Shown piece after piece: positions 1 to 64,000 of a DNA stretch of 64,000 nt. Each line of letters opens with the position of its first letter. Position 1 is the stretch's first letter. The notes beneath the pieces were generated by a model. The model was given only the letters and a program-made list of their open reading frames with translations, made no database searches and was not told the DNA's origin. The position numbers were made by a program, and so were the translations under genes. The DNA is from Owenia fusiformis (taxonomy: Eukaryota > Annelida > Polychaeta > Sabellida > Oweniidae), in contig CAIIXF020000006.1 in NCBI GenBank assembly GCA_903813345.2, positions 22,825,936 to 22,889,935 of the forward strand, given 5' to 3'.

Positions 1-757
1 CCCTAGCTCGGTGGGGGCGGGCATTGTCATCCATAAAAACAAAGTTTTCCCCAGCATTTTCTGCAAAGGGTAACACAATGGGATCAATGACCTCATCCCT
101 GTATCGTACGCCTGTCATTGATCCCCCGGGAACCACATACAGCCAAGTACGGTTATCATAGGAAATGCCTCCCCACACCATGATGCTGCCTCCCCCATAG
201 CGGTCATGTTCTGTGCCACAAGCATCAGCATATCTCTCTCCTTGTCTTCTGTAGACTCTAACACGTCCATCATTGTGATCAAGAGTGAACCTGCTCTCAT
301 CAGTGAACAGAACATGGCCCCACTGCTGTCAGGTCCATCTGACATGCTCACGGGCCCAGTTGAGACGGATTCTTCTGTGGGCAGGGGTCAGTGGGACACG
401 CCTTACAGGCCTTCGGGCATGCATATTGGCTCTATGAAGTCTGTTACGGATGGTTTGAGTGGAAACAATGACTCCAGTAGCATCAGCAAAGGCATTATTG
501 AGTCGACGGGCACTACTAAAGCGGTTGTGGAGGCTGAGATTCATCAAATAGCGGTCATTTCTGGGGGTTGTTGCAGATGGTCGGCCACTGCGGGGCCTCT
601 CTGTGTATTGCCCTGTCTCCCGGTGCCGTTGGCTTGCTCGATTTATGACACTATGGGATACACCCATCACTTCACCTACCCTTCGCTGGCTAAAGCCAGC
701 TTCCAGCATCCCTAGTGCTCTAGCAACCTCAGTTGCATTCAAGCGACGTCTTGGCAT
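1..757 (-). pseudogene. Tc1-like transposase, broken by one in-frame stop, C-terminus outside window
   Basis: Counting from the ATG at 757-755 (MPRRRLNATE), residues 1-142 form a paired-like helix-turn-helix DNA-binding region with the basic GRPSATTPR linker and a second basic HTH. Codon 143 (329-331) is TGA. The same frame then stays open for another 109 codons to the window edge, with WGHVLFTDESRF holding the first catalytic Asp (about residue 153), MVWGGIS, and FMDDNARPH holding the second. The third acidic residue lies outside. A CGA-to-TGA change at an Arg codon is the simplest cause of the stop (inference). Such enzymes bind the terminal repeats and cut and paste at TA. One stop and no visible frameshift suggest recent inactivation. 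An upstream in-frame ATG at 811 is ignored because family similarity begins at MPRRR. Confidence 0.85.
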
Positions 758-1060
758 TGTCAAAATGTTGTCTGATTGTAAGTAATGTAAGCAGTAGTGT
801 AAGTTATGCAAGAAAATGCATTTGACCCATTTTTTTACACTCCATGAGGTCAGTTCATGCCCCTAAAAACCAACAATTCAGGATGTGTAATGAACCAGAA
901 CACATTATGCAATAACTGAAACTGATCATGTGTGCAGTTGATTTCAGTGTGATTGAGGGCACTCAGTGCAGTTATATAATAGCACTTTTAGCTGTAAACA
1001 ATGTCATTTGAAAAAGTTATACAAAAAGTAAAAAGTGGTCCTTAACTTTTTTTGAGGAGT
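1..1060 (-). mobile_element. Tc1-like DNA transposon, right-hand part (runs off the window start)
   Basis: The element holds a transposase reading frame on the minus strand (1-757) followed by ~300 non-coding bases. Its outer end lies near 1060, where CTTAACTTTTTTTGAGGAG abuts TATA; an AACTTTTT-containing terminus next to TA is usual for Tc1/mariner inverted repeats. The other end is outside the window. It probably lies in an intron of the minus-strand EGF gene whose exons start at 1377. The family name rests on the transposase. Confidence 0.8.
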
Positions 1061-1376
1061 ATATGATCATGGGGCAAAATCTTCTCGAACCCGGACGTAT
1101 TGCCAATATGAAAATCAAATTGCAAGAAAGAATATAGCATACCGAATGTCTGTACAGTTGGACATCAAAATTTTAGCAATCTTGGAGAACGGGCCCAAAC
1201 AACATGTTGGTATTTCAAAATATGTCAATGAATAAAATCAAATATAAAGTCAAAAGCTAAATCTTACTTTAGAAGAATGCCCTTTGAATAGAATTTGAAG
1301 CAAGTTCAAATTTGACCTTGACAATGAAAAGTATTCCCGACCTAACACAAGAAGCAATATCAATGAATATACTCAC

Positions 1377-1481
1377 ATGCATCACCAGCGTAGTCAGATC
1401 TACATGCACATGTATAGCTGCCATCTGTTTCTGTACAATCTGCGTTGTCATCACAAGGATTGTTCGAACAATCACAATAAA
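1377..1481 (-). CDS. EGF-like exon of a partial secreted-protein gene
   Basis: Read on the minus strand, a TTTTCCAG acceptor is followed by 105 nt and a GTGAGT donor. The exon is phase 1 on both sides, typical of a shuffled EGF module. It encodes VYCDCSNNPCDDNADC and then TETDGSYTCACRSDYAGDA, with the final Cys completed across the donor. The Cys spacing, the N-P-C-x-x-N-A-x-C core and the GSYTCAC segment match a cbEGF/EGF domain that is usually extracellular. It splices in phase to the hydrophobic exon at 3323-3383. The rest of the gene would lie beyond the window start, with the Tc1 copy inside an intron. The protein cannot be named from one domain. Confidence 0.6.
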
Positions 1482-2396
1482 CTGGAAAATAAATATGTGT
1501 TCAGTACATTGTTATGAGCGTAATGTATTGGTATTGTCAAAAGATATTAGAAGAAATATCCCTGAAATTTCATATGTATTCATCAAACGGTTCAGTTTGA
1601 AAGGTGTAGACAGGAGTTTCAAAACTAGATTTTGCACAGTTTATATTTTACACCCATTTCCCCGTACTTATCAGATTTGGACGGAGATCAAAAATGCGTT
1701 AACATTCACCCAGAATGCCGAGAAACTAATCATTTTTAGATTATTGTACAAAGAAACATCCCTGAAAAGGAGCACGTATGTTATCGCAAACAATTTCAGA
1801 AGGTTATATCTTGGATTATGACTATTTTCTGACAATGAAGACAAGTTTATCTTTTAGATCAATTCATTATCTCAAAGAAAATTATATACAGTAATAATAA
1901 AGTCAAACAAACTCGGAGATGTTTAACTAGCAATCAATCCATCAACACACTTTTCAAAGATGTTGACCTCATTTTCACCAAAAATGCAATCATGTTTTAC
2001 ATTGTTTAATGCAATTACTATTCTTTATTTTGATGTATCAAATATTTCTTGAGAGAAAAACTTAATTGCTTTAAGATAAGTGTTCCCCATGTTATTTCTC
2101 CATTGAAAATTCTCATGCTATTCATTGGTTTCAGTTCATTTTGGTCATCCAAATTCAGTATCTTTAAATTCTCTGGAGCAATCAACTTTTCCTTTTAGGA
2201 AATCGAACATATCTCAAAGCGCATTCTAATTATGCATTCAACAATTATAATAAAAGGTTGAATTTTTGGTGAAAATTTGGTCAACATTTTTGAAAAAGTA
2301 CGTTGATTGGTCCATTTATTGCCCCTTCAATATCACTTAGGTCTGATGAACTAAATTATCATTATATATACTTTTCTCGAAGATAATGAATGAATC

Positions 2397-2890
2397 GGCT
2401 TTGTATAAAAAACCTCCTACCTCATACCCACATACCCACCTACGTGGGACATGATACAGTCAATGAAGGGTTCAATTTTAAAGATTTTTAAATCTCAAAA
2501 TAGCTCTAATTAACATTTCTACAATTCCGGCTTTATTTTATGACTAGACAGATAACAGATCCATAAATAAAGGCATATGGGTGCATTGTAATGTGTAATA
2601 ACCCTAGGGCGCCCCAGGGGAATAACTTACTAATGACTGCGAGCATAGGTCCAACAAGCCAGATAAAGAAATTGAAAGAAAGTGTGCTAAATTTGATGCC
2701 CCGAGTGGGAAGCGAACCCAGCTGGGATGTAGTAGCAACTTAATTGCTATCAAGGGTGTTACAAATGCATCTATAATTCATCATAAACTAAGATTTAATA
2801 AACTAAGATCTTTTAAATTGAACCCTTCAAAGACTGTATCATGTCCAACGTATTGGTGGGTATGAGGTAGGAGGTTTTTTATACAAAGCC
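2397..2890. mobile_element. MITE-like inverted-repeat element, ~494 bp
   Basis: The left end GGCTTTGTATAAAAAACCTCC and the right end ending ATACAAAGCC are inverted copies. The arms extend ~90 bp through CATGATACAGTC/GACTGTATCATG and GAAGGGTTCAA/TTGAACCCTTC. TGAAT flanks both sides, with one extra C on the left, a possible target duplication. It lies in the intron between the two minus-strand EGF-gene exons. No coding capacity is seen. Confidence 0.7.
2697..2775 (-). repeat. degenerate tRNA-like segment (SINE or tRNA remnant)
   Basis: On the minus strand the segment ends with GGGTTCGCTTCCCACTCGGG, which resembles a T-arm/B-box and the 3' acceptor side of a tRNA. A weak A-box-like TAGCAATTAAG lies ~35 nt upstream. 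No complete cloverleaf can be drawn, so it is not a working tRNA. It sits inside the MITE-like element at 2397-2890. Confidence 0.3.
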
Positions 2891-3322
2891 TGAATTGGAT
2901 CTAAAATATACACCCATGTTCATGATCAGAAAATATTCATAATTCAAGTTAGAATCGTTTGAAATTGTTTGCGATAACCTACGTGGTCCTTTGAAATCAA
3001 TCAGTCAACGGTTCGCCGAAAATATTCAGATATTTTATCAGATATACAAGTTTTTGAAGATGCCTTCAGTTTCACATTTTTATAAGAATATCAATTGAAA
3101 AAGGGGCGTAACCTCATTCAATACTTTGACGAATGTTTTATCTGAAATAAAGTCAAAACTGTAAGAAATATTAAAAACTGGCCATGATACGAAAGATCTA
3201 GCAAACAATATTATAAAAGTGTGACATTTTAAATTTTGTGGCATTTTAAATTTTCGAAGCATATTCTTATCTCTAGCTGTCGCTTAGACTTTTAATTATA
3301 AATCAAACACAAATGTTCTTAC

Positions 3323-3383
3323 CTATAATAACCTGAATGCACACAACCATCAGGAACAAAGCCCAGGCCGGTGGCAATGCTGC
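3323..3383 (-). CDS. signal-peptide exon of the minus-strand EGF gene (partial)
   Basis: On the minus strand TTTTCTTTTTCAG precedes a 61-nt exon ending at GTAAGA. In the frame that joins in phase to the EGF exon it reads AALPPAWALFLMVVCIQVII plus one base. This is a compact hydrophobic stretch followed by small residues, as in the core and cleavage region of a signal peptide. The next exon continues at once with V-Y-C-D-C. The start Met must lie in a further upstream exon that I could not place. The alternative frame gives a non-hydrophobic peptide and would break the EGF frame. Confidence 0.5.
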
Positions 3384-3495
3384 CTGAAAAAGAAAATGGA
3401 TGTGCGTGAACCAACGTAAGTCTAATTCTGAATCCGTGTGTCGAAAATGTAAAAGAAACGGAGATAATTGCATTCTGGCTTACCAGACCCCTTTT

Positions 3496-3600
3496 TACAG
3501 GGTGAACCAGAAATGGTAACCCAAACAAATGGTAATAACACCCTCATCCAACATGGATTTAAAATCATATTTGGCATGCATCATAATTGAACATTGTTCA
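3496..3600 (+). mobile_element. fragment of a TACAGGGYGARCCA-terminus MITE family
   Basis: TTTACAGGGTGAACCAGAAA and the following GGTAACCCAAACAAA, CATGGATTTA and TCATATTTGGCA match, in order, the left arm of the element at 22096-22650. Only one end is recognisable here. The TA plus CAGGG start suggests a Tc1/mariner-derived family. Confidence 0.55.
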
Positions 3601-5517
3601 TATAACGGAAATATGCCAAAATCATATCCGATTTGAATCCCCAAACTTTCATCTTCGGAGCCATTCCAAAGATGTCCACGCTCACAACTCTAGAACCTTG
3701 GATGAAGCAAGAGAAGGTTCATCGGGCTCGGGAAACACCTTCGATCGTCCTTCATTATAAAACAAACCACTTGTCAGGAAGAACCCCTTTTCTAAAAGAT
3801 CAACGAACCCCAGGCTGGAAACGAACCCAAATCTGAAAGATGACTTTTTTGCGCGAACAATAGTGAATTGCACATTTATACTAGAACCATATTCAGTACG
3901 TATTTCATCCTTTGATATTCCCTTGCATTGTTAATTCTAAACATATATATGGCTTATATCATATCAAAGTGTTCGTCTTTAGATTGTCTTTTCGGAGACT
4001 ATATGATTATTTTTTCGTTTCTGAGAATATGAAAGGATACTTGCCATGTTCTAATTTGGGTAAGACCTCAAAATTAAGGCGTCACGCGTAACAAAAGACG
4101 ACAAAGAAACCTACTCCAAGAGGGCTATTTGATGATGTTCACATAATATTCTGTAATTTGATTAATTCGTTGAAACCCTTTTCCGTCGTGTGAACCCTCC
4201 CTTCCCTAAACTCTTTCGTTATGAAATGAACCCCAGGAAGGGAATAAAAATGGAACACTCCCTTGGTAAATCAAGGACTGTGTGGTCTTTTGATTGCTTA
4301 CTTTTTAGGTTTCATTGACTAACAAGCAAAATAACTCGAAATGGCAGAAAATTAAAATCAAAAACTTTTAGTTTCACGAAAATACGATCTAGGTTCAGAG
4401 AATGATGTTTTGTTATCGCATATCGCAGTGTTGAATTTTCTCTCATTATTGAAAAATCCGAAATGTGTGATCTCATTGGTCATCTTAATCGGGGTTTTAC
4501 CTTATTCGAACTGAAGTTGGTTGATTCCAATGGTACCATATTGCTTTTAATATTCTATTGATTTTTGGATGGTGAACTTCTATCAAGGATAATAACTCAA
4601 TGTTCATTACCTGAATCTTTTTCAACGCCCTCGAAATAATTTTTCTAACGTTTTAGATACGAATTAAAATTGAAAATGACTTTAAGATTGCGGGAAATGA
4701 GATTTTTAAATTACACATCTTAGAGCGTTGGTTTCTTATATAAGCTTTGAGTCCATGGCTCATATGGCTCTCATTGCTTCTGTTGTGTTAGATGAAAGGG
4801 GTTGAGTATTGAGCGACCCGACGACCAAGAGGTTATTTCAAAAAGCTTAATTTATGCTACGCCAATGTACTAAGTTTCTAATCACAAAAGAAAAGAATTA
4901 TATACAAATAAAAATATTTATTTTGCACTTGGGGCTCTAAACATTTGATTAGTATATGAGTTCATTCCCTTTGCTACAACGAAATCGTATTCATAAACAA
5001 ATCATAATAAAATGACCGCCCGGCCCGATTGTACTGGCCACCGCTTGGGTGGGCGACAGTACACACGGAAGGTAGGGCATGATTTGATGTGACCAAAACG
5101 TCAACATACTGTAGCGCATCCTGTGGGATGGCAGTATGTATGCTGGGAATGAATGAATAATATAAGGGAAACGCCTAAATCATTTGCGCTCAGTCACCGT
5201 GGATGAGCTGAGATAACTGCTCGTGTGGCAGTCATTGACGTGGAATATATCTGTGGAAAGCTATATCGCTGACGTCAACGCAACAAAATAGGACGTTATA
5301 CGTAACATAAATATGTATGTAATCAACAATGATGATGTTACCTTACATTATCAGTTCATTCATTTGGAGAGGTACTGAACTAATATATATTTAAATTTTG
5401 ATTTAAAGAATAAAAGAACCTAAGGTGACGTGGAGGGGTGGAGGACGGTTAGGTGTGTAGTGGTCTCCACCGATACAAAAACTTCAAGCTGACCTCAGAA
5501 AATAAACAAGATATATT
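3601..5517. other. gene-free stretch
   Basis: I see no supported exon. A structured patch at 5100-5150 (CATACTG ... CAGTATG enclosing GCATCC ... GGATGG) could form a hairpin, but I recognise no RNA family. Reading frames here are short and lack conserved motifs. Confidence 0.4.
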
Positions 5518-8500
5518 AGTGGAGTCAATTAAGGCAATAAAACCCTAGAATTGCACATGCTATATATATAGCACTATTTCCTGACATAAGAATCACTACT
5601 ACATATATTTTTGATATCTAACGAAGTGGTGTTGAAAAGTGGCCCCATTTGATAATAACAGGCCTTGAAAATTTTGGGCATTTACATTGAGCCCAATGTT
5701 AATTTATCAATCTTCAAAAGATCCCCTGCAGTACAGTTTTAGAGATATAAAGCCCATATTCCCAGGATGTTACAATAACATGATTATCTTCAAAATAAGA
5801 AGGGTTAAATTTTTTCTTTTACCTAGTTCCAAAGAGTTTGAGTTTTAGAAATTCCCCATTGGCTGCCATTATAAATGGCTATCAATATGGCTTTACTAAA
5901 GTGTCCTTTTCTAAAAAATTCCACGGTGAAATTTTCTAATATTACAGATTCCTATAGTTAATATATTGATTTTAAAAAAATCAAACAGGTACATTTCTGA
6001 AAATTTCTTATTTTTGATATATTTAGCCGTTAAAAACTATAAAAGACCTGTATTGAGCCCCATGTTAATTTATCAATCTTTCAAAGACCCTGTGCAGAAC
6101 AGTTTTAGACTAATAATGCCCATTCTCCTACTATGTTACAATAACATGATTATCTTCAAAATAAGAAGGGCAAATTCTTTTCTTTTACCTACTTCCAAAG
6201 ATATTTGCATTTGAATTTTGGAAATTCCCCATTGGCTGCCATTATAAAAGGCTATCAATATGGCCTTACTAAAGTGTCCTTTTCTCAAAAAGTCCACGGT
6301 GGAATTTTCCAATATTGTAGATTTCTATAGTTAATGTATTGATTTAATAAAAATCAAACAGGTACATTTTTAATTTTTTTTAGTTTTATATAATTAGCCG
6401 TTAAAAACTATAAAGAACCTATATTGAAGCCCATGTTAATTTATCAATCTTTCAAAGACCCTGTGCAGAACAGTTTTAGATTAATAATGCCCATTCTCAT
6501 ACTATGTTACAATAACATGATTATCTTCAAAAAAGGAAGGGCTAATATTTTTCTTTTACCTAGACTCCATTTCACTGTTTTATTGCGTCAGTGTGTAGAA
6601 CCCCAAAAATAAGAAATTGGGAGACCATTGTGCAATAATATATGGAAAAGTATATTCATAATGTACATGAATGACATTTGTATATTTCAGATTTTTTAGT
6701 TTTTGTGCAATAAGCCTGTGCCCTCTTGTAATTTGAAGAATTTCGGCCATGTTAATCTTATTGAAAATAACATGGCAGAGAAGCATCCAAATATAAGAGG
6801 CCACACACTTTATGAGCCAAACTAGAAGCAATCCAAGATATACACATGTCATATACACACGCCTAACCATCGACAAGGTACAGTCACGTGACAGTGACAA
6901 AATATGCCGTAGTACACTTTTGATGTACTATGTCATTTCCGCCATTTTATATCGCCATTTTCTAGAATGAGGAAGCGAGGTAAGAACTAGCATTGATTTG
7001 ATCAATATTGTGTCAGTTCATCATCAGGCAGTTGTTGCATTCGATTTGTAATTAAGTTGCAAATATGCATATCTATTTCAAATGATCCTCAGCAACTTCA
7101 ATATCTTGTTATAGATCTACCCAGTACGTCAGGGATCTCTAAATCTTGACTGAATTTCGCAAAATTCTCTCTAATTTTTGTTTTGCTATGCAAATAACAG
7201 CCAAACTACGACTAACACAACTTAAGATAAGTATACAAATATACATCCAGAGTTAATGCAAAACCGCTTTTTACTTTGGATGCTACTACGAAAAACAGAT
7301 AATGTATGTTGTCAACTCGAATGTATGTTGTCACATTGGCCTTACAGATCTCAATTCACAGTTAATTTTACATGAATGAAATGCTATAATGTACGTGTAA
7401 TAGAAGGAACATATTTGATAATAAAGTAATAATTTATAATAATAGGGCTGGCATATCGAAAAATTTACTCTAATATTTTGTCCGTTAATCAATAAAATTG
7501 TCATTGATATGATTAAATTTCAATGTTACTAATAATTTTTTAGTATTCCATAACCCTGGCTTTTGAACTTCTGCACTTTCCCCCCTAGGCAGACATATAC
7601 CAATTTCTCCAAAGTATGTGTCATATATCATATTTAAGCTTATCCAAAGTTACATTGATTTGCCAAATATGATGGTTCAAATGGTAAAAAGTAACAGGCA
7701 TTTCAAAAATTAGCGTTTTGCCAAAAAGTCCATTTCAGTATCCTGGAAACAGCCCTGACCTGAATGTGACAGAAAATATGGATGCTATTCTCGAAGATAA
7801 TATATGGATATCGAGTTCTAAAAAGATGACGTTTAGGGTAGATACTCCAAGGAAACTCTTCTTAAGCCTTAAAAGGGTTTTATGAAGATTACAAAACGCC
7901 ATATCCCTATTTGAAGCCAGTTTAAGATCATATATGGAAAGTATTGCTGCTGTTAACATGGCGGCTAAGGAGACACACCGACTATTGTTTTGGTGTAAAA
8001 CTGACTTTAATTTTGTCCAAACACTAACTTTTGAAATTCCTGTAACTTTTTCCATTTGTGAGTTGAACCATGATACTCGGCAAATTAATGTAACTTTGGA
8101 TGAGCTTTAAAATGATATACGACACATACATGGAGACATTGGTATATGTCTGCCTATGGGGGCCCATAATTTCGGGACACCCTGTAGCATAAAGTCATCT
8201 TGGATTAGCTAGTAAAGATCTCTCCATGAACTCCTTAAGATTATTAAAATTCATAAAAGTGCAACTAAACATAACGTAACGTACCGACGTCGAGTGGTTA
8301 AAGAGGTCGGAAGAAAACACGCCGTGGTCACATATTAGTCACCATATTAATACTTTCATTAAATAAAATAGCATTCAACGAAAAAATCACTTTTACCTGT
8401 TTATCTGTACTAGGGATACAGGAGCATGTTCGTTGAACATCACTTGTAACGCATAGAACCCTTAATGCATTTTGAAATTAAATCATTGCAATGTTTAATA

Positions 8501-11286
8501 TTATAACTCATGTATTTCAATTACAGGGACAACATACACTGTGAGTTGACAACGTACATTTCTGATTTTTTAAATTATATCAAATGCATGAATGTTTATT
8601 AAATGTTCACCTGTCCTAAACTGTGTAGTTTAGAGAAACACATTCTCATAAAAATATTCGACACTCTGAGACGTCAGGGGAGAAAATTATCAAAGGAAAT
8701 GTGTAAAAAACAACATTTTTCCAACCGAAGAATCGTATGGGTAGACTAACAACGAAAAAAATCGAGCACTGCTCGAAGGTCTTTTAACGTTATTAGAAAA
8801 ATAAATGTCTTTGAAATCGAATGCACGCGAAATCAAACATAAAATCCTTTGTGTTCTCCTAAAATTTATTTTTGAAAACCTGCATCGAACCTACATCATG
8901 GTCTTCGCTCAAAATCAGTTAATAGTGACATAGTACATCAAAAGTGTACTACGGCATATTTTGTCACCTGTCACGTGACTGTACCTTGTCGATGGTTAGG
9001 CGTGATACAATAGGAATACATTTTTCCTTATATTATTGCAAAATGATATTTTGATTTCTAATTTTTTTTAGCTTTTACTGACGCAATTAAACAGTGAAAT
9101 GGACTCTAGTTCCAAAGATATTTGCGATTGAATTTTTGAAAATCCCTATTGGTTGCCATTATAAACCGTTACAATATGGTTTTACTATAATAGATTGTCT
9201 TCTCAAAGAATCCACTGTGAAATTTTCTAATATTGTAGATATCTATAGTTAATATATATATTTTTTTTAAAATCAAACAGCTACTTTTCTGAAAATTTCT
9301 TATTTTTAAAATATTTAGTCATTAAGTTAAAGATTGATTTAACATGGTGCATAATATAGGTTTTTATAGTTAATAACAGCTAATTATATAAATGAAAGTA
9401 AAACAATTCAGAAATCTGCCTGTTTTTAAAAAAAAAAAAATAGAAATGTACAATATTAGAAAATTCCATAGTGGACTTTTTGAGAAAAGACGCTTTACTT
9501 AAGCCAAATTGATACCGTTTATAATGGCAGCTAATGGGGTTTTTCCAAAATGCAAACGTCAATATCTTTGGAAATAGGTCAAAGAAAAAATTTAATCCTT
9601 CATATTTTGAAGATAATCGTGTTATTGTAACATCCTAGGAATAATGGCTTCATCGCTTTTGAACTGCTCTGTATGGGGTCTTTTGAAGATTGATAATCTA
9701 ACATGGGGCCCAATATGTTTTTTATAGTTTTTAACGGCTAGATATATTTAAAATAAAAAATTTTCAGAAATGTGCCTGTTTGATTTTTTTTAAATTAATA
9801 TATTAACTATAGACATGTACAATATTAAAAATTCGACAGTAGACGTTTTGCGAAAAGGAGACTTCAGTAAAGTCATAATGATAGCAGTTTATAATGGCAT
9901 CCAATGGGGATTTCCAATATTTCAACGCCAATATCTTTGGAACTTAGTTGTTTTGGATAAAGTCATGTTATTGCAACATCCTTGGAATATGGCTCCATCA
10001 CTTTTGAACTGCTCTACAGGGGGAGTTTTTAACAGCTGGATATATTAAAAATAAGAATTTATCAGAAATGTGCCCGTTTGATTTTTTTAAATCAATATAT
10101 ATATATATCAACTCTACTATCGAAATATACGATACTAGAAAATTCCATGGTGGACTTTCTGAGAAATGGACACTTTAGTAAAGCTATTAATTGATAGCCG
10201 TTTATAATGGCAGCCAATGGGGAATTTCGAAAATTCAAAAGCAAATATCTTTGGAACTAGGTAAAGAGAAGTCATACCTTCTTATTTTGAAAATAATAGT
10301 GTTATTGTTATATCCTATGAGTATGGCCCTTATCACTTTTTGAAGGGACCTTTTGAAGATTGATAAATTATCATGGGGCTCAATATAGGTTTTTATAGTT
10401 TTTAACGGCTAAATATATCAAAAATAAGAAATTTTCAGAAATGTACCCGTTTGATTTTTTTTAAATCAATATATTAACTATACGAATCTGCAATATTAGA
10501 AAATTTCACCGTGGACTTTTTGAGAAAAGGACAATTTAGTAAAGCCATATTGATGGCCGTTTATAATGGCAGCCAATGGAGAATTTTCAAAATTCAAACG
10601 CAAATATCTTTGGAACTAGGTAAAAGAAAAGAATTTGCCCTTCTTATTTTGAAGATAATCATGTTATTGTAACGTATTAGGAGAATTGGCATAATTACTC
10701 TAAAACTGTCCTGTATGGGGTCTTTTGAAGATTGGTAAATTAACATGGGGCTCAATATAGGTTTTTATAGTTTTTAACAGCTAAATATATAAAAAATAAG
10801 AAATTTTCAGAAATGTACCTGTTTGATTTCTTTAAAATCAATATATTATCTATAGAAATCTGCAATATTAGAAAATTTCACCGTAGAATTTTTGAGAAAA
10901 GGACACTTTAGTAAAGCCATATTGATAGCCATTTATAATGGCAGCCAATGGGGAATTTCCAAAATTCAAACTCAAATATCTTTGGAACTAGGTAAAAGAA
11001 AAAATTTAACCCTTCTTATTTTGAAGATAATCATGTTATTGTAACATCCTAGGAATATGGGCTTTATGACTCTAAAACTGTACTGCAGGGGATCTTTTGA
11101 AGATTGATAAATTAACATGGGGCTCAATGTAAATGCCCAAAATTTTCAAGGCCTGTTATTATCAAATTAGGCCACTTTTCAACACCACTTCGTTAGATAT
11201 CAAAAATATATGTATTAATAATACTTATGTCAAAAAATGATGCTATATATATAGCATGTGCAATTGAACACTTATCTGACTCCACT
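5518..11286. mobile_element. 5.8-kb fold-back element with arms made of ~370-bp tandem units
   Basis: The termini are AGTGGAGTCA and TGACTCCACT. Inside them are inverted copies of a segment with TGCTATATATATAGCA and one with ACACCACTTCGTTAGATATC. The left arm (to ~6935) then carries about three tandem units and the right arm (from ~8925) about six, in opposite orientation. Each unit holds CCATTGGCTGCCATTATAAA, the TTAATTTATCAATCTTC motif and GCCGTTAAAAACTATAAA, repeating every 310-370 bp. Next to the core, 6858-6930 and 8926-9004 are near-identical inverted copies containing GTACAGTCACGTGAC. No coding region is seen. Flanks are AT-rich, and I could not define a target-site duplication. Confidence 0.8.
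7575..8185. mobile_element. inverted-repeat element nested in the core of the fold-back
   Basis: CCTAGGCAGACATATACCA at ~7584 and TGGTATATGTCTGCCTATGG at ~8140 are inverted. The arms continue ~120 bp through TCCAAAGTTACATTGATTTG and CAAATTAATGTAACTTTGGA. The right end runs into CGGGACACCCTGTAG, a mariner-type terminus; the matching left terminus is lost. A 106-codon minus-strand frame inside (7735-8055) resembles nothing I know and I do not call it a gene. Confidence 0.6.
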
Positions 11287-11469
11287 ATATACCAGGCTTC
11301 TAATGTGTAAGTTATCTTACATTCAAGCGATTTTAGCGACATCTTAATGTCGTATCATAAAATAGCGTTATCCATTGAATAACTTACAATTTACCGAAAT
11401 AAATACAGTAACATTAGATCCATTTAGATTTTATTTCTTAAAATCTATTTAAAACTCGACTTCTTACAG

Positions 11470-11750
11470 TCGGTGTAATGTTGACTGATTGACAACAATT
11501 TAATGCGAAACTTATTTCGAAATATTTTATATACTGTATATAACGAGGGTAATGTCAACGAGGGTTGATCCAAAAGATCTCCACCGTTTGTTCTTAAAAA
11601 AATATTTTCCTCGTATAACAGTTTTTGTTAACATTTTTGGTTTTTGCTCCTTTCTACCAGAAAATGTCTTTCCGAACCTTGTTGGAACAAAATACCATAT
11701 ACAACATGTTTTTAGACCTCTCTTTTTAGACCTCTCTTATAAGGTCGGAA
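11470..11750. repeat. dispersed repeat, second copy inverted near 52.2 kb
   Basis: GTAATGTTGACTGATTGACA, ACAATTTAATGCGAAA and CCGAACCTTGTTGGAACAAA recur in the same order on the opposite strand at about 52175-52375. The open frame here (11552-11806) is therefore repeat sequence, not a gene. Confidence 0.6.
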
Positions 11751-13139
11751 CTGACGACCGCGTGAGACAAAGTCTAGGATGGTTGATTTTCGGAGAAAGA
11801 AGCTGATGATATTTTATTGGAAGAAAATACCATTTCTAACTAGAACTAAATGCTATCACTCTTCGATTATATTTCTTGGAGACAGTAGTATGAATTATCT
11901 ACAGGTGTGTGAAAACTTGTTCCTTAACATTTCCTATATCATCTCCTCGTACGACCTACCCTGCGTGCAGAGTCTAGTTAAACTACAGAAGACGAAGCTC
12001 TCTTTTAAGAAGTGAAGTCAAACGAATGCAAAGGGTACGTACGACCTATAAATCGGGTCTTATAGATTTGGTTTTGATTCAGCTACTGTGATGAGAGCTT
12101 GAAGGAGAAGATTTTTTACAGATAAAGCCCGGTATACACCAATGAGGCAAGTTAATGTGAATGACTTTTCCGGAATTCAAAAAGAAAAATTGAATATATT
12201 GTTCTATTCTACATATTTTTAGTTTTCAAAATAATCGAGATGTACTCAAAATAGATATGTTGAAATATGTAGGCTATGCAGGTATTTGAATAAAAACTTC
12301 ATAAGCTTGCATATTAAATTGGGAGTACGCGATTTTCTTGATTTTGAATTTCGGAAGTCGCCTCACTTCCTGGGCCTTAATCAATAAAATGCGTATTACT
12401 ATGTTTAATATGCGTATATCTACTATATACATTCCTAACTACGACACACTTCAATTGGTTAAAAAGAATACATCATAATCAATAAATACATAAAATGAAT
12501 TAATCAAATATTCTTATTTTATCATACCTTTTCCATTGATAAATTGCTCCTCAGATCCTGCTTGATGAATTCTATCAACCATATAAACTTTAAATTCAGT
12601 TGCAATAAGCCAATAATATATAGTTGTATTCAATTTAACCCTAGCTATTGTCATAACCAAGCTAGAATTTATATAAAGTATTTTGTTGCCAATGTACTCA
12701 AAACACTGGCCATGGTTTCACATGTATAACGTAGATAATCTCTGGCGGACAATGGAGTCAAAGCGATTAGCCATGATCTTTAATCCGAAAGTAATTCATT
12801 ATAAGTCTATGTTCCTTTTGTGTTTAGATCAGCGAAAACCATTATTCCATTTAAGTGCATGAGTGTTGAATAATAAAACAAACAGTGTTTCTCGTACCAG
12901 AAAATGACTATATTGGGGTTGAGTTTAACTTGGGGCATGAGACAACCTCTCCCAAAAGGATTTGCGGAGTTGGAATGTCATGATTTTACTCCTTTTCATG
13001 TTGTACAACGTTTATCAAATATGCAATTTAGCTAATTTGTGAAACTGTATGCCATGTACTAAGATACATAATCGGATCATACCACACCGGTATAGCCTGA
13101 CGACGGTGTTGTCACAAATGGCGAACATAACCGTCGCTT

Positions 13140-13295
13140 CAACTCTTCAATCACTTGTTCCTCGTTTCATGGGACTTAATCACTTGTTCCTCGTTTCATG
13201 GGACTTTATCACTTGTTCCTCGTTTCATGGGACTTTATCACTTGGTCCTCGTTTCATGGGACTTTATCACTTGGTCCTCGATTAATGGGACTTTA
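13140..13295 (+). repeat. 29-bp minisatellite, ~5 copies
   Basis: The unit (a)TCACTTGTTCCTCG plus TTTCATGGGACTTTA repeats five times with few changes (GTTCC to GGTCC, CATGG to AATGG). It keeps a short frame open, but that frame has no conserved coding content. Confidence 0.85.
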
Positions 13296-15259
13296 TCGTT
13301 GCTAATTTTATTCATGTATTAAGCTCTTGTGATGATGTATCTAATCATATGAAATCCCAATTTCGATCAAATTGGGTCGTCACAATATAGCGTCTTCGAT
13401 ATCGCCAATGACAACGGAATCTGAATTTTAAATAATTTACCATGCCGTTGTCTTTGTAAATTATCCCAAATCGAGGCTTATTTTCTAAAAAGAGGATCTT
13501 GTTTTTCTCAATTTTAACATATTCTCTACACTATATTAACGATTTCTGAAAAGGGGATGGGTATTGAAATGCGTTAAGGTTAAAAACCACACATCCCATG
13601 TTAGGGAAAACTTGTGCGATCCATTGTTTTCAGCATAATTTTGGTCATCGAAAATTTATAACTTTCAATACCATTCTACGTTTGAAGAAGTTTAAGATCC
13701 CTTGTTAAATAATCTTTTCATGCAATAAAAATCAGAAAAAGAAGATTCACTTTTAAGTAAATAGATTCGACATTTTGGAAAAATTGTTGACTTGGGATTC
13801 CTATTCATAATTTTTCGAATTTTTCGATTGATATTTTTATCAATATGGGTACTTAACTTGAAAGAAAATATATTGTTTTAATAAAAACCAATGTATTTGT
13901 GCCCAGACAGTATTCATGGTGAAATATTGACTGTCTAAAATCACTTGCCATACTATACTGCACATGGACCTTTGTCAATTTCACTGATTGAAATCCCTGA
14001 CCGATTGAAATCCCCGTTGCTATGTGGTTGCTAGGCAAAATAATGGACCGAAATTAAATTAGAATAATTCCAATTCAAGCATTTATCTATTTTCTTCTTG
14101 AATCACTTGTTGGTTTTTGAAGAACATCTTGAAATATGAATCCTTAAGACAAAAAAAGTTGAATTGGAAATTGTTGATTATTCAATTCCGCGTTTCATTG
14201 ATTTCAAGGGGTTTTCGCGATACCTGCTACATTTGAAGGTTATTAAAAGTTTTTACCTTAATTTTTGGTTTATTTGAAAGGTAATAGATTATTCAAGAAA
14301 AGCAAACCCCATCTATCCCAAACCATAAAAATTGTACATTTGAGATTCCGACGTTTTGTTAACAAACGAACCGTTTCGGTAACCAGCTAAATCGAATGGA
14401 TCACCAATGAGATACAGACTTAACACAATAAAATTTACTGAAAGTTCATTATAGAAAAAAACCTCAAAAGCTACTTTAATTCACAATTTTGATACTGAAA
14501 AGCCAAGGTCAAAATTTAGGTCTGAGACGGGTTTTCCTTGTTTTTGCGATTCTGACACTACGCTTTCATAATATTCTTCGAGGCTTGGTGTATCGCCAAG
14601 GATATGCTAATAGTCTTTGCTTCTTGCCATCAGAGGGTATTTTAACCTCCAGCATATCATCTCAACAGCATATCAATGATGCCATTGACCAGTTTAGGCC
14701 AAAATTTAGGACTGTAATTGATCACAATGGTGGACATATTGAACGTCTGTTTAAGGTAAATGAAGTTGACAAAAAAACTTGGTTTTTGCAATTTTCGGAA
14801 AACCCATTTTGAAACGAAAATTACGTCATTTATGTTATGGACGCTGGTTAACAGACATTATAATAAATCTAAAGTTATGATATACCAAATTAAAAAATAA
14901 GTAAATACCCTATCCACAGGTATATTATAATATGACATGTTTTCATCAAGAAAAACAATATATATTTTTGGAATACGAGTGTCCCATTTTTGGACCACCC
15001 TGTACTTTTGAAATATGTGCGGAAAGTAGGTCAAAACAAAAAGTTCTAAAATGCAACGTTTGAGGTGTCAAAATAATTGGAAATTTCCGACTTCCATTTG
15101 AGATTCTTTGATGTTTTGAAATCTCGAAAAGTCGACATGATGATATCCTCATGTTAAGTCAATGGTGCAAACTTGATGAGCAATCCACTAAGCTACATAT
15201 GTTCAGCTTCTTACACAGCTACCAACGAAGCTCCTTACTCAGCCTACGTACCTATATCA

Positions 15260-15535
15260 TATTTAAAGTGTACATAATATTAATAAGATTTCAAGTCCAT
15301 AAGGCTGAGTGGTCTCAATCCTCCCAGTGATTTAAAAATAAGTGAAACGAATTAAGGCCTACCCCTATTTTTCAATTTGTTTTAGAAAAGTATGACTTTT
15401 TATATATTAATATTATATTTAAGGCATACATAATATGAATATGATTTCATTTTCAAGTCCTTAGGGGTTAGTGATCTAAATTCTCCCAGTGATTTAGAAA
15501 TAAGTAAAGCAAATGAAGGCCTACCCCTAATTTTT
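15260..15535 (+). repeat. tandem duplication, ~155-bp unit
   Basis: TACATAATATTAATA...TTTCAAGTCC...CTCCCAGTGATTTA and AAGGCCTACCCCTA occur twice in the same order, ~155 bp apart and ~85% alike by eye. Non-coding. Confidence 0.6.
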
Positions 15536-16481
15536 TTTAAAAGATTTCCAAAGTTATGATTTTTTTCTCAACAACCAATGAATGTACAATTCTCTTGCTT
15601 TGCAAATATATAGAGTACACAACAAGGTAAAACTTGAATTTTTCATACATGGTTAAGTCGCTTTTTAGGAATATAATGGCGTTCAGGTAAAATTACTGTG
15701 CGCATTTAATGCAAATTTTCAGATGAATAATCAAAAATATTCTCATTTACTCTTAATTCCAAAGTTAAAGAGATACACATTGGGATATCTTATTTGAAGC
15801 AAGAAATTGTAAAATTACTTTAAGAAAATTCCAGACATTTGAAAAAAATTTCCCTTGGGGGGGGGTCTATTTTTCAAGGGAAGGGGGTACCAAAAATGAT
15901 TTTTACATGTTCCACCATATTGGTAAATTTTTAGTATGTTATTTCAACTGCATATATGAGTTAAAAAACAACATTTGATTACAATTGCAATTAGTTTTGG
16001 GTCAGATGTTACTTTGACTAGATTACATTGGAAAGGTGAGAGTGTCAGCTTTAAGGATCTGACCTACGATTTGGCTACGAAATTGAAGGATTAAACCTTT
16101 TATACCCAAGGGGTCATTTTCATGATTTTTGAGTGAAATGAAAACAAATTAATTCTAATTTATCCAGACACTAATAAGTAGTAAGAAGACAAAATAAAGC
16201 TTGTACCATGAGAAAATATTTATACTACTATAATAATTAATCCGAAACTCATGCTTTTTACAATGACCTTGACCTCAGATTTCAGAATCTTGTATTTTGT
16301 TAACCAGATTAATCTAGACCACATTCTACGAACAGTGCCTCTTAATATTAAATAGATGAGAATTTTGGCAACATTTTATTATCTTAAGTGTTTTTAAACA
16401 TACAAATAATTGTATGAATCGATTGTTTCTAATCTATTTAAGTATATCCACTTAAACGCATTGGTGTCAAAAAACCTTAAA

Positions 16482-19400
16482 ATGGCCATGGCCAGAGATA
16501 TGAGGACTGGTCAAACATTCGTGTTATTTGTGATTTTATACACATACATAGGATTTGGAGCAAATGGCCAGAGTAAGCTATATTTATTTATTTGAATTTG
16601 GAAGTTATATTTGTATTGATGGAGTTTATAAAGAGTTGGATACCCAACTTGGTCACTCGAAGTGGATGGGGCAATGAAATATTCAATTTGATGATGAAAT
16701 GGGGGTGATTTTAAAGACAGTGTTTTGTGTTGATTTTTGTTTTAAGTTTAGCTGATTTTTCCCAAATGTTGAATCTTGTTAAATTTGATAAAATGGTGTA
16801 CTGTATTGTTTCTCTTATCTATTAGAAGTGTATAACTTTTGCATTAACTTTCGGTACATACTTATTTAGTATAGAGTAATTATAATGTAATGCCCATTTT
16901 TCCCGTGTTATAAGTAATTATAATCTCTATATCCAGTTTGTAGACCTCAGAACAGCTGCCTTTATGGACACTACACTTGCGATGAAAACGGGAATAAGGT
17001 GTGTTTGGAAGGATTCCGCGATCCCCACTTGAACTGTACAACACGTCTCGTCCCCCCTGAGTCTGACCCTGAGTGTCCAGATGGGGGCTGTATCAATGGT
17101 TACTGCTTCAAGTCAACGTGTTGTTGTTCATCAGGTAGGTATTCTGAATTCTAGACTAATGCAGATTTTGAGACTTTAAAAATATTCCTTTCCTTTTCGA
17201 GTTCTATGATGGTGGCAGTGTTTTGCTATTGGAATTTCTAACCTTGTTTATGTATGTGCATCAGGATTTGTCCATTTTTATTATCTTTTGTTTTCATGTG
17301 GATAGTTGGCAAGTTAAAAACACGAATTTTCTTATTGAACATAAGGTTGGGTCGGTCCACAATGTGAGATAATAGAAACACCCTGCTACAAACAGCCTTG
17401 CCTAAATGGAGCAACGTGCATCAATCTTGGATATAGACCACAGGATTTCTACTGCAGTTGCCCAGAGGGATTTGAAGGTAAATCGTGCAACTTATTCAGG
17501 GGCGGGCCTGAACGATGAAAATAAAATGGGGCAAAAATGTATTTTGAAGACACTGTGCGAGAAAAATATAAGTACACGTCGCACGCAACTGGGGACAATA
17601 AGCGAACATTATGGCGTCAAAATACCAAAATAAAACAATGAGCACAGAGCGCAAAATAGCATTATAACGTCAAAAACGACGAGCGTCACATTTTTTCAAG
17701 TTTAGTCAACCCAAAAAGAAAATGATTTATCCTTACGTATTTAATCGTGATAAAATTCACAGAGTAGCAAAATCTCGACGACAATATTTCTAATATGTTT
17801 TTGAATTTTGAAAAACGGTCAGGAAATCCACTTGAGAAGTAAGTAAAATTCTTTCCCCGAATATCTCCAGCTCACCCGTTAATTTGGACACCATACATGT
17901 TGGCGAATAAGGACTCACATAAAATTTTCTATTATTTTAGGTGACTTCTGTGAAGACTTAGCAGGAAGTTCTACTCCTCAACCCCCTACTACCACACCTC
18001 CCCAACCCCTAACTACCACGACTGCTGAGCCAAGATGTCCCCCCAACTATTACGGTATGAATTGTGAAGCATACTGCAAAGCTGCCGATAGTTGCAAGGA
18101 AGGGCACTACACATGTGACCCTTTAACAGGGGCCAAGGTTTGTTTGTTTGTTTGTTTGTATGTTTGTTTGTTTGTTTGTTTGTTACATGGGAAGTATCCT
18201 CAACAAGGAAAGTAAGGGTGGTATCATAGATCTACCAGTATTTCACAAATTAAGAAAGGGTCCCTCGGTGTAGCAATGCAACCATGTGGTTAATGGTTAT
18301 ATACGATTTGACGGTACGCGGAAACTACGTTCGATTAAAGGCCAGGTAGATTGAAAATTATAAGGGCAATTCGAAAATTCATAAGCGTTGTTTCAATTGC
18401 ATTTCATGATGTAGCAATGACAACATTCCCTGTACATTCACAGTATTAATAAAATTATATTTATTAATAATTCTTTTGACAAAGCTCTGCTTTGAAGGAT
18501 GGACCAAGGAATCCGGGTGCAAAGTAAAGTCGACTGATCCATTAAATGACCAAGAATGTCCTAGCGAGGGATGTAACCTTGGGTAGGTGAATTTCTTCTT
18601 TCATAAAATGGCGGAAAATCAGCAAGTCCGATCAAAGAGCAGCAATTTAATAGATTTCTGGAAAACGCTGAGTGAGTTTAATACGCTATACTGTTGTGGT
18701 AGGAAAGCTTTAGCTTAGTTTTCGTTGTGTTCTGTTTGGATATTGGGGTTTTTTAATGACCGATTATTGTAATTATGTTTTTCAGTGCTTATCTTTCCCC
18801 TTTTGTCACACGTGCTAACATATTTGTAGGTTTTGTTGGCGTGGAGGATGCTGTTGTTTCGATAACATTATTGGACAATTTTGCGACACACCGGTTAATC
18901 GTTGTGACTCAGCACCATGCCTGAATGGAGGGACTTGTTCCTCAACACCACCAAGCAGTGAATACACATGCAATTGCCCACCAAACTTCAATGGACGAAA
19001 CTGCGAGAATAACAGTACAGCGCCACGTAAGTAATTTTTATGTTTGTTTATGGGAATATGTGGTAATTTATCTCCTATCGTTGGAAATACAAGGCCAATG
19101 TTCGTAATGTTTGAAGATGGAATCATTTCCAAGGTGAATTTGTCGATAAAGTGTGTATTAAGGTCATGTGATGACATACCGTTTGTAGTCGTTCGACTTC
19201 ACTTCTTAAAACAGAGCTTCGTCTGCACATAGGGTACACGCAGTGATGTCACAATGTTGTAACAATAGTGGAATGATCTTTAAATTGCATAGTCTCCTAA
19301 AGTAGGCCAAGCAAATGGGCTCATAAAAGGCCCAAACATCCCAAAAATTGCAACAGTTTTTAAATTAGTCTTATATTATGTATTAATATCAGTTGAAAAA

Positions 19401-22400
19401 CATATCAAAAATATAGAAAAATGTATGCAGTGGACAAATATGAAATTTCACTTCCTAGGTACCCCCTACAACCCTACCCCAAAATTGAGTATTGGTAGGA
19501 AACAATTAATTCTTCCCAAATGGAATACTTTAGTCAAGTATTCAAGCTTTATTATGATAGATCACATATTCACAAATAATTAAAATATTATTTTAATCAA
19601 TTTTGAGACCAGTAATTGGTCATTTGACCCCAAAGTATAACAAAATAGGCCACAAAACAGGCATGTTATCACATTTCTATTTAGATATTTAAGGATCAGT
19701 TTGTCAGAAAAGCATGAAAAAAATCATGGTGTTACATATTCATATGAACTTCATATTTGGTGAATGTCAGCATTCTAAAAAGTATACTTAGGAAGAAAAA
19801 AATTATTTCATTTTCATAGTTTTGCCCCGCCCACTATAGGGGAGACAATAGTTTTGATGATTAACTCCCACAATGCATCACATTTGTATTAGAGTTGACA
19901 TCTAAATCATTTATATAGGCTTGTCATCATCTAAAATACAAGTTTTGTGAAGGTTTATACCTTATTAGTATGAAAAATAGGAATTATTTGACCTCACTTT
20001 TATTTGATGAATAATTACATATCACCACTCTGATATTAGGGTATTTGATAACTGCTATATACTAGGCTTATCTAAATAATGTAAGTTGTAGTTTTTGTGG
20101 AATTTAATATTGTTTAAATTATTAATTACAATCCGCAATTACAAAATTTGCATATATTTAAATTCATCAGATAAATAAATCATTACATAAGAGTACATTA
20201 CTATGGAACTATCAATTGGATGTATAATGCTGTAGAAACGAATTTATGGCTATTAAACAGAATTTAAACTGACAGAGAACATTAAAATCTCAGATATATA
20301 ATCTGGGGAGTCTTTCATTAATATAATTTCAGTGCATAGGAATGATGGTAATTCTGTCTGTCAGGTTGGAAAACATTGAGTGTACATGTGCTGCATTCAG
20401 AATCGGATGCAGATATTGTGATTGTGAAAACTGCAATCCAAAGTGTCCAAACCTCAAATACAGTAGGCCTACTCATACAGATCTCCTTGTGCTTCTCATT
20501 TATCATGCACAAAACACAAACTTCAACATTTTCTTCAAACCTGAACCAAAAGCAGCAACCCAAGAAACAAAATGTTGGAATATAAATGAAATAAGATTGT
20601 CTTTGGGAAAAGTGGTCTGTGACAATATTTTGTTTCTTTTCTGGGGTGTGACATCGCATTCAGGTTATATATGGCATAGACAAGAGGCTATCATTGAGGC
20701 AGATAAAAAAGAGTGAGTTCTTGAGAAAACAAGCGGTTGTTTTTAGATTACCAAAAGCACTGGTGATCCGCTCGATTACGCTTGTCGTTTCGGTAACAAA
20801 ATGTCTAAACGTCGAAAGTACGATATTTCTTTTTTCCTTTTTTTCACGCATTGTAGGCAGAATCCCCACGATGTTTTTTTCTCAGGAATTAAATCGAAGA
20901 TTCTGTTGTCTTCTGAACTATTTGTTCGCAAATATGTACATCTTTTAAACATATAATACTGATACATGTTTGTGATAACAATGTTGTGGGAATTCTGCCT
21001 ACAATGTGTGAAATAAAGAAAAAAAAAAGTTCGATGTTCAGACATTTTGTTACAACGTAAACAAGTAGAAAACCAGTGAAATGCAAGCAACTCTGTCATT
21101 GCAGAGGAACATGCTCTTTTGTCAATTTATGGTGGAAAAATGGTGAAACCCTAAATTATCTTAGGCTTCTAAAATTCTATTAAAAGAGAGCAGCAAGATC
21201 TGAATTATTGCAGCCCCGTGTTCTTCCTCCATTTTCTGATGCTGCGGAATACCACAGTTACAGAGTGTACCATCAGATCCAGGAGTGGGAGGGAAATAAA
21301 CTGCCTCCATTATAATTGGGCTGGGAATTAAGCAACAAAACTATGTACCAATTGCCTAAATGCAGCTCCCCTTTCTCAGAGATCATCCATTGTGTGTGTA
21401 AGGCAGATTGTATTTCTATGAGATGTTCTTGTAGAAAAATGAAATAACTGTTCTTTGACATGTAAGGTATGCAAAGGCATTTGTGAAAATACCTCCATTA
21501 CTGATCATGAGAATAATGATGACTAAATATGAACACTGGCAGATCTGGGCCCCTCCCACCCCCTTGGGCGGGCCCAGAAAAAAAATTGGGCCCAAAAAGG
21601 CCTTAAGGCCCCGAAAAGTGGGCCTTTTGGTCTTAAATGGGCCTTTAAAGCCTTATTTTTAATTAAAGAAAATGGGTCTCAATATTTCAAAATTTGCCCA
21701 CTTCAGGGTTTTAGGGGCCCAAAATTTTTTCCGCGGAAGTTTTTTTCTCAGGCCTGACATTTGCCCCCCCCCCTTGTTGGTTCCCATATCCGCCCCTGAT
21801 GAAAGCTGGTGATAGACAAGGTTGTAACTGATTGTTGTTACAACATAATAGTATTAAGCTTATTTAATCAGCATTCTTTTTTGCTCTTTATAAGTAAGAC
21901 ACATATATGAAGGTTAAGATTACAAAATTAAGGCAGCATTTTTGATAATGAACATAACATAATCGAACATAATCATTTTTTATTGAATTTCATCTTGAAA
22001 TCGAACATTCTTCAGTTGAACTTCTTCATTTCATTTCTCAATATCACTGTGTGGTTAAGAACACCTTAGTCAAAAGTAACAATTTTTCCTTAATACAGGG
22101 CGAGCCAAAAAGGTAACCCAAACAAATCTTAATAATCCAGTCCAATCATCCTGCATGGATTTAGTGTCATATTTGGCAGAATTGAGTCTTGGTCAATGTA
22201 TTATCAATCTACCCAGTCTCAGTGGTCTCTAGTGGTCACGATTTAATGGCCATTTTATACCATGCCATGAAATATGGGTGTCATGCCTGGAGGCCAACTT
22301 GAACGTATCGTGCGTTGTTGTTCAAATCAGCATAAAAATCATGTGTTATGACTCTCATCTTCATTCTTATCTCTTGTTTTAATGTTTCAAGTGTTGTTAG

Positions 22401-25400
22401 TATCGAAAAAAGGTCCACAGATAAAAAAAAACTGGTGGTATTGATGTCCAGTCAGTTAGGCACATTTCGATATTTTGAGCACATTTTGTAAATGGCCATA
22501 AAATCATGACTATTAAGGATAGATCAATGACACTTAGTAGAATGAAAGAACATTGAACAAGGTAATTGTGCCAAATATGATGTCAAACCCATGCTGAATG
22601 ACTGGGTTATTAACAAACATTTGGTTGGGTTACCTTTTTTGGCTCATATTAATAAACTGATGTCAGGGACAGGGATATTTAACATTTTGTTGCCTTTTCA
22701 AGGACATTTTTTGACCACTGATTGTAACAAATCGTTCTCTGTTTTACCAGAAAAGGTATATTATATATCAAATTGAATTTAAAAGGAAAAAACATTTGAT
22801 AATTTAACAGTTATCAACTAAAAGTAGGGCTTCCCCTATATTTCACCTGGCATTTGCTGTTTTTCTACTTTTTCTTTACATAATCCTTTCCTGAAAACCT
22901 CAAAAACTGTTTTCAGGACAAAATAAGCCTTTACAAATAATTTAGTTGTGCTATTGAGTTCAAATATGACATATCTTGGAAGAAATTAAACAAAAGTAAG
23001 GTCACCCCAAAAGTGGGTGTGGTAAAATATTGAAATTTCAAATATTATTTTCACGCTCATTATTCACTTAATGACCCTGATACTTATCAAAGACAATGTT
23101 CAGGTGTACAATACCCTCCTTGATATTTTTCATGCAATTCTGATGAATTGATACAGAAATAAATACATTGTTATATTAAATTCGGGCTATTTGATGGCCT
23201 ATTTTCAGATATTTGGCGCTAGAAATGCCAATTATTGCACTCAAATAGTTGGTTAACAATTTTTAGTTGCTCTTATGTCAGTAGACTATCATAATATTAC
23301 TCGTTTAGTTGACAAGAGTATTCCATTTTGAAATAAAAAAATATTTACAATCCCATACTCAAATTTGGAGGGGGGTACCTGGAATGTGACATTTCATATT
23401 TGTCCACTGCATATATTTTTCTATATTTTTGATATGTTTTTCAACTGGTATCAATATACAATATAAGCCTAATTTAAAAACTGTTGCAATTTTTGGGATG
23501 TTAAACTTTCATTTGCCTAGCCTAAAGATGAAGCCTCTCAACTTGTAATTAAATCACTACATATACAACTATTGAACAAGAATGTCACCCATCATAATTT
23601 AATTATTGCACTTGTTCGTTTTATTCCAGCTAGGACCAACCAATGGTATGAGTTCATCATAGGATTCACATCCAACATGAACATAAATAGTAACGCATCC
23701 GTCAATGTGATCGTTAGCAACCCAAACAACCAAAATGTTCTCTTTTACATCACCTCACCCTATCTTCCTTCTCAAATCCAAGAGACTCTCGGTCCAAAAG
23801 GCACTCCTGGTCAATCCGTCTCAGTAGCCCTCCCAGGCGGTCTTCAGATGGGGAATAATGTAAAAGAGAACAAGGGCATACGTGTATATTCTGAGTTGCC
23901 TATAGTAGTACATGGAATGAACAACAAGGGAGTTGCAAGTGATGGGTTTTTGGGCATCCCAGTTAGAGACCTTGGGAATTACTACATCATACCCTCCTAT
24001 TTGTCCAAAACAGCATCGGAATCTTCCAACATTGGTATAGTTGGCATTGCGAAAGACACAGAGGTTAGGATATTGCGTCGAGTACCAGATATCGGTTACG
24101 TATCCCAGAATATAAGTATTCGCCTTAACATGCTAGAAACGTATCAGGTGAATGAGTTTGGTAGTGACTTGACAGGTACTATTGTTGTAAGCAGTGATCC
24201 GATAGCTGTGTTCTCTGGGGCTTCATTCACAAGTGTGCCAGGTGCGCAATGCTGTAGCGATCATTTAATTGAACAAATTCCTCCTGTAACACAATGGGGT
24301 ACAATTTTTGCCATACAGTACACAAGACGGCGGATTTTTGAATCAGAAGATGAAGGAAGACTTCTTCCAAACGAGATATATCGTGTTATTGCTTCCGAAG
24401 ATGACACTAGAATCTTAATAAACCAAAGTCCTACTTCCAATGTTGTATCCAGAATCAACAAGGGTGAATACGTTGAACAAGTTCTTAGACTTTCCGAAGG
24501 CCTTAATGAAACGAGGCATGGTATCTTTGCGAACAAACCTTGCTTAGTTGCTCAATATAGCACCGGATCGAGTTTTCTGGACTTTGCCTCCCCTTTTATG
24601 ATGATAGTACCACCCGTGGAACAGTACATCAGTGAGTTTGTATTCACAACTGAAGCTCTTGATACTCCATATAATAACTCACTGAACATTGTTATACTCG
24701 AAGGTGCTAATAGGAATGATGTACTATTAAATGGACAACCAACTGCTGACAATTGGGCATCATTTGCCTTCTTTCAGTCGACACAATTACAATTGAACAG
24801 TGGCACCTCATATACACTTCAATACACTCCTAAAGAACAATCTGCAGAGAAAGTTATGAGAGGAAATACGACAATGAAAGCTTCTGAAATACCAACTACT
24901 GCCTCAGCCATTACAATGGAGTATTCCATCCAAACAACTGCTGATTCCATCCAAACAACTCCAGACTCCATCCAAACAACTGCTGACTCCATCCAAACAA
25001 CTACTGACTCCATCCAAACAACTGCAGACTCCATCCAAACAACTGCTGACTCCATCCAAACAACTATTGGCTCCAAGCAAACTATTGCTGGTTCGAACCA
25101 AACAACTGATAAATCCGTCCAAACAACTATTGGCTCCATGCAAACGACTGCTGACTCCACCGAAACAACCGATGAAACCACACCAACAGCTGCTTTCCAA
25201 AACTCAACAGCTGCAACCACATCATCCTCCGATTTTTCATCCATTTCTACTACAACACAATCTACATCACAGGGTCCGACAACCACTCCACTAAATATCC
25301 CTACATCCACTACGCCTCCTACCAATTCCCCTCCTACTCCTCCAACTACCAATCCCCCTCCTACTCCGCCTCCATCCTTACAGGGTCTGATGGCGGCTCA

Positions 25401-28400
25401 CGTGTATGGACACAAGATGGGACAATCTTATGGTTACCCGGTTGGCATGGCATTCAACATTATCAATGGTAAGACAATATTGAAACTTTTTGTTTTGTTT
25501 TCAATAATACTTTAATTTTGGTGCTGATCAATAGACAAAAAATGAATTTTTAAATACTTTTAAATATTGATAAATCCCGAAGAGCCAGCGTTTATTCAAT
25601 TTTTCAAAAGATAAACTCAGGATCATGAGTGAGCCTGATGAACTTATTATGTTTTAAACGTGACAGCAAGATGCATGCTTGTGAACGTTGTTATATGAAT
25701 TAAATATGTGGACAGAGTACTCAGATTTTATCCAAAATAACCCAGGATTTAACTAACATTTTCAAGTGGATAAATCCCAATTTGGAATGAAGGCAATGGT
25801 CTAAATGAATATGTATGGCCTAACTCAGAAAGAACATACAATGTAATCGTTGGACACAAGAATCATGCTTTGTTCGTTATATGATAACAAAATGAATGAT
25901 CGGATACTTATAAATTGTAATGTAATCAAATAACCTATCAGATTCATTTCCATTTTCAGCACTGAACATTACAATACCCATATAATCTAATCAAATAACA
26001 TATCAGATTCATTTCCATCTTCAGCCCTGAACATTTCAATACCCATATAATGTAATCAAATAACCAATCAGATTCATTTCCATTTTCAGCACTGACCATT
26101 ACAATACCCATATAATGTAATCAAATAACCAATCAGATTCATTTCCATTTTCAGCACTGAACATTACAATACCCATATAATATAATCAAATAACCTATCA
26201 GATTCATTTACAATACCCATGTAATGTAATCAAATAACCTATCAGATTCATTTCCATTTTCAGCACTGAACATTACAATACCCATATAATCTAATCAAAT
26301 AACATATCAGATTCATTTCCATTTTCAGCACTGAACATTACAATACCCATATAATATAATCAAATAACCTATCAGATTCATTTACAATACTCATATAATA
26401 TAATCAAATAACCTATCAGATTCATTTCCATTTTCAGCACTGACCATACAATACCCATATAATGTAATCAAATAACCTTTCAGATTCATTTACAATACTC
26501 ATATAATATAATCAAATAACCTATCAGATTCATTTCCATTTTCAGCACTGAACATTACAATACCCATATAATATAATCAAATAACCTATCAGATTCATTT
26601 CCATTTTCAGCACTGAACATTACAATACCCATATAATATAATCAAATAACCTATCAGATTCATTTCCATTTTCAGCACTGACCATACAATACCCATATAA
26701 TGTAATCAAATAACCTTTCAGATTCATTTCCATTTTCAGCACTGACCATTACAATACCTATATAATATAATCAAATAACCTATCAGATTCATTTCCATTT
26801 TCAGCACTGAACATTACAATACCCATATAATATAATCAAATAACCTATCAGATTCATTTCCATTTTCAGCACTGAACATTACAATACCCATATAATATAA
26901 TCAAATAACCTATCAGATTCATTTCCATTTTCAGCACTGAACATTACAATACCCATATAATATAATCAAATAACCTATCAGATTCATTTCCATTTTCAGC
27001 ACTGAACATTACAATACCCATATAATATAATCAAATAACCTATTAGATTCATTTCCATTTTCAGCACTGACCATTACAATACTCATATAATATTATCAGT
27101 TATTACACGTTTCAGCATGTGATACAGGAAATATTCCACGAAAGTAAAAATTGTATAACCACGAAAGCGCAGCTTGAGTGGTGATACTTTTTTACTGAGT
27201 GGAATATTTCCCGTATCACATACGCTGAAACGTGTGATGACGATTTTATCACATACTATGTAGAAATTTAGTGATTTGATTGGTAGCTTTCTTTGTCGTT
27301 CTAACTTCTAGTTCCTCAAATGACGAATTCATCATTTCTAAGAAATAGTAACATAGCCTATATGTGACGTCATTTTGAATTAGGAAAGAATAGAATGAAG
27401 TTGTATGACGTCATTTCATTACCATAGACAACGTGTGGTATGTGTGCTTGTATCATATGAAATTTATGTGATACGAGAAATACGTCATAGAAAGCAACCA
27501 ATCAAATCACTAGATTTCTACATAGTATGTGATAAAATCAAATAACCTTTCAGATTCATTTCCATTTTCAGCACTGAACATTACAATACCCATATAATAT
27601 AATCAAATAACCTATCAGATTCATTTTCATTTTCAGCACTGAACATTACAATACCCATATAATATAATCAAATAACCTATCAAATTCATTTCCATTTTCA
27701 GCACTGAACATTACAATACCCATATAATATAATCAAATAACCTATCAGATTCATTTCCATTTTCAGCACTGAACATTACAATACCCATATAATATAATCA
27801 AATAACCTTTCAGATTCATTTCCATTTTCAGCACTGACCATTACAATACCCATATAATAAAATCAAAAAACTATCAGATTCGTTTCCATTTTCAGCACTG
27901 ATCATTACAATACCCATATAATATAATCAAATAACCTATCAGATTCGTTTCCATTTTCAGCCCTGAACATTACAATACCCATATAATATAATCAAATAAC
28001 CAATCAGATTCATTTCCATTTTCAGCACTGAACATTACAATACCCATATAATATAATCAAATAACCTCTCAGATTCATTTTCATTTTCAGCACTGAACAT
28101 TACAATACCCATATAATATAATCAAATAACCTATCAGATTCATTTTCATTTTAAGCACTGAACATTACAATACCCATATAATATAATCAAATAACCTATC
28201 AGATTCATTTCCATTTTCAGCACTGAACATTACAATACCCATATAATATAATCAAATAACCTTTCAGATTCATTTCCATTTTCAGCACTGACCATTACAA
28301 TACCCATATAATATAATCAAATAACCTATCAGATTCGTTTCCATTTTCAGCCCTGAACATTACAATACCCATATAATATAATCAAATAACCAATCAGATT

Positions 28401-29494
28401 CGTTTCCATTTTCAGCACTGAACATTACAATACCCATATAATATAATCAAATAACCTATCAGATTCGTTTCCATTTTCAGCCCTGAACATTACAATACCC
28501 ATATAATATAATCAAATAACCTATCAGATTCGTTTCCATTTTCAGCCCTGAACATTACAATACCCAAGCCACCTCGATATCTCCAGTAAGTATGATTATC
28601 TATTGAGCTGGATATCTCAAATAATAAAAATCCACCCATTGGGTAGACTCCCTCCAAAGGTTTGGCAACTCCAATTCAATAGACCAATCCAGTATATCAT
28701 GCCATCTATTGGTTATGATGTCAATCTAACAATTTCAGTGCAGACATAGGATAAAAATATTGCTAATTTTCAAAAACTTGTTTCAATTTTGTTTTCAAAC
28801 ATTTCTGCCTGTAAAATATGACATCATAAATCTAGCTAATATGCCCTAGTTTCCTTGGTTCACAAAAAGGGGTCAGGATTTATAGGAAAGGTCTATTAAT
28901 TTGTCATCAATTCAAATGATACATGTACTTTTGGTGGGTGTTGTACAATCACTGTGTAAAACCATGTAATATAACCCATTGTGGTAAAAAATCACAGAAG
29001 TCATTGATGTATAACTGACTAACAGTTTACTTATATAGTCATATCCATTTTGTAGATGCGAGTGTAAAGTAAGAACTGAACCCACTCCAGGGCCAGGACG
29101 AATCGTCTACAATATCGACAACATCCTGTTCAATGACACCAACAATAACTGCTCCGACTGCAACATCATGCTCCGTCAGTGCCCAAAATTGTGCTCCCGC
29201 AATATAAGCAACCTTTTGGGACAGGATGGTCTTGGTACACTTGTTCTGGTGAACAATACAAACCAACCGTACAATGAGACCCTCGGTCAAGTGATGTGCA
29301 ATAATTACAATGCTGAGGTTCCAGCTCCTGGGTTACTCCTAGCCACTCATACCGTCCCTATTGGTTGTGCTGAAGAGTCAGATGCTTTGTTTATACAGAC
29401 ACAGCCTCAGTATCGTCTATGTTGTATTACTAACCCTACTGGTGGACCACCTTACTGGGATAGTGACTGTGGTGCCCCAACGTCAAATGAATAA
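16482..29494 (+). CDS. secreted DSL/EGF - IgGFc-binding-domain - mucin-like protein (complete, 9 exons)
   Basis: Exons: 16482-16572, 16937-17134, 17346-17477, 17941-18137, 18485-18582, 18830-19026, 23630-25468, 28546-28585, 29056-29494. They total 3231 nt, exactly 1077 codons with the TAA, and all phases agree. Residues 1-30 are a signal peptide starting MAMARDM (the frame is open further upstream, but this ATG precedes the hydrophobic core). Residues ~31-304 hold two similar DSL-like/EGF modules: the sequence GHYTCD appears in both, each is followed by a Cys-rich EGF ending GxFC or GPQC, and EGFs with CLNGATC and CLNGGTC follow. Residues ~305-720 are one IgGFc-binding (FcGBP N-terminal type) domain. 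Then come Thr/Ser/Pro-rich repeats (~730-890) and a Cys-rich C-terminus of 146 residues. No membrane segment follows, so it is probably secreted and perhaps adhesive or mucus-associated (inference). The binding partner is unknown. Confidence 0.85.
16937..19026 (+). CDS. DSL/EGF-encoding exons 2-6 of the IgGFc-like gene
   Basis: Module 1 covers exons 2-3: C-x5-CLYGHYTCD...VCLEGF, then CPDGGCINGYC...CCCSSGWVGPQC, then the EGF CYKQPCLNGATC...FYCSCPEGFEGDFC. A Pro/Thr linker encoded in exon 4 follows. Module 2 covers exons 4-6: CPPNYYGMNCEAYC...GHYTCDPLTGAKLCFEGW, CPSEGCNLGFC...CCC, then the EGF CDSAPCLNGGTC...YTCNCPPNFNGRNC. The second module is a full DSL-like domain (C-x8-C-x3-C...GHYTC...C-x2-GW); the first has lost the front part. 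The repeated order points to internal duplication of a DSL+EGF block. DSL domains are known from Notch ligands, but no transmembrane region is present here, so a Notch role is not claimed. Confidence 0.75.
18138..18183 (+). repeat. (GTTT)n microsatellite starting exactly on the exon 4 donor
   Basis: Exon 4 ends GCCAAG and the intron begins GTTTGTTTGTTT..., about eleven tetranucleotides with one GTAT variant. The donor GT is the first base pair of the repeat, so many equivalent GTTTGT sites lie in tandem. Confidence 0.9.
20757..21085. repeat. nested inverted repeat inside intron 6
   Basis: TAACAAAATGTCTAAACGTC (20793 on) and GTTCAGACATTTTGTTACAA (to ~21052) are inverted, with GCAGAATCCCCAC opposite GGGAATTCTGC nearer the centre and CACTGG as outer ends. 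Both strands therefore give look-alike short frames (VTKCLN...VGRIPT). These are an artefact of the palindrome, not genes. Confidence 0.75.
21535..21800 (+). repeat. GGCCC/AAAA-rich repeat patch
   Basis: A locally GC-rich stretch made of GGGCCC, GGCCTT and AAAATTT blocks, ending near CCGCCCCTGATG. It differs sharply in composition from the surrounding intron. It looks like an old transposon fragment of unknown family. Confidence 0.4.
22096..22650. mobile_element. MITE, CAGGGCGAGCCA family, ~550 bp
   Basis: After TA, CAGGGCGAGCCAAAAAGGTA matches the right end TTGGGTTACCTTTTTTGGCT inverted. The arms continue with CATGGATTTAGTGTCATATT opposite AATATGATGTCAAACCCATG. The right outermost bases are mutated. 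A fragment of the same family is at 3496. Confidence 0.7.
23630..25468 (+). CDS. exon 7: IgGFc-binding domain plus mucin-like repeats
   Basis: The first ~415 codons (PRTNQWYEFIIGFTSN...LQYTPKEQ) show the IgGFc-binding N-terminal fold pattern. It has alternating beta strands and the recurrent segments IRVYSELPIVVHGMN, GFLGIPVRDLGNYYIIPSY, IVVSSDPIAVFSG, DHLIEQIPPVTQWGTIFAI and KPCLVAQYSTGSS, each typical of one repeat of the domain. The following ~200 codons are Thr/Ser/Pro-rich. One very long exon for the whole domain contrasts with the small EGF exons and suggests a separate origin by exon shuffling or retro-insertion (inference). The acceptor is TTATTCCAG at 23629; the frame is open upstream, but phase fixes the exon start. 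Confidence 0.85.
24919..25170 (+). repeat. coding minisatellite: 24-bp unit, ~10 copies
   Basis: A 24-base unit (TCCATCCAAACAACTGCTGA, then CT) encodes the octapeptide SIQTTADx. The first seven copies are near perfect and later ones diverge (SKQTIAG, SNQTTDK, SVQTTIG, SMQTTAD, STETTDE). Dense Ser/Thr predicts O-glycosylation and an extended stalk. Copy number is likely to vary between alleles. Confidence 0.9.
25940..28545 (+). repeat. ~65-bp minisatellite whose unit contains a 3' splice site and the start of exon 8
   Basis: About 32 full units plus a few shortened ones. Each unit holds TTTCCATTTTCAG, then CACTGAACATTACAATACCC, then ATATAATATAATCAAATAAC. The last unit is the real exon 8 junction (TTCAG at 28541-28545), where the sequence after ATACCC changes to AAGCCACCTCG. 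Intact decoys would read eight codons (ALNITIPI) and hit TAA. One copy (near 28155) has AAG in place of CAG, and a few lack the tract altogether. An insertion interrupts the array at 27097-27535. Confidence 0.95.
27097..27535. mobile_element. palindromic insertion inside the splice-site minisatellite
   Basis: Two nested inverted pairs: CACGTTTCAGCATGTGATAC with GTATCACATACGCTGAAACG, and TTTATCACATACTATGTAGA with TCTACATAGTATGTGATAAA, the latter continuing through GATTTGATTGGT / ACCAATCAAATC. Array units resume directly on both sides. It has no coding capacity and is a MITE-like element that landed after the array formed. Confidence 0.75.
28546..29494 (+). CDS. exons 8-9: C-terminal Cys-rich region of the IgGFc-like protein
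   Basis: Exon 8 (28546-28585, 40 nt) encodes ALNITIPKPPRYL and joins exon 9 (29056-29494) through a split Gln codon. Exon 9 encodes about ten cysteines (CECK, NCSDC, QCPKLC, MCNN, GCAEE, LCCI, DCG) and ends at TAA 29492-29494. I recognise no named domain; it resembles a disulfide-rich secreted terminus. Skipping to a decoy acceptor upstream would remove this whole region. Confidence 0.75.
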
Positions 29495-29579
29495 TCCTGC
29501 GACACTCTACCAGTAGACTTTTAATTAAAAAACTTGAATGGTTTACAAGTTTCCAAATGGATTATACCTGAATTTAGAC

Positions 29580-30076
29580 TTAAAGAGGCTCTATACCATA
29601 GGATAGCACAATCAAGACCACTCTGGAATTTCTTTTGCATATTGAGTTGCACCACATATTCACCCATCTACTTACCATAGAAAAAGTCCCAAATCCCCCT
29701 CTTTCAGTGTTAATTTTGCGATTGTGCTGGCCAATTTAATTATTTTCACGGAAATTAATTCAATATGAAGTTTGAATATCCCGGGAAAGTCCTCCTGTTA
29801 TCTGATTGGTCGTTGAATTTGTTTATCATGAAACTGATTGGGTACCTGAATCAAGGGGCTTGTGTGACTCAATGGGGATCCCCCTCGCTAGCCGAGGAAT
29901 CGATTGTGTTTAATTCTGGAGTTTGGTTGTTTTGTTGATTATTTCAATATTTCAGCAATAATATACCAAAAAGTTATTCTCAAGATATATCCATGGTATG
30001 TGAGATATTATGAGCAATAACAATAGGACATCATTGATTGTCTGGGGGAGAAACCTATGGTTTAGTGCATCTTTAA
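29580..30076. mobile_element. MITE-like element, ~497 bp, just after the IgGFc-like gene
   Basis: The imperfect terminal repeats TTAAAGAGGCTCTATACCAT and ATGGTTTAGTGCATCTTTAA face each other. It begins ~85 bp after the stop codon and could form part of the 3' UTR. The opposed short frames around 29950-30250 are not supported as genes. Confidence 0.55.
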
Positions 30077-30077
30077 A

Positions 30078-30371
30078 CCCTGTATACACTGTGAATTGCA
30101 GTTCAACTATTTCTATCAGTTCAATTGATTCAATGTTTGCATCATTTCGAGCAGAGCATTCCAACAGTTTCAAACAATGCACCTTCAAGACTGATTCAAA
30201 GAGTTTTTGCTGCTTGCGCCTGTTAAGCCGCTTCAAGTATTTCAACACATGACCAATTTAACATTTAAACCATGGGCTTTCAATCTATTGAATGCTCATG
30301 TGTAAACCCTTTCAATCAGTTTGACCGCTTCGCCCCAATTCAAACATTTCTCCTGCCAGTGTATACAGGGC
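30078..30371. mobile_element. short inverted-repeat element, ~294 bp
   Basis: CCCTGTATACACTG at the left end and CAGTGTATACAGGG at the right end are perfect inverted 14-mers. The interior has further weak dyads (CAATTGATTCAATG / CAATCTATTGAATG). It abuts the preceding element. Confidence 0.6.
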
Positions 30372-30853
30372 TATAAACAATGAACAAACTTAACATTAAA
30401 AATTGTTTTTTTCATAAATATATTTAACATTATTTATCCCTTCCACGTGTTAGCTAATACTATAATAGCATTTTATTCATAATTATGCTTTCATTGGTGC
30501 AGCAAAAATACTTTCATCGTGTTTATCATTTTGCCAATAATCCAGCTCCAAGCAGAGTATAACTATAATACAAGAGGCAGTGTACACGCCCAGTTTTATC
30601 ATAATTCAATTTTGCTCAGAAGTGTTTAAATCCTGATAACTCAGCTCCAGAAATTCAAAACATGAATAGAGAACATGAATGAAATATATTTTACATGTAC
30701 ATTGTACATATTAACATATTATGATGTAAAATAATACAGGGACAAATTTGAGTTAATAGTTGGCAAGGCAACTAGATTCACCTTGCAGAGTTTCAGAACA
30801 TTAATGCATTTGACTGAGATGATTAAATCTGTTAAAAAATAGAAAATTGTCTG

Positions 30854-33800
30854 CTATTTCGGTCCATCTCCACCACTGCCTGGAGGTTGAGACATGAGTA
30901 GTTGCAATGATTTCCTAGTACTCTCCAAGAATAGATCCATGCTGGCATACTGTCTCTGGCGTAAACTGGAATCCGCCTGAAAATACATCAAATACACGTT
31001 TTGTACTCAAACGTGGATTTAGTTTCACCAATGTTTATGTCTCCATTATAAACAAAATCAGAAGTTCAATGTGAGACGAGAAGAATTTTGGAAAAAGACT
31101 TAAAATTATAATGCTCCATTGCAAGCCAGTAGTCAGCTTTTGCTAATAGGGGGTTCACTGTTCAAAAAATTCCAGGCAGTTTCACAATTGACAACAGCCC
31201 AAAATCACTTGAAAAGTGCTCAAAATTGTAAAAACTGCATGATTTTGAAAGAATTTTTGGCCACCCAACACCCCCCATGGTTAAGGGTCTGACTGTAAGG
31301 ATCAACCTGTGGTCTTAGGTTTGTAAGGAAATAATCTTGTCAGTTAGCTAGGGGTATTAGTTACAGGCAACAGGCAAATTTCTCTGTTTTTACCAAAATC
31401 ACATATTGTTTGAGGAACTTAACAGCCGTTTCAATGTTAAAATAATAATTTCCAATAATTTTGCCTGTTGTTTTCATTTCTTTTCCCTGTTGTTTTCATT
31501 TCTTTTGTTTGCCTGTTGTTTTCATTTGCTTTGCCTGTTGTTTTCATTTGTTTTGCCTGTTACCTGTTAACCCCTGTAACAGTCAACATCTACTTTTTTT
31601 TAATTAAATGGAGCAAACTGAAGAATATAAAGATGAGGCTTTGCAGAGACACCTGTTATGTCATTGATGACTAATAACAACAATTAATAACAATTAGAGA
31701 CATCATTGTATTACAATCAATCAATTGAACTTTCCACTAACTGACCAAGTGTCAGAACAAGCTGTTACAAAGCTGTGAACTTCACCTTTTAATTATGGAA
31801 TCAACTCATTGAATTCAAAAAGTGAAAAAATTCAAAAAGTCAAAATTAGCAAGGAATAATCTGATAATATATATATAATATATATACAGATATGATATTT
31901 ATATATGGTCTTAATTGTATAGGAATACAATGATGTTATGTCTGTCATTGAATGTAAAAAGGTGGGAGAAATATTGATAACGTTTAATAGGGAATAGGTT
32001 AAATTACTTCACTTTTGTCAAACCCTCGTTGACCTTTGATGTGAATTTATAAATCAGGTCCTGCAAGTTCTAAGACAATTATTCTGTCAGTCAGTATAAC
32101 ACAATTTCTATATTGTTTCCCCTATTTTGATGGAATAGGCCTTGGATTGATTTCTATGAAAATTTGAAGCTTATTGTCAACTTATTTTTGTTTGTGAAAA
32201 TTATTTGTAAGGGAGGACAGATTTCTTTTGCAAGGGAAAGTGGGTGTCTATGATGAGGTTAAATTATTAGTACATTCTAAATGAAAATATTAATTAAGCC
32301 ATGAGTAGATCTACATGGGTCAGCTGTCCAAGATTCCCCTCGGGCTAAATTGTACAAATAATGTGCCTATTAATTCAACCCTTCATGAAACTTAATAATT
32401 TAAAACATTCACATTTTTTAATTCAAATAAGCAAGAAAGCAAATAGGGAAGTTTAGTGTTACACAATAATACACATACCAGCTATAAAGGAATTCATACT
32501 TTGGACTTTGTATTTGTCTTCAGATTTTAAGGAAGTTTTTATCATAGCATCATATTTCAAGGACCAAGTGGAGATATCAAAACATATGAATAAAATTCGA
32601 GGGACTGAATAATAAAGTGATACCCTGCCCTAATCAACAAGTAAGTGTTGTTTTATTTTATCTATTGCCGAGTGCATTTAAAAAACAAACAAAAAATCTA
32701 GACACAAATTTTTGCTGGCAATAACAAGAGTAGTTTATGTTATTAAAAGTTCAATTCCAACTGAACAATATGGGAAAGCTATTTACAAATACTTATGTAT
32801 TTTCGTCAGCTGCATTAGAGATAATCAATTCTAAATTTTCCTATTGTGGTTCACCAAGCAAAAATATCACTTAGTGTAAAAAGTAACATATATCTTGATA
32901 ATGCATTTTGAATGTGATAAATATGAAATAAATATGAAACTAGAAAAACAGCAACTCCACGGAGTAGCAAATCCCACCGAACAAAACATATTATGCTTAT
33001 TATAGCTAGTGTAAATGTTGAAATGTTTGTGCACTTTGTGATAAAAGCATGAAATTTGGCACAAAGTTAGTTTATACCATTGTGAACTAGGCATCATCAT
33101 ATAAAATTTGAACCAAATCTGTTCACTGGTATATGAGTTATCAAAGATTACGTTTTTTACGAAAATTGGCCGCCATCTTGAAAATTATTTCTTGAACAGA
33201 GCTACTGTGTCCCTAGGCATAATCATATAAAATTTCAGCAAATCTGTTCACTGGTATTTGAGTTATCAAAGATTACGTTTTTTACGAAAAATTGCCGCCA
33301 TTTTGAAATTAAGCAGCCATCTTGAAAAAATTTTGACGAACATAGCTACTGTGTCCCTAGGCATCATCAATATTCCAATAAATGTTCATTAAATATCAAA
33401 TTGTCCCGCAATCCGCAAAGCAATGCAACAATAATTTTTAAAGAAACATTTTTGCATATTCTGCTTTTTGCCATTTTATTAGGTATTTTTATGAGTTAAC
33501 ATAATGAACAGAGATTAGAGTCTGTCAGATAGTAGGGGCAATGTTGGTGCACCTCGTACTTCTAATCCTGGATTATCATGGGATTATCTATACACTAACT
33601 GTCAAAGTCAGACCCACATATTAAAGGTGTCAATTTGATGATTTTATGACAATGACTAAACACAACATAAAAGCACACTCACTTGCTTGAGTGGAAACTC
33701 AAGGAAGCAAAGATGACATTATTTTTGGCTATGACTTAAAGTGGCAGCAAAGAACAATGAGTGCAAGTGTTGCGACAAGAGCTCTTGGGACTTTAAATCA

Positions 33801-36800
33801 ATACAAGTTAGTTACTTTACATTAATAGTTACTTCAGTTACTTCAGTTACTTCATTAACAGTTACTTCACAAGTTAGTGTAAAATTTGAACAAAAGTGTA
33901 TCTTTTGGCCGAGAGGGCTTAGGCGCCAGCATGTTCAGGCTAGGCGATTGGGCGCCGTAACCACGAGGTTGCGAGTTCGATACGCGGTGTGCTCCGTGCG
34001 TTTATTCATTCACTTTCTCACCTGTTTTTGTTCATTTATATATGTTTTCATATCATCTCTGGCTGCATTGATAGCTGTCTGTGTTGCCTCGCTAGCTTTA
34101 CTTCTTTCTGCTTCTATAGCTTCACTAAGACATGTCTGTAACAGATTGGAATATGTCTGTACGAGAATACTATGTCATGGGTCATGTTTGAAAATGTAAA
34201 AAATACTGCTTATCCAAAAAGTGTTTATGTAAGGCTTTTTGAACTTTCCAAGGGACAGATAAGAGGGGTCTGGTAATTCAGAATGGATTACCCCCAATAA
34301 CCTATGTAGCTTACCTTACTACTAACATTCTGTTCTGCTACTGCTGTAGCGATGGCCTCCTTCCCTCTCTCACGCTCTTCATCTAACAAATCTAACAGCT
34401 TTTTCTAAAAGAATAAAAGTTGCATTTATTATATTTAAGGCTCATTAATGAAAATGTAAGTCTATTTCAAAATGTGTTGTTTTCTTAATTTGAATCAAAA
34501 ACTTATTGTAGCCTATATGAATTGTAAGTGAAAATTCTGGCTGGTATCTCATAAAATTAAATTGTATAAGACAAATATCATTATTATCCAAAAGCATCAT
34601 TGTGCTAAATATGAGAAACATCTTATTCACAAAAACATTACTGGATCATGATTAAATCCTTCAATGGTATAAACTATATAACTAAAATAAGGCACCTCTT
34701 TCAATGGTTTCAGTATAATTCCTGACAATAGGCAAAATTAAAGTAAACTGTGATCTCAACATGGAAATATATTTCTTGAAATAATAGCTGCTAAGGAAAC
34801 CTCTGTATTTATTCAACCAATAATGATAACATACCTTTTCATCATCTATAAATGCCTGAGACTTGACCTGTTCTTCTTTGACTGCTTCACGTATTGCATC
34901 CTTGCTTTTCTGTCTCTCTTCCTGCAAGCAAGGACATGTATACATGTACAGTAAAGCAGTACTTACAGAATGTACAGTATAGTATACATGTACAGGAGAA
35001 CAGTATGTACAGTGAATTACATACGTACAATAAAACAACACACAGTATGTACAATAAAGTATACATGTACATGTATAGTAATAAAAAAGTATGTGCCGTA
35101 AAGTTATACACATGCAGTAATACAGCTCAGATGTACTGTAAAGTACACAAGCAGTAATACAGCTCAGATGTACTGTAAAGTATACATGTACAGTAAACCT
35201 TTGTATCACCCCAGCCCCTCTTGGACATTTTTTCAGTTTCATTGCACTGGTTTAAAATATTATTTGAGGAAGTATCCACTAAACACATTATGTTCTTGAT
35301 GCATTTTATCTTGATACCCTGTTATACAAAGCAGTGGGTAAAACATGGTTCATCCAAATTACGATCTTCTTTGATTCACTCGGCTCCACTCGCCCGATAA
35401 AGTATGTAGAGATGATTTATGAGGGTAGGAATTTAAAAAATGCAATAAAAAATTGCAATAAGAAAATAATATACCGGTATGAACATTGAGAAAGATAAGT
35501 AATTTAGGTATATGTATATTATATCACCTCACTTACCTCTAAGGCTTTTTCTAATATCTCTCTCTGTTTTTCCTGTTCATTTTTTATACATTTTTCCACA
35601 TATTCCTGAAAAGGATATTTTATATTGTCATTTCTACAAATTGTTAAACTTGAGTTTATTGTATTGTCAAACTAGACAACAGCAACGCCAAAGCGTAGCA
35701 AATCCCATCGAATAGCCATGGCTGGGATTTTTACAAAGTATATAGCATAAATGACAGCCATTTTTCAAAATGGCCATCTTCTACCAAAAGTGTCATTAGA
35801 CAGTGTGCTATGCTTATAGTATTCACATACCAAATATGAACAAAATCGCTCCACTACTTTTTGAGTAACTGCAAAAATCGAGTAAAGGCCATTTTTCAAG
35901 ATGGCTGCCATGTGCTTCTTTAATATCTATACATTTCTAGCTTTATTAATGTCCTATATAATTTTTTTACATTTAAAACATATTGCTATTACAGTTTTAC
36001 ATATTGCACCTAAATTACTGTAAAATCAGCACTAAAATGGCCGCCAATTTTAAATGAGCGGCCATTTTGAAAATCAGCTTTCGAGCAGAACTTCTACCCC
36101 CATAGGGTATATGTGTACAAAATATTAACAAAATCAGGCCAAAGGTATTTGACTCATTACCCGGACGGATGGACGGAGGCGTTCCCTATATCCCTCCGAA
36201 CTTTGTTCGATGGAATAACTAATTAAACAAATGTTCAGGACATATTTGGTTGCTCAACTCATTAGTGTTAACTATAGGCTACTCTTGAACGTTTTTACAT
36301 TCTTAAACAAGCATTAAAAATAACCCTTCGATAATCTTAACTAATTATCATATACGTGACCAATTTTCAAATGTATTATCTACTCATTGCACAAAATGAA
36401 TTTCAGCAAATAATATTCATTTCTTTGAGGAAATGTAACATAAAAAATGTTATATAAACTGGGCTTATTGTATGATAATTGATTTAAATTAAATTTGTAT
36501 AATACAAATTCTATTTCTAGCTTTTTTACCTTACTAGTCTTCTTTTGCTTTTCTATAGCAGTTTTAATGGCTTCTTGCATGTTTGATTTCTCTTCTTCCA
36601 GAATTTTCTGAAATTCGTCACTCTGTTTTGCCTTTTCCTTGTCATATTTTTCTAGTTCACTTTTTAAAAGTTCTTTGAAATGTTCTTCGTTCAATTGCTG
36701 TTGTTCTAATACTGCAGTTTTACAAAGTTCCTGAAAAAAATTAGATTCATGTTGAAGGATTCTAGTCAGATTCTATGTTTTTCAGTAATTTAATGTGTTT

Positions 36801-39800
36801 CTACCAAGCGTTTGAAAGATTTAGGTCACTAACATAATGGACACAGTCTAGCAATATCTTGAGCCTTTTGGCAGTAGTGACACATAAATTCAGTATTGAA
36901 TATAAGAAGGCCAACGTGCATATACTTTATATATTATGAGGTTATATAATGGTTCTTTCTGTATATCGTGTTTATACTCGAGTGAGTATATGATATATTC
37001 ACAAGTAGCGTAGCGAACGAGTGAATATATTATATTCTCACGAGAGTATAAAATGCACGATATACAGAATGAACCATTATATAATCTTATTATGCCACAA
37101 GTTCAATTACAGTTGATTCGAACACAATCATAACAATTAAAAACCATAAAAATATCCCATTGCCAACTCAGTAATGCCGATGTTGATCTCGATCCATTTA
37201 TGACGTCACTTGATTCTAGCAAATCATGTGGGAACCATTTATGACGTCACTTGATTCTAGGAAATCATGTGTTACAAAACATACACCTCGTACTTCGGTC
37301 AATATTCATTTGTTCCCAGAATGCTTTTCTACAGTGGTATACGCTGGAGTGTATACGGAGGAGTTGTATACGATGACAATTTACCACTCTCCACTGTATA
37401 TCGTTGTTATAGACCCATGTTATACAACTGTAATCGGACTTAGAGTGGTATAAAACAAAGTATTGTATATAAGAAATCTGATATGCATACCGTAGTATCC
37501 TGAACTCTATAACCTTAACATATTATGTAATCGTCTGGAGTCTACAGCATTATGAGCTAAGTAAAGCCATCACTTGTGAACTAGAAAACATATTTATAAA
37601 GCATTACACATACCTTATATTCTTCAACTATCACAGCTAGTGCATCGTGTCCTGCCTTTCTAATGTCTTCAAGGTCTTTGTCATGTTTTACCTGAAAGGA
37701 TAGATTTTGCGGAGATGACACAGGCAAAATACAGGCAAAATTAGGCACCAATCAATAGATCAGTGCTATTTCAATACTGATAAAGACTGAGTTTTACCTT
37801 AAGTAAAATACCAATACAAATCAGGGCCATTGCTAGCTTTTGCAAAGGGGGTCAATTAAAAAATCCAGGGGAGGTTGAGATTTAACAATTTTGGCCCAAA
37901 TTAACATGGAAAGTGCTCAAAATGATGAAACTGTATGATTTTAAAAGAACTTTTGACCAGAATTGTTTGCTTGAACTCAATATCATCTCTTTTAGTAGAG
38001 AATCTACCAGTGATAAAGCAATGCTAATTCTAAATACATACATATGTAATGAAGTGATATCAAGTACAATTTACCCCAATTGACTTCAATTTTTACTTTG
38101 TAGAATACTGACAATGGCAGGGAAAGATCATCAAAAGTGTCAGATAAAGCATGAGTTACCTGCAATTCATTGTATTTTTCTTTTTGTGCTTCTAGGTCTT
38201 CTTTACTCTTAGATAGCTCTGCTTCCAACTCTTTCTGACTGGAATTCATGTTTTCTAGATCCTGAAAGTTGATATTTACAGAATATTATGTTACCTTTTA
38301 TCCAAGATTATGAATATGTTTGCACAATAATTAGGGAATAACCTTAGTTACCATAAAAAAATATGAATCTCCTTGGTTCATTGGTGCATGGTTGATCACA
38401 TACAAAAAAACAAAGAGTGTTTTGGTAACGAAAAGTGTATTTCAATCTTCTCTGACCATACTATTTCATGCCACTTGTCTCTAAAATATAAACTAGGGAT
38501 GGGACGGTTCGTTTCGGTTCGGTTCGGTTTTTCGGATCATCAGCCGTCGGTTCGGTTTTTTCGGTTCGGTTCATTCATTTTAAGGATTTGTATTGATTGA
38601 CATGATTAGCTGCTTTGTCTCTGACTTCACTGCTGACTGTCACTTTCTTAATCTTCATTTCTTTTGGGAAAACGGGAATTTGAGATCCAGACGCCATATT
38701 TGAATGTATTGTGGGTGCGCACAAAATAATACCCTATATCGAACCTGCGCAAATATAAATTTGCGCAAATCTTTGTATCAATTATGCCACGTTATAACAA
38801 TATTTTATAGATGGAATTTTATGTTATAGTATTTCATGAACAATACATATTATTTAGAATACACGACTAAAAAATATAGTACCAGGGACCACATGATTGA
38901 TTACCGAGGGATACGAATACGCGGATACGAAACGAATCTAGTAAACGAGTGAGCTAGCAACAGACAAGACAAACAAGGTAGGGACTAGGAATATCAAAAA
39001 TGTTGCTGTAAAACAGTGTTTTTAACTGTTTTATTGATACTTGACCAATGAAATATTAACGTGAAAACGATCCGAAAAGCTGATCCGAAAGTAGGGCCGT
39101 GATCCGAAAACCGATCCGAAGGCTATGAACCGCGGTTTTTCGGTATTTCGGTTATCCGTCCCACCCCTAATATAAACATGAATATGAATTTTCTGGCATC
39201 CCAATATTATAATTCAAAATGTTAAAGTTGCCGCTTAACCTTACTCTGCTTTTCACACTCATATTTTACATTTCAAAACACGTCTGTCAACACGTTTTTC
39301 TCAATCAGACTACTGACCTTTTTTATTCTCTCTTTCTCCTCATCAGCTAGACTCAATTTATTTTCAAGTTCTTTCACCTTCTGCTCCATTTTCTCATCAG
39401 TGGCAGGTTTTGTTGAAGCTTTTTTCTCACCAGATGGCACTGTAGCAGCAATGGCTGCGTCTATTGCATTTTGGGTACTTGATAAATTCAGCTCATCGTC
39501 AAAGTCTAACGATATGTCAAAGTCATTGGAATCTACTGTCTTTTTAGAACTTGATGGTTTTGAATTTGATTTTTCAGTCACATCAGGAGCTTTTGCTAGA
39601 GTTTTTTTTGATAAATCTGGAATATTGCTTGCACCTTTATTTGTCACATCTGGGCCATTAGACAAAGCTTTTTCCGTAGCACCTGTTGGTTTATCACTAT
39701 TAGTTAGATCAGGTTGTCTATTACTTTTAGCTCCAGATATAGGAATCTTTTCTGTTAAATCTGGTTGGTTCTGAGATTGACCCATAGGTGGCTGCACTGT

Positions 39801-41470
39801 GCCTTGACCAAGGTCAAGGTCAAGTACACCTGCAGGGGGAAGCTGCACCGAGTGCTCATTGGTGAAGCTCTTGGTTGGCATGGATACTGGTGGCTGAAAG
39901 TGACCATCGAGAATGTGGTCCTCTAAAAGTGGGCCGGATGATTTAGAAACAGATCCTCCCTGGAAAATAAGCTGCTATGTTAGACTTCCAAATGAAATTA
40001 AAATGCTAGAAATACAATTGTGTCAGTTGGGCTTGCATTTTAAAACTGAATCATTGACTGACATTGTGTGACCTTCATGAGAACTGGTTGTGCATAGTCT
40101 TTAATATTAACACCAGGTTGCCTAAAATTATTTATTTAACAATTGTATAACAATATACCAACATTGTATGAAACATACTTCTGTACAGACATATTAGATT
40201 GAGAAGGATAGTTGTCTAATAAATATTTATTTTCCTATAGTATCCAATTTCATTATCTTGCTTCTTACTACATTATTGCCTTGCACACCATTCTTGCCTC
40301 ATACAATACTCTTGCCTCATACAATATTTAGCTTTAAATAGCTAAATTACCTTCGATACACCATTCTTGCCTTGCACAATACTCTTGCCTCATTCAATAT
40401 TCTTGTCTCGTACAATACTCCTCATACAAAATAATTGCCCCATACAATACCCTTGCTCTAGCAATACTCTTGCCTCATACAATATTACTCTATGCTTGCC
40501 CCATACAATATTCTTGCCTCAGTTACCAGTCTTGCCTCACAAAGTATTATTGTATCTTTGCCCCATACAACACTTTTGCCTCATAAACCATTCTTGCCTC
40601 ATACCTTACATCATAAAATATGCTAGTTAGTCACACAATATCCATGCCTCATACAATCTTGCTCATATTCCATTCTTGCCTCATACAATACTCTTGCCTC
40701 ATAAAACATTTCTGCCTCATAAAATATCCTTGCCTTGTACAATTAATTGTATCAAAAAATATTCACCTGTGAGGCTCCATTTCCAAGATCAGGGGCAGCA
40801 ATAGGTCCATTGGGCTGTTCAGGGGGCTCTTCTACCTCGATGAAAGGTGGAGCCACATTACCCCCAGGGGCAGCTTGAGCTTGTAGGAGATCTGGCTGTG
40901 GGTTCACATTTTGCCCCACTGCAAATAAATCCAAAGATATAAATATAAATGTGATTCACTTCACCCCACCAATTTATTTTAGCTTATGTACTTATTTAAA
41001 AATGTATTGTATTTTAGTCGCAATGAATGTGGCACTTACACATATTTGGTGTATTTGATAATGTAGTAAACCAAACATTATTTTCAATCATTTTTAAGTC
41101 TCAATTTGTAATGACTACTAAGAAAGTTTAGAACCACTACAATTTACCAATAGCAATATCTTACTTCCAAAAACAGCCCATGGGGAGGGGGCAGCAACAG
41201 CTCCATCTATAACAGGTTGAGCCTCAGCTGGGGCAACAGCTTCGGCCTCCTAAAATATATAAATCTAAATATTCAATTTTGATTGGTCATATAGAAGTGA
41301 ATGTGTCAATCAATGGATTATCTTAGGATCTCTAAAATCTAAGATATCATTTAGTGCATTTAGGTAGTGTATCATTAGTATTTCAATCTTGGTCCTTTGT
41401 ACAAATATAAGATTGTTACTATACTTACCTCAAAGCCGCCAAAGTCTCCAAAGTCATCATCATCATCCAT
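30854..41470 (-). CDS. CCDC91: CCDC91 (GGA-binding partner p56) orthologue, complete, 12 exons
   Basis: Minus-strand exons: 41470-41429, 41249-41165, 40918-40767, 39959-39318, 38261-38160, 37691-37614, 36730-36530, 35605-35537, 34921-34835, 34404-34315, 34135-34022, 30976-30854. They total 1785 nt, 594 codons plus TAG, all in phase. The protein starts MDDDDDFGDFGGFE; vertebrate CCDC91 starts with an acidic DDDDFGGFE motif that binds the ear domains of GGA and AP-1 gamma adaptors. Exon 2 has SPWAVF (vertebrate PWAAF), exon 4 ELENKLSLADEEKERIKK, exon 6 DIRKAGHDALAVIVEEY, exon 11 RDDMKTYINEQK and the last exon SMDLFLESTRKSLQLLM, all close to vertebrate segments. The C-terminal half is charged coiled coil. 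It should act at the trans-Golgi network. It is longer than the ~440-residue human protein, mainly because of exon 4. It is head to head with FAR. Confidence 0.9.
31460..31560 (+). repeat. ~22-bp tandem repeat in the last CCDC91 intron
   Basis: TTGCCTGTTGTTTTCATTTC or a close variant occurs about five times, followed by CCTGTTACCTGTTAA. Intronic and non-coding. Confidence 0.75.
32937..33375. repeat. dispersed repeat (AACAGCAAC...GTAGCAAATCCCA family), copy 1
   Basis: It starts AAACTAGAAAAACAGCAACT and then GTAGCAAATCCCACCGAA, and contains three imperfect copies of GTTCACTGGTAT..GAGTTATCAAAGATTACG with GCCGCCAT. The same start is found at 35664. No terminal inversion was found. Confidence 0.5.
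33815..33895 (+). repeat. (AGTTACTTC)n short tandem repeat
   Basis: Five to six imperfect copies of the nonamer AGTTACTTC, interrupted by ATTAAT/ATTAAC. It lies next to the tRNA-like sequence at 33903, a position where SINE tails often carry simple repeats. Confidence 0.6.
33903..33995 (+). repeat. tRNA-derived SINE head (tRNA-Leu/Ser-like)
   Basis: TGGCCGAGAGG matches the pol III A box of class II tRNAs. GAGTTCGATACG, ~70 nt on, resembles the B box. GGCGCC ... GGCGCC would give an anticodon-type stem. The acceptor stem does not close, so it is not counted as a tRNA gene. It ends ~25 bp from the donor of CCDC91 exon 11, on the opposite strand to that gene. Confidence 0.55.
34925..35215 (+). 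repeat. TGTACAGTAAAGTATACA-type tandem repeat beside a CCDC91 acceptor
   Basis: About fifteen copies of a 14-20 bp degenerate unit built from ATGTACAGTAAAGTATAC, with one perfect ~40-bp duplication (CAGTAATACAGCTCAGATGT). It begins a few bases upstream, in transcript direction, of the exon 9 acceptor (GCTTGCAG). The acceptor itself is not repeated. Confidence 0.75.
35664..36220. repeat. dispersed repeat (AACAGCAAC...GTAGCAAATCCCA family), copy 2
   Basis: It opens AAACTAGACAACAGCAACGC and then GTAGCAAATCCCATCGAA like the copy at 32937. It has repeated AATGGCCGCCAT/AAGATGGCTGCCAT motifs and closes with GGACGGATGGACGGAGGCG and TTGTTCGATGGAATA. Intronic in CCDC91. Confidence 0.5.
36937..37090. 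repeat. ~154-bp palindromic hairpin element
   Basis: GGTTATATAATGGTTCTTTC with CTGTATATCGTG faces CACGATATACAG with GAATGAACCATTATATAATC. The inner arms TATACTCGAGTGAGTATA/GAATATA are also dyadic. It lies in a CCDC91 intron. A 38-bp direct duplication with CCATTTATGACGTCACTTGA follows at ~37195-37272. Confidence 0.65.
38486..39177. mobile_element. hAT-type MITE with perfect 8-bp target duplication
   Basis: ATATAAAC at 38486-38493 and 39170-39177 flanks a 676-bp element. It starts TAGGGATGGGACGG and ends CCGTCCCACCCCTA, and the ends are inverted with one mismatch. The subterminal parts are rich in TTCGGTT on the left and AACCGA/GATCCGAAA on the right. An 8-bp duplication with TAGGG..GGG ends is the hAT signature. 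It is in the CCDC91 intron between exons 4 and 5. Confidence 0.9.
40260..40745 (+). repeat. ~17-bp tandem repeat in a CCDC91 intron
   Basis: Some twenty-five degenerate copies of TTGCCTCATACAATACTC fill the stretch directly downstream (on the minus strand) of the exon 3 donor, the nearest copy ~25 bp from it. It does not include exon sequence. Confidence 0.85.
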
Positions 41471-42067
41471 CACTATATGTAATCCTGCAGTGACGCTGTT
41501 ACACCTTACATGTACATGGACCTTAGTAGCAGTGTAGCATTCACCTTGCTGACTTCTGCAATTAAGCAATGTATAACATTTCTGTATGCATATGCATGTA
41601 AATCAGGGGTTTCACTAGAATTTCTCACAACAGGCTAAGGGTTTGTAGAAAAAATGGGTACCGGGTAGTAAATCCTCCATGCTGGGTTCAAACTTGGTAC
41701 CCGGTCGAAAAAAATGGGTACCCAAAAAACGAAAAATACAAATATAATTATAACATAATAAGATTATTAGAAAACCATCGAACCCCCTCCTGGCTACGCC
41801 TATGACATTGTAAGAAGAAGATTTGAAAAACATGACAAATCAATCTAACTCTATTTTCAATAGTTCGTATGTTGGTACGTGAATTGTTTTGATTATGATT
41901 TAAATCTGTAAATAGCTATCGTTACTTTAGCAGAGATGTGACGTGTGTTAATTTACATGATGCAAATTATCCCAATTTTCGACAAAACGTCCACTGAAGT
42001 GTAAATTGTTATGTCTTACAATGTCATGGGGGAAAACAAGGAAGTATGAATTTGTTCCTCCGCGAAC

Positions 42068-42109
42068 TCTGAGACTAACATAAAATGTTAGTTTTTTATG
42101 TTAGTCTCA
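42068..42109. repeat. 42-bp hairpin
   Basis: CTGAGACTAACATAAAA and TTTTATGTTAGTCTCAG are perfect 17-base inverted arms around TGTTAGTT. It is upstream of CCDC91. Confidence 0.75.
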
Positions 42110-42299
42110 GGCGAACTGCATCATGGGAAATATTTTGACCTTATGAGGAAAATATTTCGCGTCTCCTCTTTTGAAGAGGGAACAAGGAATACGACAATTC
42201 CTGCATGGGGCATGTCTAGTATCTTTCTCGTTATACTACAGCTCACTGCACAAGGTTGAAAGGTCATATATTGGTCTATTATGACTGTCATAGGCCTTG

Positions 42300-43365
42300 G
42301 GAACAGAGCTGTCAAGTGTCCCGCGAATGGCGGGATTATCCCGCAAATTTGATCAAAATTAGGCTAATTCGCGTGTTCCGCAATGTCCCGCGAAGTCCCG
42401 CAAATGTCGGCCTTGACCTCCGCGAATTTCCGAAATTGTTGCGTGATTATCTTATCTTATATAAGAAGTTTTTGCACTTTTGAGGAGTAAAGTTTACCTA
42501 ACTTTAAGTACCCAGCATGCTTTTGTTTGGTATCAAAATAAAGAGGAAGGGTTCAACTTTCATTTTAATTATGATAATAGGGATGTAGGTCATAAATAGT
42601 TCCAACGTTGGCCTTTTTACTACGCGTGTGGCAAATGAGAACTGAGCAAATGTTAGCAAACGCGAGTTACAATAAATGGACATCTAGAAAAGTAACCGGA
42701 CTCTCTATCATATGCTCTCTATAATTTGATGTAGATTAATTGAACCCCATGCCTATATGAACAGGTAATATATATATAATACTATGGGGGAAAGTGTTTC
42801 ATAGTTGGTCACGAACGCCATAAGTGCAAAGTATTGTTCAGAATTTTTGAATTTCGTGTTCGATTATGGGACTCACACCTGAAGCATGGTTTTTGTTTTT
42901 GATAAATAACAATAAAGTTTAATAATATTCTTATGCGTATTTTGTGTAATTGTGTTGACGTTTATTTAAGTTACAATTTAAGTGTATTATATTTGATTAA
43001 TCAGTATCTGAAAGTTTGATTGGAGTACTTTTACCAATCACGCAAATCCCTTGCATGTCCAGGGACATCCTGCAAATTTAGGTGGATGTCCCGCAAAATG
43101 CCGCAAATTTAGGGTACTTTGTCTAAAAAATCTGTCCCTCTATGAAGTCTTTGGTGGTTAAACTGTTAACTGTCCCGCAATTAGGTTGTTTGTCCCTCGA
43201 ATGGTCCCGCGAAATTGATAAAAAAGGCCTATTAGCGCAATCACGCAAATCCCTTAAACATGCCGCGAATTTAGTAGATGTCCCGCAAAATCCCGCGGAT
43301 TTTGGGCACTAGGTCTAAAAAATCTGTCCTGCGAGAAAATCTTAGGGGGTTGACAGTACTGTGGG
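42300..43365. mobile_element. element with TGTCCCGCAAAT sub-repeats
   Basis: It opens GAACAGAGCTGTCAAGTGTC and closes GGGGTTGACAGTACTG, an imperfect inverted end. Inside, TGTCCCGCAAATTTAG or TGTCCCGCGAA recurs about ten times in two clusters (42318-42415 and 43060-43335). Non-coding. It shares its end motif (CTGTCAA) with 44393-44700. Confidence 0.55.
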
Positions 43366-43451
43366 AACATGTATAAAATAGCGAGTCGACATCTGTGTTA
43401 CTAGAAGAAGTAGTAATACAGATGTCGACTCGCTATTTTATACATGTTCCC
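43363..43451. repeat. 89-bp near-perfect palindromic hairpin
   Basis: The left arm starts GGGAACATGTATAAAATAGC and continues to ACATCTGT; the right arm is its exact reverse complement for about 34 bases. A ~21-nt centre (GTTACTAGAAGAAGTAGTAAT) is itself partly dyadic. It could be a compact MITE or a small-RNA hairpin. No transcript evidence can be read from sequence. Confidence 0.85.
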
Positions 43452-44392
43452 GGGGCCTACGATGACTGTATTCATTGGATTTTTCATTTGAATTTTCAAA
43501 AAAACAGGTGTCACCTATGTGAACATGCGCGACAAGAACGCTTTTAATTATCAAACTTACCAGATTATATTTTCTTAACAGTTAAACTGTATGTGCGGTT
43601 GTTAAATTTTCACAATTTACGCTACATACACTGACTTGGATTGAAATCTTACAAAGTTGATGTGGGCGCATCCATTTAATAATCGAGGTTCATGAATCAC
43701 CACAAAACATTTTATTAACTTAAAATAATAATCTACTATCAACACATTTTTCCATAAGATATATAAAGATATTTATGCTTTTAATTTTGAAGAACTGGTC
43801 CTCTGTTTTCTAGATAATCTAGAATCTTTTGTTGCTACAAAAATAATTTACAATATATGTAAATAGGACAAGAATGATGGATCCCCAATTTTGGGCGTGT
43901 CATGAACTTAGAAAGTCTAGAATTTTTTATTAAATTTCTGAGAATCGCCTCTTTTACCGTCATGAAACGCTGTAAACTCTAAATCACGTATTATTTAGAA
44001 TAACTATATGAAGATGTAGCATTTGTAAGTATTATTTTTTAATTAACTTCTGGGGAAAATAGCGAATAAAATGTTCATGCCGGTGTTTTTCCAACACGGA
44101 AAGATCGCGCGGTCAGGCGATGTCATAACATTTTTTATTTATACTTGACAACAACGGTTACGTTTGAATTTCTACTGTTTCTATGAAAATGAATTGTAAT
44201 TGACATTTGGCATTATTTGTTGTTGATGTGTTTGTTCATTTTAGCTTCATAGATAAAAACTTATTCAGAAGTGGGTGTGGCAAATGATCACATACCAGCC
44301 AGAATTTCTCAGCCAGCCAGGATTAGATCTGGGGCGAAAGGTACATCATGGGCTTTCAACTAGAAAGCCCATGGGTACATGTAGGCCTATAA

Positions 44393-44700
44393 CTGCCCTG
44401 TCAACCTCAAGCATTAGGCGTGATTGTCACGCATTTGCTGGAAAAATAGAAATCACGCATCAATTTAGCGTGTATGATCAAATATCACGCATTTTTTGTT
44501 GAAATTTTTAAAAATCGTTTTTGTGAAATGCTGACACGGTCTTTGCCCCCCCCCCACCCCCCCGTTGACAGCGAGCATTAGCGAGCTGGAAAAATTTTAG
44601 GTGTCAGTCAGTGTTCACTGAAGCTGTCCAAAGTTTGAAGGAAGGTATTCAACATTTGGAAGTCACTCATGTTAGATGGTCCCAAGTTGACAGCCCTGCT
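44393..44700. mobile_element. short element with CTGTCAAC ends and ATCACGCAT sub-repeats
   Basis: The ends ACTGCCCTGTCAAC and GTTGACAGCCCTG are inverted. The interior repeats (A)TCACGCAT four times and has a CCCCCCCCCACCCCCCC run. The ends relate to those of 42300-43365. Confidence 0.55.
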
Positions 44701-45698
44701 ATAAGGTTGACATCATTTTGGGGTAACTTCGACAACTTGTTATTTTTCTAGAAACCAGACAATGGCGGAAAACAGAAATTATGAATTACAATAAGTAAGT
44801 GTCAAAGGTACCCTATTTCTCACGTCGACATTACCCCTTTGCCCTATCTGGTCTACTTTTAAGATGGAAACAGAAATAACAAAAATCATTTAAATTTCCT
44901 GGTGGGGGGATCAGATGGAGGGGGGGATAACATGTATTTAAGACATGATAAGACATGCTACATGTAGTTGAATTTATTCTTATGACTCCAAATTTTCCCA
45001 TTTTTCATTCTCCAGAGATATAATTTCCAGTTTCTTACTGGGGTACTGAGTTTAGTTTTTTCAAATACACAAGTTCTTGTGAATTTGTTTCATTGTATAA
45101 ACATATAAATCCCCCCCCCCATCCCATCTCCCCTCCATCCGATATTAATTTATTTCGATTATTTTTTGTATAACGCATGGAAACTAACTTTAAAAAGTGA
45201 GCAATGTCATTAGTATTGTGATAATAACGTCCCTAATTTATACCTATTTATTACAGGTCATGTAGACCATTGTTGCCCGATTTATAGCAAAAACATTGAC
45301 TTTTGCACGTTGGTGATGATGCGCCTTTCTTAATAGATCTCATATCTAAGAAGGGTATCAGTTAAAAAAATAGTAGATGACCTAACATATTTTGCCATGC
45401 ACTGCGCCTATTCAATTGGCAATTCAGTTGTAAATTTTCTCTTGAAAAAATAAATCTTCCAAATTGTTGAGTTTTCTTGCAGAAATCGCCTAATCCCCCA
45501 CTCCATCCCATTTGTACGATCACCAGTCTTGACCTATTGTACTATACATTTTTAATGAAAGAGTCTAGAGATCTGAAATCAAACCAAAAATCTCTGTTGT
45601 CCCTATTGCTATATCACTGAATTGATTGATCAAATAAGATGTATTTCTGTCAGATAGATTCTGCAATCGTTGTACAATACATGGATTTGATAACTCAG

Positions 45699-46115
45699 AG
45701 ATGCGAGATGCCAATTACCAGTTTCACCACCAGGTGGCTCATTCAGGTCAGATTGCATGGCGGGTATAGTCGAAAGTTCCCTTTAACTTTTTGCTTTAGT
45801 GGTTCAATTTTCATATTACCATTATGTATCTAATAGTTATGCAAATTAAAACATGTTCTGTAAAAGAAAATATTATCTGTCCAATAAAAGAAAAGATATT
45901 TCATTTCTAGTGATTTTATAACATGGGGTCTATGGGGAATCTCCCCGAACTAGAAGTCACATTTTCTAAAAAAAATTAGATTTTCGAATTTGATAAATAA
46001 TTTTTGAAACCATATTTCTAGATGTACTTTTACATGTAGGTTTCAAATATGACCTCACTTTGACTGAATTTTGAATAATTAATGACATATATCGAGATTA
46101 TTTCTATTCGCATTT
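45699..46115 (+). mobile_element. AGATGCGAG-ended MITE, copy 1 (upstream of FAR)
   Basis: ~417 bp. It starts AGATGCGAG, ends CTATTCGCATTT, and contains CCACCAGGTGGCT, AAAAGATATTTCA and ACATGGGGTCTATGGGGAAT. It is the same as the copies at 48573 (inverted) and 52483, and more diverged than they are. Confidence 0.75.
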
Positions 46116-46623
46116 TACAAAGGGAATTTAAAAAGGACATGTGCGATAGTTTAAGAATGTCAAGTGTTCTGACCAGTATTTATTTGAATTAGAAGTTATA
46201 GGAGATACTCTACTGTACTTGAACTTGGGATCCCACTATGACTTATCTCTGCTGTCATTGTGCTAACCTGTACCATGGGCTTTCTATTGAATGCCCATGC
46301 CTTTACTGTACAGAAGTCTGAGCTCATTCTTTTAATAATTTCTCATGAATCTCTAACGTCCTTGATTTTCTACCAGAATGTATGATATTTTTAAATTATT
46401 TATTTTGTGACATACTTTTTTAAAGCATGTTAGTTGATGCTAGTTGCTACACTATTAATTTAATCATAAAAAATATCTGTTTTTATATTTAGAATTTAGA
46501 TTTATTGATTTTTCTGTTTTCAGATATATGATAGACCCAGAACAACACGAATGAAAACAAAAAATCACTAATTAAACATACAAAAACAAACAATTGTGAC
46601 ATCACAAAGCTTTTTATTAAACA

Positions 46624-49600
46624 ATGGAGATGCCAACAGTGCCAGAATTTTACGCTGGACGGAACATTTTTGTCACAGGAGCAACTGGTTTCCTGGGAAA
46701 GGTACTAATTGAAAAACTTTTAAGATGTTGCCCGGATATAAATGGCATATATATGTTGATGCGGCCCAAAAGAGGACATACTGTTGCAGAAAGATTAAAG
46801 GATTTAGTAGAATCAAAGGTAATATTAAATGTAGTAATACATTTACTACTAGCTTTATAGCATTTAAGCATGCATAGATCTAGGGCCTATAATCTAGAGT
46901 CCCAAAGGCCCACAATTCCATGAGGTATGATCCCCAACTAATATGAATTTCAAGGCTGAACGTTCAAATAGACCTAGGGACTACCCCCCCCCCCCAACTT
47001 GGGAGTCTGTGAGACCAAAATCATAATACTTTTGCTAGTCTCACATACCCCTGAGCATACTCCCCTGTACTTTGGATGTTCAAAACCTGTCAGATGGTAT
47101 AATATTCAAATTTTGCTTATTAGTTCAATTTTTGACTCATATCTGTATGATTATAAAACATGAGCATGGAAAGTGAATCAATGAAAAACATGATGAATAT
47201 TTCATAAGTCATTCATAAGTATATAGTAGTGTTCCAAATTGTAGTGAAAACTGGTGCCGGTATTTCCGCAATTCAATACCTTACCGTAACCGAATACCAC
47301 GGTTTTGGGTCTACGTTCGCGAATTCGTACATTTCTGTGACTGTGTTTAGATTTTTAGAAGTTTTTGGTGGTGAATTTGGTCCCTTTCATACAAACGCAG
47401 TTTATAGTCATGATTTATCAATGCCTTACCTGATTATCGATAATTTCTGCATTGAATTAAGACATTTACAGCCAGCTATTTAACACAGTCGTTCCTCAAA
47501 TTGAAAAAAAACGAAAAATGGGAGACAAAAACAAAATGTAAATATTTCCGATGTGTAATGATTACTCTTCTTCACTTTTTATCAATGTTAAACACATAAT
47601 CTTGCGATTTCTGGTAAGATTAATTGATTCTTTAGATATTCCGGTATCTGGTATTGGAATTATAGTCCCGACAGGCCAGAATGCCACCGTAACGGTACTT
47701 CCGGCAATACCGCAGACCACTAGTATATAGAAGGGTAAATTGATGGGGTATACAATTGCATTATGAAGAAAGTCTTTCAGATACTAGTATTCCATGTGAC
47801 ACATTTAATAATTGTATCATCATAGTTCTCCTGAAGTACTATGTATAAAAAGATTTTATAAACAAACAAAAATTTCGGTTTTCACTTTTCAGTCAGGGGG
47901 GCGTGCGATTGTGGCATAAACAAGCCAAAATAATAAGATTTTTACAGAAATTGATGCAACTTCCTTCAAAAATGAACTAGAAGCTTCAAATAAAAAGCAT
48001 TTTAAAGCCCTCCCACCCTGGCTACACCTATGACAAAACAATTACAGGGTGTGTCATGATTATATTAACTTAGAAACTGGTTAAAACAATATAATTGCTG
48101 ATGTTATGAAATAGTCAAGTAGGCTGGGACATTTTGAAACTAAGATTCAAAGGCTGCTAATTATGTTGTACCCCATTCAGAAGTAAAGCACTTTAATGAA
48201 TTTTGAAAGGTGCATTTCAAAGTTGTTATTCTTTAAAATACCATGGCTGAGTATACATTTTGTTCTTTGACCCGAGAAACCCTTCATTATTACTTTTATC
48301 AAGTGGCATACCAGTAAATAACACATGTATGCTAGTTTCATGTGAACATTCAGTGAAACCATGGGCTCTTAAAAGCTCATGATGAAACTTATCAAAAAGG
48401 TCACTTGTATTTGCTCTTTCAATCGAATCATTGTCTCATGGTCAAGTCAGTTTGTTTTTTATTTTTGCATTAGCAAAAAGTTTGGCTCATAAAGTTTCAT
48501 ATACGTACTCATGAGCCTCGATGCTGTTCAAAACCTGAGTAAGTGACAAGAGAAGTTGTGGGGCAATATCCTAGATGCGAGTAGAAATAATCTTGATTTA
48601 CATCATTAAAAATTCACAATTCAGTCAAACTGATGTCATATTTGGAATCTACATGTAAAATTACAACCAGAAATGTGGTTTTGAAAAGATATAATATATA
48701 TATATATATATAATCAACTTTGAAAATTTAATTTGTTTTGAAAATGTGACTTCTAGGTCTGGGAGATTCCCCATAGACCCCATGTTGTAAATCCACAAAA
48801 AGTGAAATATCTTTTCTTGTGTTGGGCAGATAATATTTTCTTTTACTGGACATAATTTCATTTGTATGTCTATCACATACATAAGGGTAATATGAAAAGT
48901 GAACCACTAAAACTGATGAATATTCAGGTTTAAGGGAAATTTGTAAAACCCTGCCATGTTATTTTCCCCGAATCAGCCACCTGGTGACGAAACTTGTAAC
49001 TACCTACTCGCATCTGACTAATTGTTTATGGTTATGAAACCATACATGTATTATCTCAAATCAACCTGTAGAAATCACCTCTCAAAGTCCATTAATACTC
49101 AGCTGATTTATGTTGGTTTAATCCATGGACTTTAAGTTCATGTTTATTGAAACTAATCTTTGAACTTTATTTATATTTGTACTCTATATCTTGCGAAAAC
49201 AAGTTAATTTGATCACTAATTTTTGGGTTATTTAAATTTATTTTTGATGAGTGCTCTGGAATGTTGCTGTGCACTTTGCCATTAAAATTTAAAAGTTCTT
49301 GTGCACTGAATGACTGGTCTGTTATACATATTACAACCATGTCCATATTATGCAAATAGTCTTCTTAAAGTCCCCGTCTAAAGTTTGAAAATATTTTTTT
49401 AACATTCATTTACTATTTGTCATGACTTAAAAAGTTATTTTAGAGATTAAAAAAAAAAATTGGGAAAATAGTTATGAGCATTTCATTTCTCAAATATTCA
49501 AATTTCCCGCCATTTTTCAAAAAAATTGAAATATTTTAATCATCAAATATTTCTTAATGCATTTCAAAAAAGATTATATTTTTAACACCAATGCAATGAT

Positions 49601-52600
49601 TGAACAAAGAACATACCATTTCAATAATAAAATGCCATATTTAATGGGCCACTTCAATGTTTTAGCATATCAAATTTTTTTGCAACATTAGTGATGTCAT
49701 TATGACTCACTCAGGTGGCAATCTTTTCTAAATATGCTAGACTTCAATAATAAACCAATGTTGATTGTCTACACAGGTTAAAAGGAAGAATATATTATGA
49801 AATGCATTTTTCTCGGAACCATTTTCATGCACTGATGAGTTCATTTCTCGCTTATTTATGAACCGATTTTCTTAATTTTTTCGGCAAAAAACATGCAAGG
49901 GTGAACGCTATGTATTGGTATGAATTGTGGCTTATTAAAAGATATGCGTGCCCTCTAAAAATTAGTTGTAAATAAATTCACAAATTTTTGAACAAGAAGT
50001 CCTTCAAAAACCACATATCACCCTTTGATAACATGGGGTAAGACTATAATATAAGCCAAAGTGGTTTAAACGTTATATGGGGACTTTAAGGGTATTTCCA
50101 GATTCATGAAAATTAGTCAAAGTAGTTGTTCTGTTGTCATGCTCCATTATAATCTGTATGTCAACTAGGTAGTGCATTTTGTATTTGTCAACATTCTTAC
50201 CAGTAACCCTTATATGGTTACCCTAACACTTAAATCCCCACCCCCTCCACTAAGTTTAACCTCAGAATTACAGATGTTTGGTCTTTTTCAGATATTTGAA
50301 AAATTAAAAACAACCAGTCCGAACTATGGAGAAAAACTTCACGCAATTGCAGGTGACATCATGGAACCAGATCTTGGAATCAGCCAATCAGACGCTGAGT
50401 TTTTAGCAAATGAAATTTCAGTCGTGTTCCACTCGGCGGCAACTATACGATTCGATGAACCACTGAGGTATGAATTTAATTTAATTGCATACTTGCAATA
50501 CAATCTTGGATTACATATCTTCATAGTATATTCATTTCAGATATGATATTACAGTATTAAACCTACATCGACTCATTTTATTAAGAATGTTGCTACTTTA
50601 TGTGCTATTAATAATATGTGAGAAATATGAATTGTGGCATATGTTTGTAATGTTATTTTAGGCTAAAGCCCTTTCATTTGAAATGATTATATTGTGAAAA
50701 TAACCATCTGAAATGCAATTAACTGCTTGCTTTATCACAAATATAACTGTACATGTATTTTGAAACCTACATGTTGATTGCATGTTTTTCTCTTGCATAT
50801 TACTGCCTTAATGAATAAACCATACGGCCAACTTGAACGAAAGGGCTCGTCTCGCCACTATCAATAGATAGATATCTCCTTGTAAACTATTCAATAACTA
50901 CCATCATATGCAAGTGCTTGGATAGATTAATAAATAACAATTGATAAAAGTAAATGAGCATTTGTTGGAAAAATCGATATTATGATCGTTTAACTTTTGG
51001 AATGCATACCTAACATACATGTAGATTGTAGAACATAAGCTTATTATATTGCTAAAACCCGGGTTGCTAAATAATTTTATGTTGCTGATCATGGTTTTCA
51101 AGTGAAAGCTCATTGGTGAATGAAAAAATTTAAAAATGAAAATTGATTTTTAAAACTGAAGTTTTTTGCAAAATGGTATTAAATATTTTGACCTTATGTA
51201 TGTCTCTGACTACAACTTCTGCTGTTTTCATATTATCTGATGTATTTGATATGTTAAGTTATACATTTTTACAAGAATATACAATATGATATAAGTAAGA
51301 TAAGGTTATTTAATCAGAGGGATTGAATATGAATTTTATTTCGAGGGAAAATATGATATTGACCGAGTGCGATATTCCTTCACGACCATCAATAACCTAT
51401 TTATTCCGTAATATTTTTCTGAAACTTGTTTGTATGTCGTCACTCCATGATGGTGATCGTAAATGATACAATTTAATTAATCCCATGACATTTTCAAGGT
51501 TTAACAAATTTTAAAATAGAAATAATACTAATAATGTTCATATGATGCCATAATAGCACAATATTAAGTCTCATGAAATTTTCTGATAGTTCTGATACGG
51601 GATCTGATACACAATTTTGGCTGATACAGGACCCAATATGATACAGGACTTTGGCTGATAGTTTTATGCCCAGTTTATTTCCCAGGGAAAACATGTTATT
51701 ATTGAATAAATCGAAGAAAAAAGAAGAAAAATTAAAATTGATGATGCTAAAAGAGTGGTATCGATATGGAAAGCTTTTTGAACACATGTTTCTCTTAAAC
51801 CAGTCATGAAAAAAATCTAAAAATTTAACACATCGCCAATTCAATGGTCATCCTTTGAATGGTAACAATATAATTTGAAAAATATATATATACTTTCATC
51901 TATATTGTTTTAGAAAACACATCAAACACTTGTTTTGTTCTTGGTTTCATGTTTCCAGAGTGAAATTAAACATCTTTCCGAACCTCATTGGAACAAAACG
52001 ACATAAACACAACATGTTTAGGTCTCTCAATATAAGTATCTTGTTAATGAAATAAAAGGTTTATTTTGATTTTTTATCTATCTTGGGGGGATTTTGTTTT
52101 AATTTTTTGAATACTTTTTTGAAATCAACCAAAAATTCCTTTGAACAAGTACAACTATAATATTGAGAAGTGTAAAAACATGTTGTATGTGCTATTTTGT
52201 TCCAACAAGGTTCGGAAAGACATTTTATTTCATTTTCAAGAATTGGTAGAAAGGAGCCAAAATAATTGCACTAAAAAAAAAAAAATGTTAACAAAACCAG
52301 TTGTATAAATATTTCTAAATAATTTTCGCATTAAATTGTTGTCAATCAGTCAACATTACATAAATTACCATGTTTTTTTACAGAATGTTTTCAATGATTG
52401 GTTTAAGAGAAAAACATTGTTGAATTCAATTCTCCATATTGATACCAATCCTTCAAGTTGATTTGTCCATTCATAATTACTCAGATGCGAGTAGGTAGTT
52501 ACCAGTTTCGCCACCAGGTGGCTGATTCGGGGGAATTAACATGGCAGGGTATTACAAAATTCCCTTAAACTTGAATATGCATCAGTTTTAGTGGTTCACT

Positions 52601-55600
52601 TTTCATATTACCCTTATGTATGTGATAGTTATACAAATTGAAATATGTCCAGTAAAAGAAAATATTATCTGCCCAACACAAGAAAAGATATTTCACTTTT
52701 TGTGGTTTTACAACATGGGGTCTATGGGGAATCTCCCCGACCTAGAAGTCAAATTTTCAAAGAAAATTAAATTTTCAAAGTTGATAAACTTTTTTCAAAA
52801 CCACATTTCTAAATGTAAGTTTACATGTAGATTCCAAATATGACACCAGTTTGACTGAAATGTGAATTTTTAATGACGTAAATCAAGGTTATTTCTACTC
52901 GCATCTGGGATATTTAATCCTTACAAATTATCACAATATGTCACAACATAGATATATGTTCATCTAACAATCCCTCTTTATCATGGGTAATACATGATTT
53001 TTGATATATTCATTGAAAATGAAATATTAATCATATATTATTGTTCCATTTATAGAGTGGCAGTTACTATGAATCTTCTAGCTGTTAGAGCAATGATCAA
53101 TTTGTGCAAGACATTCAAACAGCTAGATGCATTTATCCATGTTTCAACAGCCTATGCTAACTGCGATAGGACCCATATTGAAGAGACAGTCTATGATCCT
53201 CCTGTTGATCCACAGAAAATTATAGATGCTTTAGAGTGAGTATATGTTATGTGTGTTCCATTTTAGAGGAAGCAAGTTCTGAAATTCCAAATGCAATTTC
53301 AGTCTGTTGAGATTCCGTTCCTTGCCAGCCCTATTTATTACCATTGGAGCAACACTATTTTACTTGTTTTTGTTGCAAGTAATATTGTAAAAAAGGTGTA
53401 CAAAATCCAACTAGCACTGTGAACTGGAAACTAGTTTTTATGTCCCCACCACATATTGTGGGGCCATGTTGTCGGCCTAGGCACGTCCGTCTGTTCGTCC
53501 GTACATCCGGCAGTTTTCTCAAGAACTGCTTCAGATATGACCTTCAAATTTTCAGGGATAACTCATGAGTGCATACAGATGTGGACGAAAGATTTTTAGC
53601 TTGATACCTACTTCCTGTCGGCCATTTTGAAGTCAAATGCTAAAATCCTTTTCTGCAAACTTTAAGAAAAACGGCTTCACGGTTGCTTTTAAAACTTTAA
53701 CATCTTGTTCAGCTTACTTCATTCTACATCTGATTAGGTTTTGGACCTGTTAGTTCAGTCATGTCAGCCATTTTTAATGTCTTAAGAAAAGTTAGCGCAC
53801 GATAATACTTTGTTTCACATTGAACGGTGTTTTTAAGTTTTCATACTTAAACTATTTAGTAGCTTTATAAATAATTCCAAGTGTACTTTGCTGTAAAAGC
53901 CTATGTTATTGTTAACAGTAGTTATATGTGATAATTTTGTAAAAAGAAATGAGCAAAAAATAGTAATCACTTTTTTTATTGTCAGCCATTTTGGATTTTT
54001 CCATCCTAAAATTTTGTCTGTAAAGTCTTGTCTACATGTTTTCAGGTGAACCGTTTGGTAGATCAATTTCAAATTTTCAGGGATGATTCTTAGTATGAAA
54101 ATCTAAATCTGATTAGTTTTTTGGCATTCTGGGTAAATGTCAAGGCAGCCATTTTGGATTTTCCGTCCTAAAATCGTGTCTGTAAAGTCTTGTCTATGCG
54201 TTTCAGGTGAACCATTTGGTAGATCAATTTCAAATTTTTAGGGATGATTCTTATTATGAAAATCTAGATCTGATTAGTTTTTTGGCATTCTGGGTAAATG
54301 TCAAGGCAGCCATTTTGGATTTTCCGTCCTAAAATCTTGTCTGTAAAGTCTTGTTTGCGAGTTTTCTGGTTTACTGTTTGACGGATCAATTTCAAATTTT
54401 AAGGTGGCCATTTGCATTTTCCGTCCCAAAATTGTAACGGTAAAGCTTGTTTACTGATTTACAGGATAACCATTTGATGGGATCACCAATTGGTGGGGAC
54501 ATATTGTACACATTTGTGTTCTTGTTTATAGATTGTGTCACCTATAAGTTGCATGTTTGCACTGTTTTCTCCCTTTTTTACCCCTTCCTTAAGTTACATA
54601 TTTGTACTGTCTTTCTAGATGGATGGATGATGAGACAGTGGAGCAATTAACACCAGGATTAATAAAACCTAAACCAAACACCTACACATACACCAAACAA
54701 TTAGCCGAGAGTTTACTGCTAAACGAAGGCAAGGGATTGCCGTTAGCTATTGTGAGGCCATCTATTGTTACTGCATCATGGCAAGAACCAATGCCAGTAA
54801 GTTGTATGATGTTAACTTTCAAAGTTAAAAAAATTTACATTTTTTCGAGTTTGATTTCGAGGATTGGCAAATTCTCAAAATAATGTTCAAATGTTGGCTA
54901 AAAATAAGAATATTTTTAGATAGATTATACATTGCTCTTTAAATTGTATTGTCATTATCCTGTGTCTAGTAATTAAACACAGTGTCTACTGAATCTATTA
55001 TTATTTACGCTTACATTCTTTTGCGTGACCTTACATCTTATCTCAATTGAAAAAAGCCTGTCATCTAGTATATCTCAAATCTTATTGGTATGTATATTTA
55101 AGGTAGGTTGAGAATAATAGGTAAATATAGCAATTAACATACACAAAAAGCTCCAAAATCATCATACATGGTCCTCCTTAAGAAGTTAACTCTAGGCTTG
55201 GTATTTATGTTTCTTTTGTTGTATATTTCAGGGCTGGATTGATAATTTAAATGGTCCCAGCGGAATGTACATAGCTGTAAGTACTGTTCTAGTTAATATT
55301 TTACTCTATGTGTGTTTTGTGTATATTATTTACATTTAATGATATTCACATTTTTGGGTACAGTACATTGGGATTAACATTTTACAAACATTATTGTTTG
55401 GTTTAAAAATCCTGAGTTATAATTCAAAGTAGTGTCCTTGGTTCATTTATGTATTTGCATTTTGCACTTGGACATTTTCTTAATAGTACCTTGCATAAAA
55501 AAGTTTGATAGGTGGGGGTCTCACTATTCTTATCTGTCTAATTTTAATTTCCAGGGCTGTTTCTTAGTATGAAAATCTAGAACTGATTGTCTTTGATTCA

Positions 55601-58600
55601 TGATAGGTAAATTCAAGGCATCAATTTTGAGGTACAATATTATTCACCCTGTGTCCTGTTCACAATCATTCTATCATAAAAACATTTGATTCTAGGCTGG
55701 CAAAGGATTACTGAATTTTTCACCCTGTGTCCTGTTCACAATCATTATATCATAAAACCATTTGATTCTAGGCTGGCAAAGGATTACTGAATTTTTCACC
55801 CTGTGGCCTGTTCACAATCATTATATCATAAAACCATTTGATTCTAGGCTGGCAAAGGATTGCTGAATTTTTCACCCATTGTCCTGTTCACAATCATTAT
55901 ATCATAAAACCATTTGATTCTAGGCTGGCAAAGGATTACTGAATTTTTCACCCTGTGTCCTGTTCACAATCATTATATCATAAAACCATTTGATTCTAGG
56001 CTGGCAAAGGATTACTGAATTTTTCACCCATTGTCCTGTTCACAATCATTATATCATAAAACCATTTGATTCTAGGCTGGTAAAGGATTACTGAATTTTT
56101 CACCCATTGTCCTGTTCACAATCATTATATCATAAAACCATTTGATTCTAGGCTGGCAAAGGATTACTGAATTTTTCACCTGTTGTCCTGTTCACAATCA
56201 TTATATCATAAAACCATTTGATTCTAGGCTGGCAAAGGATTACTGAATTTTTCACCCATTGTCCTGTTCACAATCATTATATCATAAAACCATTTGATTC
56301 TAGGCTGGCAAAGGATTACTGAATTTTTCACCTGTTGTCCTGTTCACAATCATTATATCATAAAACCATTTGATTCTAGGCTGGCAAAGGATTACTGAAT
56401 TTTTCACCTGTTGTCCTGTTCACAATCATTATATCATAAAACCATTTGATTCTAGGCTGGCAAAGGATTACTGAATTTTTCACCTGTTGTCCTGTTCACA
56501 ATCATTATATCATAAAACCATTTGATTCTAGGCTGGCAAAGGATTACTGAATTGTTCACCTTGTGTCTTGTTCACAATCATTATATCATAAAATCATTTG
56601 ATTCTAGGCTGGCAAAGGATTACTGAATCTTTCACCCATTGTCCTGTTCACAGTCATTATATCATAAAACAATTTGATTCTAGGCTGGCAAAGGATTACT
56701 GAAGTCTGTGTTATGTGACTCTGATGCTGTTGCTGATATCATCCCAGTTGACATGCCTACAAACATGTTAATATTGGTTGGTTGGTACACAGCCACACAT
56801 AAACCAAGAGAGGTTCTTGTATACCATTCCACAACAGGAACTGTGAATCCATTCACCTGGGGACAGATGGGTAGGTTCCTTTTTCATTTATTTTTGTAAT
56901 TAAATGTAACAGTAAGAATGTCTGATTCTGATCACTGCTCGCTTCCCATTGTGTCATGAACCATTCAGTGTAAAATAATAATTAAGTTCTAACATTTCAT
57001 TGTAACGTTTTACAAAGTTTTGGAATCACTGATTTTAATTCTTAGGAAAGTGATTGAAAAGTATTTTTATGCCAATCATTGATGTTACTCTTGGAGATTC
57101 TTGGGACTGTTCTTATATTTTATTATTATTTTTAGATGCACATTTTTTGTCCATGAATGCTTTGATTAATGAATTTGATTTCTAATGTGATTTTGCTCTA
57201 CAGTATGATGTGATTTCACATTAAAAAAGAACTATATTTTTGAAAATCAGAAACAGACAATTTTATCACTCTAGGTTAAATTCAGTTGTATCTTTTGTGA
57301 GTATAGAAAAGTTTAAGAGACATTTTTTATGTAAGCATAAATAATGATTTGCTACAATTCGAAGTGACAGCGTTTACTCGTTTAGTTCATTGTCATACAT
57401 CAGTGTTCTCCCTAGGATTTGTATTCACATGTTTGTTTATTGTGTAAAATTCTCATAATTTCACAAATCTGGCCAATAAAGTTAGTAGAAACTTGACAAA
57501 TTTATAGATTTTCACAGTATGTATATATTCAAAATCTGAATTGGTTGCAACATCCATATGCTTTATTCACACTCGGGAGAACACTGTGTATCATGATACA
57601 AATATATAATAAATATAATGTAAAGATTGACAGTAGTCTAGCTACAAGCCCCTGTGAGTCCCCCCTCTGAACTACACACCTCCCAATATGTTGTGTTGGT
57701 AAAGTAGATAGGGGGGGGGGTGGCAGTCTTGAAGCGAGACTTATTGACAGAAATTTTTGTTCACTGTAGTAATGATGAAAAGTCTTGTTTTGTTACAGAA
57801 AGAACATTAATTACTTGTAATGAAACTACATGTACACTGTTTGATAAAGTTGACCTTTTGTTTGATGAGTTTTGTGAAAAACAATGAATGCTATCTAAAC
57901 CTGCCCTCATGCTTAATGACAGCTGCCTTAATGTAGTTTTTTGCAGTTTCTCTCGTATCTATGAAAAATTTTCTTTAAGTCGTAGCTGCTTGTACCTCTC
58001 TTTTTAAAACCTGTTTGCTAATAGTCGCTCTTGCAGATGTAATATCTACTTTTGCTTTAACATCTTATCATGAGTTCTTAATAAGATATCCTACATTTTT
58101 CTTTAAAGGGTTGCCTTGACAAGAATTGTTATAAATGCAGTGCAGTGATCTCCCCAGCACTAAAGCAAGTTGGCGCAGCATCCATCTGAGATTTCAAAAA
58201 CAGGCTTGCATCTTCCACCTGAAAATTCATTTGCCCCCACTTCAAAATGAGAACACTCATGGAAAATGGGCACATTTTGACCAATTTTTGTCTCAGTTGT
58301 GAAAATCAGAAAAAATCCTGTCGAGAACACTGCAGTGGAAAGTATTAATGTCTCAGTTTAAAATGCAGACTTTGACCTTAAGTATTGTGTTACTGCCAAT
58401 GTGTTTGCTTCAGTGGGTGCAAATTTCTAATTTCTGCATTTCAGCCCAAAATTGGTCAGAATATCTGAATATTGTTATAGTTTTGTTTATTGATCATGTC
58501 AAGGCAATTCTTTGAAAATAGACATTTTGGCAAGCTAGTTAGAGTTGGACCCAGAGATAGATAGCACATAATAAGATAATATATAATCTCAAAGATTTTT

Positions 58601-61600
58601 TACCAAATTTAGTAGCCATTCTTGATTAATGATTCTGAAATGTGTAATTTCTTCAAAATGATAAAATTGCACTTTTGGGCAAATTTATAGAAAACTGAAC
58701 ATATAAATGTAAATAAAATCTTTGCATTTTGGGTTTTGGAAAAAGAGGCATCAAAGAACAAATGGTATCACAGAAAAAGATTCTGAAATTGAGAAATCTT
58801 TTGAAAAATTGCTTGCTATCTCTATTCTCTGACTCTGACCTTAAGTGTCAGAAGAGCTGAATAATATGCTTAAAACATATGCTTAAATTTTAGAGAGACT
58901 CCAGCAACAAATGATATGCTACTATGACAACCATTGGATTAGCATAGCAACCATGCATGGAATGTTGTTGTTACCTGTAGTTATCTCTTAATATTTTATC
59001 TTCCAGAGACTGTAGTCAATTCATATTTTAAGAAATACCCATATGATGATTGTTTTCGACGTCCCAATGTTTCCTTAACATCAAATGAGTAAGTATGACC
59101 CAGAATTGTTCTGATTGGTCAATGATGATTATAATGTGTTCTGATTGGTCAGTTTTGGACATGATGCACACTGATTGGTCATTGGTGGTCATAATACATT
59201 CTGATTGGTCTGTATTCTATAACATGTTATATGAACTTCTTCCTCACGTATGCTGCAACTAAATATTGTGCACTATAGGTGAAAAATGGACTTTTTCAAA
59301 ATGTGGTTGAGTGGATACTGCTATTCTTGTCTTTCTGCGCTAATCAAGCCTCATTTCCATCTCGCAAAAACTATTCCATTCCAAGAGTTGATTTAGTGGA
59401 TCAGTCTACTGGAATGACAATAACTCAACAAAAAATCAATTACATCTAAAAAATCAAGCCGAGATATGTAAAATCAGATGTATATGTACATTTTTTTTTA
59501 AATGAACTTAAAAGTTTATTATCCACTAGTTCTTAACTCTCACACTTGACATACAATGGTTATATATTTTAAGATTGGATATTAAGAAATTTGAAATGAA
59601 ATGAGACTTGATTATGTACTTGTGCTTCATGTTGCCTATAGCATATTCTAATGTTATATCATGCTGGAGATAGGCATGGAGGTTAGTGCTTTATATAGTG
59701 ATAGCTATGCTGACCTAGAAAACATGAAGATATACTTGGAATTATGGAGGTTGCTCTTTCGCTTTTAAGATTTATTGATGTTTCCTTTAGAATTAAATGG
59801 TGTTGAAGATCCTGAGATACGTGTTATTTTATAATAATTCATCTTCTTAATAGTCCCATATATCAATGCAATTTAAAAGTCTCATGCATCAACACAATTT
59901 AAAAGTCCAATATATCAATGGAATTTAATAGTTCCACATATCAATGCAATTTAAAAGTCTCATGCATCAACGCAACTTAAAAGTCCAATATATAAATGAA
60001 ATTTAATAGTCCCACATATCAATGCAATTTAAAAGTCTCATGCATCAACGCAATTTAAAAGTCCAATATATCAATGAAATGTAATAGTCCCATTCATCAA
60101 TGCATTTTAATAGTCTCACATATTAATGCAATTTAATAGTCCCATAAATCAATGCAATCTAAAAGTCCAATATATCAATGCGATTTAATAGTCTCATATA
60201 TTTGATAGCCCCATATATTGATGCAATTTAATAGTCCCACATATCAATGCAATTTGATAGCCCCATATATCGATGCAATTTAATAGTCCCACATATCAAT
60301 GCAATTTAATAGTCCCATATATCAATGCAATCATATAGTTCCATATATCCATGCTATTTAATAGTCCCATTTATCAATGCAATCTAAAAGTCCCATATAT
60401 CAATGCGATTCAATAGTCTCATATATTTGATAGCCCCATATATCGATGCAATTTAATAGTCCCATATATCGATGCAATTTAATAGTCCCATTTATCAATG
60501 CAATTTAATAGTCCCATCCCATTATATCAATGCAATTTAATAGTTCCGTCAATCCCAGCATGCAGATAGAGCACAAAAATTGGAACATAGATCACCAGCG
60601 TGCATATACATGTTCACTGAAGATCAGTGCCCAATTTAAGTAAGTCACGCGGTACAAACTTCGACCGTTAATTTGAATTTTTGACCTACCGGATGTTTGA
60701 AAATCAAGGATTACGAATCTCGTACTGCACCGTTTTTCTTCAAACTTGTTCCATTCAAAGCATAACAAAAATCCCTTTCTGTTGGTACATTATTCTCTTA
60801 AACAGAGTTACTACTTCCAGCGGCATTTTGGTCCCAAGCTGTAAGAAGGCCTTCTAACAGCTGGGGACCAAAACGCTGCTAGAACGAGGGACTTTTTACA
60901 ATAAAGTAATGCACCGACAGAAAGGCAATATTGTTTTGCTTTTAATGGTATACGTTTGAAGAAAAACGGTGTAGTATGAGACTCGCAATCCTTGATTTCC
61001 GAGCTGGTAGGTCAAAAATTCAAATTAACGGTCGTAGTTTGTACCGCGTGTAAGTACATCAATGGAAGCAGCGATCATGAAAATGCTGTTTCTCAAAATA
61101 GACACACCTTCCCATTGATTTCAATTGCATTTTTGCACGTTTGACATTTGAGATTTTTTAACAACCAATGATAGATGTGTGATCGATCCTTCCCAGCAAT
61201 GATAGGCCTTGGTGTATCCAGACAAGGTTCCCTATTAATCATTATTGATTAGGTAATTCATAATATAAATAAGACATCCTTTATTAACATGTTTAAGGAC
61301 CACCCATTTTTTGTTGAATAAGATGTACAATACTCTTAACATAATTTTCCATAAGGTTTTAGCAATTTTAGGCGCATACCTGAGGAAACATGGAAGCCTT
61401 TATCCTAGCAACAAAATTCAAAACCATCTTCTTAACAAAGCTTCCATTTTCCCATGGGCGTTCTCTTTCATGGGCTTTCAAGAGAGAGAGAGTCAATGAT
61501 AATCCTTACCAGATCCCAAATTTTATCTATTAGCTTCTGCTAGCTGATGGAAATATTATATATTCTAATCTTCTTCCCTTTTACATATGTTCTTTCTTGT

Positions 61601-61802
61601 ATTTTAGTTATCTGCTTTTTAATACTAAATCCAGTTTTTGTGTCTCCACTTTTACACATTGAGTGTCTGTTCATTTATTTATGTATAGTATATGTATGGT
61701 ATGTCTTTCCTATCCATTAGTTGACGTTGGGATGGCCTATTTTAAAGATCAACCATTAAACGCCTGTTTCCGTCGGCCAAAATTGGCTCTGACTGTATCT
61801 CC
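46624..61802 (+). CDS. FAR1: fatty acyl-CoA reductase (FAR1/FAR2-type), N-terminal two-thirds; continues past the window
   Basis: Exons: 46624-46818, 50292-50467, 53056-53235, 54619-54796, 55232-55276, 56684-56870, then either 59007-59088 or 61721-61802. All are in phase, giving ~348 codons so far. FAR reduces long-chain acyl-CoA to fatty alcohol with NADPH, feeding ether-lipid or wax synthesis; the family is anchored at peroxisomes by a C-terminal segment not reached here. Visible features: the Rossmann motif TGATGFLGK (residues 18-26), HVSTAYANC in exon 3, the NTYTYTK catalytic Y-x3-K (Tyr206, Lys210), [33 protein letters not shown] across exons 4-6, and CFRRP in exon 7. Identity to vertebrate FAR1 is clear throughout; FAR1 and FAR2 cannot be told apart, so this may be the single pre-duplication gene. 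No 3' exon is found before 64000. Confidence 0.93.
47219..47730. mobile_element. hAT-type MITE with perfect 8-bp target duplication, FAR intron 1
   Basis: GTATATAG at 47219-47226 and 47723-47730 flanks a 496-bp element. It begins TAGTGTTCC and ends ACCACTA, with GGTATTTCCGC opposite GGCAATACCGC further in. An 8-bp duplication and TAGTG ends indicate hAT. Its 84-codon open frame has no recognised similarity. Confidence 0.8.
48573..49015 (-). mobile_element. AGATGCGAG-ended MITE, copy 2 (inverted)
   Basis: 443 bp from AGATGCGAGTAG to CTACTCGCATCT, perfect 12-bp inverted ends. It reads on the opposite strand to copies 1 and 3 and lies in FAR intron 1. A (TA)n expansion at ~48693 is unique to this copy. 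Confidence 0.85.
49366..50090. mobile_element. TTAA-flanked MITE, ~720 bp
   Basis: CTTAAAGTCCCC at the left and GGGGACTTTAAG at the right are perfect inverted ends, each containing TTAA. Inner blocks (TATAA.GTTT, TTAAAAAGTTA) are weakly inverted. TTAA target sites suggest a piggyBac-like origin, but the superfamily is uncertain. It lies just upstream of FAR exon 2. Confidence 0.7.
51955..52375. mobile_element. fold-back copy of the dispersed repeat also at 11.5 kb
   Basis: CTTTCCGAACCTCATTGGAA (51974 on) and TTCCAACAAGGTTCGGAAAG (to ~52220) are inverted. The right side then matches 11470-11730 in reverse complement as far as GTCAATCAGTCAACATTAC. FAR intron 2. Confidence 0.65.
52483..52906 (+). 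mobile_element. AGATGCGAG-ended MITE, copy 3
   Basis: 424 bp, beginning AGATGCGAGTAGGTAGTTAC and ending CTACTCGCATCT. It is very close to the inverted copy at 48573-49015. The two flank FAR exon 2 (50292-50467) in opposite orientation. Confidence 0.85.
53437..54505. mobile_element. ~1.07-kb element with TATGTCCCCACCA ends, FAR intron 3
   Basis: TATGTCCCCACCA and TGGTGGGGACATA are perfect inverted ends. The interior has GTCCGTCTGTTCGTCCGT and about three tandem ~170-bp units, each with GGCAGCCATTTTGGATTTTC, CTGTAAAGTCTTGT and GGTAGATCAATTTCAAATTT. No coding sequence. Confidence 0.75.
55637..56683 (+). repeat. 76-bp minisatellite whose unit contains a 3' splice site and the start of FAR exon 6
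   Basis: Thirteen decoy units plus the authentic junction. Each has CATTTGATTCTAG, then GCTGGCAAAGGATTACTGAA, then TTTTTCACC..TTGTCCTGTTCACAATCATTATATCATAAAA. The first 20 bases after TAG equal the first 20 bases of exon 6. In exon 5 phase a decoy would read [10 protein letters not shown]...IIIS and stop at TAA within the unit. Units differ by only a few bases, so homogenisation is recent. Confidence 0.95.
56871..59006. other. FAR intron 6 with two small CAGTGTTCTCCC elements
   Basis: 57401-57586 has inverted ends CAGTGTTCTCCC / GGGAGAACACTG. 58138-58337 has GCAGTGATCTCCCC / CGAGAACACTGC. Both look like short MITEs of one family. Otherwise AT-rich intron with no exon; a G-run lies at ~57711. 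Confidence 0.5.
59007..59088 (+). CDS. FAR1: FAR alternative exon 7a
   Basis: The acceptor is TCTTCCAG and the donor GTAAGT; 82 nt, entering in phase 1 and leaving in phase 2. It encodes [20 protein letters not shown] and then NVSLTSN. This is the version closer to vertebrate FAR1, which has FRRPNVNLTSN at this point. It is homologous to, and the same length as, exon 7b; including both would shift the frame. Confidence 0.9.
59098..59220 (+). repeat. CTGATTGGTC repeats directly after exon 7a
   Basis: The decamer CTGATTGGTC occurs five times within 9-120 bp of the donor, mostly preceded by TT or CA and ~30 bp apart. Such closely spaced copies next to an alternative exon could be a splicing-control or pairing element (inference), or a decayed tandem repeat. 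Confidence 0.65.
59855..60545 (+). repeat. ~27-bp minisatellite between the alternative FAR exons
   Basis: About 26 degenerate copies of AGTCCCATATATCAATGCAA plus TTTAAT, with variants TCTCATGCATC and TTTGATAGCCCC. No splice-site-like core is shared by the units. It separates exons 7a and 7b. Confidence 0.9.
60643..61049. mobile_element. ~407-bp fold-back MITE
   Basis: CACGCGGTACAAACTTCGAC with CGTTAATTTGAATTTTTGAC faces GTCAAAAATTCAAATTAACG ... GTACCGCGTG. The arms extend almost to the centre, where CCCAAGCTGT / ACAGCTGGGG pair. TAAGTA occurs beside both ends but not as a clean duplication. It lies between exons 7a and 7b. Confidence 0.8.
61721..61802 (+). CDS. FAR1: FAR alternative exon 7b
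   Basis: The acceptor is TATCCATTAG and the donor GTGAGT; 82 nt, phase 1 in and phase 2 out, identical to exon 7a. It encodes [20 protein letters not shown] and then KLALTVS. Shared positions with 7a are Y-F-K, P, C-F-R-R-P and L-T, about one third of residues, so the duplication is old and both copies are under constraint. It is predicted to be used instead of 7a. Confidence 0.85.
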
Positions 61803-62279
61803 GTGAGTATTGCATGCTGGGAAGGATGTTGCACGCTGGGTATCTCTTGCACTAATATAAACACCGTGTAAAATCCTTGGTTTATTCTCTATAGTTGCTT
61901 CTCTGCTTAATCCCTACATGCCTAACTGCTTTAAAAGTGCAGTCGTATCCCCAGATTTACGAGTTGCAAATTATAATTATAAAAATGCTGTGATTCCTTC
62001 CATTATAAATGGGATGAACATTTATCTTTATGTGTATTTGGCTATGATTCATTACCACTGCAAGGAACTTTGAAAAGTTTGCAAAATCTTGTTTCTTGTG
62101 TCATTTATTCAGTCCATGCAAAGAATTACATTGTGTGGACTACTATGATATAGGCTACCAAACCTTTTCTTGAAGTGTGTTTACTCTCTATTACTAATTT
62201 TTTTACTTAATTTGTCAAGGTCTGAAGATTTTTAAATTTGGAGTTTACTTCTATTTCTATCTCCAGCAATGAACATGTA

Positions 62280-62377
62280 CAGGGTGGGCCAAAATGCATC
62301 CATATTTTATTTTCCAATAATTTTTATTTTTTATAATGCATGGATTTCAATAATATGGATGTTTTTGACCCACCCTG
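62280..62377. mobile_element. 98-bp Tc1/mariner-type MITE with TA target sites
   Basis: Flanked by TA on both sides. It starts CAGGGTGGGCCAAAATGCAT and ends GACCCACCCTG; the arms pair for ~35 bases through CATCCATATT / AATATGGATG, leaving a short AT-rich loop. Confidence 0.88.
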
Positions 62378-63536
62378 TACTGTATATATCTTATTATTGT
62401 GTCTCATTTCACAAGTAAAATATAAAAGGCCATTACAGGGTTTAACACAGTATGTTTGGAGATTTCTGAATGTTTTTGTGGAAAAATACATGCTTTGTGC
62501 AAAACGAATGATTCATGTGTCAAAGAATGAAGTACCATTTTTGAGAGAATTCTGTTTGTGTGTTAAGAGATCAGTTCTGGTGAATATGAATACAACAGTA
62601 TGATTGTGTGCTGATTCTTCATATACAATTTAAGTCCCTGTCATTGAAACACATGTCACTCAGTTACTATGGCAACAATTATTTAATCATCTCAGTCCTG
62701 GCTTTTTAAAATAGTTCAATTAAACTCACAATAACATGTTTAAGACATGCTAAAAAGCAAAATTCTTTCTAATTTGACAAAATATGAGACCTAGTGTCAT
62801 TTCTCATTGAACACCCTGTAGAATGTACATGTTCAGGCAGAATGCACAGTCTGCATTATATAGCTATGTGCAGTTTTTTGTTCATCCCAAAAATGCATGT
62901 GCTGTATTATTTGAATGGGCAGTTTGCTCTCAATGAAACAAGAAATTAGTCAGTTAGTTAACATGTAGTTGTATTTTCGCATAAGTTCTGTACAATTTTG
63001 AATTTACACTTTTGTTGAATCTGGCATCATTGCTGAGTGACTGTATGATTGCACCATTCACAAGACCTACTTTACAGGAAGCTATCTGAAATCCTTGATT
63101 TGAAGACCTGTCATTCCCTCATTCTGATTGAGCGTGATGGACTGCTTCCCCCTTGTCTGAAAGTGTGTGAAGATGTGTTATGTACATGCAGTAGTCGCTT
63201 GTAGTTGTATACCCTATTTTACAAGTATATTTTAGAACTGTCCATGTATAATGCTAGCTAGAAATCTCCATGCTCTATTGTTAGTTTCGATTTTTATTAT
63301 CTTTAATTAAAACTGGTCAGTTTCATTATACATCATGATAATTTCACAAAGTGTATTTATTATATCGAGTCTCAATCTACTACCTGTTCTATCTGATTTG
63401 GTTTAGATTAATTTTAAAGGAAAATTTTTCCTATCACTAGACATTAGTCAATTCAATTAATATCAATAGTATCAGAGGTTTCTGTAATTGACTTATGAAT
63501 TGAGAAAATATTGATCTTAGCTTTTGTCTCAAATTG

Positions 63537-63735
63537 TAACAAATTGTTGCATTTATAACAAATTGTTGCATTTGTAACAAATTCTTGCATTTGTAACAAA
63601 TTCTTGCATTTGTAACAAATTGTCGCATTTTTAACAAATTCTTGCATTTGTAACAAATTCTTGCATTTGTAACAAATTCCTGCATTTGTGACAATTTGTT
63701 GCATTTGTAACAACTTTCTGCATTTGTAACAAATC
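63537..63735 (+). repeat. 18-bp tandem repeat, ~11 copies
   Basis: AACAAATTCTTGCATTTGT repeats with TTG/TTC/GTC variants. It keeps minus-strand frames open (CYKCKNLLQM-type), but these are low-complexity artefacts. Confidence 0.9.
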
Positions 63736-64000
63736 AAATGCAACATAACAATCAAACAAGACAATACCAATGTCCTAGTTACAACCTAGTTACAATTAAC
63801 AATATGTTACAGATACTGATGGCAACATTGATTGCCAGTCACAAAAATACAAAAGCAATGATATGTTACCACTCTTTGGCGGTGACATAATAATCAAATT
63901 GATGAATGTATATTTTGAAACAATATTCCCCTCATGGCGTTTACAGATAGAATAAAATTAAGAAAAAAATAAAATATTGAGTGTAAAAATAAGAGATGAT

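Follow-up and report, generated by a model that had tools for sequence, protein, structure and literature searches.

The analyzed window, a stretch of 64,000 nucleotides from the Owenia fusiformis genome, contains two genes 27 kb apart in which a tandem array occupies the end of an intron and continues for about 20 nucleotides into the following exon (Table 1). To model both host genes, proteins translated from the O. fusiformis genome were aligned with introns allowed. The gene carrying array 1 is IgGFc-binding-like and matches the Pfam families EGF (31.4 bits) and IgGFc_binding (168.1 bits). In the exon preceding this array, an additional intron proposed by the aligner (24844-25383) was left out, as the open frame continues across it. 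The gene carrying array 2 encodes NAD_binding_4 (272.9 bits) and Sterile (78.6 bits) domains, a make-up that we take to be that of fatty acyl-CoA reductases (FAR).

Table 1. Positions in the window of the two arrays, their introns and the neighboring exons (a slash marks a splice junction)
Feature	Position	Strand	Basis and remarks
IgGFc-binding-like exon 5' of array 1, donor TCAATG/GTAAGACA	23630..25468	+	Spliced alignment and L014 paralogue
Array-1 intron, 3077 nt	25469..28545	+	Spliced alignment of homologous proteins
Array 1	25918..28566	+	TRF, homology model; last 21 nt in exon
Foldback (MITE-like) insert splitting array 1	27097..27541	.	Ends set by eye
40-nt exon attached to last array-1 unit (ALNITIPKPPRYLQ), donor GTAAGTAT	28546..28585	+	Spliced alignment, paralogue
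Next IgGFc-binding-like exon, modeled up to last codon	29056..29491	+	Spliced alignment
FAR exon 5' of array 2	55232..55276	+	Spliced alignment
Array-2 intron, 1407 nt	55277..56683	+	Spliced alignment; same position in FAR paralogue
Array 2, 14 x 76 bp, TTTGATTCTAG/GCTGG in every unit	55639..56703	+	TRF; 20 nt in exon
FAR exon attached to last array-2 unit	56684..56870	+	Spliced alignment, Pfam

Array 1 consists of 32 units of roughly 65 bp that carry an acceptor and three 44-bp units that lack one. All 32 acceptor-bearing units end in AG, 30 of them as CATTTTCAG, one as CATCTTCAG and one as CATTTTAAG. Within the foldback insert, positions 27099-27241 are self-complementary, and an inverted pair is formed by 27242-27299 and 27482-27539. 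Neither the insert nor the three acceptor-less units had been mentioned in an earlier, sequence-only reading of this DNA. In array 2, the AG is present in 14/14 units, all of which end TTTGATTCTAG, and 13 of the 76 columns are variable. Mean identity was lowest in units 1 (0.93), 13 (0.926) and 14 (0.932), as for the edges of minisatellites; it was 0.94 in unit 3 and 0.956 to 0.969 in the remaining ten. Lower identity of the edge units was not evident in array 1, where 31 of the 32 units were compared.

In the homology-based models, only the last unit of each array is joined to an exon, and the predicted protein is obtained solely from that unit. The exon is attached to the last copy because the duplicated segment crosses an acceptor; where such a segment crosses a donor, the exon stays attached to the first copy. 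Without further splicing, transcripts using any upstream acceptor would run into a stop in frame, which lies 23 or 35 nt downstream in array 1 (31/31) and 57 nt downstream in array 2 (13/13). The consensus unit of array 1 also contains no GT, and on these grounds the units were rejected as real repeated exons. When the last units were used to search the genome, with very common words skipped, the best candidates scored included 35 matches for array 1 and 6 for array 2, and none of them fell outside the array of origin. The units of arrays 1 and 2 are therefore unrelated, and a common ancestry was rejected. The layout shared by the two genes, the dissimilarity of their units and a functional last unit had all been proposed from the sequence-only reading, and each agrees with the results obtained by TRF, genome search and homology models, respectively, the last of these remaining a model prediction.

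Single-copy paralogues of the host genes

A second IgGFc-binding-like gene (L014) lies on the minus strand, 15 to 25 kb upstream of the window start. Its equivalent of the array-1 intron measures 222 nt and has one acceptor, and the sequence on either side of it, both the end of the intron and the start of the exon, aligns with the array-1 unit; the best upstream copy of the junction scored 19/40, which is background. A second FAR gene was found about 29 to 41 kb downstream of the window. It has the array-2 intron at the same site (GIIAA/IGKG versus GMYIA/AGKG), with a length of 884 nt and no array, and its best upstream junction copy scored 20/40. In each pair of paralogues, one gene thus has the array and the other lacks it. 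As the array-free paralogues hold the same introns in single-copy form, the introns predate the arrays. Each array is a tandem amplification of a segment crossing the 3' splice junction of an intron that existed before it, and by this comparison both arrays are derived, with the paralogues keeping the single-copy state.

Tandem copies at sampled splice junctions

To the window we added 29 further stretches, comprising window-adjoining DNA, the IgGFc paralogues, 8 ALDH loci, one of which was covered by two adjoining stretches, and 11 SLC6 loci. The resulting sample held 24 gene models of four families, built without transcript support, of which 22 lie outside the two window genes; two of the seven FAR/IgGFc models (C8a and C8b) were excluded as unreliable. 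Three of 178 modeled introns were left out as spurious. At each junction of the other 175, a 40-mer made of 20 exon and 20 intron nucleotides was compared with up to 3.2 kb of the adjoining intron, and a match of at least 29/40 was scored as a copy. A per-site score cutoff of 0 removed 20/175 acceptors and 26/175 donors, leaving 155 acceptors and 149 donors. This looser per-site cutoff was chosen after the outcome of a stricter first filter had been seen; the latter demanded that both sites be strong, retained 79 introns with one acceptor and four donor matches, and lost the FAR acceptor among other sites. The acceptor of the SLC6 locus L032 was set by hand at TTTCAG/CCACTATG, where the aligner had taken an exon-internal AG.

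Matches were detected at 4/155 acceptors (array 1, array 2 and the loci L032 and L033) and at 4/149 donors (one in L022 and three in L035), a difference that was not significant (Fisher P = 1.0; 24 gene models). These matches scored 31 to 40 out of 40, while all other junctions reached at most 27. Outside the window genes, copies were present at 2/143 acceptors and 4/135 donors (Fisher P = 0.44; 22 gene models), that is, at 6/278 junctions or about 2%. A second donor repeat in L022 (best copy 35/40) was not counted, as its exon falls outside the aligned query. Control positions were drawn at random from introns of at least 200 nt with both site scores at or above 0, in the 22 models. Copies were found at 159/2629 of these positions on the upstream side and 168/2629 on the downstream side; with the introns holding boundary arrays removed, the counts were 98/2470 and 109/2470, although such positions are mutually nonindependent.

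Among the loci outside the window genes, L032 has nine acceptor units of 114 bp with one open frame throughout, and L033, likewise an SLC6 locus, has acceptor units of 32 to 37 bp. At donors, the ALDH locus L022 carries an array of 4.0 units of 113 bp at an exon ending FTGSTG/GTAAGT, and one SLC6 gene, L035, carries an array of 5.8 units of 68 bp in addition to two two-copy donor repeats that were detected by the 40-mer test only, not by TRF. The matches were therefore clustered by gene, with three donors in L035 and two, one of them uncounted, in L022. Together with the spacing of the two window arrays, 27 kb apart, this clustering points to possible local hot spots.

Among TRF arrays with a period of at least 20, 35 lay wholly within modeled introns and nine rows touched a junction; three of the nine (two of a single array in ALDH_L021 and one in SLC6_L031) were excluded because the gene-model parts concerned were not supported by homology. 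After these exclusions, 6/41 arrays were boundary arrays, while random placement of the founding units would give 4.95 to 6.38 (P for six or more, 0.37 to 0.64). Outside the window, the corresponding values were 4/34 observed versus 4.66 to 6.0 expected. No excess of arrays at junctions was therefore detectable, and no strong deficit either, and arrays 1 and 2 as a pair are no more than random array placement gives in this genome.

The sequence-only reading had suggested a recurrent class of arrays at acceptors. The six further junctions in 22 models agree with recurrence, but the implied preference for acceptors is not seen, donors being affected at 4/149 and acceptors at 4/155. The same reading had named a genome-wide acceptor rate no higher than that of donors or random positions as the result that would make the pair a coincidence, and in this sample the acceptor rate exceeded neither the donor rate nor that of random intronic positions.

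Explanations for boundary-spanning arrays

Selection for redundancy or regulation, in which extra acceptors guarantee splicing or tune it through slowing decoys and isoforms subject to nonsense-mediated decay (NMD), is an improbable explanation of the arrays. Every AG is intact in both of them, and the early stops that follow the use of upstream acceptors would be compatible with control by NMD. Human minisatellites at exon-intron boundaries have also been reported to alter splicing (PMC2812944). However, intact AGs are unremarkable in array 2 because so few of its columns vary, and the paralogues manage without an array. Donors are likewise affected, and boundary arrays occur at the rate of random placement; selection for redundant acceptors, as put forward in the sequence-only reading, thus finds no backing in the survey.

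The other mechanism offered there, seeding of arrays at 3' splice sites by repair or replication slippage that prefers such sites (e.g., their polypyrimidine tracts or R-loops), is very unlikely. It would account for two acceptor arrays in neighboring genes and for the two additional acceptors found elsewhere, in L032 and L033. However, donors were affected at least equally, and copies at junctions were no more frequent than at random positions within introns or than expected if arrays were placed at random.

Even less probable is that the arrays mark introns newly gained by tandem duplication (Rogers type). Intron gain through tandem genomic duplication involving splice sites is described in PMC4974935, and an origin of this kind was put forward for amphioxus arrays in PMC3087553. 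Introns do change in the FAR family, as intron 54797-55231 is missing from the FAR paralogue. However, a gained intron should be absent from relatives without the duplication, whereas both array-bearing introns are present in single copy at the same position in the paralogues. In contrast to the introns of PMC4974935, those studied here are older than the duplication, which contradicts intron gain for these two.

Collapse or expansion of repeats during assembly, to which tandem arrays are prone, is the least probable explanation, as units differ by point changes, array 1 contains the foldback insert, and similar arrays occur at unrelated loci; the copy number of an array may be off, but its structure hardly so.

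We therefore favor, with a probability of about 0.8, the explanation that the arrays are boundary minisatellites like the "mirages" of amphioxus, in which tandem duplication at random positions was tolerated because the exon-adjoining copy stays intact. Most likely, they are neutral minisatellites that span a boundary and are tolerated by exon-defined splicing. Such an array could be born by ordinary tandem duplication, through either slippage or microhomology repair, and unequal exchange or conversion could then drive its growth and homogenization. It would survive as long as the exon-adjoining copy retains an intact junction. Exon definition with the downstream donor would direct splicing to this copy, and the upstream acceptors would be tolerated decoys, the use of which is predicted to give an early stop in the two window genes.

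Comparison with known systems and implications

In the human interferon-induced gene 6-16/G1P3, a splice signal is present in every unit of a minisatellite at a donor site. The units of the arrays described here carry a splice signal as well, those of G1P3 being short donor units. The original paper on amphioxus Adh3 is reportedly that of Canestro from 2002. Amphioxus mirages are minisatellite-like units, part intron and part exon, in Adh3, globin and other genes (PMC3087553, PMC3902484), among them PGBD5 and TnC (PMC3902484). Arrays 1 and 2 have the same two properties: both are tandem minisatellite-like arrays, and their unit joins an intron end to an exon start, as other units join an exon end to an intron start. 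As in amphioxus, where the same sources describe both 5' and 3' boundaries as affected, donors (L022, L035) and acceptors (the window, L032, L033) are involved in O. fusiformis. Unit lengths are given there as 10 to 72, 150 to 160, 157, 60 and 108 bp, compared with 32 to 114 bp here. The arrays of O. fusiformis differ in their annelid host, in having up to 32 copies of a junction and in that their abundance comes from a controlled sample. For amphioxus, RT-PCR and haplotype length differences are reported, whereas the present data are the sequence of one assembly.

In human genes within segmental duplications, minisatellites at exon-intron boundaries are associated with 27 intron modifications, novel introns and alternative splicing (PMC2812944). 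As in O. fusiformis, copy number differs between paralogues there; the human cases came to light through variation among near-identical paralogues, whereas those compared here are older and known from genomic sequence alone. Together with the amphioxus mirages (PMC3087553, PMC3902484), these human cases show that the class had already been reported, contrary to the suggestion in the sequence-only reading that it was undescribed. New are the lineage of the host, a rate obtained from a controlled sample and the comparison of paralogues. We recognized no report of boundary-spanning arrays in an annelid or other nonchordate in the open-license literature searched. Intronic minisatellites have been linked to alternative splicing in Caenorhabditis elegans (PMC4039745). 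The earthworm metallothionein gene has intronic minisatellites and exon-4 duplications that are absent from transcripts, and the accessible part of that report mentions no boundary-spanning units (PMC12783039).

Loci sampled on contigs other than that of the window (218 kb) had a GC content of 34.8%; that of amphioxus is about 41%. To our knowledge, the erythrocruorin linker domain Eryth_link_C (PF16915) is annelid-specific, and three weak above-cutoff matches to it (28 to 38 bits) were found in the genome. A COX1 search gave no match, and neither did one with a molluscan hemocyanin domain, the latter absence carrying no weight because its controls did not match either. The annelid genomes sampled in PMC11371463 have a mean GC content of 39.6%.

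A more far-reaching reading is conceivable but doubtful. Outside chordates, about 2% of splice junctions could bear boundary copies against which purifying selection leaves next to no trace, spliceosomes could routinely reject up to 31 near-identical decoy acceptors, and open-frame arrays such as that of L032 (nine units of 114 bp) could continually supply length isoforms, new exons and new introns, differing from one individual to another.

Arrays of near-identical splice sites, of which a single one is correct, offer a natural test of how exon definition makes its selection. Pairs of paralogues with and without an array would in turn allow both the cost of an array and its effects on isoforms to be measured. 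For gene annotators and users of variant callers, boundary arrays call for caution, as they can give rise to false exons. Overall, the finding of such copies at about 2% of sampled junctions outside amphioxus suggests that mirages may be general where minisatellites are dense.

Direct repeats downstream of the window

The two direct repeats lying downstream of the window (L009-L011) agree with each other at 3,977 of 3,998 bases. An open frame of 2,592 aa is enclosed by them, and each repeat contains a minisatellite of 19.6 copies of a 91-bp unit. This arrangement is LTR-retroelement-like.

Features in the window and in other sampled stretches of the genome
Feature	Location	Strand
Direct repeats (n = 2, ~4 kb each) around open frame	L009-L011, 6.6-23.4 kb downstream of window	
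Foldback MITE-like insert within array 1	Window 27097-27541	
Coding minisatellite (21/42/63 bp), IgGFc-binding-like gene	Window 24925-25169	
FAR intron, between EPMP and GWID	Window 54797-55231	
Second donor-spanning repeat, ALDH gene	L022 reverse-complement positions 1058-1410	Minus
SLC6 gene	L035, G000:C6:5609000-5617500	Minus
SLC6 exon, two alternative versions in tandem	L036 2957-3127 + 3376-3507	
Acceptor array, 114-bp (38 codons) unit, nine copies	L032 1970-2976	

Genes of the window

The foldback insert in array 1, the acceptor-spanning minisatellite of the IgGFc-binding-like gene, has a self-complementary part of 143 bp (80%) and an inverted pair of 58 bp (93% identity). The coding minisatellite of the same gene encodes Thr-rich SIQTTAD repeats. 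The tabulated intron of the fatty acyl-CoA reductase (FAR) gene has no counterpart in the downstream FAR paralogue, a gain or loss of the intron inside the paralogue pair.

Splice-site repeats in ALDH and SLC6 genes

The second donor-spanning repeat of the ALDH gene, more degenerate than the other donor array there, spans the exon end ...ARHLYR|GTAAGT; its three copies match the junction 40-mer at 31-35/40. In one SLC6 gene (L035), donors are duplicated at three introns and two further introns carry internal arrays, making this gene a possible local hot spot. The tandem exon versions in L036 are probably mutually exclusive exons. All nine copies of the L032 acceptor array are read through by a single open frame, and use of the inner acceptors could yield in-frame insertions.
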